Of a stretch of DNA of 64,000 nt, positions 1 through 64,000 are shown piece by piece. The stretch's first letter is position 1; each line of letters starts with the position of its first letter. Origin of the DNA: Alcaligenes sp. SORT26 (GTDB taxonomy: Bacteria > Pseudomonadota > Gammaproteobacteria > Burkholderiales > Burkholderiaceae_B); the NCBI RefSeq assembly GCF_017377875.1, contig NZ_CP070975.1, forward strand, positions 1,116,001 through 1,180,000. The letters are read 5' to 3'. A program made the position numbers and the translations under genes. Below the pieces are notes generated by a model. That model made no database searches, had not been told where the DNA came from, and saw only the letters and a list, made by a program, of their open reading frames with translations.

Positions 1-1383
1 CATGACGTTGTGACGGCCCAGCATCAGACGCGAGAAGGTCATGCGGTTTTTCTCGCCACCAGACAGCACTTTCACGGGTTTGATGATGTCGTCAGCAGAG
101 AACAGCATGCGGCCCAAGACCGAGCGCAAGGACTGATCGTCGTCGCCAGCCTGACGAAAACGGCTGACCCAGTCGAACACATTGTCTTCCGTGTCGAATT
201 CGTTCGACACGTCCTGAGCCATGTAGCCGATATCAGCGTTTTCGGACCAGACGACCGAACCGCTATCCGGAGCAAGATTACCGGCCAGCAAACGCAGCAA
301 GGTGGTTTTACCCACGCCGTTCGCACCCACAATGGCGATTTTCTCGCCCGCTTCAATCATGGCCGAGAAATTCTTGATGATGGGATGATCGTAGGACTTG
401 CTCAAGCCCTCGATGGTGACAGCCAGGCGGTGCAGGACTTTTTTCTGCTCAAAGCGGATAAACGGGTTCTGACGCGAAGAGGGTTTTACCTCGATGGTGT
501 CTGCTTTCAAGCGACCAATCTGTTTCAGACGCGAGGTTGCCTGACGGGACTTGGACTTGTTGGCAGCAAAACGACGCACAAAGTCCTGCAGTTCGCCAAT
601 ACGCTCTTTAGCCTTGGAGTTGGCCGCCATGACGCGTTCGCGCGACTGCACCGAAGCCAGCATGTAGTCGTCGTAGTTGCCAGGGTAGACACGCAACTCG
701 CCATAATCCAGGTCAGCCATGTGCGTACACACCTGGTTCAGGAAGTGACGATCGTGACTGATGATGATCATGGTGCTCTGGTAGCTATTGAGCACATCTT
801 CCAGCCAACGAATGGTGTTGATGTCCAGGTTGTTGGTGGGCTCGTCCAGCAGCAGGACGTCGGGATTGGAGAACAGGGCCTGCGCCAGCAGCACACGCAG
901 CTTCCAGCCCGGAGCCACTTCGCTCATGGGCAGTTGGTGCTGTTCGACCGGAATTTCCAGACCCATCAGCAATTCACCGGCGCGACTTTCGGCGGTATAG
1001 CCGTCGTACTCGGCAAAACGGGCCTCCAGCTCGGCGGCCTTCATATAGTCTTCTTCGGTGGCTTCCGGATTGTCGTAGATGGCATCACGCTCTTGCATGG
1101 TGCTCCACATTTCGGTGTGGCCCATCAATACCACGTCCAGCACACGCAGCTCTTCGTAGGCAAACTGGTCCTGACGCAGCTTGCCCAGACGCACGCCCGG
1201 GTCCAGCGATACATTACCCCCGCTTGGCTCCAGGTCGCCGCCAATGATTTTCATGAAGGTAGACTTGCCCGACCCGTTGGCACCAATCAGGCCATAACGG
1301 TTGCCTCCGCCCAGTTTGACACTGACGTTTTCAAATAAAGGCTTGGCACCAAACTGGATCGTTAAATTAGCGGTGGAGATCAC
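1..1383 (-). CDS. ybiT: ABC-F family ATPase, YbiT-like (3' end beyond window)
   Basis: The minus strand is open from a GTG at 1383 to the window edge, giving 461 codons without a stop; the C-terminus lies outside. The N-terminus reads [20 protein letters not shown], close to E. coli YbiT as I recall it. Two ABC cassettes are visible. The first has Walker [10 protein letters not shown] and Walker [12 protein letters not shown]; the second has Walker [10 protein letters not shown] and signature LSGGEKN. There are no membrane segments, as expected of ABC-F proteins, soluble ATPases that act at the ribosomal E site on stalled or initiating complexes. The linker between cassettes contains the basic stretch [12 protein letters not shown]. 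The exact ribosomal role of YbiT is poorly defined. The start rests on homology and the lack of a better upstream codon. The gene follows ldcA in the same direction after 63 bp. Confidence 0.9.
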
Positions 1384-1446
1384 GTAAACGTACTTTGAAA
1401 AAGGTTGAGTTCAACCCAGTAGTGTATCAAGCAGCCGGGAAATCCG

Positions 1447-2409
1447 TTAGTGCTCGTGCTCATCCAGGACCAGATAAGCCATGCCGTCCTCGGTGGCCAG
1501 GCCTACTTCCTTACCCACCGGCAGGCTGACTTTCACGTCCACATGCCCATAAGGCAGGCCCGTCACCACAGGAACCTTAACGGTTTCACGCAACCAGCGT
1601 ATGACTGAATCCATGTCAAAGCCGTTATCGCTGGCGCCTGTTTTATAGGCGGTGAAACGCCCCAGAACGACCGCCATTTGGCGATTGAGCACACCTGCAT
1701 GCCACAGTTGCGTCAACATGCGCTCGACCCGGTAGGGGGCTTCGCCCACGTCTTCCAGGAACAAGATACCGCCGTCGATATTGGGGAAGTACGGTGTGCC
1801 CAGCAAGGAGCAGACCAGGGCCAGATTGCCCCCCCACAGAATCCCGTGACCATCTACCGCATCCGAATCCTCAGACTCGAAACTGAACAGCTCCAGCTCG
1901 CCGCGCATCAATTCGCCAAACAGCTCGGTCGTCAGCTCATCCGTTTCGTCGCCGCCGAAATCGGCAATCGCGGTAGGGCCGGTGTAGCTGATCGCCCCCG
2001 TCTGAGCCAGCAAGGCCAGATTGAAGGCCGTGAAATCCGACATGCCGACAAAGCGTTTGCCGCTATCGGCCACTGCACGCCAGTCGATCTGGCCCAGAAT
2101 GCGGCTCAAACCATAGCCTCCCCGCGTTGCCATCACGATGGGCTGGGGCTGCTGCAAAGCGCGCTGCACAGCGGCCAGACGCTGGGCGTCCGTTCCGGCA
2201 AAGCGCTCGTGCACCGCCAGAGCGTCCGGGTCTATGTCCACTGCAAAGCCCAACTGATTCAAGCGCTGGCTTGCCAGCTCCAGGCGTTTGGGTTCAAGGA
2301 TCTGGCCGGAGGGCGAAAACAAGTAAATGCCCGAACTGTCCTGCTGCCCACAATGGCATTCGCCATGCTCGTGGTGATGATGGTGATGGTCGTGCTCGGG
2401 GCTGCTCAT
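1447..2409 (-). CDS. ldcA: LD-carboxypeptidase, peptidase family S66, with His-rich N-terminus
   Basis: This 320-residue protein matches murein tetrapeptide LD-carboxypeptidase (MccF/LdcA), a cytoplasmic enzyme that removes the terminal D-Ala from recycled muropeptides. The nucleophile is S124 in GMSDFT, and the other expected triad members are E219 in ILFLEDVGEAP and H289 in GLPYGHV. The substrate-loop motif ATRGGYG is at 94-100. Residues 5-20 are extraordinary: nine histidines and two cysteines, including six consecutive His (8-13) and the HCHC-like end GECHCG. The C-terminus ends DEHEH. This resembles metal-binding tails of metallochaperones and is not needed for S66 catalysis. tadA lies 39 bp upstream on the same strand. 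The family call is firm; the role of the His segment is unknown. Confidence 0.93.
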   Translation of the reverse strand: MSSPEHDHHHHHHEHGECHCGQQDSSGIYLFSPSGQILEPKRLELASQRLNQLGFAVDIDPDALAVHERFAGTDAQRLAAVQRALQQPQPIVMATRGGYGLSRILGQIDWRAVADSGKRFVGMSDFTAFNLALLAQTGAISYTGPTAIADFGGDETDELTTELFGELMRGELELFSFESEDSDAVDGHGILWGGNLALVCSLLGTPYFPNIDGGILFLEDVGEAPYRVERMLTQLWHAGVLNRQMAVVLGRFTAYKTGASDNGFDMDSVIRWLRETVKVPVVTGLPYGHVDVKVSLPVGKEVGLATEDGMAYLVLDEHEH

Positions 2410-2448
2410 GATTAACCTTGAAAAGAAAGTGCTGCTATTTTAACGAGA

Positions 2449-2997
2449 CTACGGGGCCTCATCCAGCGGGGATTGGACAGATTGAGCCTGCTTTTGCAAC
2501 TTCTTCTGTTCGCGCCGCTCGCGAAAGAAATCACGCAAGGCCTGGGCGGCATCCTCGGCCATCAAACCACCCGACACGCGGGTGTGATGATTCAGAGTGG
2601 GATGCAAATGCAGGGACTCCACGCTGCCACAAACCCCGGTTTTAGGGTCGGCGGCGGCCCAGACCACACGCGACAAGCGGGCATGAAGCAAAGCGCCCAG
2701 ACACATCATGCAAGGCTCCAGCGTCACGAACAAACTGGCACCGGGCAAGCGGTAATTACCCACTTTACGCGTCGCCGCCCGCAAGGCCACGATCTCGGCA
2801 TGCTGGGTGGGATCGTGATCACAGACCGTGCGGTTCGAGCCCACGGACAGCAGCCTGCCATCCGCATCCAATAGTACGGCCCCTACCGGCACTTCCCCTA
2901 TGCTTGCCGCCAGTTGAGCCTGCTCCAAGGCTAAAACCATAGCCTGAGCATCACTCAAAACGTCACTCTCTGTTTGCGGTGGTAAGCTAGTTGGCAT
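2449..2997 (-). CDS. tadA: tRNA-specific adenosine deaminase TadA
   Basis: TadA converts A34 to inosine in the tRNA-Arg(ACG) anticodon and is usually essential. The zinc cytidine-deaminase fold is clear: HAE supplies the zinc ligand and proton shuttle, PCMMC supplies the two Cys ligands, and VPVGAVL lies in the preceding strand. I chose the ATG at 2997 (182 aa) because a GGA sits about seven bases upstream. The ATG at 3009 would add four residues, and the longer open frame back to 3111 would run into the divergent ABC gene and adds nothing conserved. The C-terminal tail after [10 protein letters not shown] is a little longer than in E. coli TadA. The gene is divergent from the exporter starting at 3059. 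Confidence 0.93.
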
Positions 2998-3058
2998 CGT
3001 CAAATCCATTGCGTTATTCAAACCCTGTCGGCACAGCAAAAGGGTCATTTTACTGTCT

Positions 3059-4003
3059 ATGCAGAACACTCCTGATTCCCACGCTATTTTGCGTGTTCGA
3101 GGCCTGAGCAAGCAATACGCAAACGGTCATCATGCCCTGCACTCTTTGGACCTGGATATTCGGCGAGGCGAGATTTTTGCCTTGCTCGGCTCCAATGGTG
3201 CAGGCAAAACCACACTGATCAGCATTATCTGCGGGCTGGTCAATCGCAGCAGCGGCACGGTGCTGGTTGACGGTGCCGACAATGTCGCCGACTACAAGCG
3301 CGCCCGCCAGAAAATTGGCCTGGTTCCGCAGGAGCTCAGCGCAGATTCGTTTGAAACGGTCTGGAATACCGTCAGCTTCAGCCGCGGCCTGTTTGGCAAA
3401 GCCCCCAACCCGGCGCTGATCGAGCAAATCCTGAAAGACCTGTCACTTTGGGATAAAAAAGACAGCCCCTTGATTACGCTCTCGGGCGGCATGAAACGCC
3501 GCGTGTTGATTGCCAAGGCGCTCTCGCACGAGCCGGAAATCCTGTTTCTGGACGAGCCTACCGCTGGCGTAGACGTCGCCTTGCGGCAAGGCATGTGGGC
3601 CTTGGTCAAAAGGCTGCGCAGCCAGGGCGTCACGATTATTTTGACCACGCACTATATAGAAGAAGCGCAGGAAATGGCCGACCGCATTGGCTTTATCAAT
3701 AAAGGTTCGCTGCAATTGGTGGAAACCAAAGACAATCTGATGCGTCGCCTGGGCGGCAAGACCTTGAATCTGAGTCTGGCCGAACCCTTGGGCACCCTGC
3801 CCGCCTCGCTGGACGAACTGGGGCTGCAAACCACAGCCGACGGGATGAGCCTGCTCTACCCCTTGACCCAGCATGAACAGGAACATGATTTAAGCGCTTT
3901 GCTGGCCGCAATCGGTCAGGCAGGTTTGACGATTACCGACATCCATACCCGCGAGCGCAGTCTGGAAGATATTTATGTTGAATTTGTAGGGGCACAGTCA
4001 TGA
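3059..4003 (+). CDS. ABC transporter ATP-binding protein, YadG-like
   Basis: This 314-residue nucleotide-binding subunit of an ABC-2 type exporter carries Walker [10 protein letters not shown] near residues 43-51, signature LSGGMKRR, Walker [13 protein letters not shown] and the switch histidine in [10 protein letters not shown]. After the ATPase core there is a C-terminal regulatory region of about 90 residues. Length and partner match E. coli YadG, which pairs with the permease YadH. The stop overlaps the permease start by four bases (ATGA), so the two are translationally coupled. The substrate cannot be read from sequence. DrrA/NodI-type systems for drugs or lipo-oligosaccharides are the broader family. 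Confidence 0.88.
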
Positions 4004-4761
4004 ACTGGTACGCCATCCTGGCCATTTACCGCTACGAAATGTCGCGCACGCGTCGCACCCTGCTGCAAAGCATTGTCGCCCCCGTGATTTCCACGGCCTT
4101 GTACTTTGTGGTGTTCGGGGCGGCCATAGGCCATCGCATCAATGAAATCGGGGGGGTGCCCTACGGCGCCTTCATCGTGCCTGGGCTAACCATGCTGTCG
4201 GTGCTGACCCATAGCGTCTCCAATGCGGCCTTCGGAATTTACTTTCCGCGCTTTACCCGCAATATCTACGAGATTCTGTCTGCCCCTATTTCGCACTTTG
4301 AGGTGACTTTGGCCTTTGTCGGGGCCGCTGCCACGAAATCCCTGTTTTTAGCAGCCATCATTCTGGTGACAGCACGGCTGTTTGTGCCCTACGACATTGC
4401 GCACCCCATCTGGATGCTGTGTTTTCTGGCACTGACTGCGCTGACCTTCAGCCTCTTGGGCTTCATTATCGGTATCTGGGCCGATAACTTTGAAAAGCTG
4501 CAATTCGTGCCCATGCTGATTCTGACGCCACTGACCTTTTTGGGTGGCACTTTCTATTCCATCGATATGCTGCCCGAGTTCTGGCAAAAACTGACCTTGC
4601 TGAACCCGGTGCTATATCTGATCAGCGGGTTTAGATGGAGCTTTTTTGATCTTGGCGATGTGAATGTGTGGCTGAGCCTGGGCATGACGCTGCTATTTTT
4701 AAGCGTGTTTCTTGCCGTAGCGGGCTGGATCTTCAAAACGGGCTATAGATTGCGCCCGTAA
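4000..4761 (+). CDS. ABC-2 type transporter permease, YadH-like
   Basis: This 253-residue integral membrane protein has about six predicted helices and the ABC-2 membrane signature region [21 protein letters not shown]. The N-terminal part (TLYFVVFG-like segment followed by [10 protein letters not shown]) resembles E. coli YadH, and the protein would form the channel for the ATPase encoded immediately upstream. The four-base overlap with that gene and the strong terminator right after the stop define a two-gene operon. The substrate is unknown. Confidence 0.88.
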
Positions 4762-4763
4762 GT

Positions 4764-4794
4764 AAAAAAGCCGGGATATTCCCGGCTTTTTTTT
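4764..4794 (+). terminator. Rho-independent terminator after the yadGH-like operon
   Basis: A 7-bp GC-rich stem (AGCCGGG / CCCGGCT, 4769-4775 and 4781-4787) with a 5-base loop is followed by eight T. A run of A on the other side means it could also stop transcription arriving on the minus strand from the GNAT gene. Confidence 0.9.
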
Positions 4795-4849
4795 GGCGAC
4801 TCGAACTGCAGACGCAAGAGCTGAAGCTTGGCTGTCCGGTAAGGACAAC

Positions 4850-5368
4850 TCAATCAGGACGCACCACACAATCCATGAAACTGGCTTGCTCACCATACTG
4901 ACGCAGCTTGGCTTCCAGCACGGGTTCAGGTACGCCTTCAATCGGCTTGTAACCCAGGCGCTGCCAATAACCCACTGCCGGGCCTAAAGACACCAGACTG
5001 CAACGGCGCAAACCGCGCTGCCAGGCATAGCGGCGACCAGCTTGCAACAAGGCTCCGGCCACACCACGCCCTTGCGCACGGCGCATGACCGCGCAGTCAT
5101 GAATAAACCATTGGTCCGCAGGCGAAGGCAGGCTGTTCAGGGCATCGCCCAAAGACGGCGGCAAGAGCCCCGCCCAAGGATAGGACACCAAATAACCTTG
5201 CAATTGATTGTCGGCATCACGTGCCACCCAGCAGCTATCAGGCGCCAGATCCAGGCGGTTCTGATAAAAGCTGCGGTCCTCCAGAATATCTGTGTCGTAC
5301 ACATCGGCCTGGACTTCCAGTACCTGGCCCAGATCGTGCAAACGCATTAATTCAATTCGTAAATTCAT
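4850..5368 (-). CDS. GNAT family N-acetyltransferase
   Basis: This 172-residue protein has the acetyl-CoA binding motif A of the GNAT fold, RRAQGRGVAGALL, preceded by the strand WFIHDCAVM. The late motif VSLGPAVGYWQRLGY is typical of the family end (aromatic pair followed by G-Y/F). The fold predicts transfer of an acetyl group from acetyl-CoA to an amine, but the acceptor cannot be deduced. It lies downstream of yajQ on the same strand, separated by about 50 bp that hold an imperfect GC-rich hairpin. It may be co-transcribed with yajQ. Confidence 0.85.
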   Translation of the reverse strand: MNLRIELMRLHDLGQVLEVQADVYDTDILEDRSFYQNRLDLAPDSCWVARDADNQLQGYLVSYPWAGLLPPSLGDALNSLPSPADQWFIHDCAVMRRAQGRGVAGALLQAGRRYAWQRGLRRCSLVSLGPAVGYWQRLGYKPIEGVPEPVLEAKLRQYGEQASFMDCVVRPD

Positions 5369-5416
5369 AGCAGATACACGGCAGCGTCACGCCGCCACCG
5401 TGCCGTTTCACTCGGT

Positions 5417-5902
5417 TTAGTCGCGGAAGTTGTCGTACTGCAAAGGCAGTTCCACTTCGGTCTGTTTCAACAGAGCGATGGCAGCCTGCAAGTCATCCCG
5501 TTTCTTGCCAGTTACGCGCAGTTTTTCGCCTTGAATCTGCGTATCCACTTTCAGCTTGGCGTTCTTGATGGCGGCAATCAGTTTCTTGGACGTAGGCTGG
5601 TCCAGACCCTGTCGCACTTTCACCTTTTGACGCGCACCGGCCACATTTTCCAACACCTTCTCGGTGTCCAGGCAGCGCACATCAATACCGCGAGCCGCAA
5701 TACGGCCACGCAGAATCTGCATCATCTGCTCCAACTGGAACACGCTGGGAGCCGATTGCAAAATGGTGTTTTCATCCTCAAGTTCAAATTTGGCATCCGT
5801 ACCTTTGAAGTCAAAACGGGTAGCCAGCTCGCGGCTGGCTTGTTCGACTGCATTACGCAGTTCGTGAGTGTTGACCTCGGATACAACGTCAAAAGATGGC
5901 AT
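5417..5902 (-). CDS. yajQ: YajQ family nucleotide-binding protein
   Basis: This 161-residue protein matches YajQ (DUF520) along its whole length: N-terminal MPSFDVVSEVN, central RFDFKGTDAKFELE and C-terminal TGKKRDDLQAAIALLK. YajQ proteins are small cytoplasmic proteins with two RNA-recognition-like folds. In Xanthomonas and Pseudomonas a member binds cyclic di-GMP and affects transcription of virulence genes; whether that holds here is untested. The length equals the usual family length. The start ATG is preceded by an AGGA-like site. Confidence 0.95.
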   Translation of the reverse strand: MPSFDVVSEVNTHELRNAVEQASRELATRFDFKGTDAKFELEDENTILQSAPSVFQLEQMMQILRGRIAARGIDVRCLDTEKVLENVAGARQKVKVRQGLDQPTSKKLIAAIKNAKLKVDTQIQGEKLRVTGKKRDDLQAAIALLKQTEVELPLQYDNFRD

Positions 5903-5976
5903 TCCTAACCGTCCTGTACCTTAAGTGCAGACAGGCCGCCTAAAGCGACCTGTGTGCTTTTTAGAAAACGCTACGT

Positions 5977-7629
5977 TCAGTCCGAAGCGGCTTGCTTGGC
6001 CTGCTGACGCAGTGCGAATTTCTGTATTTTACCTGTTGCCGTTTTCGGCAACTCCATAAAACTGAAATGTCGCGGTATTTTAAAGCCAGCCAGGTACTGT
6101 CGGCAATGTGCCCGCAGTTCCTCGACCGTGACTTCCGCACCGGGACGCAGTTCCACATAAACATGGGGAGCTTCGCCCCAACGCTCGTCGGGCTGGGCTA
6201 CCACAGCGGCAGCTTGCACGGCCGGATGGCGATACATGACGTCCTCAATCTCGATAGAGGAGATGTTCTCGCCCCCGGAAATAATGATGTCCTTGCTGCG
6301 ATCCTTGATGCGCACATAACCGTCCGGCTCGCACACGGCCAGATCACCTGTGTGGAACCAGCCGCCACCCAGAGATTCTTCTGTAGCCTTGGCGTTCTTC
6401 AGGTAGCCCTTCATGGTGATGTTGCCACGGAACATGATCTCGCCCATGGTCTCACCGTCTGCTGGAACAGGTTCCATCGTGTGCGGGTCCAGAACCTGTA
6501 CGCCCCCTTGCAGGTGGTAGCGCACCCCTTGGCGCGCATTGCGCTTGGCACGCTCCTGAATATCCAGCTCGCCCCACGGGGCATGCTGCGCACAGACCGA
6601 AGCGGGGCCATAGGTTTCTGTCAGGCCGTAAACGTGGGTCAGTGCAAAGCCCATGCGCTCCATGCCTTCGATCATCGTAGCCGGTGGTGCAGCGCCTGCC
6701 ACCATGGCCGATACGCCCTTGGGCAGACGGGACTTCAAGGCTTCGTCAGAATTGACCAGCAGGGAATGCACGATAGGCGCGCCACAGTAGTGGGTGACGC
6801 CGTAATCGACCATATTGTCCACCATGGCCTGCGCTTCCACCTTGCGCAAACAGACGTTTACGCCCGCACGAGCGGCGACCACCCACGGGAACGTCCAGCC
6901 ATTGCAATGAAACATGGGCAGGGTCCACAGATAGACCGCATGCTTGGGCATGTCCCATTCCAGGACGTTGGACAAGGCACCCAGATACGCGCCACGGTGG
7001 TGATAGACCACACCTTTGGGCTTGCCGGTTGTGCCGCTGGTGTAGTTCAGGGCAATGGCATCCCATTCATTGGCAGGCAATTGCCAGTCGTAATCAGGGT
7101 CACCACCATCTACAAATTCTTCATAGGTCTGCGAACCAACGCGCTCCGAGCCCGTGTCGAAGTAAGTATCGACCACGTCGATCACCAGAATAGGTTCTTT
7201 ACTTTCGCGCAGGCTCAGCGCCTCTTTCATGACGGCGGCAAACTCGCTATCCACCAGCACGGCACGGGCTTCGCCGTGATCGAGCATATAGGCAATGGTG
7301 CTGGCATCCAGACGGGTATTCAAGGTGTTCAGCACGGCACCGCACATGGGCACGCCAAAGTGCGCCTGCACCATGGGAGGGGTATTGGGCAGCATCACGG
7401 CCACGGTATCGCCTTTGCCCACGCCTGCCTTGGACAGCGCACTGCCCAATTGGCGGGTACGGGCATAAAGCTGCGACCAGCTCATCTTGATGCCGTCTTG
7501 GGCGGGCCCGTAAACCAGAGCCGGGTAGTCAGGGTAGACAAAAGCACTGCGCTCGATGAAATCCAGCGGGGACAAAACACGATAATTGGCGTCTGTCTGG
7601 GGCAAATCCTGATCGTAAATACTCACCAC
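5977..7629 (-). CDS. AMP-dependent acyl-CoA synthetase
   Basis: This 550-residue ANL-superfamily enzyme has the phosphate loop YTSGTTGKPKG (196-206), the A5-like YGLTETYGP, the adenylate-binding GWFHTGDLA, the hinge region IKDRSKDIIISGGENISS and the C-terminal catalytic lysine in LPKTATGKIQKF. It would activate a carboxylic acid to its CoA thioester through an acyl-AMP. Overall pattern and length resemble the medium-chain or fatty acyl-CoA ligases common in Burkholderiales, but chain length or aromatic preference cannot be read safely. It stands alone on the minus strand, divergent from crcB with a 200-bp spacer. Confidence 0.9.
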   Translation of the reverse strand: MVSIYDQDLPQTDANYRVLSPLDFIERSAFVYPDYPALVYGPAQDGIKMSWSQLYARTRQLGSALSKAGVGKGDTVAVMLPNTPPMVQAHFGVPMCGAVLNTLNTRLDASTIAYMLDHGEARAVLVDSEFAAVMKEALSLRESKEPILVIDVVDTYFDTGSERVGSQTYEEFVDGGDPDYDWQLPANEWDAIALNYTSGTTGKPKGVVYHHRGAYLGALSNVLEWDMPKHAVYLWTLPMFHCNGWTFPWVVAARAGVNVCLRKVEAQAMVDNMVDYGVTHYCGAPIVHSLLVNSDEALKSRLPKGVSAMVAGAAPPATMIEGMERMGFALTHVYGLTETYGPASVCAQHAPWGELDIQERAKRNARQGVRYHLQGGVQVLDPHTMEPVPADGETMGEIMFRGNITMKGYLKNAKATEESLGGGWFHTGDLAVCEPDGYVRIKDRSKDIIISGGENISSIEIEDVMYRHPAVQAAAVVAQPDERWGEAPHVYVELRPGAEVTVEELRAHCRQYLAGFKIPRHFSFMELPKTATGKIQKFALRQQAKQAASD

Positions 7630-7828
7630 AAAGTCTCCAAAAAAGGGCGGGCTAACCGAAATTCACGGCGGTCCGTCTGATAATTGCGCTCTTACATTAG
7701 CTGGCTACCGAGCTTTGGGCAAGGTCGCCTTTTCAGCTACAGAGGCGCATAATGACACGCTATCTAAGGTATATATCGCGACCGGCTGACTGCTCGCTGA
7801 CAGTTTGCCCCCTACCTGAAGGCCCTCC

Positions 7829-8215
7829 ATGCCCGTAGCCATGCTGTATATCGCCGCCGGTGGCGCCCTGGGCGCACTGGCGCGTTGGTTTTTAAGTCAG
7901 GCCTTGAATGCCCTGTTCCCTACCCTGCCCCCCGGTACTTTGCTGGCTAACTTGATTGGCGGCTATTTGATGGGTATCGCCATGGCCTATTTCAGCGGTC
8001 TGGGCCTGGGTCACGAAGGCTGGCGCATGTTTGTGATGACGGGCTTTCTGGGCGGCCTGACCACCTTTTCTACCTTCTCCGCCGAAATCATGACCTTGAT
8101 GATGCAGCAGCGTTATCTCTGGGCCATGGGCGGTATTGCTATCCACGTTGTCGGCTCTCTGCTGATGCTTGGCCTGGGTATGGCGACGTGGAGTCTGTTG
8201 CGGGGACAAGCATGA
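7829..8215 (+). CDS. crcB: Fluoride efflux transporter CrcB
   Basis: This 128-residue four-helix membrane protein carries the Fluc/CrcB hallmarks: GGALGALARW at the N-terminus, GTLLANLIGGYLMG with the conserved Asn, and TGFLGGLTTFSTFS, which contains the Na-binding and Phe-box residues. Fluc proteins form dual-topology dimers that let fluoride out of the cell. The start at 7829 has GAAGG upstream; an in-frame ATG four codons later is possible. No convincing fluoride riboswitch was found in the 200 bp upstream. The stop overlaps the amidotransferase start (ATGA), so the two genes are probably translated from one message. Confidence 0.92.
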   Translation: MPVAMLYIAAGGALGALARWFLSQALNALFPTLPPGTLLANLIGGYLMGIAMAYFSGLGLGHEGWRMFVMTGFLGGLTTFSTFSAEIMTLMMQQRYLWAMGGIAIHVVGSLLMLGLGMATWSLLRGQA

Positions 8216-8964
8216 TGGACGTGCATTTTCTTCAAGCCGGTTCTCCTCCCCCGGATGTCGAACAGCGTTTTGGAAATCAGAACGCCTGGTTCAAGCGGGC
8301 CTTGCAGCCCTTGAATGTGAATGTCCATACCTGGCGCGTACATCAGGACAAGGCCTTGCCACCACCTGACTGCCCCGACCCGATTGTGATTAGCGGTTCC
8401 TGGAGCATGGTGACCGACCGGCTGGACTGGAGCGAGAATCTGGCCGCCTGGATTCGGGAGCGCTATCAGACCCAAATGCCTTTATTGGGTATTTGCTATG
8501 GGCATCAACTCATGGCCCACGCTTTGGGCGGGCGCGTGGATTACCATCCCAAAGGGGCCGAAGTCGGATATTTGCCCATTCAATTGACCGAGCAGGCTCA
8601 TGAGCATGAGCTGCTGGCCAATCTGCCCATGCAGTTCCCTGCCCTGCTCACGCACCAGCAAAGCGTGCTGAGCTTGCCAGATCATGTTGAAATCCTGGGT
8701 AGTTCAACGCACGACCCGCATCAGATCCTGCGCTATGGCCCCTCGCAATGGTCAATCCAGTTTCACCCCGAATTCTTTGCGGGCCTGCTGCGTTACTGCG
8801 TGCTGCGTAAAGCGGAACACTGGAGGGCCCAGGGCATTGATCCCCAAACGCTGGCTGATCCTATTCAAGACACGCCCGACGCCCACCGTCTGCTCTGCAA
8901 TTTTGTGCAGACTTATTCATCCAGCGGGCCCAATGGACGGCGAAAAAACTCGCCAGGCGTTTGA
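8212..8964 (+). CDS. Class I glutamine amidotransferase-like protein
   Basis: This 250-residue protein has the class I amidotransferase triad: Cys in LGICYGHQLMAHALGG, and His and Glu in IQFHPEFF. There is no synthetase domain, so it resembles the stand-alone GMP synthase-like amidotransferases of unknown acceptor (YfeJ/GuaA-like). An oxyanion-type motif VISGSWSMV lies upstream of the Cys. The start at 8212 (an ATGATG pair) overlaps the crcB stop and has GGGGAC upstream; the longer frame back to 8188 lies wholly inside crcB. The last 52 bp overlap the 3' end of the convergent AraC gene. Confidence 0.85.
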   Translation: MMDVHFLQAGSPPPDVEQRFGNQNAWFKRALQPLNVNVHTWRVHQDKALPPPDCPDPIVISGSWSMVTDRLDWSENLAAWIRERYQTQMPLLGICYGHQLMAHALGGRVDYHPKGAEVGYLPIQLTEQAHEHELLANLPMQFPALLTHQQSVLSLPDHVEILGSSTHDPHQILRYGPSQWSIQFHPEFFAGLLRYCVLRKAEHWRAQGIDPQTLADPIQDTPDAHRLLCNFVQTYSSSGPNGRRKNSPGV

Positions 8965-9740
8965 CCCATCAAATCCCGAAAAGCGGCTACAAAGGCCGAC
9001 ATGCTTTCATAGCCACAGGCCAGCGCCACATCCGTCACACGCTCTTGCCGCTCCAGCAAGGGCAAGGCGCTCATGACTCGCAGGCGCTGACGCCACACAC
9101 GGAACGTTAGCCCGGTTTGCTGGCGAAACAGACGGCTCAAGGTCTTTTCTGACAAGCCCTGCTGCTCTGCCAAATCCTGCAAACTCCAATCCCCGGCGGG
9201 GTGCGCCTGCAATTGCTCGCACACGTGCAATAGGCGTGGGTCCGAAGGCCAGGGCAGAATCAGGCCGCTTTCAGGTGCCGCCAAGAGCCGATCCAGCAAG
9301 ACCTGCACCAGACGGCCTTGTGCACCCTCACGCTCGTACAGCACGGGCAACAGACTGAATTCACGAATCAGCTCGCGCAACAAGCGGTCCACCACAACCA
9401 CCCGACACACTTCGGGCGCGGCAGGCAAAGCGCTGACATCAATATAAAGACTACGAATCTGGGCATCCGGTGAGCTACGTACCCCATGTTCGACGCCCGC
9501 AGGCACCCACACCGCCTGCTGAGGCGGCGCCATGAAGCGCCCACTGGCGGTGCGAACTTCAATCACTCCCGTCAGCGCATAAGAGAACTGCACCCAAGGA
9601 TGTCGATGAGGGCGTGCAATCGCCTGATTGGGCAAGGTGCGTTCCTGACCATATAAAGGCCGTGGCAGATAACACAGTTGCCGCAAACTCTCTGGAATGT
9701 GCTCCGCAGGCATCAGAATGTCCGTTTGTCGATAATCCAT
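8913..9740 (-). CDS. AraC family transcriptional regulator
   Basis: This 275-residue regulator has an N-terminal cupin-like effector domain (HRHPWVQFSYALTGVIEV, then VWVPAGVEHGV) and a C-terminal AraC/XylS DNA-binding domain with two helix-turn-helix motifs. The second is visible as VTDVALACGYESMSAFVAAFRDLMGQTPGEF, quoted here only by its ends VTDVALACGY and MGQTPGEF. The layout matches the YdeC/NimR-type subfamily, which often controls a divergent transporter gene. The YfeH-like transporter starting upstream on the other strand (9826) is the natural candidate target. An in-frame ATG at 9713 is an alternative start. Confidence 0.87.
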   Translation of the reverse strand: MDYRQTDILMPAEHIPESLRQLCYLPRPLYGQERTLPNQAIARPHRHPWVQFSYALTGVIEVRTASGRFMAPPQQAVWVPAGVEHGVRSSPDAQIRSLYIDVSALPAAPEVCRVVVVDRLLRELIREFSLLPVLYEREGAQGRLVQVLLDRLLAAPESGLILPWPSDPRLLHVCEQLQAHPAGDWSLQDLAEQQGLSEKTLSRLFRQQTGLTFRVWRQRLRVMSALPLLERQERVTDVALACGYESMSAFVAAFRDLMGQTPGEFFRRPLGPLDE

Positions 9741-9825
9741 ATCCGTTTAACGATAAACCCCCAAAAAGGTCTACGGTAAAGTGAGGCCTTTCTTAACGCA
9801 AGCCTTTCAAGCCTTTAACAAACCC

Positions 9826-10830
9826 ATGCTCTCTCAACTGCGACTGCTTTTTGACAACTTCACCCTGATCCTGATCAGCGTTGTGGCTCTGGCAAGTTTC
9901 TTTCCCGCCTACGGCCAAGGCGCGGTGATCTTTGATGTGATCACCGGCCTGGCCATTGCCCTGCTGTTCTTCATGCACGGCGCCAAGCTGTCCCGTGAAG
10001 CCATCATCGCCGGGGCCACCCACTGGCGTTTGCACCTGCTGGTCTTTGGCTGCACCTTTGTGATGTTCCCGCTGCTGGGTCTGCTGTCCAAGCCCCTCTT
10101 GTTGCCTTTGCTGGGCATGCCTTTGTTTATTGGCATTCTGTACATGTGTGCCCTGCCCGGCACGGTGCAATCGGCCATTGCCTTTACCTCGATTGCTCGT
10201 GGTAATGTCCCCGCCGCCATTTGCAGCGCCTCGGCCTCCAGCCTGATCGGTATTGTGCTCACCCCCGTCTTGCTCAAGCTGCTGCTGGATGCGGACGGTG
10301 GCTCGGCCACCTCCACCCTGGAAGCAATCAAAAAGATCAGCCTGCAGTTGTTGCTGCCTTTTGTGGTCGGCCACTTGATGCGCCCGCTGATTGGCAAATG
10401 GATGGATCGCAACCGCAAATGGCTGCGTAGCGTGGACCAGTCCTCTATTTTGCTTGTGGTCTACACCGCCTTCAGTGCCTCGGTCATCGGCGGTCTGTGG
10501 CAAGCCGTTCCACCCAAATCTCTGGCTATTTTGACGGTCGTCTGCATCGTCTTGCTGGCCATCATCCTGTTCCTGACAACCTGGCTGGCTCGCAAACTGG
10601 GCTTCAACAAAGAAGACGAAATTACGATTGTCTTCGGTGGTTCCAAAAAGAGTCTGGCAACGGGCGTACCGATGGCGCAAGTACTGTTTACCGGTGCCGC
10701 CATTGGCCCGGCCCTGCTGCCCATCATGATTTTCCACCAGATTCAATTGATGGCCTGCGCCTTTATCGCCAATCGCTATGCGCAGCGCCCGGAAACCCCG
10801 GAAGAAAAAATCAGCCTGCAAAAGGCCTGA
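9826..10830 (+). CDS. Bile acid:sodium symporter family protein, YfeH-like
   Basis: This 334-residue polytopic protein belongs to the BASS superfamily and closely follows E. coli YfeH: the segments FMHGAKLSREAIIAG, GTVQSAIAFTSIA, CSASASSLIGI and FGGSKKSLATG are all present. About nine or ten membrane helices are expected. YfeH-type members are sodium-coupled or sodium-independent anion carriers with unproven substrates. I chose the ATG at 9826 because it aligns with the YfeH N-terminus; a GTG at 9781 would add 15 residues. Neither start has a strong ribosome-binding site. It is divergent from the AraC regulator and followed by a strong terminator. Confidence 0.85.
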   Translation: MLSQLRLLFDNFTLILISVVALASFFPAYGQGAVIFDVITGLAIALLFFMHGAKLSREAIIAGATHWRLHLLVFGCTFVMFPLLGLLSKPLLLPLLGMPLFIGILYMCALPGTVQSAIAFTSIARGNVPAAICSASASSLIGIVLTPVLLKLLLDADGGSATSTLEAIKKISLQLLLPFVVGHLMRPLIGKWMDRNRKWLRSVDQSSILLVVYTAFSASVIGGLWQAVPPKSLAILTVVCIVLLAIILFLTTWLARKLGFNKEDEITIVFGGSKKSLATGVPMAQVLFTGAAIGPALLPIMIFHQIQLMACAFIANRYAQRPETPEEKISLQKA

Positions 10831-10844
10831 TAGCAAGGCAAATG

Positions 10845-10880
10845 AAAAAGGCCCGGTTTCCAGGAAACCGGGCCTTTTTT
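10845..10880 (+). terminator. Rho-independent terminator after yfeH-like gene
   Basis: A long perfect stem (arms 10847-10860 and 10864-10877, AAAGGCCCGGTTTC and its complement) closes a three-base CAG loop and ends in six T. The A-run before the stem makes it potentially bidirectional. Confidence 0.92.
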
Positions 10881-10979
10881 CTGATGGAGTACCAAAGCAA
10901 AACCGGCAGTTTGATTCGCTCCTGAAGGCAGCTTATTAGTCAGTCTTCAAGAGCCTTTCAATGGCCGGTTTCAGCTTAT

Positions 10980-11462
10980 TTACAGATCCGATATGTACAC
11001 AAAAATATTGGTGCCGTCGTACTTGAACGAGCCATCCGGATTCTTTTGATTCAGCACCTTGCGCAAATCCACGGGATGCAGCCACCCTGCCCCCAAGAGA
11101 CCGCCATTGATCGCCCGGATCTCGGTGCCGCCAACGGCAATGGCTGCATGGAAAAACTGCATGCCAGTGACTCGACAAAAACCAATGGCTTTACCACCGG
11201 GCAAGGAGCTTTGCCCATCCCACTTCCTGCCTTTGGCGAAATTAAATAAAGGCAGCCAGTTCTGAGCGGATATGGACGTTAATTGTTCGTAAGTAATTTT
11301 GGCGTTATATAAATAACGCATATAAGCCGCAGCATCATAACAAACACCCTTCATATATGCCGTAATATCATCCGGCCCATGAATAAGGTGATTATCTGCG
11401 TAAATAATTCTATCGGGTGCTGAAAGTTTGGCGGTCTTCGTGCCTTTATCTGTCAAATTCAT
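10980..11462 (-). CDS. Orphan AT-rich protein with possible Cys-His-Asn catalytic triad
   Basis: I do not recognise this 160-residue protein. The start ATG at 11462 has AAGGA eight bases upstream; the 13 extra codons to 11501 precede that site and are unlikely. Visible motifs are GVCYDAAAYMRYLY (C41) and FFHAAIAVGGTEIRAING (H105, N119) followed by a Gly-rich GGLLGAGW. A Cys early in a helix, then a His at the start of a strand and a polar residue one strand later, is the arrangement of papain-like folds (NlpC/P60, transglutaminase, many secreted effectors). That is inference only. There is no signal peptide. The 5' half and the 430 bp upstream are much more AT-rich than the neighbours, suggesting acquisition. 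No partner gene or immunity gene is adjacent. Confidence 0.72.
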   Translation of the reverse strand: MNLTDKGTKTAKLSAPDRIIYADNHLIHGPDDITAYMKGVCYDAAAYMRYLYNAKITYEQLTSISAQNWLPLFNFAKGRKWDGQSSLPGGKAIGFCRVTGMQFFHAAIAVGGTEIRAINGGLLGAGWLHPVDLRKVLNQKNPDGSFKYDGTNIFVYISDL

Positions 11463-11888
11463 GGCTAAATCCTTATAAACAGATGAAAAACCTCGGCACA
11501 TAGTAGCAATGAATATCGTGTTAAAACCTTTGAAAACCGCTATTTTGCGATTAAATTAAATAATCAAAAAACAGGACAGCACCTAATTAATAAAAAGAAA
11601 AACAAAAATAATTAAATTAATTATTAAAAAACCATTAACAGACTTATTAATCACAAATTAACAAGCCATACATTCTTAACAAGCATCCGCATAAAATCCC
11701 AAGCTCGACAACAGCCCAAGCGAAAAGAGCGTTGAAGAAGCTCCTGCTCCAACGCCCTACTCCATACGCTACAAATAAGGCCATACCGTCACACGGGGCG
11801 GCGGACCCGAGTATCAAGCCCTGGCTACACCAGCCCTATGCTCCTGGCTTGCATCGTCACAGTCTCGCTGACGCCAAACCCAATTTCC
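11463..11888. other. AT-rich intergenic region without a recognisable gene
   Basis: These 426 bp separate the orphan gene from the thioredoxin gene. About 11500-11680 is strikingly A/T-rich, full of AATTAAT and TTAATTA-like runs, and would be expected to bind H-NS/MvaT-like silencers. The rest has average composition. I found no open frame with a ribosome-binding site, no tRNA and no terminator-like hairpin with a T-tract; a weak 6-bp stem near 11731-11756 is not convincing. Confidence 0.6.
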
Positions 11889-12710
11889 TTACTGCAACTT
11901 GTTGATCTTGTCATTCAAGGTCGCTGCCGATAGCTCCCCGGCCCGCACGTCCACCAAGCGACCTTGCTCGTCCAGAAACAGAGTCGTAGGCAAACCTCGG
12001 CTGCGCACAGCCTGGCCCAACTTCATTTGCGGGTCGCGCCACATATTGCCCAGCTCCAGATTTTCCTCGTTCAGGTATTGCTGAATCACCTTCAGTTCCT
12101 CACCCTGATTGGCGAACACAATATTCACATCGGAGCGGCTGGACTGGACTTGCTTGAAAGCGGGCATTTCACGGCGGCACGGTGGGCACCAACTCGCCCA
12201 CAGGTTAACAACCGTAACCTTACCCTTGTAGAGATCCAGATTGTCAGGTGCGCTGAACTGCGCCTCCATGGGGATCAAATCAATTTCTGGCAAAGGCATG
12301 GCCGTTTCCACGCCCCCTCTGCCCGTCGCCACCATGATGAGCGAAAACGCGGCCACCCCCACCGCCAAACCACCCGCCGCGGCAGGCAGCACCGCCTTGT
12401 CACGCAGCACACGCCACAAGACATAGAACCAACCTGCTGTGACGGCCGCCGGAATCATCAGACCGCCGTCGCGCAGGTCCAGCCAGCTTAAAGGTTCACT
12501 CTGGTAAAACTCCCACTGCTGGATCAGGAAACCCAGACGGCCCACTACCACACCCAAAATAATGGCGCGCCATAGCACCGATTCAGCACGGGTTTGCTTG
12601 CGTCGATCCAGCCAGGCGGCCAGAAACAGCCCCAGTAATGCCGCGACCATAAACGCAAATAAAGGCGTGGCAAAGGTAAAGGGACCAAGCTGTATGCTTT
12701 GCATAAACAT
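11889..12710 (-). CDS. Membrane-anchored TlpA-type thiol:disulfide oxidoreductase with Lgt-like N-terminal domain
   Basis: The start ATG at 12710 (273 aa) has AGGA at good spacing; the frame upstream overlaps trpF and is not coding. The C-terminal half is a TlpA/ResA thioredoxin domain with active site WASWCPPCRREMP and cis-proline loop RGLPTTLFLD, which would face the periplasm and reduce or oxidise protein thiols. The N-terminal half has four or five membrane helices and resembles prolipoprotein diacylglyceryl transferase: VVGRLGFL and LRDGGLMI align with the Lgt GGRLG and EGG signatures. The Lgt-like catalytic residues are not clearly all present, so it may serve only as an anchor. It follows trpF after a terminator and probably has its own promoter. 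Confidence 0.83.
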   Translation of the reverse strand: MFMQSIQLGPFTFATPLFAFMVAALLGLFLAAWLDRRKQTRAESVLWRAIILGVVVGRLGFLIQQWEFYQSEPLSWLDLRDGGLMIPAAVTAGWFYVLWRVLRDKAVLPAAAGGLAVGVAAFSLIMVATGRGGVETAMPLPEIDLIPMEAQFSAPDNLDLYKGKVTVVNLWASWCPPCRREMPAFKQVQSSRSDVNIVFANQGEELKVIQQYLNEENLELGNMWRDPQMKLGQAVRSRGLPTTLFLDEQGRLVDVRAGELSAATLNDKINKLQ

Positions 12711-12727
12711 AAATCCTGACAAGACCA

Positions 12728-12755
12728 AATAAAAAGAAACCCGCCAAAAGCGGGT
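12728..12755 (-). terminator. Rho-independent terminator after trpF
   Basis: Read on the minus strand, ACCCGC, a five-base loop and GCGGGT (12739-12755) are followed by TTTCTTTTTATTT. It sits between trpF and the thioredoxin gene. Confidence 0.83.
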
Positions 12756-12796
12756 CGGGCCAATACCAACAGACAGCTTGAATGCTGAAAGATTCC

Positions 12797-13465
12797 CTAG
12801 CTCAGGGAAACACTGCTCAATACCTGCATGAATTGGCCCATTTTCGTATGGCATTTGATGCCAGGTTCCAGCTCTACACCACTGCTGACATCAATCGCAT
12901 AAGGTCGGTGCAAAGCGACCCGCTCCGCCACATTGTCGATACGCATGCCCCCAGCTAGGACCAATGGAGGCAAACCATCCTGACCTTCCAGGCGAGCTTG
13001 CAGGCCCTGGATCAATTCCGGATCAAAAGCGGTACCCGTACCGCCATAGGCATCGTGATAACCATCCATCAGCCAGGCCCGTGCATCGCGGTACTTCAAA
13101 CAATGCTCCAGCAAGCCTTCTACCGTATCCAGACCGGGTGCACCCACACGAAAGGCCTTAATGTAAGGATGCGCATACTGACGGCATTCTTCAGGGCTTT
13201 CCTCCCCGTGGAACTGCAATAAATCCGGCTGCACCTGTTCCAGAATTTCCTGCACAAATTCGGGCGACGCATTCACAAACAGACTAACTGCCTGCACAAA
13301 CGCGGGAACGCGAGCCCGCAGAGCCACGGCCTGTTCGGTGCTAAGCATACGGGCGCTTTTGGGATAGAACACAAAGCCCACCGCGTCCGCACCTAATTGC
13401 ACGGCAGCATCAATATCCTGCGCTCGGGTAAAGCCACAAATCTTGACTCGGGTACGGCTGAACAT
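12797..13465 (-). CDS. trpF: Phosphoribosylanthranilate isomerase TrpF
   Basis: TrpF catalyses the Amadori rearrangement of N-(5-phosphoribosyl)anthranilate in tryptophan synthesis. The catalytic Cys is in RVKICGFTR at the N-terminus and the catalytic Asp in AWLMDGY; phosphate-binding segments LAGGM and IDVSSGVE are in order. The length, 222 aa, fits the family's TIM barrel. The ATG at 13465 has GAGGA upstream; a GTG one codon earlier is possible. In most Burkholderiales truA is followed directly by trpF and then trpBA. Here a TRAP permease pair lies between truA and trpF, and trpBA do not follow. Confidence 0.95.
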   Translation of the reverse strand: MFSRTRVKICGFTRAQDIDAAVQLGADAVGFVFYPKSARMLSTEQAVALRARVPAFVQAVSLFVNASPEFVQEILEQVQPDLLQFHGEESPEECRQYAHPYIKAFRVGAPGLDTVEGLLEHCLKYRDARAWLMDGYHDAYGGTGTAFDPELIQGLQARLEGQDGLPPLVLAGGMRIDNVAERVALHRPYAIDVSSGVELEPGIKCHTKMGQFMQVLSSVSLS

Positions 13466-13480
13466 CACATATCCTCGAAT

Positions 13481-13505
13481 AAAAAACGGGGGCTTGATGC
13501 CCCCG
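13481..13505 (-). terminator. Rho-independent terminator after the TRAP permease genes
   Basis: On the minus strand, a 7-bp stem of CGGGGGC and GCCCCCG around a five-base loop is followed by TTTTTT. It separates the TRAP permease operon from trpF. Confidence 0.9.
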
Positions 13506-13524
13506 TGTGAATCATAAACCGACT

Positions 13525-15198
13525 TTATTGGAAACTGCTGGCGGCGTCATCCGTTCCAAATCCATAGCTGTCAGAACCATAGGTCGATTCTGTGCCGAAC
13601 TGGATTTGAGAATCCTCCAAGAGGACTTCGCCATGCTTGTAGTGCGTGACCAGTCCGGGGAAGACCAGCACCGCCGCCACCATCAACAACTGAATGATAA
13701 TGAATGGCACCGAGCCCCAGTAAATATCCGTTGTAGCCACCCGCTTGATGCGCTCGCCCGTCACCTTGTCGGTGTAGTCCTCTTTCGGGGCTACTGAGCG
13801 CAGGAAGAACAGGGCAAAGCCAAACGGTGGGTGCATGAAGGAGGTCTGCATATTGACCGCCAGCAAGACACCGAACCAGATCAGGTCAATCCCCATCTTG
13901 TCCGCAATCGGTCCCAGCAGCGGCACAATAATAAAGGCCAGCTCAAAGAAGTCCAGGAAGAAAGCCAGCAGGAAGGTCAGAATGCTGACGATGATCAGGA
14001 AGCCCCATTCACCGCCCGGCATGTCGATCAGCAGGTGCTCCACCCACAGGTCGCCATTGATGCCACGGAAGCTCAAGCTGAAGACCGTCGAACCCACCAG
14101 AATGAAGACCACAAAGCAGGACAAGCGCGTGGTCGACTCCATGGCCTGACGCAACAGCTTCCAGGACAGACGGCCACGCGACACGGCCATGATGATGGCA
14201 CCAACAGCCCCCATCGCCCCGCCTTCAGTTGGCGTAGCTACACCAATAAAGATCGTACCCAGCACCAGGAAAATCAGGAACAGCGGCGGCACCATGACAA
14301 ACACCACGCGCTCGGCAATCTTGGACAGCATTTTGAGCTTGAGCAGCTTGTTGATCAGTGCGATCACCCAGGCCGTCACCCCCCACAGCAAGAGCACCAC
14401 CACCACGTGCTCATCCATAGGGATATTGGGGTGCGTGGCAAAGTAATGCTGCGAACCAAAGTACGCTACTGCGGTTGCCACCAGCGTCAACACGACCAGC
14501 GAGGTCAAACCGCGACTGCCGTTATCCTCAATATAGACACGTGCCTCTGGCGGCAAGGCCGGTGCCGATTTGGGTTTGATGTAGGACATCACCACGATGT
14601 AAAGAATATACACCGCAGTCAACAGCAAGCCCGGCAACATCGCGCCACGGTACATATCACCGATGGAGCGACCCAATTGGTCAGCCAGAATGATCAGCAC
14701 GATAGACGGCGGAATAATCTGTGACAAGGTTCCGGAGGCCGCAATCACCCCTGTCGCCAGCCTTCGATCGTAGCCATAGCGCAGCATGATGGGCAGGGAA
14801 ATCAGACCCATGGAAATAACGGAAGCCGACACCACCCCTGTCGTTGCAGCCAGCATGGCACCGACCAGCACCACCGCAATTGCCAGACCGCCACGCAAGG
14901 GGCCGAACAACTGTCCAATGGTATCGAGCAAGTCCTCCGCCATCCCTGATCGCTCAAGAATAAGCCCCATCAGGGTAAAGAAGGGAACCGCCAACAAGGT
15001 GTCGTTCTCGACAATGCCAAACACGCGCTGCGGTAAAGCCTGGAACAAGGCAGGCTGCATCATGCCCAGCTCAATGGCGACCAGTCCATACAGGACGCCG
15101 ATGGCGGACAAGGTAAACGTAACCGGGAAACCCAACAGCAAAAACACGATCAGGTTAATAAACATGATCGGGGCCAGATTATCAATCAAGAATTCCAT
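13525..15198 (-). CDS. dctM: TRAP transporter large permease, DctM family
   Basis: This is the 12- to 14-helix subunit of a tripartite ATP-independent periplasmic transporter, which imports organic acids or related compounds using a sodium gradient. Hallmarks are AVPFFTLMG near residue 70, VVSASVISMGLISLP, SGTLSQIIPPSIVLII and GVATPTEGGAMGAVGA. At 557 residues it is over 100 longer than classical DctM: the extra sequence (about 225-310) adds helices and a hydrophilic stretch before GVATPTEGG. The same enlarged type is known in Burkholderiales. The gene starts two bases after the small-permease stop. No binding protein gene is nearby, so the substrate is unknown. Confidence 0.9.
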   Translation of the reverse strand: MEFLIDNLAPIMFINLIVFLLLGFPVTFTLSAIGVLYGLVAIELGMMQPALFQALPQRVFGIVENDTLLAVPFFTLMGLILERSGMAEDLLDTIGQLFGPLRGGLAIAVVLVGAMLAATTGVVSASVISMGLISLPIMLRYGYDRRLATGVIAASGTLSQIIPPSIVLIILADQLGRSIGDMYRGAMLPGLLLTAVYILYIVVMSYIKPKSAPALPPEARVYIEDNGSRGLTSLVVLTLVATAVAYFGSQHYFATHPNIPMDEHVVVVLLLWGVTAWVIALINKLLKLKMLSKIAERVVFVMVPPLFLIFLVLGTIFIGVATPTEGGAMGAVGAIIMAVSRGRLSWKLLRQAMESTTRLSCFVVFILVGSTVFSLSFRGINGDLWVEHLLIDMPGGEWGFLIIVSILTFLLAFFLDFFELAFIIVPLLGPIADKMGIDLIWFGVLLAVNMQTSFMHPPFGFALFFLRSVAPKEDYTDKVTGERIKRVATTDIYWGSVPFIIIQLLMVAAVLVFPGLVTHYKHGEVLLEDSQIQFGTESTYGSDSYGFGTDDAASSFQ

Positions 15199-15200
15199 TG

Positions 15201-15818
15201 TTACTGGCCCTTGGAAACAGAGGTTGTTGCTTCATTTGCCTGGGCAATCTCGCGGATTTCCTGGGCAAGCTGTTCTTCGGCACTGAGACCACCCGAGGCC
15301 TGCAAAGGATTGGGGCAAGCGCCACGCAAAAAGCCTATGCATTTGATCAGGTGAGAAACACCCGCCAGGGCCAATAAGAAAAACCCGACAGGAATCAATA
15401 ACTTGACCGGCCAACGTATCATCCCCCCGGTATTGGAGGAGAGCTCGTTCAGCACATAGGATTGCTCAAAGAAAGGAATGGAGAGCCAGAAGATAAGCAG
15501 CGTGGCTGGTAGAAGGAAAAAGATCACGCCGATAATATCGATCCAGACCTGTACCCGGGGCGGGAATCGTTCCGCCAGGGCATCCACCCGCACGTGCTCA
15601 TTGACAAAGAAGGTGTAACCGGCAGCCAGCAAGAAAATTGCACCGAACAAATACCACTGCAATTCAAGCCAGTAGTTCGAGCTGACGCCAAATACTTTGC
15701 GCACGATGGCGTTAATTGCACTGACCAACACCACGATCAGGGTTAGCCAGGTCACGGACTTACCAACGACCGTATTCAGACGGTCGATCAAACTAGACAA
15801 TCGTAAGAAGAATTTCAT
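15201..15818 (-). CDS. dctQ: TRAP transporter small permease, DctQ family
   Basis: This 205-residue protein with four predicted helices has the DctQ core (NYWLELQWYLFGAIFLLAAGYTF and NEHVRVDALAERFPPR, quoted in part: ELQWYLFGAIF, NEHVRVD). DctQ forms a complex with the large permease. The N-terminus starts at an ATG followed by a cytoplasmic segment before the first helix. The C-terminal 45 residues are hydrophilic and extend beyond typical DctQ. The two genes form an operon closed by the terminator near 13490. The 185 bp upstream must hold its promoter. Confidence 0.88.
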   Translation of the reverse strand: MKFFLRLSSLIDRLNTVVGKSVTWLTLIVVLVSAINAIVRKVFGVSSNYWLELQWYLFGAIFLLAAGYTFFVNEHVRVDALAERFPPRVQVWIDIIGVIFFLLPATLLIFWLSIPFFEQSYVLNELSSNTGGMIRWPVKLLIPVGFFLLALAGVSHLIKCIGFLRGACPNPLQASGGLSAEEQLAQEIREIAQANEATTSVSKGQ

Positions 15819-16003
15819 GGCCTTGCTCAGGATATGGTCGCCTTCTGGATTCGCTTGTGGCTAATGCCCGAAGGTGGTCGGCCTTATACAGATAAGAATG
15901 TAATAAAGAAAATGGCCTCACATTTTATACGATTGAAGCATGTGAAGCCGGTTCGAATACCGGGGATAAACCCTTTAGAAACGGGCTAAATCATCATTTT
16001 TTT

Positions 16004-16819
16004 TCAGGCCGTTTCACCAAAGCGCAATCCGCTCAATTCATAGAGCAAATCATAGGGATTGCTGGTGGGGATACCAAACTGCTCGGGATAATCCACCCCG
16101 GCCAGATACAGGCCGCTGGCATCAAAGGTGGGAGCCGATAAACGGCGGTCCCGCTGAGCCAGTAAATGCAGCACCCAGGATGGGGGCTGGCGTCCTTGCC
16201 CGATATAAATCAGCATGCCCATCAGATTGCGAATCATGTGATGCAAAAAGGCATTGGCGCTGAACCGGAACAGGAAAAAATCGCCCTGCTGTTCAATGTG
16301 AATCTGCGACATGGTGCGCACCGGACTGGCCGCCTGGCATTGCGAGGAACGAAAAGCACTGAAGTCATGCTCGCCCACCAGATGCTGGGCAGCCTCTTGC
16401 ATCAACGCCAGATCCAGAGGTCGATACACCCAGGCCACGCGTCCCTGCAACAAGGGGGAGCGCACCCGATGCTGGCGCAACAGGTACACGTAGTGACGGC
16501 CCTGGGCCGAGAAGCGCGCGTGGAAGTCGTCGGACACTTCTTGCGCCCATTGCACCGCAATGGAATCCGGCAACAAGGCATTGAGGCCACGCACCCAGGA
16601 CTCCAGGCTGCGTTCTGCAGCCGTGTCCAGGTGAACCACTTGATTTAAGGCATGAACGCCGGTGTCAGTGCGACCGGCGCAGATCGTAGAAACAGGCTGG
16701 GCCGTAAAACGGCCCAGTGCCTGCTCCAGAACATCTTGAACGGTGTTGCCACCGGCCTGACTTTGCCAACCCAGCCAGGATGTCCCTTCATAGCAGACAC
16801 CCAGTGCGATACGTCTCAT
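16004..16819 (-). CDS. truA: tRNA pseudouridine(38-40) synthase TruA
   Basis: TruA modifies uridines 38-40 of the tRNA anticodon stem. The catalytic Asp is D52 in CAGRTDTGVHALNQ. The supporting motifs RYVY-like (GRHYVYLL) and FLHHMIRNLMG are present. The length, 271 aa, is normal. It lies 12 bp after fimV within the leuCDB-asd-fimV-truA run and is probably co-transcribed. Confidence 0.96.
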   Translation of the reverse strand: MRRIALGVCYEGTSWLGWQSQAGGNTVQDVLEQALGRFTAQPVSTICAGRTDTGVHALNQVVHLDTAAERSLESWVRGLNALLPDSIAVQWAQEVSDDFHARFSAQGRHYVYLLRQHRVRSPLLQGRVAWVYRPLDLALMQEAAQHLVGEHDFSAFRSSQCQAASPVRTMSQIHIEQQGDFFLFRFSANAFLHHMIRNLMGMLIYIGQGRQPPSWVLHLLAQRDRRLSAPTFDASGLYLAGVDYPEQFGIPTSNPYDLLYELSGLRFGETA

Positions 16820-16831
16820 GGTGGGTTTGCC

Positions 16832-18238
16832 TTACTGACGTACAGGAGGCTCGTCCGAAGGCGGCTCATCCAGATCCAGATTGATTTTTTCCAGTTTTTC
16901 CCGGACCATCGCTTCGCTGACAGGCGCAGGAGAATCATCGCCATTGCGGTTTTCACTATTGGCACGACGCAAGACCCAGGTCACCAGGACCACGATCAAC
17001 GCCAGTACCACGGCCATCACGGCCAACATATGTTCTTGAATCCAGGACACGGTCTTTTTTGCCTTGTTAACTGCACCGGCCATCTTGCCCTGTTCGGACT
17101 CGGAAGGCACGGTAATCGCTCCTGCCACGGCGGCAGAAGATGCGGCGCCCGAAGCGCCAGAATGGGTGTTGCTAGTCGCAGCGTCACTGCCCGAATCGCT
17201 CAGACCCAGCTCATTAGCCGAGTCCAGAACCAAATCCTTGGCGGCCTCGCCTTGGGACTGCAAGGCACGACCCAAAGTAGACACATTGTCTTCCAGTTGC
17301 GAGACGCGATCACCGGTCTCGCGCAACTCGTGTTGCAACTGCTGTTTGGCATCACGGGCCTCGGCCCCTGCCGACAGCAGCAAACGATCTTGACCCTGGC
17401 CTTGAGCACCCGACTCAGCAGAGCCTGTTTGTGCCACCCCTTGGGACGCATCAGCCTGGTCCTGCCCTGCCTGTGCGGCGGAGCGCAAGGCCTGAGCCTG
17501 ATCCACATAGAAGCGACGAGCCTGAGCATCGTCAATCGACAACATAGTCGCCGCATCAGGCACTTGCAGTGTCTTGCCTGCTTTCAGGCGGTGCATATTC
17601 TGATCGATAAACGCATCAGGATTCTGCTTTTGTACCGCCATCATCCACTGATAGGAGCTGACACCGTCCACGGCATGGCGGCGAGCCAGCGCATGCAAGG
17701 TATCGCCCGATTTCACGCGTACTGCGCTTTGGGCCTGCACATTGGATGAAGAAGTCGAAGCCGAAACCTGTACCGATACAGGGGCCTGATGGCCTGCAGG
17801 TGCCTGGGTCGCTGCCTTCACGGCCACCGGGGCCGGAGCCAGAACGCTGACCTGATGCAGGAACTGCCCGCTATCACTTTGAATCTGCAAGAGCACATCG
17901 GCGACCGAGCCGGAGAACATCTGCTCGGAAGACAATCGAATGCGCCGTACTTGCCCCTGCCCGTCCCGATCCATCACGGCTTTCAACGAAGCCAGATCCA
18001 CCGGAGGGGTCAAGCCAGCCTGTTGCCAGGCCGACAAGGGAGCCGGTGCCACTTTCAAGGACAGGCTTTCTTCAGGGCTGATCTGTCGAATACCCACATC
18101 CAGCTTGAAAACCTGATTCGGAGCGGACACCAAACGACTATGGCCGATTTCCAAAGCGGAAACCGGCGCGGCCGCCAGCATCCCGGCCACTAGCAGGGCC
18201 GAACCCAGCGTACGTACAGGATGCAGACGGCCAGCCAT
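16832..18238 (-). CDS. fimV: FimV-like protein with LysM domain
   Basis: This 468-residue protein has a signal peptide ending near APVSALE (about residue 29), the FimV N-terminal domain (LEIGHSRLVSAPN onward to about 135), a LysM-type peptidoglycan-binding motif at about 172-228 (VKSGDTLHALARRH to KAGKTLQVPD), a coiled-coil region (about 290-325) and one membrane helix near 401-423. FimV/TspA proteins organise the type IV pilus machinery and polar proteins. Only about 45 residues follow the helix, and the long acidic cytoplasmic part and terminal TPR-like FimV C-terminal domain of Pseudomonas FimV are missing. The short form is common in Alcaligenaceae as far as I know. It sits between asd and truA with gaps of 2 and 12 bp. 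Confidence 0.87.
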   Translation of the reverse strand: MAGRLHPVRTLGSALLVAGMLAAAPVSALEIGHSRLVSAPNQVFKLDVGIRQISPEESLSLKVAPAPLSAWQQAGLTPPVDLASLKAVMDRDGQGQVRRIRLSSEQMFSGSVADVLLQIQSDSGQFLHQVSVLAPAPVAVKAATQAPAGHQAPVSVQVSASTSSSNVQAQSAVRVKSGDTLHALARRHAVDGVSSYQWMMAVQKQNPDAFIDQNMHRLKAGKTLQVPDAATMLSIDDAQARRFYVDQAQALRSAAQAGQDQADASQGVAQTGSAESGAQGQGQDRLLLSAGAEARDAKQQLQHELRETGDRVSQLEDNVSTLGRALQSQGEAAKDLVLDSANELGLSDSGSDAATSNTHSGASGAASSAAVAGAITVPSESEQGKMAGAVNKAKKTVSWIQEHMLAVMAVVLALIVVLVTWVLRRANSENRNGDDSPAPVSEAMVREKLEKINLDLDEPPSDEPPVRQ

Positions 18239-18240
18239 GA

Positions 18241-19365
18241 TTAGAGCTCGCCCAAAGCGATGCGCAGCATGCGGCGCAGCGGTTCAGCCGCACCCCACAG
18301 CAACTGGTCGCCCACTGTGAAGGCGCTCAGGTACTCGGGGCCCATGTTCAGCTTGCGCAGACGGCCAACGGGGATATCCAGCGTGCCGGTCACGGCAACA
18401 GGAGTCAGAGCCTGAACCGTTGCTTGACGCTCGTTAGGAATCACTTTGGCCCACTTGGAACCTTCAGCCAGGATGTCGGTGATCTCGTCCAGCGGAACAT
18501 CACGCGTCATCTTGATGGTCAAAGCCTGGCTGTGGCAGCGCATGGCACCAATACGTACACACAAACCGTCGATAGGAATGTGCTTGTCCTGTGCACCACG
18601 GCCCAGGATCTTGTTGGTTTCCACACCAGCTTTCCACTCTTCGCGCGTCATGCCATTGCCCAGGTCGGAATCGATCCAGGGAATCAGGCTGCCGCCCAGC
18701 GGTACGCCGAAGTTTTTCTGAGGCAAGTTAGGATCACGCTGTGTCTGCAAGACACCGCGGTCGATATCCAGAATGGCCGATGCCGGGTCGTCCAGCAGGC
18801 TGGAGACGGACTGGTTGATCAGACCGAACTGAGTCAGCAGTTCGCGCATGTGTTGTGCGCCACCGCCCGAAGCCGCCTGGTAGGTCATGCTGGTCATCCA
18901 CTCAACCAGATTCTGGTTGAACAGACCGCCCAGACCCATCAGCATGCAGCTAACGGTACAGTTGCCACCGATGAACTGCTTGCCACCTTTGGCCAGTGCA
19001 GCATCAATAACAGGACGGTTGACCGGGTCCAGCACGATCACGGAGTTTTCGTCCATGCGCAGCGTGCTGGCCGCGTCAATCCACAAACCGTTCCAGCCAG
19101 CAGCACGCAGCTTGGGGTAGATCTGGCTTGTGTAATCTCCACCCTGGGCGGTCACAATAATTGGCAACTTTTTCAAAGCGTCAATATCGTGAGCATCCTG
19201 CAATGCGCCAGCACCGTCAGCCCACGAAGGAGCTGCGCCGCCAGCATTGCTAGTCGAGAAAAACACCGGCTGAAAAAGGGAAAAATCGCCTTCGTCGCGC
19301 ATGCGCTGCATGAGCACGGAGCCCACCATCCCACGCCAGCCGACCAAACCTACCGCTTGAGTCAT
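18241..19365 (-). CDS. asd: Aspartate-semialdehyde dehydrogenase
   Basis: Asd reduces aspartyl phosphate to aspartate semialdehyde for lysine, methionine, threonine and diaminopimelate. The NADP-binding motif [13 protein letters not shown] is at the N-terminus, the nucleophile is C136 in [10 protein letters not shown], and the base His is in [15 protein letters not shown]. At 374 residues it is the Gram-negative type. A good AGGTGG site precedes the ATG. It is part of the leu-asd-fimV-truA cluster; the asd stop and fimV start are 2 bp apart. Confidence 0.96.
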
Positions 19366-19410
19366 GGTAATACCACCTGGATATATAAAAAAATAAAACG
19401 ATAAAAGATA

Positions 19411-20487
19411 CTATCGCAAAGCCTTGAGCACTGCATCCCCCATAGCACTGGTGCTCAGCAATTGGCAACCGTCTTCGTAGATGTCGCCGGTACGCAGACC
19501 TTGTTCGAGCACGCTGGCAACCGCCGCTTCGATACGCTTGGCCTGGTCTTCTGCATTGAGCGAATAGCGCAGCAACATGGCAGCGGACAAAATAGTGGCC
19601 AAAGGATTGGCCTTGTCCTGACCGGCGATATCGGGTGCCGAGCCGTGGCTGGGTTCGTACAAACCTTGCTGGGATGCGTTCAGGGACGCCGAGGGCAACA
19701 TACCAATGGAGCCCGTCAACATGGCTGCTTCATCCGATAGAATATCTCCAAACAGGTTGCCTGTGACAATCACGTCGAATTCTTTTGGTGCACGCACCAA
19801 TTGCATGGCGGCATTGTCCACGTACATATGGCTCAATTCCACGTCCGGATATTCACGGGCCACATCAATCATGATGTCGCGCCAGAACTGCGATGTTTCC
19901 AGCACATTGGACTTGTCCACGCTGCACAAACGCTTTTGACGCTTTTGGGCAGCCTGGAAACCCACATGGGCAATACGGCGCACTTCGCTTTCAGCGTAGT
20001 GCATGGTGTCAAAACCCTGACGCTCGCCCGCGAAATTACCCTCTTCCACGGTACGCACGCCACGCGGCTGACCGAAGTAGATATCGCCTGTCAGCTCACG
20101 CACGATCAGGATATCCAGACCGGACACGACTTCTGGTTTCAGGGTGGAGGCGTTAGCCAATTGTGGGTACAGGATGGCGGGACGCAGGTTGGCGAACAGG
20201 CCCATGGCACGACGCAGGCCCAGAATGGCTTGCTCGGGGCGAAGGTGACGTTCCAGCGAGTCGTATTTCCAGTCGCCCACGGCGCCGAACAGCACGGCAT
20301 CGGAGCTTTGAGCCAGGCTCAGTGTTTCGGGTGGCAGGGGGTGGCCGTGCAAATCGTAAGCGGCGCCGCCCACGGGAGCCACGGTCATTTCCAGATCCAT
20401 GCCCAGAGCGCCCAGCACACGCTGAGCCTGTTCGGTAATCTCGGGACCGATGCCATCACCGGGCAATACTGCAATTTTATGAGTCAT
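19411..20487 (-). CDS. leuB: 3-isopropylmalate dehydrogenase
   Basis: LeuB oxidises and decarboxylates 3-isopropylmalate in leucine synthesis. The start ATG at 20487 gives the standard N-terminus [16 protein letters not shown] and 358 residues; the extra 21 codons upstream are not conserved. The substrate-binding region [14 protein letters not shown] and metal-binding [14 protein letters not shown] are intact. It is 119 bp downstream of leuD, a gap with one hairpin (20528-20547), and 45 bp before asd. Confidence 0.96.
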
Positions 20488-20527
20488 GATGAGTAGGACG
20501 TAAAAATTAGGGAGTAAGAGTGAAGAA

Positions 20528-20547
20528 CTCCGGCCTGAAGGCCGGAG
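20528..20547 (-). other. Hairpin between leuD and leuB
   Basis: A perfect 8-bp stem (CTCCGGCC / GGCCGGAG) with a TGAA loop lies in the 119-bp leuD-leuB gap. On the minus strand the sequence after it is TTCTTCACTCTT, only weakly T-rich, so it is at best an inefficient terminator or an mRNA processing or stability element. Confidence 0.5.
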
Positions 20548-20606
20548 CATCTTGGCCGCCTAGAAAGGCAGCAACAGCGAGACTTCTACAAAACCTGCAC
20601 CCAGGC

Positions 20607-21251
20607 TCAAGGTTGCCCAACCAGCCAGGGGTGGCGGGCCAGACGCTCGGCTTCGTACTGACGAATCATGTCCGCTTTCTGCAAGGTCAGACCAATTTCA
20701 TCCAGACCATTCAAAAGGCTGTGTTTGCGCGAGGCATCAATCGTAAAGGACAACTCACGACCTTCAGGCGTAATGACGCGCTGCTCGGCCAGATCAATAC
20801 GCAGCTTGTAGCCAGGAAAGGCTTTGACTTCGTCGAACAGACGGGCAATATCCAGCTCGTTCAGGACGATAGGCAACAAGCCGTTCTTGAAGCTGTTGTT
20901 GAAGAAAATATCGGCAAAGGACGGCGCGATAATGGCGCGAAAGCCAAATTGCATCAAAGCCCAGGGAGCGTGCTCACGGCTGGAGCCACAGCCAAAGTTC
21001 TTGCGGGCCAGCAGCACGGAAGCGCCCTGGTAGCGGTCCTGGTTCAACACGAAGTCCGGGTTCAGCGGGCGGCGGGAATTATCCATGCCAGGCTCGCCGT
21101 GATCCAGATAGCGCAGTTCATCAAACAAGTTGGGGCCAAAGCCGGTGCGCTTGATGGATTTGAGGAACTGCTTGGGGATGATCAAGTCCGTATCCACGTT
21201 CTCCCGATCCAAGGGAGCGACCAGACCTTCATGAGTAGTAAATGCTTGCAT
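20607..21251 (-). CDS. leuD: 3-isopropylmalate dehydratase small subunit
   Basis: LeuD is the swivel-domain subunit that works with LeuC to isomerise isopropylmalate. The ATG at 21251 gives [18 protein letters not shown] and 214 residues; the 40 extra codons upstream overlap leuC. Hallmarks are [27 protein letters not shown] and the C-terminal [15 protein letters not shown]. It starts 13 bp after the leuC stop. Confidence 0.96.
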
Positions 21252-21264
21252 GGTGTGGATTTCC

Positions 21265-22668
21265 TCAGTTGAACGAACGCACGTCGACAAAATGGCCGGC
21301 AATGGCAGCCGCCGCCGCCATGGCTGGGCTGACCAGGTGGGTACGACCACCCTGACCCTGACGTCCTTCAAAGTTACGGTTGGAGGTCGAAGCGCAACGC
21401 TCGCCGGGTTCCAGACGGTCGGCGTTCATGGCCAGACACATGGAGCAACCAGGTTCACGCCACTCAAAACCGGCGTTCAGGAAAATCTTGTCCAGGCCTT
21501 CTTGCTCGGCCTGACGTTTCACCAGACCGGAACCTGGAACAATCATGGCTTGCTTGACGTTGGACGCCACTTTGCGACCTTTGGCCACGCTGGCAGCCGC
21601 ACGCAAGTCTTCAATACGGGCATTGGTACAGGAGCCGATGAATACGCGATCAATGCGGATGTCGGTCAAAGGCATATTGGGCGTCAGGCCCATGTACTCC
21701 AGCGCGCGTTCCATACCGTTGCGAGCGACTTCGTCTTTTTCTTTTTCTGGATCGGGTACACGGCTGTCAATAGGCAGCACCATTTCGGGCGAGGTGCCCC
21801 AGGTCAGTTGAGGCGTGATCTGGCTGGCATCAATGCGGACAACGTGATCAAACTGCGCGCCTTCGTCGGTGTGCAAGGTGCTCCAGTAAGCCACGGCCTG
21901 ATCCCACAACACGCCTTTAGGCGAGTAAGGACGGCCACGCAGGTACTGAATGGTTTGCTCATCCACGGCCACCATGCCCGAACGTGCACCGGCTTCAATC
22001 GCCATATTGCACACGGTCATGCGGCCTTCCATGGTCAGTGCGCGAATGGCCGAACCACCGAATTCAATGGCATAACCCGTACCACCGGCAGTCCCGATCT
22101 GACCGATCACGTACAGGATCAAGTCCTTGGCGGTACAGCCGAAAGGCAGTTTGCCATCCACCTGGATCAGCATGCTTTTGCTTTTCTTCATCAGCAAGGT
22201 CTGGGTGGCCAGCGTGTGCTCAACCTCGGACGTGCCGATACCGAAGGCCAAAGCGCCCACCGCACCGTGCGTACTGGTGTGGGAGTCGCCACACACCACA
22301 GTCATGCCGGGCAAGGTCGCGCCTTGCTCGGGGCCGACGATGTGCACAATGCCCTGACGCACGTCGTTCATGCGGAACTCGGTAATACCGAATTCTTCAC
22401 AGTTGGCATCCAGGGTATCGACTTGCAGGCGCGAGATCGGATCTTCAATACCGTTCTGGCGGGAGGTGGTGGGGACGTTGTGGTCGGCCACGGCCAGGTT
22501 GGCACTGATGCGCCAAGGCTTGCGGTCGGCCAGTGTCAGGCCTTCAAAGGCCTGGGGGCTGGTCACTTCATGCAGCAAGTGGCGATCAATGTAGATCAAA
22601 CAGGTGCCATCCGTGTCCTGATGCACGACGTGTTCGTCGAACAACTTATCGTATAAGGTTTTTGCCAT
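21265..22668 (-). CDS. leuC: 3-isopropylmalate dehydratase large subunit
   Basis: LeuC carries the 4Fe-4S cluster and active site of isopropylmalate isomerase. Cluster ligands are in [12 protein letters not shown] and [11 protein letters not shown]. Other family motifs are [13 protein letters not shown] and [20 protein letters not shown] (shown here in full at 20 residues). The length, 467 aa, is typical. It is the first gene of the leuCDB-asd-fimV-truA group. Upstream lies the 150-bp gap to the MocR gene with a perfect inverted repeat at 22771-22799. Confidence 0.97.
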
Positions 22669-22770
22669 TGCGCTCTCGCGATTCAGTTGAGATTACAGCC
22701 CGCACGGAGCCGGCTGCACATAAATTTTTTCTTATTATGACAGGCGCAGTAACTGGGACAAGACCAGTTG

Positions 22771-22799
22771 CTATCCTAGTATTGGAACTACTAGGATAG
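22771..22799. promoter_or_regulatory. Perfect 11-bp inverted repeat between leuC and the MocR gene
   Basis: CTATCCTAGTA at 22771-22781 is repeated in reverse complement at 22789-22799 across seven bases. The core TCCTAGT/ACTAGGA is the same as in the wider inverted repeat at 24255-24300 in front of the MocR gene. That suggests a second binding site for that regulator, placed upstream of leuC and just past the regulator's own stop. It lacks a T-tract, so it is not a normal terminator. Confidence 0.6.
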
Positions 22800-22819
22800 A
22801 TTCGAGCTAGAAAAGCGCA

Positions 22820-24250
22820 TTAAGCAAAATATCCAGCCATAGCCGCGCTCAAACGTCGCACCCAATCATCCGCCATGCTCTGGTCGCTGATATTGGCAAA
22901 ACCCATTAACAAGCCCTTATGCACGGCAGGCGACATTTGCCAGTCACTCAATGCCTGCACCGCCAGGCCTTTTGCCTGTGCCGCCTGTGCCAGAGACCGA
23001 TCATCTTCTGACTGTTTCAGATTCGCGAGCACATGAATCCCGCCTGCCTGGGCCTGCACCTGCAAGCGCTCTCCGACATGTTGCTCCAGTGCATGCACCA
23101 GGCAGGAACGTCGTTGCGCGTACAACGTCCGCATTTTGCGCAGGTGGCGCGCAAAATAGCCCTGCTCCAAAAAACCAGCCACCGTGGCTTGCGTCAGGAT
23201 AGAGCCCGGCCCACCTGAATAATGAGCCACCTGCCGGAAGCGCTCGATCTGAGACATGGGCACGACCAAGTACGCCAGACGCAAACCGGGATTCAGGACT
23301 TTGCTGAAGGTGCCGGTATAGATCACCCGCTCGTCCCTATCCAGACTTTTCAGAGCGGGTAAAGGACGACCGTGATAGCGGAATTCGCTGTCGTAATCAT
23401 CCTCCACAACCCAGGCTTGTTCTTGCCGCGCCCAATCCAGCAACTGCAGCCGTCTGGACAGGGACATGGCCATCCCCATCGGGCTTTGATGCGTCGGCGT
23501 CACAATGGCAAAGCGCGCCTGCGCGTACCGCTCCTGTGCGAGGGGAACATTCAGGCCTTCAGCATCCAAAGGCACTGGCTGCACCTTCATCCCGGCCTGC
23601 ATCAGAAACTGGCGGGCAAATATATAGCCAGGGTCTTCATACCAGCCCATGTCACCGGGATTCAGGACACTGCGACACACCAATTCCAGCGTTCCCCAGT
23701 ACCCAGCCGTAATAAATACTTGCTCAGGCACGCAAGCGATGCCACGCGACACGCCCAGATAGGCCGCAATGGCACGACGCAGCGGTGCATAACCTACCGG
23801 GTCGGGATAGCGCATGGCCCGCGCACCCAATGCACGCTGATTATGATTGGCCAGACGAGCCCAGGTCTTACGTGGAAAGGCATCCAGCGCTGGCAAGCCC
23901 AGTTGAAACGGCAAAGGCGGAGCATCTTCCGAAGGCACATAAGGTGAAGACCGGGGTGGAGAGGCCGGCACGCTGGCGTAGCGGCTTGCATCCAGACGGG
24001 CTAACTGCGGCGACACCACGGTACCGGCAGGCCCTCGCGCCAGAAAATAGCCCTCGCCCAGCAGGATTTGATAGGCCTGCTCGACCGTCCCCTTTGCCAC
24101 ATTCAACTCACTGGCCAGGCTGCGCACCGACGGCACCCTATCGCCAGGGCGCAACTGACCCGCCGCAATAGCGTCCCGGAAACGCAGGTACAACTGTTGG
24201 TAAATGGGTGTGCCCGGCTCCCGGCTAGGTTTCCACTGGCTCAGGGCCAT
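22820..24250 (-). CDS. MocR/PdxR-type PLP-dependent transcriptional regulator
   Basis: This 476-residue protein has a GntR-type winged helix at residues 15-80 (PIYQQLYLRFRDAI, RVPSVRSLASELNVAKGT) joined to a fold-type I aminotransferase domain. The PLP region is complete: VEDDYDSEFRYHG, and the Schiff-base lysine in YTGTFSKVLNPGLRLAY. MocR regulators bind PLP-amine adducts and control genes of vitamin B6, GABA, taurine or D-alanine metabolism, often including a divergent target. Here the divergent neighbour is an AhpD-like gene, with matching half-sites in between. The effector is not evident. Confidence 0.92.
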   Translation of the reverse strand: MALSQWKPSREPGTPIYQQLYLRFRDAIAAGQLRPGDRVPSVRSLASELNVAKGTVEQAYQILLGEGYFLARGPAGTVVSPQLARLDASRYASVPASPPRSSPYVPSEDAPPLPFQLGLPALDAFPRKTWARLANHNQRALGARAMRYPDPVGYAPLRRAIAAYLGVSRGIACVPEQVFITAGYWGTLELVCRSVLNPGDMGWYEDPGYIFARQFLMQAGMKVQPVPLDAEGLNVPLAQERYAQARFAIVTPTHQSPMGMAMSLSRRLQLLDWARQEQAWVVEDDYDSEFRYHGRPLPALKSLDRDERVIYTGTFSKVLNPGLRLAYLVVPMSQIERFRQVAHYSGGPGSILTQATVAGFLEQGYFARHLRKMRTLYAQRRSCLVHALEQHVGERLQVQAQAGGIHVLANLKQSEDDRSLAQAAQAKGLAVQALSDWQMSPAVHKGLLMGFANISDQSMADDWVRRLSAAMAGYFA

Positions 24251-24254
24251 ATCT

Positions 24255-24300
24255 ATGTCCTAGTGATTTTTTGATTTCTTGTCACTTATAACTAGGACAT
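24255..24300. promoter_or_regulatory. Nested inverted repeats in the MocR-AhpD-like divergent promoter region
   Basis: ATGTCCTAGT (24255-24264) and ACTAGGACAT (24291-24300) are perfect 10-bp inverted arms 26 bp apart. Inside them AGTGA (24262-24266) and TCACT (24282-24286) form a second pair. The site begins five bases upstream of the MocR start codon and its core matches the repeat at 22771-22799, so it is probably the regulator's operator. Confidence 0.65.
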
Positions 24301-24424
24301 TACTCATGGAGAATCAACAAGTAAAGCAGGCAGCCGATTTATTGATCGTAGCGGTTTAAGCACTTCAATCACTCAGCACAAACGCTGCCTTCGGCCCCCT
24401 CCTCTTTTTTCGGCTGGATACCTG

Positions 24425-24856
24425 ATGATCACTCTTCGCCTTCCCTACGACACCCTGTCTCCCAAAGCCTATCAAGGCCTGCTGCAAACGAAACTGGCCC
24501 TGGACAAAAGCAGCCTGGGCAAAGAGTTGATTGAGCTGGTGAATTTGCGGATTTCGCAAATCAACGGCTGCTCCTACTGCCTGGAAATGCACGCAGCCTC
24601 CCTGCGCGGCTCAGGCGTTGCGAATGCCAAGATAGACAGCCTGGCAGGCTGGCGTGTCAGTGCGCACTTTGACGAACGCGAACGCGCAGCCCTGGAATGG
24701 ACAGAGTCCGTGGTGGATGTGGCTCACACCCATGCACCCGACGAGCACTTCGAGCCCTTGAAAGCCTATTTCAATGATGCCGAAATCTCGGACCTGACTT
24801 TTGCGATTGCCTTGATGAGCGCCTTCAATCGCCTCGCCATCAGCATGCGCAAGTAA
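24425..24856 (+). CDS. Carboxymuconolactone decarboxylase/AhpD family protein
   Basis: This 143-residue all-helical protein has the AhpD-type redox motif INGCSYCLEMHAASLR, with C49 and C52 and the nearby H56. Such proteins act as alkylhydroperoxidases or thiol reductants. The downstream segment WTESVVDVAHTH is also typical. The ATG at 24425 has a weak GGA site. MocR-type regulators are often found beside members of this family, and the divergent arrangement with shared boxes supports regulation by the neighbour. True decarboxylase activity is unlikely because the CxxC form is the peroxidase type. Confidence 0.88.
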   Translation: MITLRLPYDTLSPKAYQGLLQTKLALDKSSLGKELIELVNLRISQINGCSYCLEMHAASLRGSGVANAKIDSLAGWRVSAHFDERERAALEWTESVVDVAHTHAPDEHFEPLKAYFNDAEISDLTFAIALMSAFNRLAISMRK

Positions 24857-24871
24857 ACGCGAGGGATGATT

Positions 24872-24972
24872 CTGCAATCGCTGCACTACTTCGAGCTTGA
24901 ACCGCTCGTCGTACTTAGCCATGTAATAACCCCAAAGGTTGGAATAATGTCCAACTTTCGGGGGTCAGCTCA
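24872..24972 (-). mobile_element. Remnant of an IS3-family (IS150-like) element, left end only
   Basis: On the minus strand, an IS-end-like sequence begins TGAGCTGACCCCC at 24972, followed by GAAAGTTGGACATTATTCC and then an ATG at 24922 that opens MAKYDERFKLEVVQRLQ. This strongly resembles the terminal repeat and OrfA N-terminus of IS150-group elements. Similarity stops after about 17 codons near 24872, and no further OrfA, OrfB or right end is visible. An internal GTTGGA/TCCAAC palindrome lies at 24935-24952. It is a dead fragment lying between the AhpD-like and GlcG/HbpS-like genes. Confidence 0.78.
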
Positions 24973-25002
24973 GGCGCGGTTCCCCAATCTGCAGGGATGC
25001 AA

Positions 25003-25488
25003 TTATTTCAGATCGGCCTTGAGGGTTTCCAAGGCTGCTACGGCACACGCTTCATCCAGGTGCCCGCCAGGCGCGCCGCCCACGCCGATGGCGCCTATCG
25101 TGTCATTGTCAACCTTGACCGGCACACCACCGCCCAGCAGCAGAAAACCCTGGATATCGCCCAGATTGGCGGCGCCAGCATTTTTCTGCGAACCTTCCAG
25201 CATGGCGCTGGTGAGACCGCGCGCCGAAGCGGACGTATAGGCCTTGTCGATGCTGGCATTGACGGTATGCGGACCGGCCTGGTCAGCGCGTTGGAGCGCA
25301 CGCAGCACACCAGCGCGATCGACCACAGCCACCGACACGTTGTAGCCTTTGGCCGAACATTGCTTGACGGTTTCGGCAGCCAGACGATTGGCCAGATCCA
25401 GGGAGATGTTTTTTTCGGTCAGCACACCCTGGGCCTGAGCGGCGCCAGCGGCGAACAACAAAGCCATCAGAAGGGAAGAGCGCAACAT
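25003..25488 (-). CDS. Secreted GlcG/HbpS-family haem-binding protein
   Basis: This 161-residue protein begins with a cleavable signal peptide (MLRSSLLMALLFAAGAAQAQ) and then the GlcG/HbpS domain: VSVAVVDRAGVLRALQR, DKAYTSASARGLTS, and GGVPVKVDNDTIGAIGVGG. The ATG at 25488 has GGAG at ideal spacing; the ATG at 25503 would break the signal peptide start. HbpS of Streptomyces is an extracellular haem-binding octamer that controls the SenS/SenR two-component system. This gene lies directly downstream of a histidine kinase and response regulator, a striking parallel. Whether it binds haem here is inference. Confidence 0.86.
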   Translation of the reverse strand: MLRSSLLMALLFAAGAAQAQGVLTEKNISLDLANRLAAETVKQCSAKGYNVSVAVVDRAGVLRALQRADQAGPHTVNASIDKAYTSASARGLTSAMLEGSQKNAGAANLGDIQGFLLLGGGVPVKVDNDTIGAIGVGGAPGGHLDEACAVAALETLKADLK

Positions 25489-25597
25489 AGCGGTAATCTC
25501 CATTTATCAGTTCCGACACCATTGTCGGCATGGAAAAACTATACTTGCGCCGCCCGAACGGGACTATTCGGGCGCTTACCCTCGCATCTACGTAGTT

Positions 25598-26236
25598 TTA
25601 CGGAGAGACACTCACCAAGCTGGCGTAATGCCGAATCAGGTGGGCCAGGTTATCGACCTGCAGTTTGGCAAACAGGTTGGCGCGATGGGTTTCAACCGTA
25701 CGGGGCGACAGCGACAGCGCCCGACCTATCTCCTTATTGGTCAAGCCCTCGACAATCAGCGCCAGTACCTCGCGCTCGCGCTCGGACAAACTTGTGTAAC
25801 GCTCACGCGCCCATTGATCAGCCGCAAGACGCTCGCGGCGACGCACGTGCTGGCGCACGGCCTGCTGGACCGTGTCCAGCAGCACATCGTCACTGACCGG
25901 CTTTTCCAGGAACTCGACAGCACCCGCCTTGAAGGCGCGCCGGCACATGTCCACCGTGCCGTGCCCGGTCAACAGAATAATGGGCTGATCCACGCCTTGC
26001 TCGACCAGAGTATCGAGCAGGGTCAATCCACTGATGCCGGGCATGCGCACATCCAGAATCAAGGCCCCGATAGACTGCCGATCGAAAGACTCCAGAAACT
26101 GTTGCGGATCCGCCCAAGTCTGCACCCGTAACCCTACCGTGCTGATCAGCAAGGACAAGCTTTGACGCACGGCGGCATCATCGTCCAGCAGATGGATCAA
26201 GGGCGACAGGCTAGAGCCATTTTCGGTCAGATTCAT
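25598..26236 (-). CDS. FixJ/NarL-type response regulator
   Basis: This 212-residue regulator has an N-terminal receiver domain (acidic pair DDD at 18-20, phospho-acceptor D62 in LILDVRMPG, Lys in FLEKPVSDD) and a C-terminal LuxR-type helix-turn-helix (LSEREREVLALIVEGLTNKEIG, ends at SPRTVETHRAN). The layout is that of FixJ, TodT and StyR. The start ATG overlaps the kinase stop by four bases, so kinase and regulator are co-translated. It lies upstream of the HbpS-like gene by 109 bp. Confidence 0.93.
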   Translation of the reverse strand: MNLTENGSSLSPLIHLLDDDAAVRQSLSLLISTVGLRVQTWADPQQFLESFDRQSIGALILDVRMPGISGLTLLDTLVEQGVDQPIILLTGHGTVDMCRRAFKAGAVEFLEKPVSDDVLLDTVQQAVRQHVRRRERLAADQWARERYTSLSEREREVLALIVEGLTNKEIGRALSLSPRTVETHRANLFAKLQVDNLAHLIRHYASLVSVSP

Positions 26237-27699
26237 GATGATTCTTCATCCACTCGCTGCAGTTCCAGCGCAAACGCGGCCCCGCCCTTGGAATCATTGA
26301 ACGCTGTCAAGCCGCCGCCCATGGCCTGAGCCAGCGACTCGCTCAGACTCAGGCCCAAGCCCAGACCGTCGGAACGTGTTGTAAAGAAGGGCTCGAACAC
26401 GCGAGCCAAATGCTGCGGGTCTATTCCCGGGCCATTGTCACGCACGATCAAGTCCACGCGCCCTTGTCGTCGCTGCACCTCAAGCCAGATGCAGGGATTG
26501 CTGGTCTGGGCGGCGCCCAAAGCGGATACAGCATTATTGAGCAGATTATGGATGATTTGTCCGAGCGCCACGGGCTCGCCGACAACAACGACATCGTGTG
26601 AAGGAAGGCATTTTTCCAGGGTAATGCCATGCCGCTCCAACTCCGGCATCAGCAAGTGCACAGACTCGTCCAGCACCTGCGTCAAGGACACCGGACGGCA
26701 CTGCTCAGCCAGTCCGCTTTCACGCAAACTGTGTCGCAGGCCCGTCAGCACGCTGGCCGCACGCTTAATCTGTTCCACCGAATGCGTCATGGCCTCGCGT
26801 GCCGGTTCCAGATCGGGAGGATCTTCCTGCAAAAGCCTCAGGCTGGCTTGTGTATTGGCCAGCACGGAGGTCAAAGGCTGGTTCAATTCATGTGCCAGGC
26901 CCGCGGCCATTTCGCCAAGCGCATTCAAGCGGGCTACCTGACCGATACGTAGCAGCTCCTGAGCACGTAAGGTCTGTTCACGTTGTTTGCGCACATAGAT
27001 GACCAACGCCACCAGCAAGGCGCTGGCCAGGGCGAACAGTGCCGCCTGCCCCCAAGGCAGGTCGGCATAACTCAGGACGCGGCGCGTGTGCAATTGAAAG
27101 GGTTGGCTGGTGGAAGCCAGCGTCTTGACCGACTGGAATACCACAGGTCCGGCATCGTCCAATCCTGGGCTGATCACCCATTGTTGATCCTGCCATTCCA
27201 GCACCACGCGCACAGGACTGCCATTACGCTGAAAAGGCCATTCGTCCCAGACGATGGCGGCATTCAAATCCAGTTGTACGGCAAAGCTGGCCGGGTGCGC
27301 CGCCACCAGCAGAACATAACGCCCTTGCGCCAGCCGCACATCCGTCAACACGGCACGCTCGGCCTTTAGAGACTGCAACTGCGCCTGCTGCCATTGGGGA
27401 TTGGTCCACGCGGTGCCACTCTCTTGACGATAAATCGCCATGACCTGGGGAAAGATGGCTTCCAGCGCTCCCAGACGTTCTATCCGCTGCACGGGCGGCT
27501 GCAACAGGGCGAGCATCTGCAAAATGGCGTCCTGCTGAGCCAGACGCTGGCCCAGCAGCCGGTAGGCTATATTGCTTTGCACCGTGAATGCCTCCTGCTG
27601 CCTCGCCAGTTCAGCGCGCGTCAGCATGGTGGCGCCAGTCAAAGACAGGCCGAGCCAAATCAAAAAACCATACAGAAAGGTACGATGGCGCGATTTCAT
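26233..27699 (-). CDS. Membrane sensor histidine kinase
   Basis: This 488-residue kinase has two membrane helices (about 8-26 and 218-236) that enclose a periplasmic domain of some 190 residues with no recognisable fold. Next comes a HisKA domain with H270 in GLAHELNQPLTSVLAN and an ATPase domain with N-box LLNNAVSAL, G1 DNGPGI and G2 GLGLGLSLSE. The H-box type (HELNQPL) is that of DctB/FixL/TodS-like kinases. The partner regulator follows with a four-base overlap and the secreted HbpS-like protein follows that. The large periplasmic domain could receive a signal from HbpS, or from a ligand directly. Confidence 0.92.
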   Translation of the reverse strand: MKSRHRTFLYGFLIWLGLSLTGATMLTRAELARQQEAFTVQSNIAYRLLGQRLAQQDAILQMLALLQPPVQRIERLGALEAIFPQVMAIYRQESGTAWTNPQWQQAQLQSLKAERAVLTDVRLAQGRYVLLVAAHPASFAVQLDLNAAIVWDEWPFQRNGSPVRVVLEWQDQQWVISPGLDDAGPVVFQSVKTLASTSQPFQLHTRRVLSYADLPWGQAALFALASALLVALVIYVRKQREQTLRAQELLRIGQVARLNALGEMAAGLAHELNQPLTSVLANTQASLRLLQEDPPDLEPAREAMTHSVEQIKRAASVLTGLRHSLRESGLAEQCRPVSLTQVLDESVHLLMPELERHGITLEKCLPSHDVVVVGEPVALGQIIHNLLNNAVSALGAAQTSNPCIWLEVQRRQGRVDLIVRDNGPGIDPQHLARVFEPFFTTRSDGLGLGLSLSESLAQAMGGGLTAFNDSKGGAAFALELQRVDEESS

Positions 27700-27915
27700 G
27701 GGTGCATGTTGAAGATGGGAGCCAATCAGATAAATAGGCCAACTGGCCCGGAAAACCAGACTTTCCTATATTAAACAATGCCCCTGTCCCGCGCCGTTGC
27801 AGCCGGTAAGGTCTGAATCCTCAAGGCCGACGGCACCTTCTGCAAGCGCATGTTTCAAGGACCGTCGACCAAGGGCATTCTTCATTTCAAATGCGATATC
27901 AGAAAAACCAACCTT

Positions 27916-28743
27916 TCACGGCTTGGCCGCCTGCTGATACAAAGGCATGACCCGTTCCGAGATCGCCTGCAAATCCGCAATGCGGGTAGAGGAAGCCGGG
28001 TGGGTGGACAGGAATTCCGGCTGACTTCTGCCCTGCTCCAAGGCGCCCATCTTCTGCCACAAGGTCACCGCCGCACGCGGGTCGTAGCCAGCACGAGCGG
28101 CCAGTTCAACCCCAATCAAATCCGCTTCAGATTCATGGGTGCGGCTATTAGGCAGTTCAAACATGACTTCGCTCAAAGTCCCGCCCAGATCATTCACGGC
28201 TTGGACGCCGGTCAGAGCGGAGAGCACCGTCAAACCAAAAGAAGTCGCCATTTTCTGGGAAACCTGTTCACGCGAGTGCTCGCGCAAAGCATGGGCGATT
28301 TCATGACCAATGACGGCAGCCAGTTCCGCGTCGCTAGGCTGAATCCGTTTGATCAGGCCATTGAAAACCGCCATCTTGCCACCCGGCATGCACCAGGCAT
28401 TGACTTCGTCCTCGTTAATGACGTGAACTTCCCAGTTCCAGGAACGGGCGTCAGCTCGGAACACACCGACTTGATCAATCAAGCGTTGAGCAATGGTTTT
28501 AACGCGTCGGGTCTGGGCCGCATCCGTATCCAGCGCCTTTTGCTGCCGTGCTTGAGACAAGACCTGTGCATAGTTCTGGGCGGCCGCCTGATTCAGCTCG
28601 GCCTCGGAGACCAGATTGGAGATGAATTGTTTGCGCTCGACACCGACCGTCCCGCTTTCTGTGGTCTGCACCGTGGCACAGCCCGTCATGGCCAGGAGTA
28701 AACCCGCCGCCAAAAAGCGTTTTCCTTTCGCAATACCTTTCAT
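27916..28743 (-). CDS. M48 family metalloprotease, lipoprotein
   Basis: The ATG at 28743 (275 aa) has GGAG upstream and leads into a lipoprotein signal with lipobox LAMTGC (Cys 22). The zinc site is HEIAH at 147-151, with the third ligand Glu in ESEADLIG. This matches the periplasmic YcaL/LoiP group of M48 proteases, which act in outer-membrane protein quality control. The frame upstream of 28743 begins only with TTG. It stands downstream of aroC on the same strand, with a 66-bp gap. Confidence 0.88.
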   Translation of the reverse strand: MKGIAKGKRFLAAGLLLAMTGCATVQTTESGTVGVERKQFISNLVSEAELNQAAAQNYAQVLSQARQQKALDTDAAQTRRVKTIAQRLIDQVGVFRADARSWNWEVHVINEDEVNAWCMPGGKMAVFNGLIKRIQPSDAELAAVIGHEIAHALREHSREQVSQKMATSFGLTVLSALTGVQAVNDLGGTLSEVMFELPNSRTHESEADLIGVELAARAGYDPRAAVTLWQKMGALEQGRSQPEFLSTHPASSTRIADLQAISERVMPLYQQAAKP

Positions 28744-28809
28744 GCTCAGCTCCAAGAAACAAACCTGACAAGAAAATGAAGTGCTAGGTTCCTGCGCAAA
28801 CGCTTAGAT

Positions 28810-29871
28810 TCAGACACCACACTGCGAGCGATGACGCAGGCAATGATCCATCAGCACAATCGCCAGCAACGCTTCGGCAATCGGCGTGGCACGAATACCC
28901 ACGCAAGGATCATGACGACCCAGTGTCTGGACCTCGACCGCTTCGCCAGCCCGATTCACAGAAGGACGCATGGTGCGAATGCTGGCGGTCGGCTTGATCG
29001 CCAAAGAGACCGTTACAGCCTGCCCCGAGGAAATCCCGCCCAGCACGCCACCGGCCTGATTGGTCTTGAAACCATCCGGGTACAGCGCATCCCCGTGCTC
29101 CGAGCCTTTTTGCGTGATGCAGTCAAAGCCAGCACCAATCGATACGCCTTTGACAGCGTTCAAACCCATCATGGCGTGGGCAATATCGGCATCCAGGCGG
29201 TCGTAAATAGGCTCGCCCCAACCGGCAGGCACACCTTCAGCCACGACTTCAATTCGGGCACCAATGGATTCGCCTTCTTTACGCAGCTCATCCATATAGG
29301 CTTCCAGTTGCGGCACGACGTCCAGATCCGGAGCGTAAAACGGGTTCTGCTCCACGACATCCCAGCTTTTGAACGGAATTTCAATCGGCCCCAACTGGCT
29401 CATGTAACCGCGAATCTTCACCCCGAAGTGTTCAGCCAGCCATTTCTTGGCAATCGCACCGGCGGCTACTGTAGGCGCGGTCAAGCGCGCCGAAGAACGG
29501 CCACCACCGCGCGGGTCGCGGTTCTCGAATTTCTTCCAGTAGGTGTAGTCGGCATGACCGGGGCGAAAGGTATCCAGCAGATTGCCATAATCCTTGCTGC
29601 GCGCATCGGAATTGCGAATTAACAGGCTAATCGGCGTGCCTGTGGTGCGGCCTTCATAAATGCCGGACAGAATTTCTACCTGATCAGGCTCGCGGCGCTG
29701 TGTCACGTGGCGCGAGGTGCCTGGACGGCGACGATCCAGTTCAAATTGAATATCTTGTTCAGACAGCTCCAGGCCCGGAGGGCAGCCGTCGATCACTGCG
29801 CCAATCGCTGGACCATGAGATTCGCCGTAATTCGTGACGCGGAAGCTTTTACCAAGAGTATTGCCGGACAT
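28810..29871 (-). CDS. aroC: Chorismate synthase
   Basis: AroC makes chorismate from EPSP, using reduced FMN. The three family signatures are present: [18 protein letters not shown] near the N-terminus, [20 protein letters not shown] in the middle, and [16 protein letters not shown] near the end. The length, 353 aa, is normal. The active-site His (SHG and RHDPC) are intact. Confidence 0.97.
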
Positions 29872-29969
29872 AGGAAGAGTGAACGCAGAGAAATAGGGAA
29901 AAATAAAAGACAGGCACGATTATGGCATTGTTCCCGGATCAGGACATGCCCGGCACCGTGCCCTGCCTT

Positions 29970-31436
29970 TTAGGAAGAGCAACTGACCGCCAGTTCCGCA
30001 CTGCCTTCGGGCGGCGGCATGGCGTAGGCCTCAAAACCGGCACGCTCGGTATAGGGATCGCGCAGCAACATCAACAAGGTGTCGATTTCGCTGGCGTCGT
30101 CCTTGGCGGCGGCCTGAATGGCCTGCTCGGCCAAATGGTTACGCAAGACATACAAGGGATTGACGCGATTCATGGCCTCGCGCTGTTCGGGCGCATCCGA
30201 GCCGTCCAGAGTCAGACGCTGGCTATAGGCTTGCCACCAGGCCTGGGCCTGGTCTTCGGAACCTTCAAACAGGTTCAGGAAGGCCTCGGGAGCCTTGCCT
30301 GCCTGTGCCAGGGCACGGAATGACAAAGTGAAATCCGCCCCGCTGTTATGCAGCAAACGCCACCAATCGTCGACCAGTTGAGCATCCTCTTCCCGCCAGC
30401 TACGCAGGCCCAGCTTGGCCTGTAAATTGCCGTGATAGCGCTTCAGGAAACTGGCTTCAAAACTTTGCAGATGCTCTTTCAGCGGCTCGGGATCCAGATC
30501 CAGCACCATCAGCGCGCTGGCCAGACGGTACAGATTCCAATGCACGATGGCAGGCTGGGCGTTCCAGGCATAACGACCTTGGTTATCGCTGTGATTGCAC
30601 ACGTGATTCACGCGGAATCGGTCCATGAAACCGTAAGGGCCGTAATCAATTGTCAGGCCCAGGATGGACATATTGTCCGTATTCATGACGCCGTGACAGA
30701 AACCCACGGTTTGCCAGTCGGCTACCATTTCCGCACTGCGATGCGTCACTGCCTGCAGAAAACGACCTACACGCTCTTGATCGGAATCGCCCTCTACGAT
30801 TAATTCAGGGTAGAACTCGCGCAACACATAATCCAGCAGTTCTCGCACACGCGCAGGATCATTGGCCCAATGTTCAAACGAACCGAAGCGCACGAAGCTG
30901 GGCGCCACACGGGTCACAATCGCCCCGGTTTCCACCGTTTCGCGGTACACCGGCGTATCCGAGCTGACCAAGGCCAGAGCGCGGCTGGTGGCAATGCCCA
31001 AGCCCGCCATCGCTTCGCTGGCCAGATACTCACGCACACTGGAGCGCAGCACAGCACGGCCATCACCCATGCGGGAATACGGGGTTTTACCCGCGCCTTT
31101 CAACTGCAATTCCTGCTGGCCAGTCGGGGTGTCAATTTGCCCCAGCAAATGCGCCCGGCCATCACCCAACTGCCCGGCCCACACCCCAAACTGATGACCG
31201 CTATACACAGCCGACACCGTCAGGCCGCCCGGCAAGGGGGCCTGACCACTGACTACATCTAAAAATTCTTGCTCGCCCAGGCGCGTCACATCCAGGCCCA
31301 ACTGCGCCGCCAATTCTTTATTGACATGCAGCAGGCGTGCATTGGCCAGAGGCTGAGGCGGCACAACAGTGTGAAAGGCCGAGGGCAAATCGGCAAAACG
31401 ATGAGCGATGGTCAAGCCATCAAACAAGCTGGACAT
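29970..31436 (-). CDS. selO: SelO/YdiU family protein adenylyltransferase
   Basis: This 488-residue protein is a pseudokinase-fold enzyme that transfers AMP to Ser, Thr or Tyr of redox proteins. Family motifs are YSGHQFGVWAGQLGDGRA, LQLKGAGKTPYSRMGDGRAV (20 residues), and HGVMNTDNMSILGLTIDYGP with the metal-binding Asn and Asp. The C-terminus ends ELAVSCSS, with a Cys near the terminus as found in many SelO proteins, which bear Cys or selenocysteine there. It is downstream of a DUF2069 gene. Confidence 0.94.
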   Translation of the reverse strand: MSSLFDGLTIAHRFADLPSAFHTVVPPQPLANARLLHVNKELAAQLGLDVTRLGEQEFLDVVSGQAPLPGGLTVSAVYSGHQFGVWAGQLGDGRAHLLGQIDTPTGQQELQLKGAGKTPYSRMGDGRAVLRSSVREYLASEAMAGLGIATSRALALVSSDTPVYRETVETGAIVTRVAPSFVRFGSFEHWANDPARVRELLDYVLREFYPELIVEGDSDQERVGRFLQAVTHRSAEMVADWQTVGFCHGVMNTDNMSILGLTIDYGPYGFMDRFRVNHVCNHSDNQGRYAWNAQPAIVHWNLYRLASALMVLDLDPEPLKEHLQSFEASFLKRYHGNLQAKLGLRSWREEDAQLVDDWWRLLHNSGADFTLSFRALAQAGKAPEAFLNLFEGSEDQAQAWWQAYSQRLTLDGSDAPEQREAMNRVNPLYVLRNHLAEQAIQAAAKDDASEIDTLLMLLRDPYTERAGFEAYAMPPPEGSAELAVSCSS

Positions 31437-31446
31437 ACAGACCCCC

Positions 31447-31857
31447 TCAGGCCGACTTGGCGGCTTTTGCAGCCTCGGCTTTCTCGGCCTTGCTGCGCTG
31501 CTTGGCCGCTTTCTTGGCAGGCCAGAGATAAAAAATGGCGCAGAAATAGTAAATCAGGGACAAGACGATTTCAGCAATCGCCCAGGGCAGGACTTCCGCT
31601 ACCGGGTCCGACCAGGCACGCATGACCCCTTCTGCGAAATACAGCAGAATCATCATGGAGGTCCACTGCAGGGTATAGAGATTGCCTTTCAGCACGCTGC
31701 GCAGCGGCAGCACTAAAGGAATCACTTTCAGCACCAGCCAGGAGCCGCCGGGTTTCAGGGGCGCAAAATGCAGCTCCCAGGCCAGGCACAAAGCGATCAA
31801 GGCGACCAAAGCCAGGGCCGCCACTCGATGAAGTATGGGGTTTAAAGGTTCATGCAT
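31447..31857 (-). CDS. DUF2069 family membrane protein
   Basis: This 136-residue inner membrane protein has about four helices, including LVALIALCLAWEL and the conserved LVLKVIPLVLPLRSVLKGNLYTLQW, quoted by its ends LVLKVIPL and LYTLQW. DUF2069 members have no known function. The C-terminal 25 residues are Lys/Ala-rich and likely cytoplasmic. It lies 10 bp upstream of selO and is divergent from the YihY gene, an arrangement common in Burkholderiales. Confidence 0.85.
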   Translation of the reverse strand: MHEPLNPILHRVAALALVALIALCLAWELHFAPLKPGGSWLVLKVIPLVLPLRSVLKGNLYTLQWTSMMILLYFAEGVMRAWSDPVAEVLPWAIAEIVLSLIYYFCAIFYLWPAKKAAKQRSKAEKAEAAKAAKSA

Positions 31858-31913
31858 GCTGTTATTATCACCTGAACCCTGTCGAAAAGCAGCGTCCGCC
31901 GCATCAAACCGCT

Positions 31914-33299
31914 ATGAAAAACGACGAGAACTTCCCTATGCCCTCTGAGCAAGCTGATCAGACAGACTTGAACCCAGATAACACCGATCCTGTATCCCAG
32001 CAGGAGTCCCCGCCCTCGCCCGCCCCCACCGCCAAGCATCACTTTTTAAGTGTGGCGCGCTTCGCCATCAAGCGGGTGGCCGAAAAAGACCTGATGAAGG
32101 TGGCCTCCAGCCTGACCTACACCACGATTCTGGCCATTGTGCCCATGCTGACGGTGGTGCTGGCGCTGTTCACCGCTTTCCCGCTGTTTCAGGAATTTGA
32201 ACATGCTCTGGAAGGCTTCCTGACCCGTAATCTGATGCCCGAAGTGGTGTCGGAAAACATCATGCTGTACCTGAACCAGTTTGCCTCCAAGGCCTCGGGC
32301 CTGACCGCGGTCGGCAGCTTGTTCCTGATTGTCACGTCCATCATGCTGATCATGACCATTGACGAGACCTTCAACAATATTTTCCAGGTCCATGTGCAGC
32401 GACCGCTGGGCCAACGCCTGCTGGTGTACTGGGCCATTATTTCGCTGGGCCCGATTCTGACTGGTGCCAGCCTGTGGGCCACAACCATTCTGGCCAGGGA
32501 GTCCTTGGGTTATATCGGCGACTTGTCCGGCATTGTGTCCTTCGCCCTGGCCTACGTGCCCTTCCTGTTCACCGCCCTGGGGCTGACGGCGTTGTTCATG
32601 TATGTGCCCAACCGCCGCGTGTGGTGGCGCGATGCCCTGATTGGGGGTGTAGTCACAGCCGCCTTGCTGGAATTGATGAAAGCCGGTTTCGCCTTCTACC
32701 TGACCCGCTTTCCCACCTACACGATTATTTACGGCGCCTTTGCCATCCTGCCGATCTTCCTGCTGTGGATCTATATCTCCTGGCTGATCGTCTTGCTGGG
32801 TGCCTCCATGGTGGCAATCTTGCCCGATTGGCGTGGCCGCAACTGGGTCAAGACCAATGTGCCCGGCATTGCCTTTACCGATGCCGTGAACCTGCTCTAT
32901 CAACTGTGGCTGAACCGTCAGAACCAGCAAGGACTCAGCGTCCGTGAACTCAGCCACAAGCTGGAACGCGACCCGGACGAGCTGTACGGAATTTTATGCA
33001 AGCTCAAGTCCATGGGGCTGATTGCTGATACCCAGCAGGACAATGACGAGCAGTGGGTACTCAGTTGTGATCTGCGTCAGGTCAGCCTGAAACAACTTAC
33101 CAAGGCATTTTTGCTGGACCGTGCCCATACGCACGAGGGTCCGCTAGAATATGTATTCAATTATCTTTCTCAGTTTTTCGATCAGCGACTATCCAATCTG
33201 GAAGAGCTGTTTGAATCGCCGCAAGGCATTCTGACAGAGCCAGCCACCATACTAAACGCCGATCACGGTCAGGAGACCCAGTATGCTAAAAGTCAGTGA
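31914..33299 (+). CDS. YihY/BrkB family inner membrane protein
   Basis: This 461-residue protein has a hydrophilic N-terminus, six predicted helices in the YihY fold (SSLTYTTILAIVPMLTVVLALF, seen as LTYTTILAIVP, and YGAFAILPIFLLWIYISW) and a C-terminal cytoplasmic part of about 150 residues that looks like a winged-helix domain (LSVRELSHKLERDPDELYG). The family was once called RNase BN in error; its role is unknown and it resembles a transporter. The start ATG is weakly supported; an ATG at 31938 is possible. The last 17 bp overlap the CBS gene. Confidence 0.88.
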   Translation: MKNDENFPMPSEQADQTDLNPDNTDPVSQQESPPSPAPTAKHHFLSVARFAIKRVAEKDLMKVASSLTYTTILAIVPMLTVVLALFTAFPLFQEFEHALEGFLTRNLMPEVVSENIMLYLNQFASKASGLTAVGSLFLIVTSIMLIMTIDETFNNIFQVHVQRPLGQRLLVYWAIISLGPILTGASLWATTILARESLGYIGDLSGIVSFALAYVPFLFTALGLTALFMYVPNRRVWWRDALIGGVVTAALLELMKAGFAFYLTRFPTYTIIYGAFAILPIFLLWIYISWLIVLLGASMVAILPDWRGRNWVKTNVPGIAFTDAVNLLYQLWLNRQNQQGLSVRELSHKLERDPDELYGILCKLKSMGLIADTQQDNDEQWVLSCDLRQVSLKQLTKAFLLDRAHTHEGPLEYVFNYLSQFFDQRLSNLEELFESPQGILTEPATILNADHGQETQYAKSQ

Positions 33300-33744
33300 A
33301 ATCCTGCGTGTCAAGGGAGACACGCTTTATACAGGCACCCCCGAAATGACCGTTGAAAAAGCGGTACAGAGCATGAGCGAGCTGGATATCGGTTCGTTGG
33401 TGATCATGGAGCACGGTCAGTTGGTGGGTATGTTGACCTTTCGGGAGATCATTCGCCACTGGCACGCCCAAGGCAATAAAGCCCAGGGTTTTACCGTGCG
33501 CAGCATCATGGATGACGCCCCCGTCAGCGTCACCCCCAACACCAGCGCCGACGAAGTGCAGCGCCTGATGCTGAACAACCACGCCCGCTACATGCCAGTG
33601 ATGGACGGCCCGGTTCTGATGGGGGTTATTTCCTTCTTTGATATGGCCCGCGCCATTGTTCACGCCCAGCAATTCGAGAACAATATGCTTAAAGCCTATA
33701 TCCGCGACTGGCCTACTGATTCCGAGCAAGCCAACGCGTCCTAA
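33283..33744 (+). CDS. CBS domain-containing protein
   Basis: This 153-residue soluble protein is little more than a tandem pair of CBS domains: first MTVEKAVQSMSELDIGSLVIM with MLTFREIIRH, and second SVTPNTSADEVQRLMLNNHARYMPV with VISFFDMAR. Such pairs bind adenosine nucleotides and act as energy sensors. The gene overlaps the YihY gene by 17 bp, so the two are co-expressed and may act together. The function is otherwise unknown. Confidence 0.9.
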   Translation: MLKVSEILRVKGDTLYTGTPEMTVEKAVQSMSELDIGSLVIMEHGQLVGMLTFREIIRHWHAQGNKAQGFTVRSIMDDAPVSVTPNTSADEVQRLMLNNHARYMPVMDGPVLMGVISFFDMARAIVHAQQFENNMLKAYIRDWPTDSEQANAS

Positions 33745-33764
33745 GACGCTGCTTCAGCCAGCCT

Positions 33765-34757
33765 TTACTGGCGGCTTTGCAACACTTCCCAGGCCTGCGC
33801 AAGCAGGCCTGGATCGTTTTTGGCCAACCAGTTGTGATCCGACAAGGTGCGACGCCACTGACGGGCACCCTTCTTGCCATGCGGCCAGCCCAACATGCTT
33901 TTAATCACAATGCGCAGCGGCACACCGGCCTGCACATGAGGACGCGCGTAGGCAATCATCTGTTCGACGACCGAGTCTTCATCCAGCAGCACATCCTCGG
34001 GCCACAGGCGACGATGAATATCGCTCAAGACCGCCGGAGTATGCCAGGCGGCGCGACCGAGCATTACGCCATCAAACTGCTCTTCCAGCTCCACCGCCTG
34101 ATCGGTCTCGTGAATACCGCCATTTAGAATGAACAGCGCCTCGGGGAAGTCTTTTTTCAACTGCATGGCCATGTCATAGCGCAGCGGCGGAATTTCCCGA
34201 TTGTCCTTGGGCGACAAACCCTTCAAGACCGCATTGCGGGCATGAACCGTAAAAACACGGCAACCCGCTTCGAACAAGAGTCCCACAAAATCCCGCACGA
34301 AATCATAGGACTCGTTGTAATCCAGACCCAGCCTGTGCTTGACAGTAACGGGTACAGAAACCGCATCCTGCATGGCTTTGACGCAGTCGGCCACCAATTG
34401 TGGCTCGTTCATCAGACAGGCACCGAAGGCACCTTTTTGCACGCGCTCCGAGGGGCAACCACAATTCAGATTAATTTCGTCGTAACCCCATTTTTCACCG
34501 GCCAGGGCACTGGTCACCAAAGCATCCCGATCACTACCACCCAACTGCAGGGCCACTGGATGCTCCGCCTCATCAAAATCCAGATGGCGCGCCTGATCGC
34601 CGTGCGTCAATGCGCCCGTAGTAATCATTTCAGTGAACAGCAAGGCGCGCGGGGCCAGCAGACGATGAAAAAAACGGCTGTGGCGGTCAGTCACGTCAAT
34701 CATGGGCGCCACACTCAAACGCCACATCTGGCTGTCCGGCATCACAAAAGTAGTCAT
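33765..34757 (-). CDS. dusA: tRNA-dihydrouridine(20/20a) synthase DusA
   Basis: DusA reduces U20/U20a in tRNA with FMN. With the ATG at 34757 the protein is 330 residues, starting MTTFVMPDSQMWRLSVAPM. The FMN-barrel motifs VAPMIDVTDRH, LNCGCPSERV (catalytic Cys) and FILNGGI are present; the DusA-specific GRAAWHTP and KSMLGWPHGKKGAR follow. ATGs at 34742 and 34727 are other start options; none has a clear ribosome-binding site. It converges on the CBS gene. Confidence 0.94.
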   Translation of the reverse strand: MTTFVMPDSQMWRLSVAPMIDVTDRHSRFFHRLLAPRALLFTEMITTGALTHGDQARHLDFDEAEHPVALQLGGSDRDALVTSALAGEKWGYDEINLNCGCPSERVQKGAFGACLMNEPQLVADCVKAMQDAVSVPVTVKHRLGLDYNESYDFVRDFVGLLFEAGCRVFTVHARNAVLKGLSPKDNREIPPLRYDMAMQLKKDFPEALFILNGGIHETDQAVELEEQFDGVMLGRAAWHTPAVLSDIHRRLWPEDVLLDEDSVVEQMIAYARPHVQAGVPLRIVIKSMLGWPHGKKGARQWRRTLSDHNWLAKNDPGLLAQAWEVLQSRQ

Positions 34758-34960
34758 AAACAGGGGGCAAATCGCCTGATGGCAGGCGTGATCAAAAAGG
34801 GAAAACACCCATTTTAATGGTTTCAGCCGACCACAGGATGAAGATAAAGCGCGGTAAATCGCAGCAGGTCTCCAAAAAGCGGGCGCACTGGTCTAAAATC
34901 GGCCGTTTGACATACTTGCGCGCCTAATTAGTGCGCCCCAACCGGACCCTCACTGAAAGC

Positions 34961-35932
34961 ATGGCTGTTTTTACTTCTGTCAGCGAACTTGACGCCCGCG
35001 AACTGCTGGAACACTACACAATTGGCGAGTTTGTTTCCTTACGTGGCATTACCGCCGGCATTGAAAACACCAATTACTTTCTGAGCACGACTCAGGGTGA
35101 GTACGTTCTGACCCTGTTTGAAGTCCTGACGCTGGAACAGCTCCCTTTTTACATTGAGCTGATGCACCACCTGGCGGCCAAAGGCGTTCCGGTGCCGGAA
35201 CCGATGACCCGCCGCGACGGCAAACGCATCTGTGTCATGCACGGCAAGCCTTGTTCGATTGTGACACGCCTGCGTGGTGGTTACGAGCCCGAGCCCACGG
35301 TTGAACACTGCCGCCAGATCGCCCGCACCCAGGCCCAGGCCCACCTGGCCGCTCAGGACTTCCCCCTGGAGCAGCCCAATCTGCGCGGCTTGAGCTGGTG
35401 GAAAAGCACCGTCCCTCAAGTCCTGCCCTTTCTGGATGCCAGCCAGTCCGAACTGATTCAGGCCGTCCTGCAAGAACAAAGCAACTTTGCCGATAGCGAT
35501 ACCTATCGCTCCTTGCCACAAGGCCCGGCCCACTGCGACCTGTTCCGCGACAATGTGCTGTTTGCCGGGACCTCGGAAGCGCCACAAATGGGCGGCATCA
35601 TCGACTTTTACTTTGCCGGTTGCGATACCTGGTTGTTTGACGTGGCCGTGGCCGTGAACGACTGGTGCATTGACCGCCTGAGCGGTGCCTTGAACCTGGA
35701 AAAAGCCCAGGCCTGGCTGGAATCCTACGCCCAGGTGCGCCCCTTTACCGAAGCCGAGCACACTGCCTGGCCTATACTGATCCAGGCCGCCGCGCTGCGC
35801 TTCTGGATCTCGCGCCTGTACGACTTTTATCTGCCCCGCCCCGCTCAAACCCTCAAACCGCATGACCCGCGGCACTTTGAGCGCGTGTTGCGCCAGCGTC
35901 GCGACCATGCTGTACCGGCGCTACCTCGATAA
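34961..35932 (+). CDS. thrB: Homoserine kinase, ThrB type II
   Basis: This 323-residue protein belongs to the aminoglycoside phosphotransferase-like homoserine kinases found in alpha- and betaproteobacteria, not to the GHMP-type ThrB of E. coli. Motifs are ITAGIENTNYFLST, the catalytic loop QGPAHCDLFRDNVLF and the metal site GGIIDFYFAGCDTWLFD. It phosphorylates homoserine for threonine synthesis. The ATG at 34961 has GAAAG upstream; the GTG at 34931 would add ten unconserved residues. A membrane-protein gene follows after 14 bp. Confidence 0.94.
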   Translation: MAVFTSVSELDARELLEHYTIGEFVSLRGITAGIENTNYFLSTTQGEYVLTLFEVLTLEQLPFYIELMHHLAAKGVPVPEPMTRRDGKRICVMHGKPCSIVTRLRGGYEPEPTVEHCRQIARTQAQAHLAAQDFPLEQPNLRGLSWWKSTVPQVLPFLDASQSELIQAVLQEQSNFADSDTYRSLPQGPAHCDLFRDNVLFAGTSEAPQMGGIIDFYFAGCDTWLFDVAVAVNDWCIDRLSGALNLEKAQAWLESYAQVRPFTEAEHTAWPILIQAAALRFWISRLYDFYLPRPAQTLKPHDPRHFERVLRQRRDHAVPALPR

Positions 35933-35946
35933 ATACGGATACTGAT

Positions 35947-36723
35947 ATGCAAGCTGCCAAGCTCCCCTTTCTTTACGGGTGGTACTGGATTCAGGAAGGG
36001 TTGCGTTTGTTCAAGCTGCAACCTGCTGCTCTGTTTTTCTGGAGTTTGATCACCTCGATCCTGATCAACCTGAGCAATATCTTCCCCATCATCGGCCAGA
36101 TGGTGCTGATCGTTCTGGTGCCCACCATGACCTTCATCATCCAGAATGCCTGTCGCCGTATTTATAACGGTGAGGTCATACGCCTGGGCATGTGGACGGA
36201 ACCCTTGAAACCCGCTCCCGTACGCAACCGCCTGATCAAGCTCGGTTTGATCTATCTGCTGGCGTGTTTGGTCGTGGGCTTTCTGGCGACCTTCCCGTTC
36301 GTGAATGAACTGTCGCAATTGATGGACAACAGTAATGCCACCCCGCAAGCCATCATGGCGGCATTTCGCAAACCCATTATTTTGTTCTTCGTGCTGTACC
36401 TGGGCCTGTCCGCCCTGTTCTGGCACGCACCCGCCCTGGTAGGCTGGCACGCCATCCCCGTCAAGCAAGCCCTGTTCTTTTCCATGATTGCCTGCTGGCG
36501 CAACAAGGCCGCTTTCCTGCTCTACGGCCTGTGCTGGGCGGCTGCCTTTTTCGCCATCCAGACCCTGGGTGAACTGCTGCTGGGTGCGGGTTTAAGCCCA
36601 GGCACGGCCACCATGGTGCTGACGCCTATCAATCTGGCAATGGCTGCCATCCTGTACGCCAGCTTCTACCCGGCGTACCGCAGCGTGTTTGGTGATCCGT
36701 CGGGCGATACACAAACCGTCTGA
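35947..36723 (+). CDS. BPSS1780 family membrane protein
   Basis: This 258-residue protein has five or six predicted helices and the N-terminal WIQEGLRLFKLQPAALFFW typical of the BPSS1780 family, found next to thrB in many Burkholderiales. No function is known. It is probably co-transcribed with thrB. Its stop is 5 bp from the convergent stop of the outer-membrane efflux gene. Confidence 0.84.
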   Translation: MQAAKLPFLYGWYWIQEGLRLFKLQPAALFFWSLITSILINLSNIFPIIGQMVLIVLVPTMTFIIQNACRRIYNGEVIRLGMWTEPLKPAPVRNRLIKLGLIYLLACLVVGFLATFPFVNELSQLMDNSNATPQAIMAAFRKPIILFFVLYLGLSALFWHAPALVGWHAIPVKQALFFSMIACWRNKAAFLLYGLCWAAAFFAIQTLGELLLGAGLSPGTATMVLTPINLAMAAILYASFYPAYRSVFGDPSGDTQTV

Positions 36724-36728
36724 CAGGC

Positions 36729-38111
36729 TTACTCCTGAGCCTGCCAAGCCCCTCCCAAAGCACGATACAGGCCCACCGCCGCCAATAGGCGGTCGGCCTG
36801 TCGCTGCACAGCGGCATCCTGTGCAGCGTACAAAGAACGCTGCGTATCCAGCAAGCTCAGCACCGACTCCCCCCCCTCGCGATAGCGGGTTTGAGACAGG
36901 CTGAAAGCACGGTCTGCCTGCCGTAGAACCTCTTTTTGTGCATCCCATTGCTGCTGAGTCCCAACAACCGCATCCAGCGACATTTGCACGTCCGCGAATC
37001 CCTGCAAAATGGCCTGACGATACTGAGCAAGCAATGCCCGACGCTGCGCTATCGCGGCTTCATGCCCCGCTGCCAGACGCCCGGCATTGAAAATCGGAGC
37101 TAGCAGGCCACCGGCTAGCAAATAGACCGGGTTATCAAGCTCCTGCGAAAGCTGCCCATCCGCGCCCCCTACTGTTGCCGAGAGCTTCAGGCTGGGAAAC
37201 ATCGCCGCACGGGCAGCCGTCACATCTCCATCGCCAGCCCTGAGCCTGGCTTCGGCGGCCTGTATGTCGGGGCGTCGTACTAGCAGTTCAGAAGGCAGCC
37301 CCGCATCCAGAGCCGGTGTGAGCAAATCCGCCAGGTCCCTGGCGGTGGAATCCGGCTTCGTAGTTTGTCCCAACCACAGCGCAAGCAGCGCTTGCGCCTG
37401 TGCCGTCTGTTGACGCAGCAAGGCAATGCTCGCCCCTTGCTTGGCCACCAGAGTTTCTTGTTGTGCCAGGGCCAGCGGAGACTCTGAGCCTGCTTGCACA
37501 CGGGCACGTACCAAGGCTGACAGGCGCTGGGCACTGGCTAGATCGGACTCGGCAATAGCGAGCCGTTGGCGCAAACCATTCATCCTGATCCACGCTGCCG
37601 CCGTCTCGGCACTGACTGTCAAAGCGACAGTCTGCGCATCCCATTCACTGGCCACGGCATGAAATACCGCCGACTCACGTTCGGCACTCAAGCGCCCCCA
37701 AAGATCGACCTCATAGCTGGCCGTCAGACCCAGTGCAACTTTCGACCCCGCCGTGTCCGGGCTTCCTCCCAACCGCCCCTGTCGGGAAGCATTCAGGTCC
37801 ATGGAGACTTCCGGCCCGCGTGATGCGCCGACCATGCGCGCCATCGCCCAGGCTTGTTCCAAGCGGGCGAGCGAAACCGCCACATCCTGGTTATTGGCCA
37901 AGGCCTGTTCCACCACTGCCCTCAGTTCCTGACTGCCAAACTGTGCCCACCAGTCCTTGGATAGCGCTGCGCCTGCCCTCTCCTGCTGAAGCGGCAAGCG
38001 ATGCCATTGCTCAGGCAAAGCCAGTTGTGCATCATCAGGGACTGGCTGCACCGCGCAACCGGCCACCAGGACAGCGGCACCGATCAAGGGATATAAAGAA
38101 AAACGCGGCAT
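36729..38111 (-). CDS. Outer-membrane efflux lipoprotein, NodT/OpmQ-like
   Basis: This 460-residue TolC-fold protein has a lipoprotein signal (MPRFSLYPLIGAAVLVAGC, acylated Cys near residue 19) and two repeats of the outer-membrane efflux domain (ALANNQDVAVSLARLEQAW and RLRAGDGDVTAARAAMFPSL, the latter 20 residues). RRPDIQAAEARL-like sequence marks the NodT family. The ATG at 38111 is right after the macB stop; the longer frame overlaps macB and is not needed. It would be the outer-membrane channel for the MacAB-like exporter, like OpmQ with PvdRT or TolC with MacAB. Confidence 0.9.
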   Translation of the reverse strand: MPRFSLYPLIGAAVLVAGCAVQPVPDDAQLALPEQWHRLPLQQERAGAALSKDWWAQFGSQELRAVVEQALANNQDVAVSLARLEQAWAMARMVGASRGPEVSMDLNASRQGRLGGSPDTAGSKVALGLTASYEVDLWGRLSAERESAVFHAVASEWDAQTVALTVSAETAAAWIRMNGLRQRLAIAESDLASAQRLSALVRARVQAGSESPLALAQQETLVAKQGASIALLRQQTAQAQALLALWLGQTTKPDSTARDLADLLTPALDAGLPSELLVRRPDIQAAEARLRAGDGDVTAARAAMFPSLKLSATVGGADGQLSQELDNPVYLLAGGLLAPIFNAGRLAAGHEAAIAQRRALLAQYRQAILQGFADVQMSLDAVVGTQQQWDAQKEVLRQADRAFSLSQTRYREGGESVLSLLDTQRSLYAAQDAAVQRQADRLLAAVGLYRALGGAWQAQE

Positions 38112-38112
38112 C

Positions 38113-40152
38113 TCACTCTCCCGCCAAGGCCACGACTGGATCAAGCTTCGCTGCCTGACGCGCGGGCATGATGCCAAAAACCACGCCCGTTGCCAGCGCG
38201 CAGAAAAAAGCCACCAGCATGGCCCGCACCGAGAAGATCACCGGCACACCCCACAACATCAGCAAGGCACCGATGGCCAGCCCAATCACCACCCCAGCCA
38301 CGCCGCCAGTAAAAGACACAACAACTGCTTCACTCAGGAACTGACGACGAATGTCGCGTTGACGCGCACCCGTCGCCATGCGAATACCGATTTCCCGAGT
38401 CCGCTCCTTGACGGACATCAGCATGATGTTCATCACGCCCAGCCCACCCACTACCAGGGAAATACCGGCGATCAATGCCAGTAGCAGCGTTTGCTGGCGC
38501 AAGACCTCTTTCTGGCCCTGAACCACCGCCGCGCTATTGCTCACTCGGAAGTCATTCGCTCTCCGGGTCTCGCGCAAGACCTGCTCGATATCCGCCACCG
38601 TTTGATCCAGGACGTCCAGGTCATTCACCACGACTGAAACAAAGCTCAATTGAGGTCTGCCAAAAATACGCTGGCTAGCCGTTGAGTAAGGAATCAACAC
38701 CAGTTCATCGTCGTGACTGCTGCCGCTGATCAAACCCTTTTCCTCCAACTCCCCGACGACTCGCAAGGGCGTGTTATTAAGCAAGAGGTATTGCCCAATG
38801 ACTTCCTGGGCAGGCGTATCAGGGAACAATCGTTCCCGAGCCACTTTCCCCAAAACAATGACCGGAGCCAAGGTCTCATCGTCCTCCGGCGTGAAGAACA
38901 CCCCATGCCGGATATTCCAGTTCAGAACCACCGGAGCATCCGAAGTCACGCTCCAGACCTCGGTGGCAAATGTCTCTCCCCCCGCCCGCAACAAGGCCGA
39001 TTCGGACAGATAAGGCATGGCAACGCGCACATTCGCTACCTGCGCCAGCACCTTGGCATCCCTTTCGTAGAACTCTCCACGCATTCCAGTGGCCGCATCC
39101 ACATCCGGGCGGACATACATGCGGTGTGTGCCCCATAGGGCGATCTGTTGCAGCAATTTCTCGTTATTACCCTGCCCGACGGCCACCAGCACAATCACCG
39201 AGGTCACGCCGATCACAAAACTCAGCAGGGTCAGAAAGGTACGAAAGCGACTTACCCAAAGCGCACGCCATGCACCGGACAAGAGCGTACCGATATCTTG
39301 CAGCCAGGATACGGACGAGGGTGCCGAGTCTATGTCGAGACGATCAAACGAGACACGGGATGGAGAATCTGCCTGGTCAAACTGATTGGGGATACGGTTC
39401 CTGGGAGCTTCCAGAGTCGCTGGAGGACTATACTGTCTGCCCGGCTGGCCCCTATCTTCGACAATTTCCCCATCGCTAATACGCACGATGCGCCGCGCCT
39501 GTGCAGCCACCTTGTCATCGTGGGTGATGAGAATTACGGTATGGCCTGCGTCAGATAACTCATTGAGCAGGGCCATCACTTGGGCACCGCTACGGCTATC
39601 GAGCGCCCCCGTAGGTTCATCGGCCAGGATAAGCTGCCCCCCATTCATCAAGGCGCGCGCAATCGACAAGCGCTGCTGCTGCCCACCCGAAAGCTGCTGA
39701 GGACGGTACGTCGTCTTGTCGGCCAGACCCAGACGTGTCAGCAAGCCGGTCGCCCGCTCTGCACGCGCCTGCGCTGGCATACCGGCATAGATCGCAGGCA
39801 TTTGCACGTTATGCAAAACATCAAGCGTGGGAATCAGGTGATAGCCCTGGAACACAAAACCAAAGGCCTCGCGGCGCAGTCCGGCCAGCTCATCACCCGA
39901 CATCTGCGCCACATCGCGCCCCAGGAAACGGTAGCTACCCGATGTAGGCCTATCCAGACATCCCAGGATATGCATCAAGGTGGATTTACCCGACCCCGAT
40001 GCACCCACAATCGCCACAAACTCCCCGGCCTGTATGCTCAGCGAAATCCCATGCAGAACTTCCACCGCAGGGGCTCCATCCCGGCCACCGTACTGCTTGC
40101 GAATGTCAGTCAATTCAATCAGCGCTGCACGGGGCTGAATATCACTTACCAT
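38113..40152 (-). CDS. macB: MacB/PvdT-like ABC transporter, fused ATPase-permease
   Basis: This 679-residue protein has an N-terminal ATPase (Walker A GASGSGKST, signature LSGGQQQRLSIARALM, Walker B LILADEPTGALD), a linker with a first membrane helix near residues 310-330 (RTFLTLLSFVIGVTSVIVLV), a periplasmic domain, and a C-terminal FtsX-type block with three helices. This is the MacB architecture, slightly longer than the usual 648. MacB and PvdT are mechanotransducers that push periplasmic substrates (toxins, macrolides, haem or pyoverdine) through an outer-membrane channel. The gene overlaps the adaptor gene by 7 bp. The siderophore-receptor context favours a PvdT-like role. Confidence 0.93.
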   Translation of the reverse strand: MVSDIQPRAALIELTDIRKQYGGRDGAPAVEVLHGISLSIQAGEFVAIVGASGSGKSTLMHILGCLDRPTSGSYRFLGRDVAQMSGDELAGLRREAFGFVFQGYHLIPTLDVLHNVQMPAIYAGMPAQARAERATGLLTRLGLADKTTYRPQQLSGGQQQRLSIARALMNGGQLILADEPTGALDSRSGAQVMALLNELSDAGHTVILITHDDKVAAQARRIVRISDGEIVEDRGQPGRQYSPPATLEAPRNRIPNQFDQADSPSRVSFDRLDIDSAPSSVSWLQDIGTLLSGAWRALWVSRFRTFLTLLSFVIGVTSVIVLVAVGQGNNEKLLQQIALWGTHRMYVRPDVDAATGMRGEFYERDAKVLAQVANVRVAMPYLSESALLRAGGETFATEVWSVTSDAPVVLNWNIRHGVFFTPEDDETLAPVIVLGKVARERLFPDTPAQEVIGQYLLLNNTPLRVVGELEEKGLISGSSHDDELVLIPYSTASQRIFGRPQLSFVSVVVNDLDVLDQTVADIEQVLRETRRANDFRVSNSAAVVQGQKEVLRQQTLLLALIAGISLVVGGLGVMNIMLMSVKERTREIGIRMATGARQRDIRRQFLSEAVVVSFTGGVAGVVIGLAIGALLMLWGVPVIFSVRAMLVAFFCALATGVVFGIMPARQAAKLDPVVALAGE

Positions 40153-41324
40153 CGCAGCCTCTTGGCACCGTTTTCTTCACTCAGACGCATTACCAGCGCC
40201 TCCCCCTCCTCCAGACCCGATACCACTTCAACATGCAGGCGATCTTTCATGCCGATTTTGACCGACCGGGTTTCCAGGCTCTCATTCCCTGTCCAGACAC
40301 GGGCGGTAAACACATCCTGATCCGGCGTGGCCTGCATCCCCGCCAAGGGGGCAAGCAAGACATTCTGCGCACTGGCCTCCACAAAGAAGACGCGGGCGCT
40401 CATTTGCGGCATCAGACTACCGTCGTTATTTTCCACATCGAACAAGGCGATGTAGCTGACGGCCTTGTTACCCGAAGACTTATCAACCCCACTCTCACCA
40501 CTTTTGACCGGCGGTGCAGGCAGCACCTGACGCAAGCGACTCTCCCAACGACGGGACTCTCCCTTCTCATCCAGCAAACCCAGCGTTGTGAAGTACACCG
40601 GCATATCCGGTTTGACCCGCCCCACATCGGCCTCTGACACTTCCGTCCAGACAGTCATGCTGGTCAAATCAGCCAGGCGCAGCAAATTAGGCGTCTGATA
40701 GGTCGCGTTAAGCGTCTGGCCTTCACGCGCTTCCAGCGTAATGATCGTGCCGTCCATGGGGGCATAAATACGGGTATAGCCCAGCAAGGCCTCGTTACCC
40801 TCCAGCGTGGACTGCGCTCCGGCAATTTGCGCCTTCAGGCTAGTGACACGCGCCTGCGTAATCCGCACATGAGCCTGCGCATCCTGCAGCAGCTCAATAC
40901 TGGTGGCCTCCTGCCGATGCAGGCGCTGCTGGCGATCCGACTTGATCTTGGCCAGCTCCAATTCAGTCTGCTGCTCGGCCAACTGGGCGCGCAGGCTTTC
41001 CAGAGTCGCACGGTTGGCATTGACCATAGCCAACTGCACCGCAGGGTCGATTTCCACCAGCAGATCTCCTTTGGCCACGATATCGCCCACATCCACGGCA
41101 ATATGTTTGATCTGACCAGACACCTGCGCGCCCACATCCACATAGCGATGCGGTTGCAGGGTGCCCAGGGCGGAAACAGACAACTCCAGACTGCCACGGC
41201 GCACGGGCTCAGTCTCAATCGCCAGATCGGTGCGCCACAAGGCTCGCCAAAACAATAGCGCCAGCAAAGCCAGGGCAAGAGCCGCCAGCAGGCGGCGCAC
41301 CATGCGCCGGGAAGTTACAGCCAT
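40146..41324 (-). CDS. macA: MacA/PvdR-like periplasmic adaptor subunit
   Basis: This 392-residue membrane-fusion protein has one N-terminal helix (about residues 10-27), a barrel-sandwich domain (VSALGTLQPHRYVDVGAQVSG), a helical hairpin (about 95-180) and the typical YTRIYAPMDGTIITLEAREG (20 residues). It would connect the MacB-like pump with the outer-membrane channel. It overlaps macB by 7 bp. Upstream is a 99-bp gap with a 16-bp inverted repeat, then the YncE-like gene. Confidence 0.92.
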   Translation of the reverse strand: MAVTSRRMVRRLLAALALALLALLFWRALWRTDLAIETEPVRRGSLELSVSALGTLQPHRYVDVGAQVSGQIKHIAVDVGDIVAKGDLLVEIDPAVQLAMVNANRATLESLRAQLAEQQTELELAKIKSDRQQRLHRQEATSIELLQDAQAHVRITQARVTSLKAQIAGAQSTLEGNEALLGYTRIYAPMDGTIITLEAREGQTLNATYQTPNLLRLADLTSMTVWTEVSEADVGRVKPDMPVYFTTLGLLDEKGESRRWESRLRQVLPAPPVKSGESGVDKSSGNKAVSYIALFDVENNDGSLMPQMSARVFFVEASAQNVLLAPLAGMQATPDQDVFTARVWTGNESLETRSVKIGMKDRLHVEVVSGLEEGEALVMRLSEENGAKRLRW

Positions 41325-41353
41325 TTAACTCATGCTCCATCCAGGTTTCACAG

Positions 41354-41418
41354 CAAGAAGCCAGCCAGTTTCTGCACGGCGCGCACCTGTCCAAGACAAA
41401 CGACTGGCTGGCTTCTTG
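41354..41418 (-). repeat. Perfect 16-bp inverted repeat between the YncE-like gene and macA
   Basis: CAAGAAGCCAGCCAGT at 41354-41369 and its exact complement at 41403-41418 flank 33 bp. In RNA this would form a strong long-stemmed hairpin between the propeller gene and the exporter genes. There is no real T-tract after the second arm on the minus strand, so I regard it as a possible attenuator, processing site or partial terminator. Confidence 0.7.
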
Positions 41419-41423
41419 TCATT

Positions 41424-42554
41424 TCACAGTGCTTGCAAGTCGATCCGAACCACTTGGTCCAGCACGGCTGGCTGCCCTTCCTCAGCAAATGGCTGCTTCA
41501 CACTGACATACAAGCGCTGCCCGTCAGGCGTCACCGCCACCGTATTAGGGTGAGCGGGCAAGGCAATACTGTGCTTGATGGCGTAACTGGTGGCGTCGAT
41601 CACGCTTAGCGTTCCGCTATCTCGGCTAGCGACATAAACCTCATTGCGAATCGGGTTGTAGCGAATCCCTACCGGTGTTTCTCCCGTCGGAATCGTGTGC
41701 AAAATGGAGCCCGTTTTCATATCAAACACCAGGGTGCCTTCGCCGTTATTAAGCTGATTGGCGAACAGTCGTTCACTCTTGCTATCCAGCGCGGTGTTCA
41801 CCAGAAAACGTCGGCGGGCATCGGTGTCCCCCCGTTTCTCGGGGATGCGGTTTTCACTGACCAGCTCCCAGCTACGGGTATCAAACACGGCATAGGCTGC
41901 GGTGCCACTGACCAGCAATTGATGATTCGCGGCATCCAGAGTCAGACCTGCAGTCGGTGCTTCGATATCGTGCAAAATGCGTTCCGTAGCGAACTTCTTG
42001 CTGTCGATTACCCAAATAAATCCACCATCCGTCACGCCACTAACGATGACCTGGCCAGCAGCTTCATCCACCACAATCTGACGGGTATGCACGGCCTTGC
42101 CTTTAGCATTGCTCACACCATGATGCAGCGTGCCCTTGACCGTCCCGGTAGAGGCATCGATCGCCGAAACGGCACCATCCAGCGTATGTCCGGCATAGAG
42201 CGTATTGCTACGCGTATCCAGCGCCAGTGCAAACGGCTTCAGTGCCAGATCAATTTTTTTCTGAACCGCCAGTGTTGTCGGGTCTAGCTGATAAATGGCA
42301 CCGCCACCCTTGCTGGAAAATTCAGCACTGCTAGCCACGAAAACGGCGTTGGATGTGGGGCTATAGACCAGCTCGTAAATTCCCTGCGCGATGTCCTGCT
42401 TCAAGACCGAGCCGGATACCGGCGCGGCAACAACAGACGTGGAACCCGGCTGCTTTTCAGATACTTGCGATGTGCAGCCCAGCAAAAACAAAGGTAGCAG
42501 CGCGACCGATACGCAGCGCAGGCCATGCGCTAAAAAAGTAGATTTCTTGGACAT
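41424..42554 (-). CDS. YncE-like beta-propeller lipoprotein (module A)
   Basis: The ATG at 42554 (376 aa) has AAGGA upstream and begins a lipoprotein signal with LFLLGC (Cys 27). The rest is a series of propeller blades of the YncE/surface-antigen type; repeats such as LYAGHTLDGAVSAIDAST, VYVASRDSGTLSVIDATS and LYVSVKQPF recur every 40-50 residues, consistent with seven blades. E. coli YncE is an iron-regulated propeller encoded beside the TonB receptor gene yncD. Here it directly follows the receptor (126 bp), and is near-identical in long stretches to the protein at 55918-57048. It could bind a ligand or receptor in the periplasm; the function is unproven. Confidence 0.85.
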   Translation of the reverse strand: MSKKSTFLAHGLRCVSVALLPLFLLGCTSQVSEKQPGSTSVVAAPVSGSVLKQDIAQGIYELVYSPTSNAVFVASSAEFSSKGGGAIYQLDPTTLAVQKKIDLALKPFALALDTRSNTLYAGHTLDGAVSAIDASTGTVKGTLHHGVSNAKGKAVHTRQIVVDEAAGQVIVSGVTDGGFIWVIDSKKFATERILHDIEAPTAGLTLDAANHQLLVSGTAAYAVFDTRSWELVSENRIPEKRGDTDARRRFLVNTALDSKSERLFANQLNNGEGTLVFDMKTGSILHTIPTGETPVGIRYNPIRNEVYVASRDSGTLSVIDATSYAIKHSIALPAHPNTVAVTPDGQRLYVSVKQPFAEEGQPAVLDQVVRIDLQAL

Positions 42555-42680
42555 ATAAATCCTTAAGAGGCAGCCCTGGCGTAAAACGCCAGGGAAACGA
42601 GGAAGACAAGGCTGATGTGCCGCTGATTCAAGGCGGCACAGAAGAAGGTTCACTAGTGATGAATGTGGAATCTGCGGCGA

Positions 42681-45104
42681 TTAATACTTCCAGCGCAGAT
42701 TCAGCATGACGTTGCGTGGCGCACCGTAAAAAGTGCTGAACCCCGCAGATCCGACCTGACGCAAATAGGTACGGTCGAACACGTTGTCGACCAGCAGATC
42801 CACGTTCCAGTGCGAATTGATCTGATAGCCAATTTTGGCGGCTACCGTGGCGTAGCCGCCCTGGGTGTAGATGCCGTTGTAGGTATCACTTTGCACATTC
42901 AGGCCAGTACCCACAGTCCAACCTTGCAAGGCACCATCCAGCACCTTGTTGTTGAAACGATACTGGGTCCACAGCTTGAACATATGCACAGGCACGGCCG
43001 CATTGACCGGAGCACCCAGATTGGCCTGGTTGGTGTCTTTAACAATCTTGGAGCGATTCCAGGTGTAGCTGGCGCTGATATCCCACTCGGGCGTGGGGTT
43101 GCCGGTGACCTCCAGTTCTACGCCCTTGCTTTCCACTTTGCCGGCACTCTGGTAGCAGGTGCCTGCCGCTGAACCACCACAACCGATATGCTCGTTGTCC
43201 ACCATGGAGCGGTTCTTGTCCTCCAGATAGAACAAGGCCAGGGTGGCTTTCAGGCGACCATCCATGAACTCGCTTTTAAGGCCCGTTTCGGCCTGCCAGC
43301 CTACGCGTGGTTTGAGGATATTGCCCGAATAATCAAAATTGCTTTGCGGGACGAACGTATCCGCATAACTGGCGTACCAGGTCATATCTGGATGAAAATC
43401 CCAGACCAGACCGCCATAAGGAGTGAACTCATTATTAACCTTCGCATTGCTGGTGTTCCAGCTCGTTTGCGCAGGCCAAGTCGTCCGGCTTTTGCTGGAA
43501 TAATCCGTCCAGCGACCGCCCAGAATCAGCCTGAAATCATCGGTGAGACTAAAACGGGCGGCGGTATACAAACCCGACTGCTGAGTGACGGTCTGGCTAC
43601 GGCTAGTGGGTGAGCCGAACTCGTAGCTGCTGTGATCATCCAGCACGTAATGGGGGGCCGCAGCGGTATAGGCCTGACCGGAACGGTAATCACGTTCGGT
43701 AATGTTGTAGCCAAGGGTCAACTCATGCGTTTGCCCAAACAGCTCGAACGGGCCAGTCGCACTGATGTCGCCACCCTGATAGATACGGGACTCGTCCAAA
43801 TAACCGGCGTCACCGCCCTTGGACAAACCCGTCTTCTCATCAATCCGCGTATTGAAAAAAGAATAAGCCTCGGTATCCACTTTGCCGTAGTTATAAGTCA
43901 ACTTGGTTTCCCAGCCATTCTCAAAACGGTGAGTCAAATCGGCTGAAAACTCCGGACTCTTTCGGGTCGACGGCTTGTCTGAACCTACATACGCATCACG
44001 GCCGGGCAGCTCGTCATTCATGTAGCGTGGCAAGCCCCAGTTCACGATATTTTTCTGATAACCATAGGTGCCCGTCAGACCCAGCGTGGTGTGAGGTGTC
44101 AGGTCATACTCAAGCGCACCGTAAATCAAGGTATAGCGATTGAACCAAGTCTCATAAAAGGTCTTCTTGTCATCATGAGACAAGACACCGCGCGCACGCA
44201 GTCGCCCGTCTTCCGTCAAAGGAGCACTAACATCCAGGTCCACTCCCCCATGCTGCCAAGACCCTGCACGCAGTGCGCCCGACATGCCGAACTCTTTAAG
44301 TGGCCGCTTACGGACGTAATTGACCGTGCCCCCAGGCTCCCCGGTTCCCGACAACAAGGCGGAAGGCCCGCGCAAGACTTCGATGCGATCGTATTGTGCG
44401 ATCGTGTTATTGCCCGTGCCTCCCGTGTAGCTACTTTGTATCGGTACGCCATCCGCCTGGATATTTGCGGAAAAACCGCGAATGCTGGGGGATTCCTGGC
44501 CTTCATAGCCTGACAGCGTCACCCCGGTCACTTGCCGTAGCGCATCAGCGGATGTGGTCCACCCCCTGTCTTCAATCTGCTGACGCGTCATCACCGATAC
44601 AGATTGGGGAATTTCTCTCAGGGATGTCACGCCCCTGAACAAGGTGACGGAATCAGCCGCATAAGAGCCTGTGCCTTCCGTGGTCGCTTCCAGATTACCC
44701 ACCACCCTGACCGGTGCTAATTCAGTGACCTCAGACACGCGCGACAGCATGACATTTTTGCCCTCCCGTCGGTACTGCACGACAGTCCCTTGCAACAGAC
44801 GCTGCAAGGCCTGCTCGGGTGCCATCGTGCCCTGTACCGCAGGAGCCTGGATACCTGCCACCACTTGCGGGGTGTAGAAAAACTGCAGATCAGTCTGTCG
44901 CCCCAACTGAATCAATGAATCGTCCAGCGACTGCGCTGGAAGCCTGATTTGTACAGCCACTTCCTGAGCATGCACATTCATGGGCAGACTCAAGGAAAAC
45001 GCTCCCATCACGGCCATCGCCGTCAAATTGAGGCACAAGGCAGAGCGGGAAGCCAGCCGTCTGCTGGTGGAGCGGAATGGACGGTTGCCCATGATTCGGT
45101 TCAT
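42681..45104 (-). CDS. TonB-dependent siderophore receptor with signalling domain (module A)
   Basis: This 807-residue outer-membrane receptor has a signal peptide ending near NVHAQE (46), an STN signalling domain (about 52-105, LPAQSLDDSLIQLGRQTDLQ and QALQRLLQGT), a plug (about 160-265, with SLREIPQSVSVMTRQQIEDR and RIEVLRGPSALLSGTGEPGG, each 20 residues) and a 22-strand barrel closing with NVMLNLRWKY. The STN domain means it signals through FecR to a FecI-type sigma, as in FpvA, FoxA or FhuE-like receptors. Ligand specificity cannot be read. Upstream are the sigma and FecR genes in the same direction. Confidence 0.93.
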   Translation of the reverse strand: MNRIMGNRPFRSTSRRLASRSALCLNLTAMAVMGAFSLSLPMNVHAQEVAVQIRLPAQSLDDSLIQLGRQTDLQFFYTPQVVAGIQAPAVQGTMAPEQALQRLLQGTVVQYRREGKNVMLSRVSEVTELAPVRVVGNLEATTEGTGSYAADSVTLFRGVTSLREIPQSVSVMTRQQIEDRGWTTSADALRQVTGVTLSGYEGQESPSIRGFSANIQADGVPIQSSYTGGTGNNTIAQYDRIEVLRGPSALLSGTGEPGGTVNYVRKRPLKEFGMSGALRAGSWQHGGVDLDVSAPLTEDGRLRARGVLSHDDKKTFYETWFNRYTLIYGALEYDLTPHTTLGLTGTYGYQKNIVNWGLPRYMNDELPGRDAYVGSDKPSTRKSPEFSADLTHRFENGWETKLTYNYGKVDTEAYSFFNTRIDEKTGLSKGGDAGYLDESRIYQGGDISATGPFELFGQTHELTLGYNITERDYRSGQAYTAAAPHYVLDDHSSYEFGSPTSRSQTVTQQSGLYTAARFSLTDDFRLILGGRWTDYSSKSRTTWPAQTSWNTSNAKVNNEFTPYGGLVWDFHPDMTWYASYADTFVPQSNFDYSGNILKPRVGWQAETGLKSEFMDGRLKATLALFYLEDKNRSMVDNEHIGCGGSAAGTCYQSAGKVESKGVELEVTGNPTPEWDISASYTWNRSKIVKDTNQANLGAPVNAAVPVHMFKLWTQYRFNNKVLDGALQGWTVGTGLNVQSDTYNGIYTQGGYATVAAKIGYQINSHWNVDLLVDNVFDRTYLRQVGSAGFSTFYGAPRNVMLNLRWKY

Positions 45105-45404
45105 CCTTCAAGAAAAAGACTGCTGGGGCCTGTTCGGCCCGGTTGCCAAAGGTAGATTGCCTGGATACGGCAAGTGCCCGTCCACGACGCGGCACCTTCA
45201 TGAGTAAAGCGCTTTGCTACCGTCTGCTCCTGAATGGAAACCCAAATCTAAATTGAAACTATTTGCAACTACAGAAAATTACATTTCATCCAACACGCGC
45301 ACACACCGATGCGCGTAGCAAGGTACGCCACACTGATCAGCAAAAAAAGAAAGGGAATGAGGCCCGCGTCCTATGGCTTCAGATAGGGACAGACGCAGAA
45401 AGAA
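45105..45404 (-). promoter_or_regulatory. Non-coding region before receptor A, with shared motif
   Basis: This 300-bp gap between the FecR stop and the receptor start has no gene. It should hold the sigma-dependent receptor promoter. TAAATTGAAA at 45249-45258 (minus-strand TTTCAATTTA) recurs at 59657-59666 in front of the second receptor. No terminator after FecR is evident. Confidence 0.5.
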
Positions 45405-46403
45405 CTAGCGGGCCAGAATGTCTACCGCCGTACCGTCCGGACGCGGCTGCACATTCACCGGCACGATATGTGGCAAGGCAGCCAGAAAAGAAGCCGGGTC
45501 GTCGATATTGAATACGCCGGAGACCTGCAAGCCAGCAATCTGAGGATCGGGCACCACCAGACGTTGAGTGCTGTAACGATTCAGCTCCTCAATAGCCGTG
45601 GCCAGTGACGTACCCCGGAAAACCACCTTGCCCTCACGCCAGGCCACGGAGTTTTCAACATCCTTGCCTTTGCCCGCGCTCAGATGATCGGGTTTGGAGA
45701 CACGCGCCACATCGCCTGGCCGCAGCTTTGCGACTTGCCGACGCCACCAGGGGCCCGCGCTCACTTCAACGGAGCCCTGCAAGACATCGACTGAAAATGC
45801 CTGGTCGATACGGCGCACATTAAATTGCGTGCCCGTCACTCGGACAGCGCCACTCTCCATCTCGACCACAAAGGGCGTGCCTTGCGTGCCATCCACCTGG
45901 AAAAACACTTCTCCCTGCTCCAGACGAACCGTGCGCTGATGTCCATAAAGCGCAACTGTCACGCTTGTATCGGTATTGAGTAGCAGTGTGGAATCGTCTG
46001 GCAGAACAATCTCGCGCCGCTCTCCATGAGCGGTGGCAAATTGCGCCTGATACTCGGGGACAGCACGCCAATGCATGGGGTCAAGAACGGCAACCGTCAA
46101 TGCCGCCACACAGGCAAGTCCCAGGCCATAGCTCCAGAATGCGCGCCGTGATGGTCTGCGATCCACTGCAGGCCCTGACGCCCTGCCAAGCTTTTGCACT
46201 TCACTTTTAGGCAGCGCGGCCGCCATGCTCCAAATATGCTGGACCTGCTGGTAGTGCTGTTCATTGCCTGGATCAGCCTGACACCACTGTTCAAAGGCCG
46301 CATGCTCTGGCTGCGTGACATCGTCCGAATGCATGCGCTCGTACCAGTACGCCGCCTGGTCACGCGGGTCGGTCAAGCTAGCCGGATCTATCCTGTCAGT
46401 CAT
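45405..46403 (-). CDS. fecR: FecR family anti-sigma/sigma regulator (module A)
   Basis: This 332-residue protein has an N-terminal cytoplasmic DUF4880 domain (about 10-58, DQAAYWYERMHSDD to YQQVQHIW), one membrane helix (about 89-107) and the periplasmic FecR domain (GERREIVLPDDSTLLLNTDTS, VTGTQFNVRR) followed by a C-terminal part (LQVSGVFNIDDPASFLAALP) that would contact the receptor STN domain. R86-R87-A-F just before the helix resembles a twin-arginine signal, reported for FecR of E. coli. It controls the sigma factor encoded upstream. Confidence 0.93.
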   Translation of the reverse strand: MTDRIDPASLTDPRDQAAYWYERMHSDDVTQPEHAAFEQWCQADPGNEQHYQQVQHIWSMAAALPKSEVQKLGRASGPAVDRRPSRRAFWSYGLGLACVAALTVAVLDPMHWRAVPEYQAQFATAHGERREIVLPDDSTLLLNTDTSVTVALYGHQRTVRLEQGEVFFQVDGTQGTPFVVEMESGAVRVTGTQFNVRRIDQAFSVDVLQGSVEVSAGPWWRRQVAKLRPGDVARVSKPDHLSAGKGKDVENSVAWREGKVVFRGTSLATAIEELNRYSTQRLVVPDPQIAGLQVSGVFNIDDPASFLAALPHIVPVNVQPRPDGTAVDILAR

Positions 46404-46483
46404 GATCGTCTGCCCTCCAGGGCCAGGGCAAAACCTGCCCTCTTATAAGACAAGACGCTTGAGGACGCAGATCTCCTGAACGA

Positions 46484-46990
46484 CTAGTGAGCATTTTTAT
46501 GTAACTGATCTTGTAGATGGCGCAAGGTACGCATCATATAGCGTTCGACCATATTACGAGAAACCCCCATCTTCTCGGCGATTTCGGCATTGGACAAGCC
46601 CTCGACCTGACGTAATTGAAAGGCGATCTGGCAAGCCTGGGGAAGATCGTTCAAGGCAGCCAACATGCTGCGCGCCATTTCATCGGCCTCATACCAATCA
46701 TGGGAACTGGATGCAGTCGGATGATGTTCTTCCGGCAAGGCATCCAGCGATTGCGTCTGGCGCACCTGTTCAGCGCGATAAATACTGATGGCACGGTTCG
46801 AGACAGCACGCTGAAAATAGTAATGCTCATGGTCACGCAATACCGCCGTATCCTGCTCCAGCATCTTCAATGCCACATCCTGAAGCGCGTCTTCGGCATC
46901 CTGCCGATTGCTGGATTTGCGCGTCCATGACCCCACCAGCTTGCTGTAGTGAGCAAGCCAGCCTTTCTTGGGCGTGGGTGGGCGAGACAT
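46484..46990 (-). CDS. fecI: FecI-type ECF sigma factor (module A)
   Basis: This 168-residue sigma has region 2 (DAEDALQDVALKMLEQD, RDHEHYYFQRAVSNRAISIYR shown by its ends) and region 4 (DLPQACQIAFQLRQVEGLSNAEIAEKMGVSRNMVERYM, key motif LSNAEIAEKMGVSRNMVERY, 20 residues). That is the iron-starvation sigma layout. The ATG at 46990 is chosen because the homology begins soon after; the frame back to 47035 overlaps a Fur-box-like site. It probably directs transcription of the receptor downstream. Confidence 0.92.
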   Translation of the reverse strand: MSRPPTPKKGWLAHYSKLVGSWTRKSSNRQDAEDALQDVALKMLEQDTAVLRDHEHYYFQRAVSNRAISIYRAEQVRQTQSLDALPEEHHPTASSSHDWYEADEMARSMLAALNDLPQACQIAFQLRQVEGLSNAEIAEKMGVSRNMVERYMMRTLRHLQDQLHKNAH

Positions 46991-47023
46991 GGTAAATACA
47001 GGGTAATAAAATCGTGGAACTCG

Positions 47024-47048
47024 CAATAATAACAATAATTCTCATTTC
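47024..47048 (-). promoter_or_regulatory. Fur-box-like site before sigma gene A
   Basis: On the minus strand the sequence AATGAGAATTATTGTTATT lies about 35 bp upstream of the sigma start. It fits the Fur consensus of three NAT(A/T)AT-like hexamers and is almost the same as the site at 61305-61332. It overlaps the 3' end of the DUF192 gene. Confidence 0.72.
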
Positions 47049-47464
47049 GATGCACAGATATGTAACGCTATCGCCCCGCCCCCTTTGGTTTTCCGTACTT
47101 CCTGCAAGGCCACCGCCCAAGGAGCAAACTGCTCCGGCCCGGACAGATAGCCCCGCGGCGCTTCCAACACCGATCTGGCTTTTCTATGCCAACGAGCCTT
47201 TCCTGGCGAGACAGCCAGACAAAACCTCAAGGGCTGATCACGTTCATCCAGAAAGCAGATATCCAGAGCCTGTCGCATTCCCCATAAATGAACCGCTCGG
47301 CATGGCCGCAGCCACACCGCTGTTGCAAAATCCCTGCTCTGCGGCAATGCCTTCCAGCCACGCCAACGGGCCCAGAAAGTATTGGCATCGAATAAATACA
47401 GGGGCTGCGCCTGCTGTAGCGTCTTTTGCAGCGGCTGTTTGGTCAAGGTTGATATCGGCTCCAC
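47042..47464 (-). CDS. DUF192 family protein, last gene of the tad operon
   Basis: This 140-residue protein has the DUF192 pattern: residues about 20-50 (LFDANTFWARWRGW), then CRAVHLWGMRQALDICFLDE with the conserved H-x-x-G-M-x-x-x-x-D, and ARSVLEAPRGYLSG. DUF192 proteins are small beta-barrels of unknown function often found with tad genes. The start is 1 bp from the tadC stop. Its 3' end overlaps the Fur-box-like site for sigma gene A. Confidence 0.83.
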   Translation of the reverse strand: MEPISTLTKQPLQKTLQQAQPLYLFDANTFWARWRGWKALPQSRDFATAVWLRPCRAVHLWGMRQALDICFLDERDQPLRFCLAVSPGKARWHRKARSVLEAPRGYLSGPEQFAPWAVALQEVRKTKGGGAIALHICASK

Positions 47465-47465
47465 C

Positions 47466-48326
47466 CTAGCCTCCGCCTGCCAACCAGGGGCCTAACAGAC
47501 TCATGGCAATCACCAGAAACGTGCAGGGAAAAATGCACACGACCAAAGGCGCCAACAAATACACAGGCAACTTGAGTGCTCTTTGCTCCGCCTCCAAATG
47601 CAGATGAGCACGCAGTTTTTCCGCTTGAGATCGCAAAAGCAAGGCCAAGGACAAACCGGTGTCCTGAGCCAGCTCCAAAGACAAAGCCAACTCCTCCAGT
47701 TCCGCCTGCCTGAAGGTCAAAGCGACATTACGCATGGCTTGTGGCAAGCGTCGTCCTGCCCGAACCTCTCCCTGCACCTTGCTCAGGCTGAGCAGCAAAC
47801 TTCCTTGTGGCACAGCCTCCATCGCACGAGCCCAGGCCTGTTGCAGCCCCAAGCCGGACTCGACGGCCAGCACTAATAAATCCAGAAAAAACGGTAAATC
47901 CCGACGACAACGGGCGTGATGCTGACGCTGCAGTTTTCTACCTCGCGAGATGGCCTGCAAGAGACTCAACAAAAAACCGGTTGTGATCAGGCCAGCGATA
48001 TCGACCAGTGCTGCTCCCTGACTGAGCAGAAAGACCCCTGCCAGGCTTGTGAACAAGGCGGTCAAGGCCACACGTTTACTAAGAAAAACCCGTATCTCGT
48101 TCGCATACGAGCCCCATAAGCGTTCCGGCCAGTCATGCACAAAAGGAAAAGACAGGCAGACATTCAAGACTCTGGAAAATGGCGCTTCCCACGCCTGCCA
48201 GGCAGCCTGTTTCAGGCTGCTGCCACCTTGCAGCAACAGCAGATACCTTCCCCGCCAAGCCCATAAACAGGCGATCAGAAACAGGGCGGCGCTCAAGGCA
48301 GAAAGTGACCAAATTAAGGCCTGCAT
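47466..48326 (-). CDS. tadC: Tad pilus assembly inner-membrane protein TadC
   Basis: This 286-residue GspF-domain protein has helices at the N-terminus (MQALIWSLSALSAALFLIAC, 20 residues), two in the middle and one at the C-terminus. The central DLPFFLDLLVLAVESGLGLQ and AMRNVALTFRQAELEELAL segments match TadC. The ATG at 48326 has GGAGAGG upstream; the longer frame overlaps tadB. It forms the inner-membrane platform with TadB. Confidence 0.92.
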   Translation of the reverse strand: MQALIWSLSALSAALFLIACLWAWRGRYLLLLQGGSSLKQAAWQAWEAPFSRVLNVCLSFPFVHDWPERLWGSYANEIRVFLSKRVALTALFTSLAGVFLLSQGAALVDIAGLITTGFLLSLLQAISRGRKLQRQHHARCRRDLPFFLDLLVLAVESGLGLQQAWARAMEAVPQGSLLLSLSKVQGEVRAGRRLPQAMRNVALTFRQAELEELALSLELAQDTGLSLALLLRSQAEKLRAHLHLEAEQRALKLPVYLLAPLVVCIFPCTFLVIAMSLLGPWLAGGG

Positions 48327-48328
48327 AG

Positions 48329-49174
48329 TCACGCCTCTCCTCGCAAAATTACCTGCATCCACCACAGCCCCATCATCAGCATGGCGACAATGCCTCCTGC
48401 CACCCACACGCCTACTGTGTTGAGCCAGGCTTGTTCAAATGCAGTGGCATCCAGCAGATACAACGCTCCCGCCACAAAAACCGGCAAACAGAACATGATT
48501 CTGGCCTGCAAGCGAGCTTGAGCCGTCAAGGCAACAATCTTTTCCTCGATGGTCAGACGGGCGCGTATCGTTTGTGCCAGTATTTTCAAACGCTCACCCA
48601 GCCCCGCCCCCGTGCTCTGCCCCATCTGCATGGCACTGACGAACATGGCCAACTCCGACACCGGCACACGCTCCAACAAGTCCTGGTAGGAGTCTTTGGC
48701 ATTCAAACCCAAGCGCTGCTGGCGCAACAACAAACGCAACTCTTGCCCTAAAGGCGCAGGCAACGATTGGGCTAGCTGCTGCAAGGCCGCTTGCAAAGCC
48801 AGCCCCGCCTGCAGACTCAAGGCCAGGGACAAGACAAAATCTGGCAATTGTCGTCGCAAGGCTTCCAGGCGTCGCCGCCCCATCCAGCGCAAAATTACCA
48901 AAGGCGTCACGGCAGCAATCAATGCGATAAGTACAGCTAGCCACAAAGAATGAATCAGCCACCACGCCACCAGAAAGACCAGAGGCAGCACGGCCCAGGC
49001 ACCAAAGGCAAGATACTGACTGCGCACAAACACAAAATGCGATTGCAGGCTCTGCTCGGACTGCTGAAGCAATTGCTGCCTGTAGCGTGTGGCAAGACGC
49101 TGCCCCAAGCGCAATAAAAGATACGCTAGCGCCGTGGTACCAAAGACGGTCAGCAAAATACTAAGAAACTTCAT
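48329..49174 (-). CDS. tadB: Tad pilus assembly inner-membrane protein TadB
   Basis: This 281-residue GspF-domain protein has an N-terminal helix, a central cytoplasmic domain (LRRQLPDFVLSLALSLQAGL, 20 residues, and LAMFVSAMQMGQSTGAGLGE, 20 residues) and two C-terminal helices. It overlaps the ATPase gene by four bases. It would form the Tad platform with TadC. Confidence 0.92.
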   Translation of the reverse strand: MKFLSILLTVFGTTALAYLLLRLGQRLATRYRQQLLQQSEQSLQSHFVFVRSQYLAFGAWAVLPLVFLVAWWLIHSLWLAVLIALIAAVTPLVILRWMGRRRLEALRRQLPDFVLSLALSLQAGLALQAALQQLAQSLPAPLGQELRLLLRQQRLGLNAKDSYQDLLERVPVSELAMFVSAMQMGQSTGAGLGERLKILAQTIRARLTIEEKIVALTAQARLQARIMFCLPVFVAGALYLLDATAFEQAWLNTVGVWVAGGIVAMLMMGLWWMQVILRGEA

Positions 49175-50817
49175 GACTGCCCCTCTGATGGAGAGACATA
49201 CTCAGACCTCAAACCGCTGGCCGTAAAACCAAACTCCGGGCGGTAACTGTACAGAGTCTGCAATTGAATACGCTGTGCTTCTATACCCGTTACTTCCACA
49301 ACCTCGTGAACCAAACGCTTGCCATCGGGCAAACGACTCAGTTGCACAATAATGTGCAAAGCCCGTGCGATATGCTCCCGCACGACCAGCAAAGGCAAAT
49401 CCAGACCCGCCATCAAGACCATGCCCTCCAGGCGCGACAAGGCATCACGTGGGGTGTTCGCATGCAAGGTCCCCATCGATCCTTCGTGGCCTGTATTCAT
49501 GGCGGACAACATATCGAAGGCCTCCGCCCCCCGACATTCTCCGACCACAATCCGGTCGGGCCGCATGCGTAGGGCTTGTCGCAACAGGCTCCGTATATCC
49601 ACCTGTCCCTGACCCTCTGCATTGGCAGGCCGAGACTCCAAGGCCACCCAATTGCTGTGCTGCAACTGCAATTCGGCTGCATCCTCCAGGGTCACAATGC
49701 GCTCTCCCGAATCAATGCAGGTACTGAGCACATTCAGCAAGGTGGTTTTACCTGTGCCCGTCCCGCCCGAGACCAGGATATTGCAGCGCCCCTGTACTGC
49801 CTGTTGCAGAAAGCGAGCCATCTCGGGAGACAAGCTACCCGTCTGCAGCAAGTCCTCCAAGCCCAAGCGTCGTTTGGGGAATTTGCGTATGGTCACGCAG
49901 GTTCCCTTGACCGCGATAGGTGACAAGACCGCATGAAAACGTGAACCATCCGCCAAACGCCCATCTACAGCAGGCGAGCTGATATCCAGCCTTCTGCCCA
50001 AGGGCGCCAAGATACGATCAATAATGGCCCGCAAAGCGGTTTCACTACTGAAGGCCAAGGGATGGGCCTGCAATCGCCCCGCCTGCTCCACAAAAACCCG
50101 GTCGTAGTGATTAACCATGATTTCCGACACTGAAGCGTCCGCCAATAATGGCTCCAAAGGGCCAAGACCCACGGCCTCCGCACAGACACTAGCCTGCAAT
50201 CTGGCACGTTCATGCTCAGGTACAGCACACTGCGCCTGAATCAAACGCCCCAGGCAATCAAAAGCCTCCTGTTCCAATTGTTTGTCCGTCACCCTGGACA
50301 AGTCCCGGCGCTGCAGCTCCAAGGCACTGAGCAAGGCATGGTGCAGGCGCTGTTGTTCTTGCCTGAACAAGTCACTATTGGAAGACGGCATAGGCTCCTG
50401 ATCAGGAAGCGGTGCGTGACCATCACGCGCTACCGTCCGCACAGGTTCTTCCAAGATCAAAGCTCCATTGCCCCCAACACCTGCCATCGGCTTCTGAGCA
50501 TCGGCTTCCGTCTGAAATGAGGAGGTCTGCCCAAAACCAGCAATACGCAACTTGAAACCGCCCAAAGCCAGCACATCCCCCTGACGCAAGGGGCCATCGT
50601 CATAGACCCGTTTGCCATTAAGTTGCACGCCGGTCAGCGAGCCATGATCCTGTATATACACGGCCCCGGCGCGCTCCAGCAGGCTCGCGTGCTGACGCGC
50701 AATTCGCCAGGACGGCAAGACGACATCGCAAGCCGGATCGCGTCCTATCAGGGCGGGCAAATGGACTGACCAAGGACGCGTCGTCCCCAACTCTGATTCA
50801 AGCTCAAGGTTCAACAC
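49171..50817 (-). CDS. cpaF: Tad pilus ATPase CpaF/TadA with N-terminal FHA domain
   Basis: This 548-residue protein is a fusion. Residues about 20-95 form an FHA phosphothreonine-binding domain (IGRDPACDVVLP, RIARQHASL, LTGVQLNGKRVY). After a linker of about 55 residues comes the secretion ATPase: N-terminal helices, Walker A GGTGTGKTT (351-359), Asp box and Walker B-like VGECRGAEAFDML, and the His box MGTLHANTP. Usual CpaF lacks FHA, although the pairing is known in some tad loci. The FHA may link pilus assembly to protein phosphorylation. It starts at GTG 50817, overlapping the secretin gene by 14 bp. Confidence 0.93.
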   Translation of the reverse strand: MLNLELESELGTTRPWSVHLPALIGRDPACDVVLPSWRIARQHASLLERAGAVYIQDHGSLTGVQLNGKRVYDDGPLRQGDVLALGGFKLRIAGFGQTSSFQTEADAQKPMAGVGGNGALILEEPVRTVARDGHAPLPDQEPMPSSNSDLFRQEQQRLHHALLSALELQRRDLSRVTDKQLEQEAFDCLGRLIQAQCAVPEHERARLQASVCAEAVGLGPLEPLLADASVSEIMVNHYDRVFVEQAGRLQAHPLAFSSETALRAIIDRILAPLGRRLDISSPAVDGRLADGSRFHAVLSPIAVKGTCVTIRKFPKRRLGLEDLLQTGSLSPEMARFLQQAVQGRCNILVSGGTGTGKTTLLNVLSTCIDSGERIVTLEDAAELQLQHSNWVALESRPANAEGQGQVDIRSLLRQALRMRPDRIVVGECRGAEAFDMLSAMNTGHEGSMGTLHANTPRDALSRLEGMVLMAGLDLPLLVVREHIARALHIIVQLSRLPDGKRLVHEVVEVTGIEAQRIQLQTLYSYRPEFGFTASGLRSEYVSPSEGQS

Positions 50818-52180
50818 GAAATACCTCGCTGTCTGGCTCTACCCATTGAGAACGATTGCCATGCCATACCCCAGCCCCCTTAGGCGCAGGACGCACCGGT
50901 GTATTCAGGCGCGGGGCATCGGGGAAGGTCTGATCCAGCCACTGTGCTGCATTTGCCTGCCGGGCCAGCAAGTCGGGATGCTCGGCAGCTACCAAGGTAG
51001 GCGTCACAAATACCGCCAGTTCTGTTTCCTGTCTGGCAAAGCGTTCTGAACGAAACAAGGCCCCCAGCACCGGCAAGCTGGCCAGACCCGGCAAGCGGTC
51101 TACATGACGGGACTCCTCTCTTGAAATAAACCCGGCCAGCACCAGGGTCTGCCCTGAACGCACATTGAATTCGGTAGAGGCCCGGCGTGTTTTCAAGGAT
51201 GGCCCGGCTGGTTGAGACAGGCTGGCATCCACGGAACTGACCTCTACCTCGATCTGTGAACGCACCAGTCCGCCCCGCTCCACTCTGGGCACGATGCGCA
51301 GTGATACGCCATAGGGCTTGAAACTGGTCTTGCTGTTTCCTTTGTCATCCGTGGTGGTGTAGGGCAGCTCGCCCCCAGCCAGGAACTCCGCCTGCGACCC
51401 GCTGCGTGCCAATAACTGCGGCTGCGCGAGTACGACGGCATGACCTTCCTGCGCCATGGCCTGAACACGGGCGGACATCAAGGCTCCAACACCAAAGAAA
51501 GCCGCCCCCTGACGGGCCGGAAATGCCAAGGGCAAGACCGCTTCACCGGGACGCTCCAGAAACTGATGCGTTGCGGCATCCCAGCCACCGCCCATACTCA
51601 AGCCTCCCTGAGAGCTGCCATCCCAACGCACACCCAGCTCCCGCAAGCTGTTACGTGGCACTTCCACAACCTGCACATCCAGCAAGACCATAGGCTCCCA
51701 ACCGTCCTGCTGGGTAAAGTCCAATAACTGGGGATGCTCCTGGCTCAGAGCCTGAATTCTTTGCTTGTCCTGATCGCTTAAACCCTCACCTTCCAACACC
51801 AGTTTTCCGCCTAGTTCACTGATACGCAGTTCAGGAATACGCTCCAGCAAACTTCTTAACTCAGCCAGTGTCTGCCGGTGATGTTCGGGTGATACCTCTA
51901 TCTGATAAGACTGGCTTTGCCCAGAACTGGACCAGACCTGCACCACCGTGCTGCCTGTCTTGCGCGCAAAGAGAATCAGCTCCCCTGATTCGGTGGTGAC
52001 CGCATGAACAATCTCGCCATCGCCAACCGCTACGCGTTCAACCTGAGTTTCGGGCAACACCATCAATTCACCGACCTGCAAACTTAAGCCCTGAGCATGA
52101 CTGGGCATGCCAAGACCGAACAAGGTGCTGGACAGCACGCTGAAGGCGGCTCTGTGTTGCCAATGAATCGTTCTGCTCAT
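50804..52180 (-). CDS. cpaC: Tad pilus secretin CpaC/RcpA
   Basis: This 458-residue secretin has a signal peptide ending near PSHAQG (31), an N-terminal pilus-secretin domain (LSLQVGELMVLPETQVERVA, 20 residues), a BON-like part (about 110-160), and the secretin core with VLLDVQVVEVPRNSLRELGV (20 residues) and VLAGFISREESR. It would form the outer-membrane pore of the Tad system. It overlaps cpaB by 4 bp and cpaF by 14 bp. Confidence 0.92.
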   Translation of the reverse strand: MSRTIHWQHRAAFSVLSSTLFGLGMPSHAQGLSLQVGELMVLPETQVERVAVGDGEIVHAVTTESGELILFARKTGSTVVQVWSSSGQSQSYQIEVSPEHHRQTLAELRSLLERIPELRISELGGKLVLEGEGLSDQDKQRIQALSQEHPQLLDFTQQDGWEPMVLLDVQVVEVPRNSLRELGVRWDGSSQGGLSMGGGWDAATHQFLERPGEAVLPLAFPARQGAAFFGVGALMSARVQAMAQEGHAVVLAQPQLLARSGSQAEFLAGGELPYTTTDDKGNSKTSFKPYGVSLRIVPRVERGGLVRSQIEVEVSSVDASLSQPAGPSLKTRRASTEFNVRSGQTLVLAGFISREESRHVDRLPGLASLPVLGALFRSERFARQETELAVFVTPTLVAAEHPDLLARQANAAQWLDQTFPDAPRLNTPVRPAPKGAGVWHGNRSQWVEPDSEVFRVEP

Positions 52181-53058
52181 GGCTGTTGCCCCACTGACAA
52201 ACTGTCAGGCATCGCCAGCCACCCCAGACGTTCCTGCTCCGCCGGGCTGATCTGCCCACCTGGCCGGTTACCGTACAGGACCTGCACGGGCTGTCTGGGC
52301 GCCCCACCCTGTCCCAAACCCAGGATATCGGCCAGCTCACCACGCACTGCCGCCTGATGAGGGGTGTGATCATCAGGATTGCGCAGCAAGGCACTGATGC
52401 GACCATGCTGTCTGGCGGCCAGCAGTTTCAAGGCATCATCGGGGCCTACGTCCAGCGTGAGCGTGTTGTAGGCTTCTTTATCGAGACGATTCGATACCGT
52501 GCCTTCACCCGATTTCTGACCTGTCGCCAGCACCAGAACAGACTGCAATAACGGGGCTGTCACCCGTCTTTGCCTGTCATCAAAGCTGACATAAATATCA
52601 ATCAGATCCCCAGGCCGGATCAGACCCGATACCGAGCTGATGGCATCCACCGGTACGGTTAAAGCCCGTCGACCAGAAAGCAATTGCTGCGAAAAGGGAC
52701 TGCTGGCTTCCTGCACGTGGGCCTTGCTGATCAAATCTCCCGCACGCAACGGCTGGCTCACTATCTGCCCGACCAAGCTTTCAAACTGGGCCGCATCCCA
52801 GCTATCGCTAGGGACCAGGTCTGCGGGATAAGCACGGGCCGCCAAATGTTCAGCTTGAAGCACGGTTCCTGCCGCCAAACTGGACGCAGCCACGACCCTG
52901 TCCAATTGCACGCGGTGCGCAGCCTGTCGCAAAGCCTCTTCCTGGCGGTCCAGATAGCGACTGCTCGTCCCTGCCGCCATCCCTCCCGCCAACAAGGCCA
53001 AAACCCCAAATCCCACCGTCGGATGGCGACATAGCCATAAGAATTTTGCACGAATCAT
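52177..53058 (-). CDS. cpaB: Tad pilus assembly protein CpaB/RcpC
   Basis: This 293-residue protein has an N-terminal membrane helix (about 14-32), a SAF domain (VVAASSLAAGTVLQAEHLA, QPLRAGDLISKAHV) and the RcpC/CpaB middle domain with GRRALTVPVDAISSVSGLIR (20 residues) and PGDLIDIYVSFDD. It would stabilise the secretin in the periplasm. It overlaps the neighbouring genes by 4 bp each. Confidence 0.91.
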   Translation of the reverse strand: MIRAKFLWLCRHPTVGFGVLALLAGGMAAGTSSRYLDRQEEALRQAAHRVQLDRVVAASSLAAGTVLQAEHLAARAYPADLVPSDSWDAAQFESLVGQIVSQPLRAGDLISKAHVQEASSPFSQQLLSGRRALTVPVDAISSVSGLIRPGDLIDIYVSFDDRQRRVTAPLLQSVLVLATGQKSGEGTVSNRLDKEAYNTLTLDVGPDDALKLLAARQHGRISALLRNPDDHTPHQAAVRGELADILGLGQGGAPRQPVQVLYGNRPGGQISPAEQERLGWLAMPDSLSVGQQP

Positions 53059-53675
53059 GAGGCCTCCTTTTCACAAGCACGGCAAATCAGCAGCAAGTAG
53101 CGCTCCTGCCCATACTCCAGTTCCATCACATCCAGTTCGGCTGGACCCCTACGCCAAAAGCGCTCGCCCGCTTCAGATCCCCAAGCCTCGCGACGCAAGG
53201 CCTCTTGCCAGCCCGATTCCGCGATGAGCAACCAGCTTTGTGCCTGCCCCGGCTGTTCGTGTTGCCATAACACGGGACCTGAAACAGGTGCTTCAGCCAG
53301 GTTTAAAGACGGACTCATCCGCTGACTTTGCTCGGCCATACTCAACAATCCTGAACGAGGCTGGGCCTGCACACTATCCAGCCATAAAACGCAGTTCTTG
53401 CTATCTTTTGCGCTCAAAAACACCCATTGCTCCTCCAGCCTCATGGCGCCAAAGCTGGCACCACAAAAAGGCTCCAAACGCGAGGACAAGGCTTGCGGGC
53501 CCAGCTCTGTACTCAAAGCCCAGGAATGGACCGGCCCCACATCCGTCTGTGTAATCTGGCCTTGATCCCAACTGATCTGAGGATCTTTTATCGGTTCGGA
53601 CAAACTCTGCGTCTTGGCAGGGACGGGGCTAAGCATCAGCAAGGTCATCAACAACAAAGCGAGCAACGACTTCAT
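53055..53675 (-). CDS. Tad operon protein of unknown function, exported
   Basis: I do not recognise this 206-residue protein. It starts with a signal peptide (MKSLLALLLMTLLMLSPVPA, 20 residues). There are two Cys pairs possible: FCGASFG near 68 with SKNCVLW near 92, and the C-terminal LLICRACEKEAS, a CxxC. It is rich in Trp, Gln and Ser and has no other motif. Its 4-bp overlaps on both sides and place between the TadE-like and CpaB genes show it belongs to the pilus operon. It may be a periplasmic assembly factor. Confidence 0.8.
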   Translation of the reverse strand: MKSLLALLLMTLLMLSPVPAKTQSLSEPIKDPQISWDQGQITQTDVGPVHSWALSTELGPQALSSRLEPFCGASFGAMRLEEQWVFLSAKDSKNCVLWLDSVQAQPRSGLLSMAEQSQRMSPSLNLAEAPVSGPVLWQHEQPGQAQSWLLIAESGWQEALRREAWGSEAGERFWRRGPAELDVMELEYGQERYLLLICRACEKEAS

Positions 53676-54274
53676 AAGGCCCCCTTGTTAAGCTGATCAG
53701 GCACGAAGTCCTGCCATCGCCCCAACCAGTCCAGATCAGGCTGGGTTCTCCCCCACGCGCTATCCAAAGGCCTGGCTTGCCGTACCGTCTCGCGGGCGGC
53801 TGAGTGGCTGGATGATGCCGCCTTTTCCCACGCGGTAGCACTGCTTTCCAGACGCTGCCGGGTTTGCTGGGTGCTCGCCGCTTGCCCTGCACCGGCCCAC
53901 AATTGTGATTGCCGATGAAGCTGCGTGCGCTTGGACAAGGCGCTTAACCAGCGAGGCCAGGGTACAGAAACGCGCGACTGTGCCGTCCAGGACCCACTCT
54001 GCAGGCTCAACAGCTCCCACTGCAAAGACTGGGCAGCAGAGGTGTCGGACTCCACAAAACGAACTGGCTCCAAACCGGGCGCAGGACTGAACACAGATGC
54101 CTGAGGTTTGCCTTGAGCGTCATGCATGAACAGCGTCAAATGCGTGCTTTGCTGCATTTGCTGCAAGCGATACTGCTGCTGCATCAGCCAGCGGCCCGCC
54201 ATAACTATCAGACCCAGTACCACGCCCAGCAAACAGGCCTCCACCAGAGCCATCCCCACTTGTCGCTGTGTCAT
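53672..54274 (-). CDS. TadE-like pseudopilin/membrane-anchored pilus protein
   Basis: This 200-residue protein has a short basic N-terminus, then QVGMALVEACLLGVVLGLIV, a hydrophobic helix with a Glu at the position typical of TadE/TadF pseudopilins (GxALVEf). The remaining 165 residues are Gln/Ser/Trp-rich and extracytoplasmic. TadE-family proteins are processed by the prepilin peptidase TadV; none is encoded in the window. The call rests on the N-terminus and the operon. Confidence 0.7.
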   Translation of the reverse strand: MTQRQVGMALVEACLLGVVLGLIVMAGRWLMQQQYRLQQMQQSTHLTLFMHDAQGKPQASVFSPAPGLEPVRFVESDTSAAQSLQWELLSLQSGSWTAQSRVSVPWPRWLSALSKRTQLHRQSQLWAGAGQAASTQQTRQRLESSATAWEKAASSSHSAARETVRQARPLDSAWGRTQPDLDWLGRWQDFVPDQLNKGAL

Positions 54275-55530
54275 GATCGGCGGCTCCCTGCATCCATCAG
54301 GCGTGCCTGCCAGAAAGGCAGAAACAAGCTCGGCCGGGTCTCATCGGACTGGGGACTATCAGGCGGTAAAGAGAAAAAAGATTGAGCCGCCGCACGGGTA
54401 TGGACGGTCTGCCCTAAATGACCGTTTGCCTGCAAACTCAGGACTAAATCCGGGCCAGCACGCTGCTCTGGATCAGCCAGAGCATAGCCATCCACCCAGG
54501 CTCTTTGGCTCCAGGGCCGGGCATCACGTCGCGCCCAGGAATGCGCCACGGTATTACCCTGGGCCGACAACAAAGAGCCATTCCCCTGCTCCATAGCCCA
54601 TTTCCAGAAGCTCTGCCCTGAAAAGTCGTCTGGGGCTTCAATGCCTGAAGTCTGTGCGGGGGTCTGCAAGGCCCAGGCCATCGCGTATTCACGGAAGTAG
54701 CAACCTATCCAACGGTTGGATCGCACCATATGCATGGACTGCGTATCGGTGGAATGCCAGCGACCCGTGGTATCAAACTCGGTACGACCAGAGCGGCGTA
54801 AGCGATGACGCCACAAGGGACAGCGCCTGTCGACTCCCGGATAAGAGCGAGCCTCGTAATCTCGCGGGGCCAGAAAACCATACAAAGACACCAGATGTTC
54901 CAGTCCAGGTTGCCACTGCTGTTTCCCGGACTGCAAAAGCAGAAACTGCGGCCAACTATCCTGTTCAATCTGCCAGTTCAGGGCTTGAACCGGCCAGTCT
55001 GGCAAACTGCCCTCCAGAGTCGCTTGAATAATGGCGTGTCGACGTTGCGGCAAGCCCTGCACCAATTGCTGTTGTGCTTGGGCCAGCACCCCATGAATCA
55101 CCTGCTGATGCCCCTGAAAGGCCTGCTCCAATGCCTCTTGATTGTCTCCGGCAGAACGCGCCTGGGTATACGCCAGGCCATGCGCCGAACCAAACATCAT
55201 GGCGACCAGATGAGCGGGAGGGTTGGCTCGACGAGCCTGACCTGACTGTGTCTGGGCAGCCCTGTCCCACGTTGCCAAAGTCAGCAAATGACCCAGCGCC
55301 AGTTGATGCCCGAGCTGCGCCCGATTGATATACGCCAGCAGATTCAGCGTACGGGCCTGCTCGGTTGCCGCCCCATAGGCCGCCGCATCCAGCACCAAAG
55401 ACAAGCGCCCTTGTTGCTCTGCAATCTGGTTCACATGAAAGTAGCCGCCCCAGGCGACAGACAGGAGCGCCAGCGCAATCAGGCCCCAGGCCAACGCAGC
55501 CCCGTCTTGATGATGATCGGGCTGCCTCAT
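54271..55530 (-). CDS. TadG-like pilus assembly protein
   Basis: This 419-residue protein has an N-terminal helix (GAALAWGLIALALLSVAWGG, 20 residues) and the segment LVLDAAAYGAATEQARTLNLL, shown by LDAAAYGAATEQ, which matches the D-x-A-A-x-A-G motif following the TadG helix. There is no visible von Willebrand domain, unlike TadG of Aggregatibacter. The C-terminal 350 residues are Trp-rich. The order after flp and before the TadE-like gene fits a TadG-type minor pilus protein. Confidence 0.68.
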   Translation of the reverse strand: MRQPDHHQDGAALAWGLIALALLSVAWGGYFHVNQIAEQQGRLSLVLDAAAYGAATEQARTLNLLAYINRAQLGHQLALGHLLTLATWDRAAQTQSGQARRANPPAHLVAMMFGSAHGLAYTQARSAGDNQEALEQAFQGHQQVIHGVLAQAQQQLVQGLPQRRHAIIQATLEGSLPDWPVQALNWQIEQDSWPQFLLLQSGKQQWQPGLEHLVSLYGFLAPRDYEARSYPGVDRRCPLWRHRLRRSGRTEFDTTGRWHSTDTQSMHMVRSNRWIGCYFREYAMAWALQTPAQTSGIEAPDDFSGQSFWKWAMEQGNGSLLSAQGNTVAHSWARRDARPWSQRAWVDGYALADPEQRAGPDLVLSLQANGHLGQTVHTRAAAQSFFSLPPDSPQSDETRPSLFLPFWQARLMDAGSRRS

Positions 55531-55784
55531 TGCGCATTGCCCGTAAAAGATTTTAGGCTCTTGGCACTGCCTTGAGCGGCTGCCGCAGAAGCCGCTGATT
55601 GGGCTTGTTGAGTCTGCTCGGAGCCATCCTCGCCCGCCAGTTCCTTGGCCATGGCGGCAGTCTGGTTACGAATCACCTGACCAAAAGACTGGTAAACGGC
55701 GATGGCCGCTACCGCGACCAAAGCCACAATAATCAAATACTCGACCATGCCCTGGCCGCGCTGCCGCCTGATGAACTGTCTCAT
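55527..55784 (-). CDS. flp: Flp-type pilin
   Basis: This 85-residue prepilin has a basic leader (MRQFIRRQRG), the processing-site-like G-QGMVEYLIIVALVAVAAIA with the conserved Glu-Tyr pair of Flp pilins, and VYQSFGQVIRNQ. The C-terminal 35 residues are a low-complexity Gln/Ala/Ser tail, longer than in classical Flp. GGGAGA lies upstream of the ATG. It is the first gene of the tad operon and should be the major pilin. Confidence 0.88.
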   Translation of the reverse strand: MRQFIRRQRGQGMVEYLIIVALVAVAAIAVYQSFGQVIRNQTAAMAKELAGEDGSEQTQQAQSAASAAAAQGSAKSLKSFTGNAQ

Positions 55785-55842
55785 TGGAATCTCCCAAAAG
55801 TCAGTTCATAGTCTGCCCCTTGGCAGCGCGCCAGAATATTCG

Positions 55843-55872
55843 CAAAAACCGAGCCGGATGGGCTTGTCCGGC
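55843..55872 (-). terminator. Rho-independent terminator after YncE-like gene B
   Basis: On the minus strand, GCCGGA, an eight-base loop and TCCGGC (55853-55872) are followed by TCGGTTTTT. It separates module B from the tad operon, so the pilus genes need a promoter in the remaining ~60 bp before flp. Confidence 0.75.
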
Positions 55873-55917
55873 TACGGTCTATGCGACTACTTCATACAAC
55901 ACTTGGCACTGTCAGCG

Positions 55918-57048
55918 TCACAAGGCCTGCAGATCAATACGAGCCACCTGATCAACAGGCTCCGGCTCCCCTTTTTTTGCAAATGGCTGCTTCACACTGA
56001 CATAAAGCTGCTGACCGTCAGGCGTCACGGAAATCGTGTTGGGATGCACAGGCAGCGTAATAGTATGTTTGATGGCATAGCTGCTAGCGTCGATAACACT
56101 CAGCGTTCCACTGCCTCGGCTGGCTACATACACTTCATTGCGAATCGGGTTATAGCGTATCCCCACCGGCATATATCCCGTGGGGATTTTGTGCAAGATG
56201 GCACCCGTTTTCAGGTCAAACACCAAGGTGCCTTCACTGTTATTAAGCTGATTGGCAAACAAGCGTTCACTCTTGCTGTCCAGGACGGTATTGACCAGAA
56301 AACGTCGTCTGATATCGCTAGGCGACAGCTTCTCCGGGATGCGGTTTTCGCCGATCAGTTCCCAACTATTCGTGTCGAACACTGCATAGGCCGCCGTGCC
56401 ACTAGCCAGCAATTTATGATTCGCCGCATCCAGAGTCAAACCTGCCGTGGGCGCTTCAAGGTCGCGCAGAATACGGTTTGTCGAGAAGGTCTTGCCGTCA
56501 ATAACCCAGATAAAACCAAGATCTGTCACACCACTGACGATGACCTGATTAGCAGCTTCATCCACCACGATCTGGCGTGTATGCACCGGCTCGCCCTTGG
56601 CATCTTTGACGCCATGATGCAAGGTTCCCTTGAGCGTACCCGTTGAAGCATCAATAGCTGAAACAGCGCCATCCCGGGTATGACCGGCATAGAGCGTGTT
56701 GGTACGCGCATCCAAGGCCAGCGCAAATGGCTTGAATGGCAGATCAATCTTTTTCTGTACGGCCAGGCTGACTGGATCCAGCTGATAAATCGAGCCGCCT
56801 CCCTTGCTGGTCAACTCCTCCGTACTCGCCACAAACACGGCCTTGGAGGCCGGGCTGTACACCAGCTCGTAAATTCCCGGCGCAACTTCCCGTTGCAGGA
56901 CGGCCTCTGACACCGGAGTAGATACGGCAGCAGTCGCCGCTACTGGCGTGGGTGCCGCATGAGACACACCAGTCAGCAAAAACAAGGGCAGCGCGGCAAC
57001 AAGAATGGAACGCTTGCTGCGCGTTAAATAAGTAAATTTCTTGGACAT
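55918..57048 (-). CDS. YncE-like beta-propeller protein (module B)
   Basis: The ATG at 57048 (376 aa) has AAGG upstream. It is a close paralogue of the protein at 41424-42554; long stretches such as KPFALALD, HGV..AKG and TAGLTLDAANH are shared, and the length is identical. The signal differs: LFLLTGVSHAAP replaces LFLLGC, so the lipoprotein cysteine is missing and this copy should be a soluble periplasmic protein. Seven blades are again likely. It lies 59 bp downstream of receptor B. Confidence 0.85.
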   Translation of the reverse strand: MSKKFTYLTRSKRSILVAALPLFLLTGVSHAAPTPVAATAAVSTPVSEAVLQREVAPGIYELVYSPASKAVFVASTEELTSKGGGSIYQLDPVSLAVQKKIDLPFKPFALALDARTNTLYAGHTRDGAVSAIDASTGTLKGTLHHGVKDAKGEPVHTRQIVVDEAANQVIVSGVTDLGFIWVIDGKTFSTNRILRDLEAPTAGLTLDAANHKLLASGTAAYAVFDTNSWELIGENRIPEKLSPSDIRRRFLVNTVLDSKSERLFANQLNNSEGTLVFDLKTGAILHKIPTGYMPVGIRYNPIRNEVYVASRGSGTLSVIDASSYAIKHTITLPVHPNTISVTPDGQQLYVSVKQPFAKKGEPEPVDQVARIDLQAL

Positions 57049-57107
57049 ACAAACCTTTTTGAAAACACCCCTGGCGGAAACGGCCAGGAAAAATGACAGA
57101 TACAAAC

Positions 57108-59585
57108 TCAGAACCGATGACTGACTGTCAGCAAGACCTGGCGAGGTTTGCCCAGGTAATTGCCGGTGCTGATGCTGGAGCCGATCTTTGAGTAGTACTG
57201 CTTGTTGCTCAGGTTATCGATATTCAACTGCACGGATGTATTGCGGTTGAAGTCGTATCTGGCCAAGAGATCAACAATGGCGTAGCCAGGCTGCTCGATG
57301 CGGAAATTTGATCCCTTGTAGAACACCTTGCTTTGCCAGCGCACGCCGCCACCCAGGGTCAGGCCATCCAGGGCACCGCCCAGTCGGTATGTACTGAAGA
57401 TCTTCACCATGCTTTCCGGGCTGCTTCGTTCGTTGTACATCTCACCCTTTCTGGTACCCGACGCATATTCAGAGCGTGCGTAGGTATAGCCTGCACTGAC
57501 GTTCCAGCGATCGGTCACGGCACCGGCCACCTCAAGTTCCACGCCACGCGTGCGCACTTTCTCTGCCGCCTCGTAGCAATACAGCACAGCAGGATTGCAG
57601 TACGTCACACCAGCTACCTGCGTGGGCAGATTCAACTGCTCCAACTGAAACAGCGCGATCGATGCATTCAGGCGTTTGTCCAGAAACTCGCCCTTCAAAC
57701 CCAGCTCCTGATTCGTACCTTTCACCGGGTCCAGCAAGGAGCCGTTGATGTCGTAATAACTTTGCGGCTTGAAAATGCCGGTATGGCTTGCATAGACCGA
57801 GTAGGTGTCATTCAAGTCGTACACCAGGCCAACATAGGGCACAAACTCGGCATCCGCCGAATAGTCCGTTTTATAGTATTGCGACTTGGACTTGAACCAG
57901 CTCACACGACCACCCAGTATGAGTTTCAATGGGTCCGCGATATCAAAGCGTGCAGAGGCATAGAGTCCCAGTTCTTCCTTGTTCTCATCTACATAGTAGG
58001 GATTCAGACCAAAGGTCGGCTTGGCCTGCGATGTGGGATTCCAGTTCTCCGGATCAAGCGGAATGTTGGCGGCGGAACTGCCATCCACCCGCTCATTTTC
58101 CTTGTTGGCATTGATCCCGATAGAAAAATCATGATCACGCCCGAACAGCGTCAGGGGACCATTTGCATTGACGTTGAACGCGTAATGCTTGTCACGCATA
58201 TCCACGCTTTGAGTAAATTTGCGCAGTGCGCCGCCGGTATACCAGGGGTAGCTCGCAACGTAATCGGACTCGGCCCACGCCGCGCGAGTCAGGGCTTTCA
58301 TGACCCAACCGTTGTCAAACCGATGCCCCAGGTCTGCATACAGCGTTGTCTGACGGCGATCCAGATACTCCCAGTCGCTGCCCAGAAAATCATGAGGCGA
58401 CAAGTCGTAAAACGAGCCATCTGCACGGGTCGGAAATCCTCCCCAGCTATAGCCGTCGTTATGTTGCCGCTGCCGTGACAAACCCAGGCTCAGGGTGGTG
58501 GCGGGCGTAAGGTCCACGTCCACCACGCCATAGAACAGTTGTTCCTTCTGGCGGTTGTAGTCCCGGTAAAGTTTGCCACCTCCGGCCACAATGACCGCAC
58601 GGCCACGCACAGTGCCGGACTCATTGAGCGCATTGGACAGGTCCACCACGCCACGCGCATTCTCCCATGATGAGGCCGTCACGCGGGCCGAATACTGAGG
58701 TGTCGAAGTCGGTCTTTTGCGGATCAGATTCACGGATGCTGACGGGTTGCCAGACCCTTCCAGCAAGCCCGTGGCCCCCCGCACAATCTCCACCCGGTCA
58801 TACATGGCCAAATCATCATCGGCCAGAATATCGCGCGAATAGCTTTGAGTGGACGTCGTGATGCCGTCGTACTGAATATTGGAAATGCTGTGACCACGCG
58901 CCAGATACTCCCAGCGCGAATCGCCATTGCCTTGCACGGCCACAATCCCCGGAGCATCACGCAAGGACTCATCCAGAGCCCGGTAATTCTTGTCCTCGAT
59001 TTTTTGATGCGTAATGACGGTCATCGACTGCGGTGTTTCACGCAGCGAGAGCTCCAGTCCGCTGGCCGATGTCGACGGCCCCATCGCGACATAGGAGCCG
59101 CTCCCTTCTGTGGCCAGGCCCGTATTGGCCGTGACCGTGATCGGAGCCAATTGCGTGGTGTCATCATGACTGGGGCGGGTCAAGGAAACTGTTCTCCCCC
59201 TCCAACTGGCCTGCACTCCTGTTCCCTTCAGCAAACTTTGCATGGCTTGCTGCGGCGTCATGCGCCCACTAACGGGCGCTGCCTGCAAGCCACTGACGGT
59301 ATCGGGCAAATAATAGATTTGGATATCTGCCTGCTGTCCCAACTCCAGCAAAGCCTGATTCAGGGATTGAGCCGGAATGGAGATCGACAGCACAGGCACA
59401 TCCTGCGCGACCACCTGCTCCAAAGGGCTGAACGACAAGGCCAGTGCCAATACGCTGAGCCCTACGCCCTGCACCGGACGTAAGGCAAAAAAAGGCCATC
59501 GTTTATTTGTGTTCTGTGGATACACCGTAGTACTCGTTATAAGGAAAGCGACGCACAAAGCGACAAGCCCTTTGGCCAAAGGCAA
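57108..59585 (-). CDS. TonB-dependent siderophore receptor with signalling domain (module B)
   Basis: This 825-residue receptor has a signal region with an extended N-terminus (cleavage near VVAQDVP, about 61), an STN domain (about 65-118, IPAQSLNQALLELGQQADIQ, 20 residues), a plug (LSLRETPQSMTVITHQKIED, 20 residues; RVEIVRGATGLLEGSGNPSA, 20 residues) and a barrel ending in VLLTVSHRF. It has the same architecture as receptor A but lower overall similarity than the propeller pair, so it probably takes a different ligand. FecR and sigma genes lie upstream. Confidence 0.93.
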   Translation of the reverse strand: MPLAKGLVALCVAFLITSTTVYPQNTNKRWPFFALRPVQGVGLSVLALALSFSPLEQVVAQDVPVLSISIPAQSLNQALLELGQQADIQIYYLPDTVSGLQAAPVSGRMTPQQAMQSLLKGTGVQASWRGRTVSLTRPSHDDTTQLAPITVTANTGLATEGSGSYVAMGPSTSASGLELSLRETPQSMTVITHQKIEDKNYRALDESLRDAPGIVAVQGNGDSRWEYLARGHSISNIQYDGITTSTQSYSRDILADDDLAMYDRVEIVRGATGLLEGSGNPSASVNLIRKRPTSTPQYSARVTASSWENARGVVDLSNALNESGTVRGRAVIVAGGGKLYRDYNRQKEQLFYGVVDVDLTPATTLSLGLSRQRQHNDGYSWGGFPTRADGSFYDLSPHDFLGSDWEYLDRRQTTLYADLGHRFDNGWVMKALTRAAWAESDYVASYPWYTGGALRKFTQSVDMRDKHYAFNVNANGPLTLFGRDHDFSIGINANKENERVDGSSAANIPLDPENWNPTSQAKPTFGLNPYYVDENKEELGLYASARFDIADPLKLILGGRVSWFKSKSQYYKTDYSADAEFVPYVGLVYDLNDTYSVYASHTGIFKPQSYYDINGSLLDPVKGTNQELGLKGEFLDKRLNASIALFQLEQLNLPTQVAGVTYCNPAVLYCYEAAEKVRTRGVELEVAGAVTDRWNVSAGYTYARSEYASGTRKGEMYNERSSPESMVKIFSTYRLGGALDGLTLGGGVRWQSKVFYKGSNFRIEQPGYAIVDLLARYDFNRNTSVQLNIDNLSNKQYYSKIGSSISTGNYLGKPRQVLLTVSHRF

Positions 59586-59645
59586 TCAGAGACGCAAAAC
59601 CGTCCCTTCCCCCATAAGAGTCAATCAGGAGCAAACCCCGTAACG

Positions 59646-59676
59646 ATTCTCGTTCTTAAATTGAAAGAAATTGTAT
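59646..59676 (-). promoter_or_regulatory. Candidate promoter/operator region before receptor B
   Basis: The 110-bp gap between FecR B and receptor B contains TAAATTGAAA at 59657-59666, shared with the region before receptor A, next to a small palindrome AACGATTCTCGTT (59643-59655), which resembles a Fur half-site pair. These could be part of the FecI-type promoter and its iron control. Confidence 0.45.
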
Positions 59677-59695
59677 CTTTCAGGGAGTATGAGGT

Positions 59696-60685
59696 CTAAC
59701 GAGCCGCAATACCCCATCGGCCATCTGGCCCTTGCACAATCACCACGGGTGCCAATGAGGGCAGGACTTCCAGAAAAGCCTGGGGGTCATTCACATTGAA
59801 GACACCTGTCACTCGCAACCCGCGCAAGGATGGGCTATGCAGCACAATGCCTGGCTCCTTGTAGCGATTGAGCTCGGCCACGATATATTCCAGTGGCTCG
59901 GCATCGAAAATGGCTCGACCCTGACGCCAGGCCAAAGCCTGCACCATATTTCGTGACTGCACGGACGCTTGTTGACCGCTGCCCAGGCGCACACCCTGCT
60001 CCCCTGCCAGCTTGTAATGGACGCTGTTCCACCAGGGTCCACTCTCTACGCGCACCGAACCGGATTCAACCGCCACATCAACCGTGTCCATCTCCCGCCG
60101 CACGTTAAAACGAGTGCCCGTCACCCGTATCACAGCCTGACCCGCATCGACATTAAAAGGCCGATCTGGCTCGGAGCGTACCTGGAAGAAAGCCTCCCCT
60201 TTTTCCAGCACGACACGGCGCTCGGACTGATAGAAGGAAACGTGCACCGCGCTGTCGGTATTCAGACTGATCAGCGATCCATCCGGCAAGGTCTGCTCAA
60301 GACGTTCGCCCTTGCGGCTGACATAACGCTGGGCATACTGCTCACTTTCCAGCCAACGCTGCGGCCCCAGAACAGCGACTCCCGCTGCCGCCGCACAGGC
60401 ACTTCCCAAACCTGCGATAAACGCTCTGCGCCCCCATTGCGGTGTCCGAGGGCGAGTGTTCTGTGCCAAGCGTGCCTTGAAAGCGGCATCCGGTGTTACC
60501 TGCGCAATCGACCACATGGCTTCCATGTCTTGATAAGCCTGCGCATGACGCGGATCCTGCTCGCGCCATGTGTTAAGCAGCGTCTGATCCCCCTCCTGCA
60601 TCAAACCACCTCGCACGCGCGCAAACCAGAACGCGGCGGCGTCATGGGGATCATCAGGAATGGGAAGTGAATGGGATAAGCTCAT
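59696..60685 (-). CDS. fecR: FecR family anti-sigma/sigma regulator (module B)
   Basis: This 329-residue protein repeats the module A FecR design: DUF4880 domain (about 12-58, DPHDAAAFWFARVRGG), R86-R87-A-F followed by a helix (about 89-107), a FecR domain (LEQTLPDGSLISLNTDSAVH, 20 residues; VTGTRFNVRR) and a C-terminal part (LRVTGVFNVNDPQAFLEVLP, 20 residues). It should carry the signal from receptor B to the sigma factor encoded upstream. Confidence 0.93.
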   Translation of the reverse strand: MSLSHSLPIPDDPHDAAAFWFARVRGGLMQEGDQTLLNTWREQDPRHAQAYQDMEAMWSIAQVTPDAAFKARLAQNTRPRTPQWGRRAFIAGLGSACAAAAGVAVLGPQRWLESEQYAQRYVSRKGERLEQTLPDGSLISLNTDSAVHVSFYQSERRVVLEKGEAFFQVRSEPDRPFNVDAGQAVIRVTGTRFNVRREMDTVDVAVESGSVRVESGPWWNSVHYKLAGEQGVRLGSGQQASVQSRNMVQALAWRQGRAIFDAEPLEYIVAELNRYKEPGIVLHSPSLRGLRVTGVFNVNDPQAFLEVLPSLAPVVIVQGPDGRWGIAAR

Positions 60686-60766
60686 AGTCGCTACGATAGC
60701 TCGCCGGTTAATCCCTGTACCAATGCGGGTGAAGACAGAAAAGTGCTCATGGCGTGCATCGCTATA

Positions 60767-61270
60767 TTAAGAGGAAAACTGCTGCAACTTAAGCTGCAAA
60801 TGACGCATGCTTCGGGTCAGGTACTTTTCTACCGAACTGACAGACAAACCCAGATGACTGGCAATTTCGGGCACCGTCCAGCCCTCCAGTCTATGGCAAG
60901 AAAATACCTGCTGACAAACAGGTGGCAACTCATCCAGGGCCGCCAGCAAGGCTTCCGAAAGCTGCCCGCAATAGGCCGCCTCCTCGGCGCCCGACACCAC
61001 GGGGTGATCTTGTTCGCTCAGATCCTGCAAGGGAATCGTTAAGGCGGGTTGCTCCCGCTTTTGTCGCTGTATCAGACTGTTGGCCGCACTGCGGTGCAAA
61101 TAGGCCCTGGGATTGCTAATCCGGGCTGCATCTTGCTCCAGCATACCGGCAATGGCATCGTGCGCCACATCTTCCCCGTCAAAGCTGTTTGATGAACGTC
61201 GCGTCCACGTCTTGACCAGCTCGTTGTAATGCACGAGCCAAGTTTTACGTGAGGACGAAAAACGCGACAT
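60767..61270 (-). CDS. fecI: FecI-type ECF sigma factor (module B)
   Basis: This 167-residue sigma begins MSRFSSSRKTWLVHYNELVK (20 residues) at the ATG at 61270, closely like module A. Region 2 has GEDVAHDAIAGMLEQD, and region 4 has LEGWTVPEIASHLGLSVSSV (20 residues). The longer frame to 61318 overlaps a Fur-box-like site and is unlikely. It lies 81 bp upstream of FecR B. Confidence 0.92.
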   Translation of the reverse strand: MSRFSSSRKTWLVHYNELVKTWTRRSSNSFDGEDVAHDAIAGMLEQDAARISNPRAYLHRSAANSLIQRQKREQPALTIPLQDLSEQDHPVVSGAEEAAYCGQLSEALLAALDELPPVCQQVFSCHRLEGWTVPEIASHLGLSVSSVEKYLTRSMRHLQLKLQQFSS

Positions 61271-61304
61271 AAAACAGCATGGGGTAAGTAGATCAGAGGG
61301 ACAT

Positions 61305-61332
61305 GATAATAACAACAATTCTCATTATTGTT
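61305..61332 (-). promoter_or_regulatory. Fur-box-like site before sigma gene B
   Basis: On the minus strand ATAATGAGAATTGTTGTTAT lies about 40 bp upstream of the sigma start. It differs in few positions from the site before sigma gene A, which supports Fur control of both modules. Confidence 0.75.
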
Positions 61333-61395
61333 CTTATGTTTTGATATGGACAGGAAAAAGCCTCGGAGTCATTGCCTCCTTTATCAGGCAAACGA

Positions 61396-61425
61396 ACAAA
61401 AAAAACCCGCCAACAGGCGGGCTTT
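61396..61425 (-). terminator. Rho-independent terminator after YncE-like gene C
   Basis: On the minus strand, CCCGCC, a four-base loop and GGCGGG (61406-61421) are followed by TTTTTTTT. It ends the module C transcript before sigma gene B. Confidence 0.9.
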
Positions 61426-61437
61426 CTTGAAACAAGC

Positions 61438-62592
61438 TCAACGAGGCTCTAACTTGGCCACACTTTCCCTTGCTGTTCTGCTTTCTTCTTTGATGGACAC
61501 GTAGACATTTCCCGAGCCCGCATCCAAGGTCAAGCTATTAGGATGCGGTGCCAAAGGCAGCGTGGCCAAAAGTGCGTAGTCGTTTGCATCCAGCACGCTG
61601 ACGGTGCCGCTATCCCGGTTGGAGACATAGATACGGTCACGACCCTCATCCAGCAAGGGCGCAATGGGAGCTTTACCGGTAGGAACGCTAGCCACTAAAG
61701 CACCATTCGTCGCATCAATCGCGACCATACGATGCCCGGTTCCACGCTTTTCGTAATCCGTCAGCCCTGCCTTTTCCTTACGCAAGACATCCATGCGTTC
61801 CGAGCCCAGATCACTCGCCAATAGACGGCGTCGCTTGTGGTCATACGCCAGGTTCAGCAGTTGATCGGCCTTGACCTCCCACTTGGTTTTAATGGTGAGC
61901 GTCTGCGTATCAATCCCAAACACCTGTCCCTGCAAATTGGACACGTACACCCTGCCCCCTTCCTTATCCAGCGCGATCCCGGCAGCACCCGCTCCCAAAC
62001 CTGGAACCACACGGTCCAGCTTCAGGCTGGCCGTGTCGACCACATACAGCACACTAGCTTGAGCACTCAGGCCGGGGACATACAAGCGTTGCTGCTTCTG
62101 GTCTACAACCAGCTCACGCAGCAAATGCGGGTAGATGGCTTTATCGCCGTCGTAACGAATCGGCTCGGCCAATTGCACCACACCCAGCACCCTATTTTGA
62201 GCCGTATCCACGACTGTCACAGACGCCGTCAGTGCATTGCCCACATAAAGGCGATTGGCGGCATCATCCAGAGCCACGCCAAACCCACCGCGCTCCAGCG
62301 GAATTTCTGCAGCAAGCGACAAATCCACCGGGTTCAGGCGCAAGACTTTGGAGGGCTCATTAGCCGGATCCGCGCCCCCCGCCGAAGCCACAAAAACCGC
62401 CTGCTGGCGCTCCGAAAATGCAAGTTCATACAGACGCGGGGCCACCGTTTTGCGCGCAATCTGAATGGTTTCCTGTGCTTTTTGTTCCTGAGCCAAGGGC
62501 TTGAGCGCCGCACGCCCATCCGCCCCCACCTGCGCGCAAGCGGCCGTCACGCTGACGCAGGCCAGCAATCCATAACGCTGCCATTTATTCAT
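61438..62592 (-). CDS. YncE-like beta-propeller lipoprotein (module C)
   Basis: This 384-residue protein has a lipoprotein-type signal (MNKWQRYGLLACVSVTAACA, 20 residues; lipobox TAAC) and propeller repeats such as LYVGNALTASVTVVDTAQ, IYVSNRDSGTVSVLDANDYA (20 residues) and VYVSIKEES. It is a more distant paralogue of the two other propellers but keeps the same opening RLYELAFSERQQAVFVAS. It follows the third TonB-dependent receptor after 36 bp, so the pairing occurs three times here. Confidence 0.83.
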   Translation of the reverse strand: MNKWQRYGLLACVSVTAACAQVGADGRAALKPLAQEQKAQETIQIARKTVAPRLYELAFSERQQAVFVASAGGADPANEPSKVLRLNPVDLSLAAEIPLERGGFGVALDDAANRLYVGNALTASVTVVDTAQNRVLGVVQLAEPIRYDGDKAIYPHLLRELVVDQKQQRLYVPGLSAQASVLYVVDTASLKLDRVVPGLGAGAAGIALDKEGGRVYVSNLQGQVFGIDTQTLTIKTKWEVKADQLLNLAYDHKRRRLLASDLGSERMDVLRKEKAGLTDYEKRGTGHRMVAIDATNGALVASVPTGKAPIAPLLDEGRDRIYVSNRDSGTVSVLDANDYALLATLPLAPHPNSLTLDAGSGNVYVSIKEESRTARESVAKLEPR

Positions 62593-62628
62593 AGTCCACC
62601 TCTTGTTTTTGAATGAAATTTGTCTGAC

Positions 62629-64000
62629 TTAAAAGTCCATGCTGGCGGACAACATGAAAGTTCGCGGTGCGCCCAGCCACAGCTTGCCGCTGCCACCTGC
62701 TGACCAATACGCCTTATTGGTGATATTGAGTACATCAGCACGCAAAGTCACCGCATGACCGCTAATCGAGGTTTGATAGCGCAAGCCAGCATCAAACAAG
62801 GTTCTTCCTGGAGCTCGCATCGTGTTATCGCTGCTGTAGTACTGCCCTTGAATGGCCTGCATATTCCCGCTTGCCGTCAGGCCAGGGACACCCGGCACAT
62901 CCCACTCCACACCCAGCTTGCCTTGCCACTTGGGTCTGGCCATGACGAAACGTCCCTCATTCACACCACCAGCGGTCTTGCTCAACTCGGCATCCAGATA
63001 GGCAATACCGCCCATTACTCGCAAGCCCTCTACAGGCTCTCCGAAGAAGTTCAGCTCCAGGCCTCGATTACGCTGCTCGCCATCAAAGGAGAACAGATTG
63101 GTCGCGGGGTCGATATAGCTGTTGGGCAAACGAATCTGATAGGCGCTCAAGGTGGCGGCAAAATCGCCCAGATCCAGCTTCACACCCAGCTCATGTTGCT
63201 TGGTTTTATGGGGTGCAAAGATCTCCCCGGCATTATTGGTGCCCACCGGAGCAATCGCCCCCTCACGCAGGCCCTGGATGTAGTTGCCATAGACAGAAAC
63301 TTCATCGCTCAGTTTGACGACCAGCGCGGCGGCTGGCGAGGTTGCCGATTCGTCATAGCGCGCCGTGCTGGCACCGCTGACGGCATGGAAGGATTCACTC
63401 AAGACATTCTGTCGTCTGATGCCCAAAGTCAGCATGACGCTATCGTCCGCAAACGAAAGTGTGTCAGCGATGCCCACGCTGCTTAAACGCGAAAAGGCAA
63501 TTTTGGGAACCTCTGATTTACCAATCACCGTGGCAGGGGCAGGTCCCCAGGAAGGCGAATAAATATTGGTATACCAGTCCGCAGGCAATAAATTAACGAC
63601 TGTTTTAGAGCGAACCTCTTGCTCGTAGTAGGAGGCGCTCAGCGCCAGTTCGTGACGAACGCTGCCCGTATTCAAGCGCGCCATGATGCCGACATCGCCC
63701 GCCTTACGGTCCAGAATCTGACGTTGCTGCCCGAAATTGTTTCGGTAACGACCATCTGCATCTGTCACCGCAAATACGACGCCTAAAAGGCCGTCGTAAT
63801 CGGTGCTGCCCTGACCGTAATTGCCATATACCGTCACATCTTTACTCAGATCCGCCTCGCCCCGCAGCACAAACGCGGTGTCTTCAGCACGCGAGTATGT
63901 CCAGTCTGGTGCCAAAGCTTGTCCCGCCTTGGGAACATCGGGTGTATCCAATCCCCTGCCTACGGTGATCCCGCGTGTGACGCCTTTTACATTGTCTTTA
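62629..64000 (-). CDS. TonB-dependent receptor, barrel part (module C; 5' end beyond window)
   Basis: The frame stays open from its stop near 62629 to the window edge, with 457 codons visible; the TTG at 63951 is not the real start. The sequence is the C-terminal barrel of a TonB-dependent siderophore receptor: LSDEVSVYGNYIQGLREGAI (20 residues), TKQHELGVKLDLGDFAATLS (20 residues), NRGLELNFFGEP and the terminal ...RTFMLSASMDF ending in the usual aromatic residue. It resembles the catecholate receptor group (Fiu/FcuA-like) in the visible part. The signal peptide, plug and any signalling domain are outside the window. Confidence 0.9.
   Translation of the reverse strand, partial: KDNVKGVTRGITVGRGLDTPDVPKAGQALAPDWTYSRAEDTAFVLRGEADLSKDVTVYGNYGQGSTDYDGLLGVVFAVTDADGRYRNNFGQQRQILDRKAGDVGIMARLNTGSVRHELALSASYYEQEVRSKTVVNLLPADWYTNIYSPSWGPAPATVIGKSEVPKIAFSRLSSVGIADTLSFADDSVMLTLGIRRQNVLSESFHAVSGASTARYDESATSPAAALVVKLSDEVSVYGNYIQGLREGAIAPVGTNNAGEIFAPHKTKQHELGVKLDLGDFAATLSAYQIRLPNSYIDPATNLFSFDGEQRNRGLELNFFGEPVEGLRVMGGIAYLDAELSKTAGGVNEGRFVMARPKWQGKLGVEWDVPGVPGLTASGNMQAIQGQYYSSDNTMRAPGRTLFDAGLRYQTSISGHAVTLRADVLNITNKAYWSAGGSGKLWLGAPRTFMLSASMDF

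What the first reader, a model, noticed from the sequence alone, without database searches (positions are those of the whole stretch)
41424..64000. Three repeats of a TonB-dependent receptor paired with a YncE-like beta-propeller
Receptor and propeller genes occur as adjacent co-directional pairs three times (42681/41424, 57108/55918, 62629/61438), with the propeller always just downstream. E. coli has a comparable pair, yncD-yncE, whose role is unresolved. Triplication with a conserved order suggests the propeller is a functional partner of the receptor, for example a periplasmic ligand catcher, a plug or TonB helper, or a release factor.
Basis: partly seen in the sequence, partly recalled or inferred. 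Interest (0 to 1): 0.75.

Follow-up and report, generated by a model that had tools for sequence, protein, structure and literature searches.

The report
Propeller partners of siderophore receptors
A bacterium carries repeated gene sets in which a receptor that imports iron-carrying molecules is paired with a small propeller-shaped protein, and relatives of that propeller also sit in gene clusters that seem to build such molecules, which suggests that the propeller handles the iron carrier itself inside the cell envelope.

Summary

Best explanation: a periplasmic siderophore-handling protein, working like FpvF or XusB but from another family. Binding is not shown. Receptor and propeller trees agree only in part; propellers 1 and 2 are 76% identical, their receptors 34%. 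Against: 12 of 91 have no named iron neighbour and 20 of 23 Stenotrophomonas loci show no receptor. One paper already says in passing that YncE serves iron acquisition. Plasmid SenB/TieB looks like a distant relative.

The parts
36729..38177 (-). outer-membrane factor, NodT/OEP type; last gene of cassette 1
   Evidence: TIGR01845 304 bits over cut-off 210; Pfam OEP
38113..40152 (-). MacB-like ABC exporter
   Evidence: Pfam MacB_PCD, ABC_tran and FtsX; NF007826 613 bits, under its cut-off of 966
40146..41324 (-). MacA-like periplasmic adaptor, 99 nt after propeller 1
   Evidence: RND_mfp 140.6 bits over cut-off 94.9; MacA model 259.5, under its cut-off of 342; no terminator-like site listed between it and propeller 1
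41424..42554 (-). propeller 1: seven-bladed YncE-like protein with lipobox LLGC
42681..45104 (-). receptor 1: TonB-dependent siderophore receptor with STN domain, FauA/FhuE-like
   Evidence: TIGR01783 326 bits over cut-off 223.5; STN, Plug and barrel
45405..46403 (-). FecR-type regulator of cassette 1
   Evidence: Pfam FecR 77.6 bits
46484..46990 (-). FecI-type sigma factor of cassette 1 (likely ATG start; longest ORF reaches 47035)
   Evidence: Pfam Sigma70_r4_2; start read from sequence
47025..47043 (-). Fur-box-like site before fecI of cassette 1, 14 of 19
55852..55873 (-). terminator-like site after propeller 2
   Evidence: 13 such sites in the region, shuffles mean 8.4
55918..57048 (-). 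propeller 2, 76% identical to propeller 1, export signal without lipobox
57108..59585 (-). receptor 2: siderophore receptor with STN domain, FauA/FhuE-like, 34% identical to receptor 1
59696..60685 (-). FecR-type regulator of cassette 2
   Evidence: Pfam FecR 85.7 bits
60767..61318 (-). FecI-type sigma factor of cassette 2 (longest ORF; likely ATG start 61270)
   Evidence: start read from sequence
61305..61323 (-). Fur-box-like site before fecI of cassette 2, 14 of 19
61399..61428 (-). strong terminator-like hairpin right after propeller 3
   Evidence: 13 pairs plus T run
61438..62592 (-). propeller 3: YncE-like, probable lipobox TAAC
62629..64000 (-). receptor 3 (runs past the window to about 65295; fecR and fecI follow to about 66821)
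   Evidence: Pfam barrel; full protein TIGR01783 339.8 bits; gene order in L020

Best explanation
Each cassette is an iron-regulated siderophore uptake unit. FecI/FecR under Fur switches on a TonB-dependent siderophore receptor and a secreted YncE-type seven-bladed propeller (shown: gene content, order, predicted fold; inferred from motifs: Fur control). The propeller is exported to the periplasm, sometimes lipid-anchored to the outer membrane. There it most likely binds the ferric or iron-free siderophore at the channel mouth on one face, carries it between receptor, inner-membrane reductase (a PepSY protein in some cassettes) and exporter (MacAB-OMF in cassette 1; an EntS-like MFS exporter in many of the biosynthesis clusters), and so limits back-diffusion and supports iron release and siderophore recycling. 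Binding and hand-over are inferred. My split: tie to siderophore systems 0.85, periplasmic site 0.8, direct siderophore binding 0.5, hand-over to reductase or pump 0.35.
Against: No ligand data. 18 of 91 propellers lie in neither main context, 12 of them without an iron gene that I could name beside them. Of 23 named Stenotrophomonas loci, 20 show no receptor within five called ORFs. In the phylum sample 8 of 27 places show neither receptor nor esterase in 1.5 kb. E. coli YncE adjoins a PQQ transporter, and one paper draws YncE with a TonB receptor in lanthanide-enzyme loci (figure legend of PMC10875860), so the ligand may be wider than siderophores. Propellers 1 and 2 are 76% identical while their receptors are 34% identical, against tight docking. 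The E61 to Q change is not specific to the biosynthesis group (11 of 41 receptor-adjacent ones have Q). The channel-mouth placement rests on strand order, not on inspected coordinates.
Confidence: 0.55

Rival explanations
1. Surface lid: the propeller sits outside on top of the receptor and captures the ligand, as XusB does in Bacteroides.
For: Same fold class beside a siderophore receptor (PMC13142918); about 35 to 41 of 92 rows look like lipoproteins.
Against: Most other rows look like ordinary export signals, including propeller 2, which is 76% identical to lipoprotein 1; a soluble protein cannot stay on the receptor as an anchored lid. The NRPS-cluster members scored by script have no receptor hit in the fetched stretch. 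No surface-export signal was tested.
Confidence: 0.12
2. Enzyme: the propeller chemically alters the siderophore (for example a lactonase or esterase helper) to release iron or mature the product.
For: Four loci of one unnamed genus have an esterase gene next to the propeller (L147, L154, L156, L157); some propellers are lactonases (recalled).
Against: A separate Fes-like esterase is already present in the own cluster. Of the enzyme families only SMP-30 scored above its cut-off, marginally and for propeller 1 alone (27.2 against 26.3 bits).
Confidence: 0.12
3. Signalling partner: the propeller tunes the FecIR surface-signalling chain through the receptor's STN domain.
For: 27 of 40 receptor-adjacent propellers have fecR in view; receptors 1 and 2 carry STN.
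Against: Propellers occur without fecIR in view in NRPS clusters and in several PepSY loci.
Confidence: 0.1
4. Carrier for other metallophores or cofactors (PQQ, lanthanide ligands, haem), in which siderophores are only one case.
For: E. coli yncE neighbours pqqU; YncE is drawn with a TonB receptor in XoxF3 loci (figure legend of PMC10875860); ChaN beside L128.
Against: YncD is reported as not Fur-regulated while YncE rises in a fur mutant; the contexts found here are mostly of siderophore type.
Confidence: 0.11

Closest known systems
E. coli YncE (3vgz, 3vh0)
   Different: Divergent from pqqU rather than downstream of a siderophore receptor; all three window proteins fall under the NF052280 equivalog cut-off of 400 bits.
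XusAB(C) of Bacteroides (XusB, DUF4374)
   Same: Seven-bladed propeller lipoprotein working with a TonB siderophore transporter (PMC13142918: abstract, Results part 1 of 3, Discussion and passages seen); the own cassette in L016 also has a PepSY protein, as XusC is recalled to be.
   Different: No DUF4374 match; 51 of 92 rows lack a lipobox by my script; linked here to FecIR and MacAB.
FpvF/FpvG and PvdRT-OpmQ of Pseudomonas aeruginosa
   Same: Comparable neighbours by function: siderophore receptor, inner-membrane reductase, MacB-type exporter, periplasmic siderophore-binding protein (PMC6954188 and PMC5985334, abstract and passages).
   Different: FpvF is a binding protein associated with an ABC transporter, not a propeller; no ABC importer lies next to the three window propellers.
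cjrABC-senB of E. coli virulence plasmids
   Same: SenB/TieB matches propeller 1 at 27% identity over 96% (search listing); the cluster has a receptor-like gene (CjrC), a PhuW-like gene and a Fur box (passages of PMC7412671).
   Different: Not fetched or modelled; [quoted passage not shown]

Membership tests
YncE equivalog (NF052280) | Score over the curated cut-off of 400 bits | tested here: not met
   285.9, 274.0 and 228.3 bits
YncE-like beta-propeller (PF21783) | Score over 27.1 bits | tested here: not met
   20.3 and 23.1 bits, propeller 3 no match
YncE-type fold | Seven-bladed propeller closest to 3vgz | tested here: met
YVTN beta-propeller repeat (TIGR02276) | Repeat score over 27.85 bits | tested here: met
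   54.4, 43.4 and 56.3 bits
TonB-dependent siderophore receptor (TIGR01783) | Score over 223.5 bits | tested here: met
   326.4 and 356.9; full receptor 3 339.8
FauA (alcaligin receptor) equivalog | Score over 900 bits | tested here: not met
   407 and 521 bits for receptors 1 and 2
XusB (DUF4374) | DUF4374 sequence match | tested here: not met
   not among Pfam matches at E 0.001 for the three propellers
XusB-like surface lid | Exposed on the cell surface, bound to the receptor | not testable with these tools
   no localisation or complex data
XusB/FpvF-like siderophore binder | Binds ferric siderophore | not testable with these tools
   needs binding assays
MacAB-type exporter | MacB periplasmic core, ABC and FtsX domains in one protein beside a MacA-like adaptor | tested here: met
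   below the MacA and MacB equivalog cut-offs
Fur-regulated unit | Fur-box-like site at the first gene | tested here: met
   14 of 19 at fecI of cassettes 1 and 2; no site of 13 or more close to fecI of cassette 3 or of the L017 plus-strand cassette in that scan

The most novel reading that the evidence does not exclude
The YncE-type propellers of Proteobacteria, including E. coli YncE and the plasmid protein SenB/TieB, form a widespread class of periplasmic metallophore-handling proteins, mostly for siderophores. One branch serves receptors and recycling pumps, another serves export or return of self-made siderophores, and the residues at the channel mouth set the ligand. SenB would then be an iron-uptake partner of CjrC rather than an enterotoxin factor.
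Probability: 0.4. Interest if true: 0.8.

Novelty: new variant of a known kind. Interest (0 to 1): 0.6.

Why it matters
YncE has had a crystal structure since 2011 and, as far as I found, no settled role. The gene neighbourhoods give it a concrete, cheap test: does it bind siderophores? If so, the periplasmic step of siderophore traffic in many Proteobacteria gains a protein class, and a plasmid gene labelled as enterotoxin-related would need re-labelling. The residue changes between receptor-linked and biosynthesis-linked propellers offer a direct structure-function experiment.

Tried and rejected
Rejected: chance pairing (control). General TonB helper or plug (6 of 31 receptors). Real fusions of propeller with NRPS or other genes: the long ORFs in L123, L124, L125 and L113 gave no second domain with the home-made profiles and look like over-extended starts. 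Phage origin: no PHROG match for propellers 1 and 3.

Led nowhere or weak: XusB did not appear among the structure rows shown or in the best 60 rows of the profile search of PDB sequences; that excludes nothing. Several PDB entries named 'putative surface layer protein' or 'YncE family protein' matched that profile at E 0.001 to 0.01; I recall such entries as BtuG but no call says so. Promoter scans were at background. PMC9042941 was seen as abstract and outline only; its protein is a helical bundle and not related. PMC4670117 (passages) concerns a YVTN propeller used as a secretion signal.

Literature: ten searches (capped listings of titles and abstract starts). After them I opened passages of some papers holding YncE with TonB, siderophore or Fur. 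[quoted passage not shown] PMC8125054 lists yncE in a table of regulated genes, PMC7688217 and PMC12502724 list a YncE family protein in tables, PMC10875860 draws one with a TonB receptor. I saw none that describes YncE-type propellers as siderophore binders or reports the receptor, NRPS and MacAB contexts; other listed papers were not opened. The YncD and PqqU papers did not contain the word YncE in the main text held.

Limits of the counts: gene calls are my own ORF picks with home-made profiles. The 91 were taken on the per-match score (122.5 bits or more); by whole-protein score two of the 20 controls (L216 128.9, L225 120.8) come to the level of the lowest members (124.8), so the family edge is not sharp. 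The controls are the next 20 distinct places below the cut; some had short flanks. 3 of 91 (L123, L124, L125) were placed by hand and checked. The 91 include several near-identical Alcaligenes sets. The Fur control regions come from unlabelled ORFs, not all real genes. The phylum search scored only 4 candidates per genome (17 of 398 genomes is a lower bound); of its 28 non-own loci (27 distinct, L142 and L155 being one place; 1.5 kb flanks), by eye 15 have a receptor next to the propeller (6 co-directional with the propeller upstream, 8 divergent, 1 convergent), 4 an esterase, 8 neither (not all neighbours of the 8 were scanned). In one search, 24 of 54 loci show a receptor within five ORFs; some of these are the same genomes as, and in one (L163) no propeller was called.

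Full report
What is there. On the minus strand the window holds three co-directional pairs of a TonB-dependent receptor and a YncE-like propeller. Each pair is the end of a larger set: a FecI-type sigma factor, a FecR-type regulator, the receptor, then the propeller (the set of pair 3 runs past the window edge and was read from L020). Receptors 1 and 2 carry the STN domain, and all three pass the siderophore-receptor model. Cassette 1 goes on, 99 nt after the propeller, into MacA-like, MacB-like and NodT-type genes. A strong terminator-like hairpin follows propeller 3 at once. In the window three sites reach 14 of 19 matches to a recalled Fur consensus, where about 0.5 is expected; two of the three lie just before fecI of cassettes 1 and 2, the third is at 3211.

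The whole genome. The 4.08 Mb genome has 8 propellers of this type plus two weak generic hits and 31 TonB-barrel matches. Six of the 8 belong to a receptor cassette: five directly after the receptor, and one (L016) after receptor, a 90-residue ORF, a PepSY_TM protein and a DUF3325 protein. The seventh (L018) lies between an MFS exporter and a chorismate-binding (EntC-like) gene, in a cluster with an NRPS (condensation, adenylation, carrier, thioesterase) and an enterochelin-esterase-like gene; I read this as a catecholate siderophore cluster. The eighth (L019) has no iron gene that I recognised nearby.

The family survey. A profile of the 8 was run on 121 genomes of the same family; 75 have some match at E 0.001. 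Taking the hits of 122.5 bits or more gives 91 genes in 25 genomes; hits below are mostly partial YVTN matches. The 83 outside the own genome were fetched with about 7 kb on each side where the contig allowed and gene order was called. By context: 41 have a same-strand receptor as the next gene (33 with the receptor upstream and 7 downstream by script, all within 398 nt, median gap 19.5 nt; plus L125, with receptor hits on both sides). 25 lie in NRPS clusters (23 by script, plus L123 and L124): all 25 have a large NRPS hit and 11 an EntC-like gene, while 15 of the 23 scored by script have an EntS-like MFS gene and 6 of 23 a Fes-like esterase, so 'catecholate' is read from 11 and inferred for the rest. 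7 are with a PepSY gene and 18 elsewhere. Of the 18, two have a same-strand receptor within three genes (L121, L131), L081 adjoins a FecCD-ABC-binding-protein set (L082 looks the same by gene order), L128 adjoins a ChaN gene, and one of a divergent pair in L087 adjoins a propeller-receptor pair. That leaves 12 with no named iron gene beside them (L062 and L071 have a receptor four or five genes off). As a control the next 20 places below the cut were fetched: none has a receptor within 1.5 kb; one, the 166-residue ORF in L221, has one 1.56 kb away.

Outside the family. In 398 genomes of the phylum, 17 had a strong match (lower bound). Of 27 distinct non-own places, 15 have a receptor next to the propeller, 4 an esterase and 8 neither. 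In E. coli K-12 pqqU (yncD) and yncE are adjacent but divergent. Among 54 loci from named genomes, 24 show a receptor within five ORFs, but 20 of the 23 Stenotrophomonas loci do not; these count against a strict receptor link. MacA neighbours recur in L080, L095, L097, L099, L162 and L164. On plasmids, SenB/TieB is listed at 27% identity over 96% of propeller 1.

Do receptor and propeller travel together? For 43 pairs the tree distances correlate (Spearman 0.32, Pearson 0.49); none of 1000 shuffles within genomes reached the Spearman value (mean 0.12, maximum 0.31). Without the other Alcaligenes genomes (28 pairs) it is 0.30, reached by 1 of 1000. So there is joint descent, but loose. In the window itself propellers 1 and 2 are 76% identical, while receptors 1 and 2 are 34%, FecR 39% and FecI 38% identical: the propeller was copied or converted on its own. 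Both receptors are FauA/FhuE-like, so a shared ligand class would explain this better than a tight fit to one receptor.

Where it works. Nearly all rows show a hydrophobic export signal (L069, L115 and L126 do not, perhaps from wrong or truncated starts); my script flags a lipobox in 41 of 92 rows (one a duplicate), of which about six look doubtful. Lipoprotein 1 and its 76% twin without a lipobox sit in the same gene position, so the anchor is optional. This favours the periplasm over a surface lid.

Mechanism. [quoted passage not shown] PvdT is a MacB homologue (PMC5985334, passages). The present propellers stand next to comparable parts: siderophore receptor, PepSY membrane protein (a reductase by inference), MacAB-type exporter. 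In Bacteroides the propeller XusB binds ferric enterobactin and passes it to the receptor XusA, and BfXusB binds ferrichrome in the propeller pocket (PMC13142918, abstract, Results part 1 of 3, Discussion and passages). Together with enrichment of Fur-like sites at fecI (17 of 28 against 11 of 92) and the overexpression of E. coli YncE in a fur mutant (PMC5120174, passages), the best account is a periplasmic siderophore carrier. Shown: gene content, order, recurrence, predicted fold, conservation. Inferred: Fur control, location, ligand, hand-over.

Verdict. It is a variant of a known kind (an accessory siderophore-handling protein of a TonB system) built from a family whose role is open. [quoted passage not shown] a description as siderophore handler with these gene contexts I did not find in ten searches of an open-access library.

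Noticed in passing
window 41424-42554 and 55918-57048: Two propellers 76% identical within cassettes whose other genes are only 34-39% identical: a recent copy or gene conversion limited to the propeller.
   Followed up: partly
window 47466-55530: Flp/Tad-type pilus genes (two T2SSF, a T2SSE ATPase with an FHA domain, secretin, RcpC) lie between cassettes 1 and 2.
   Followed up: no
L018:1370-2947: Fes-like esterase with what looks like an N-terminal export signal beside the NRPS cluster, suggesting ester cleavage outside the cytoplasm.
   Followed up: no
plasmid records (H20-H51): 32 of the 40 listed rows (spread over 691 records, several genera) are annotated senB/TieB; the label 'enterotoxin production-related' may mislead.
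   Followed up: partly
L019:6697-7866, also L058, L059, L060: A lipoprotein propeller without iron genes recognised nearby, in four Alcaligenes genomes, next to a cytidine-deaminase-like and a cupin gene (Pfam for L019 only).
   Followed up: no
L126:6989-8188: Propeller next to two ABC-3 metal permease genes, a possible link to another metal.
   Followed up: no
L064, L065, L078: PepSY gene followed by the propeller (with DUF3325 in L065), with no receptor in view: PepSY protein and propeller may form a unit of their own.
   Followed up: no
PMC10875860, figure legend: A YncE-type propeller and a TonB receptor are drawn in XoxF3 lanthanide-enzyme loci, hinting at a lanthanide version of the same pairing.
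   Followed up: no
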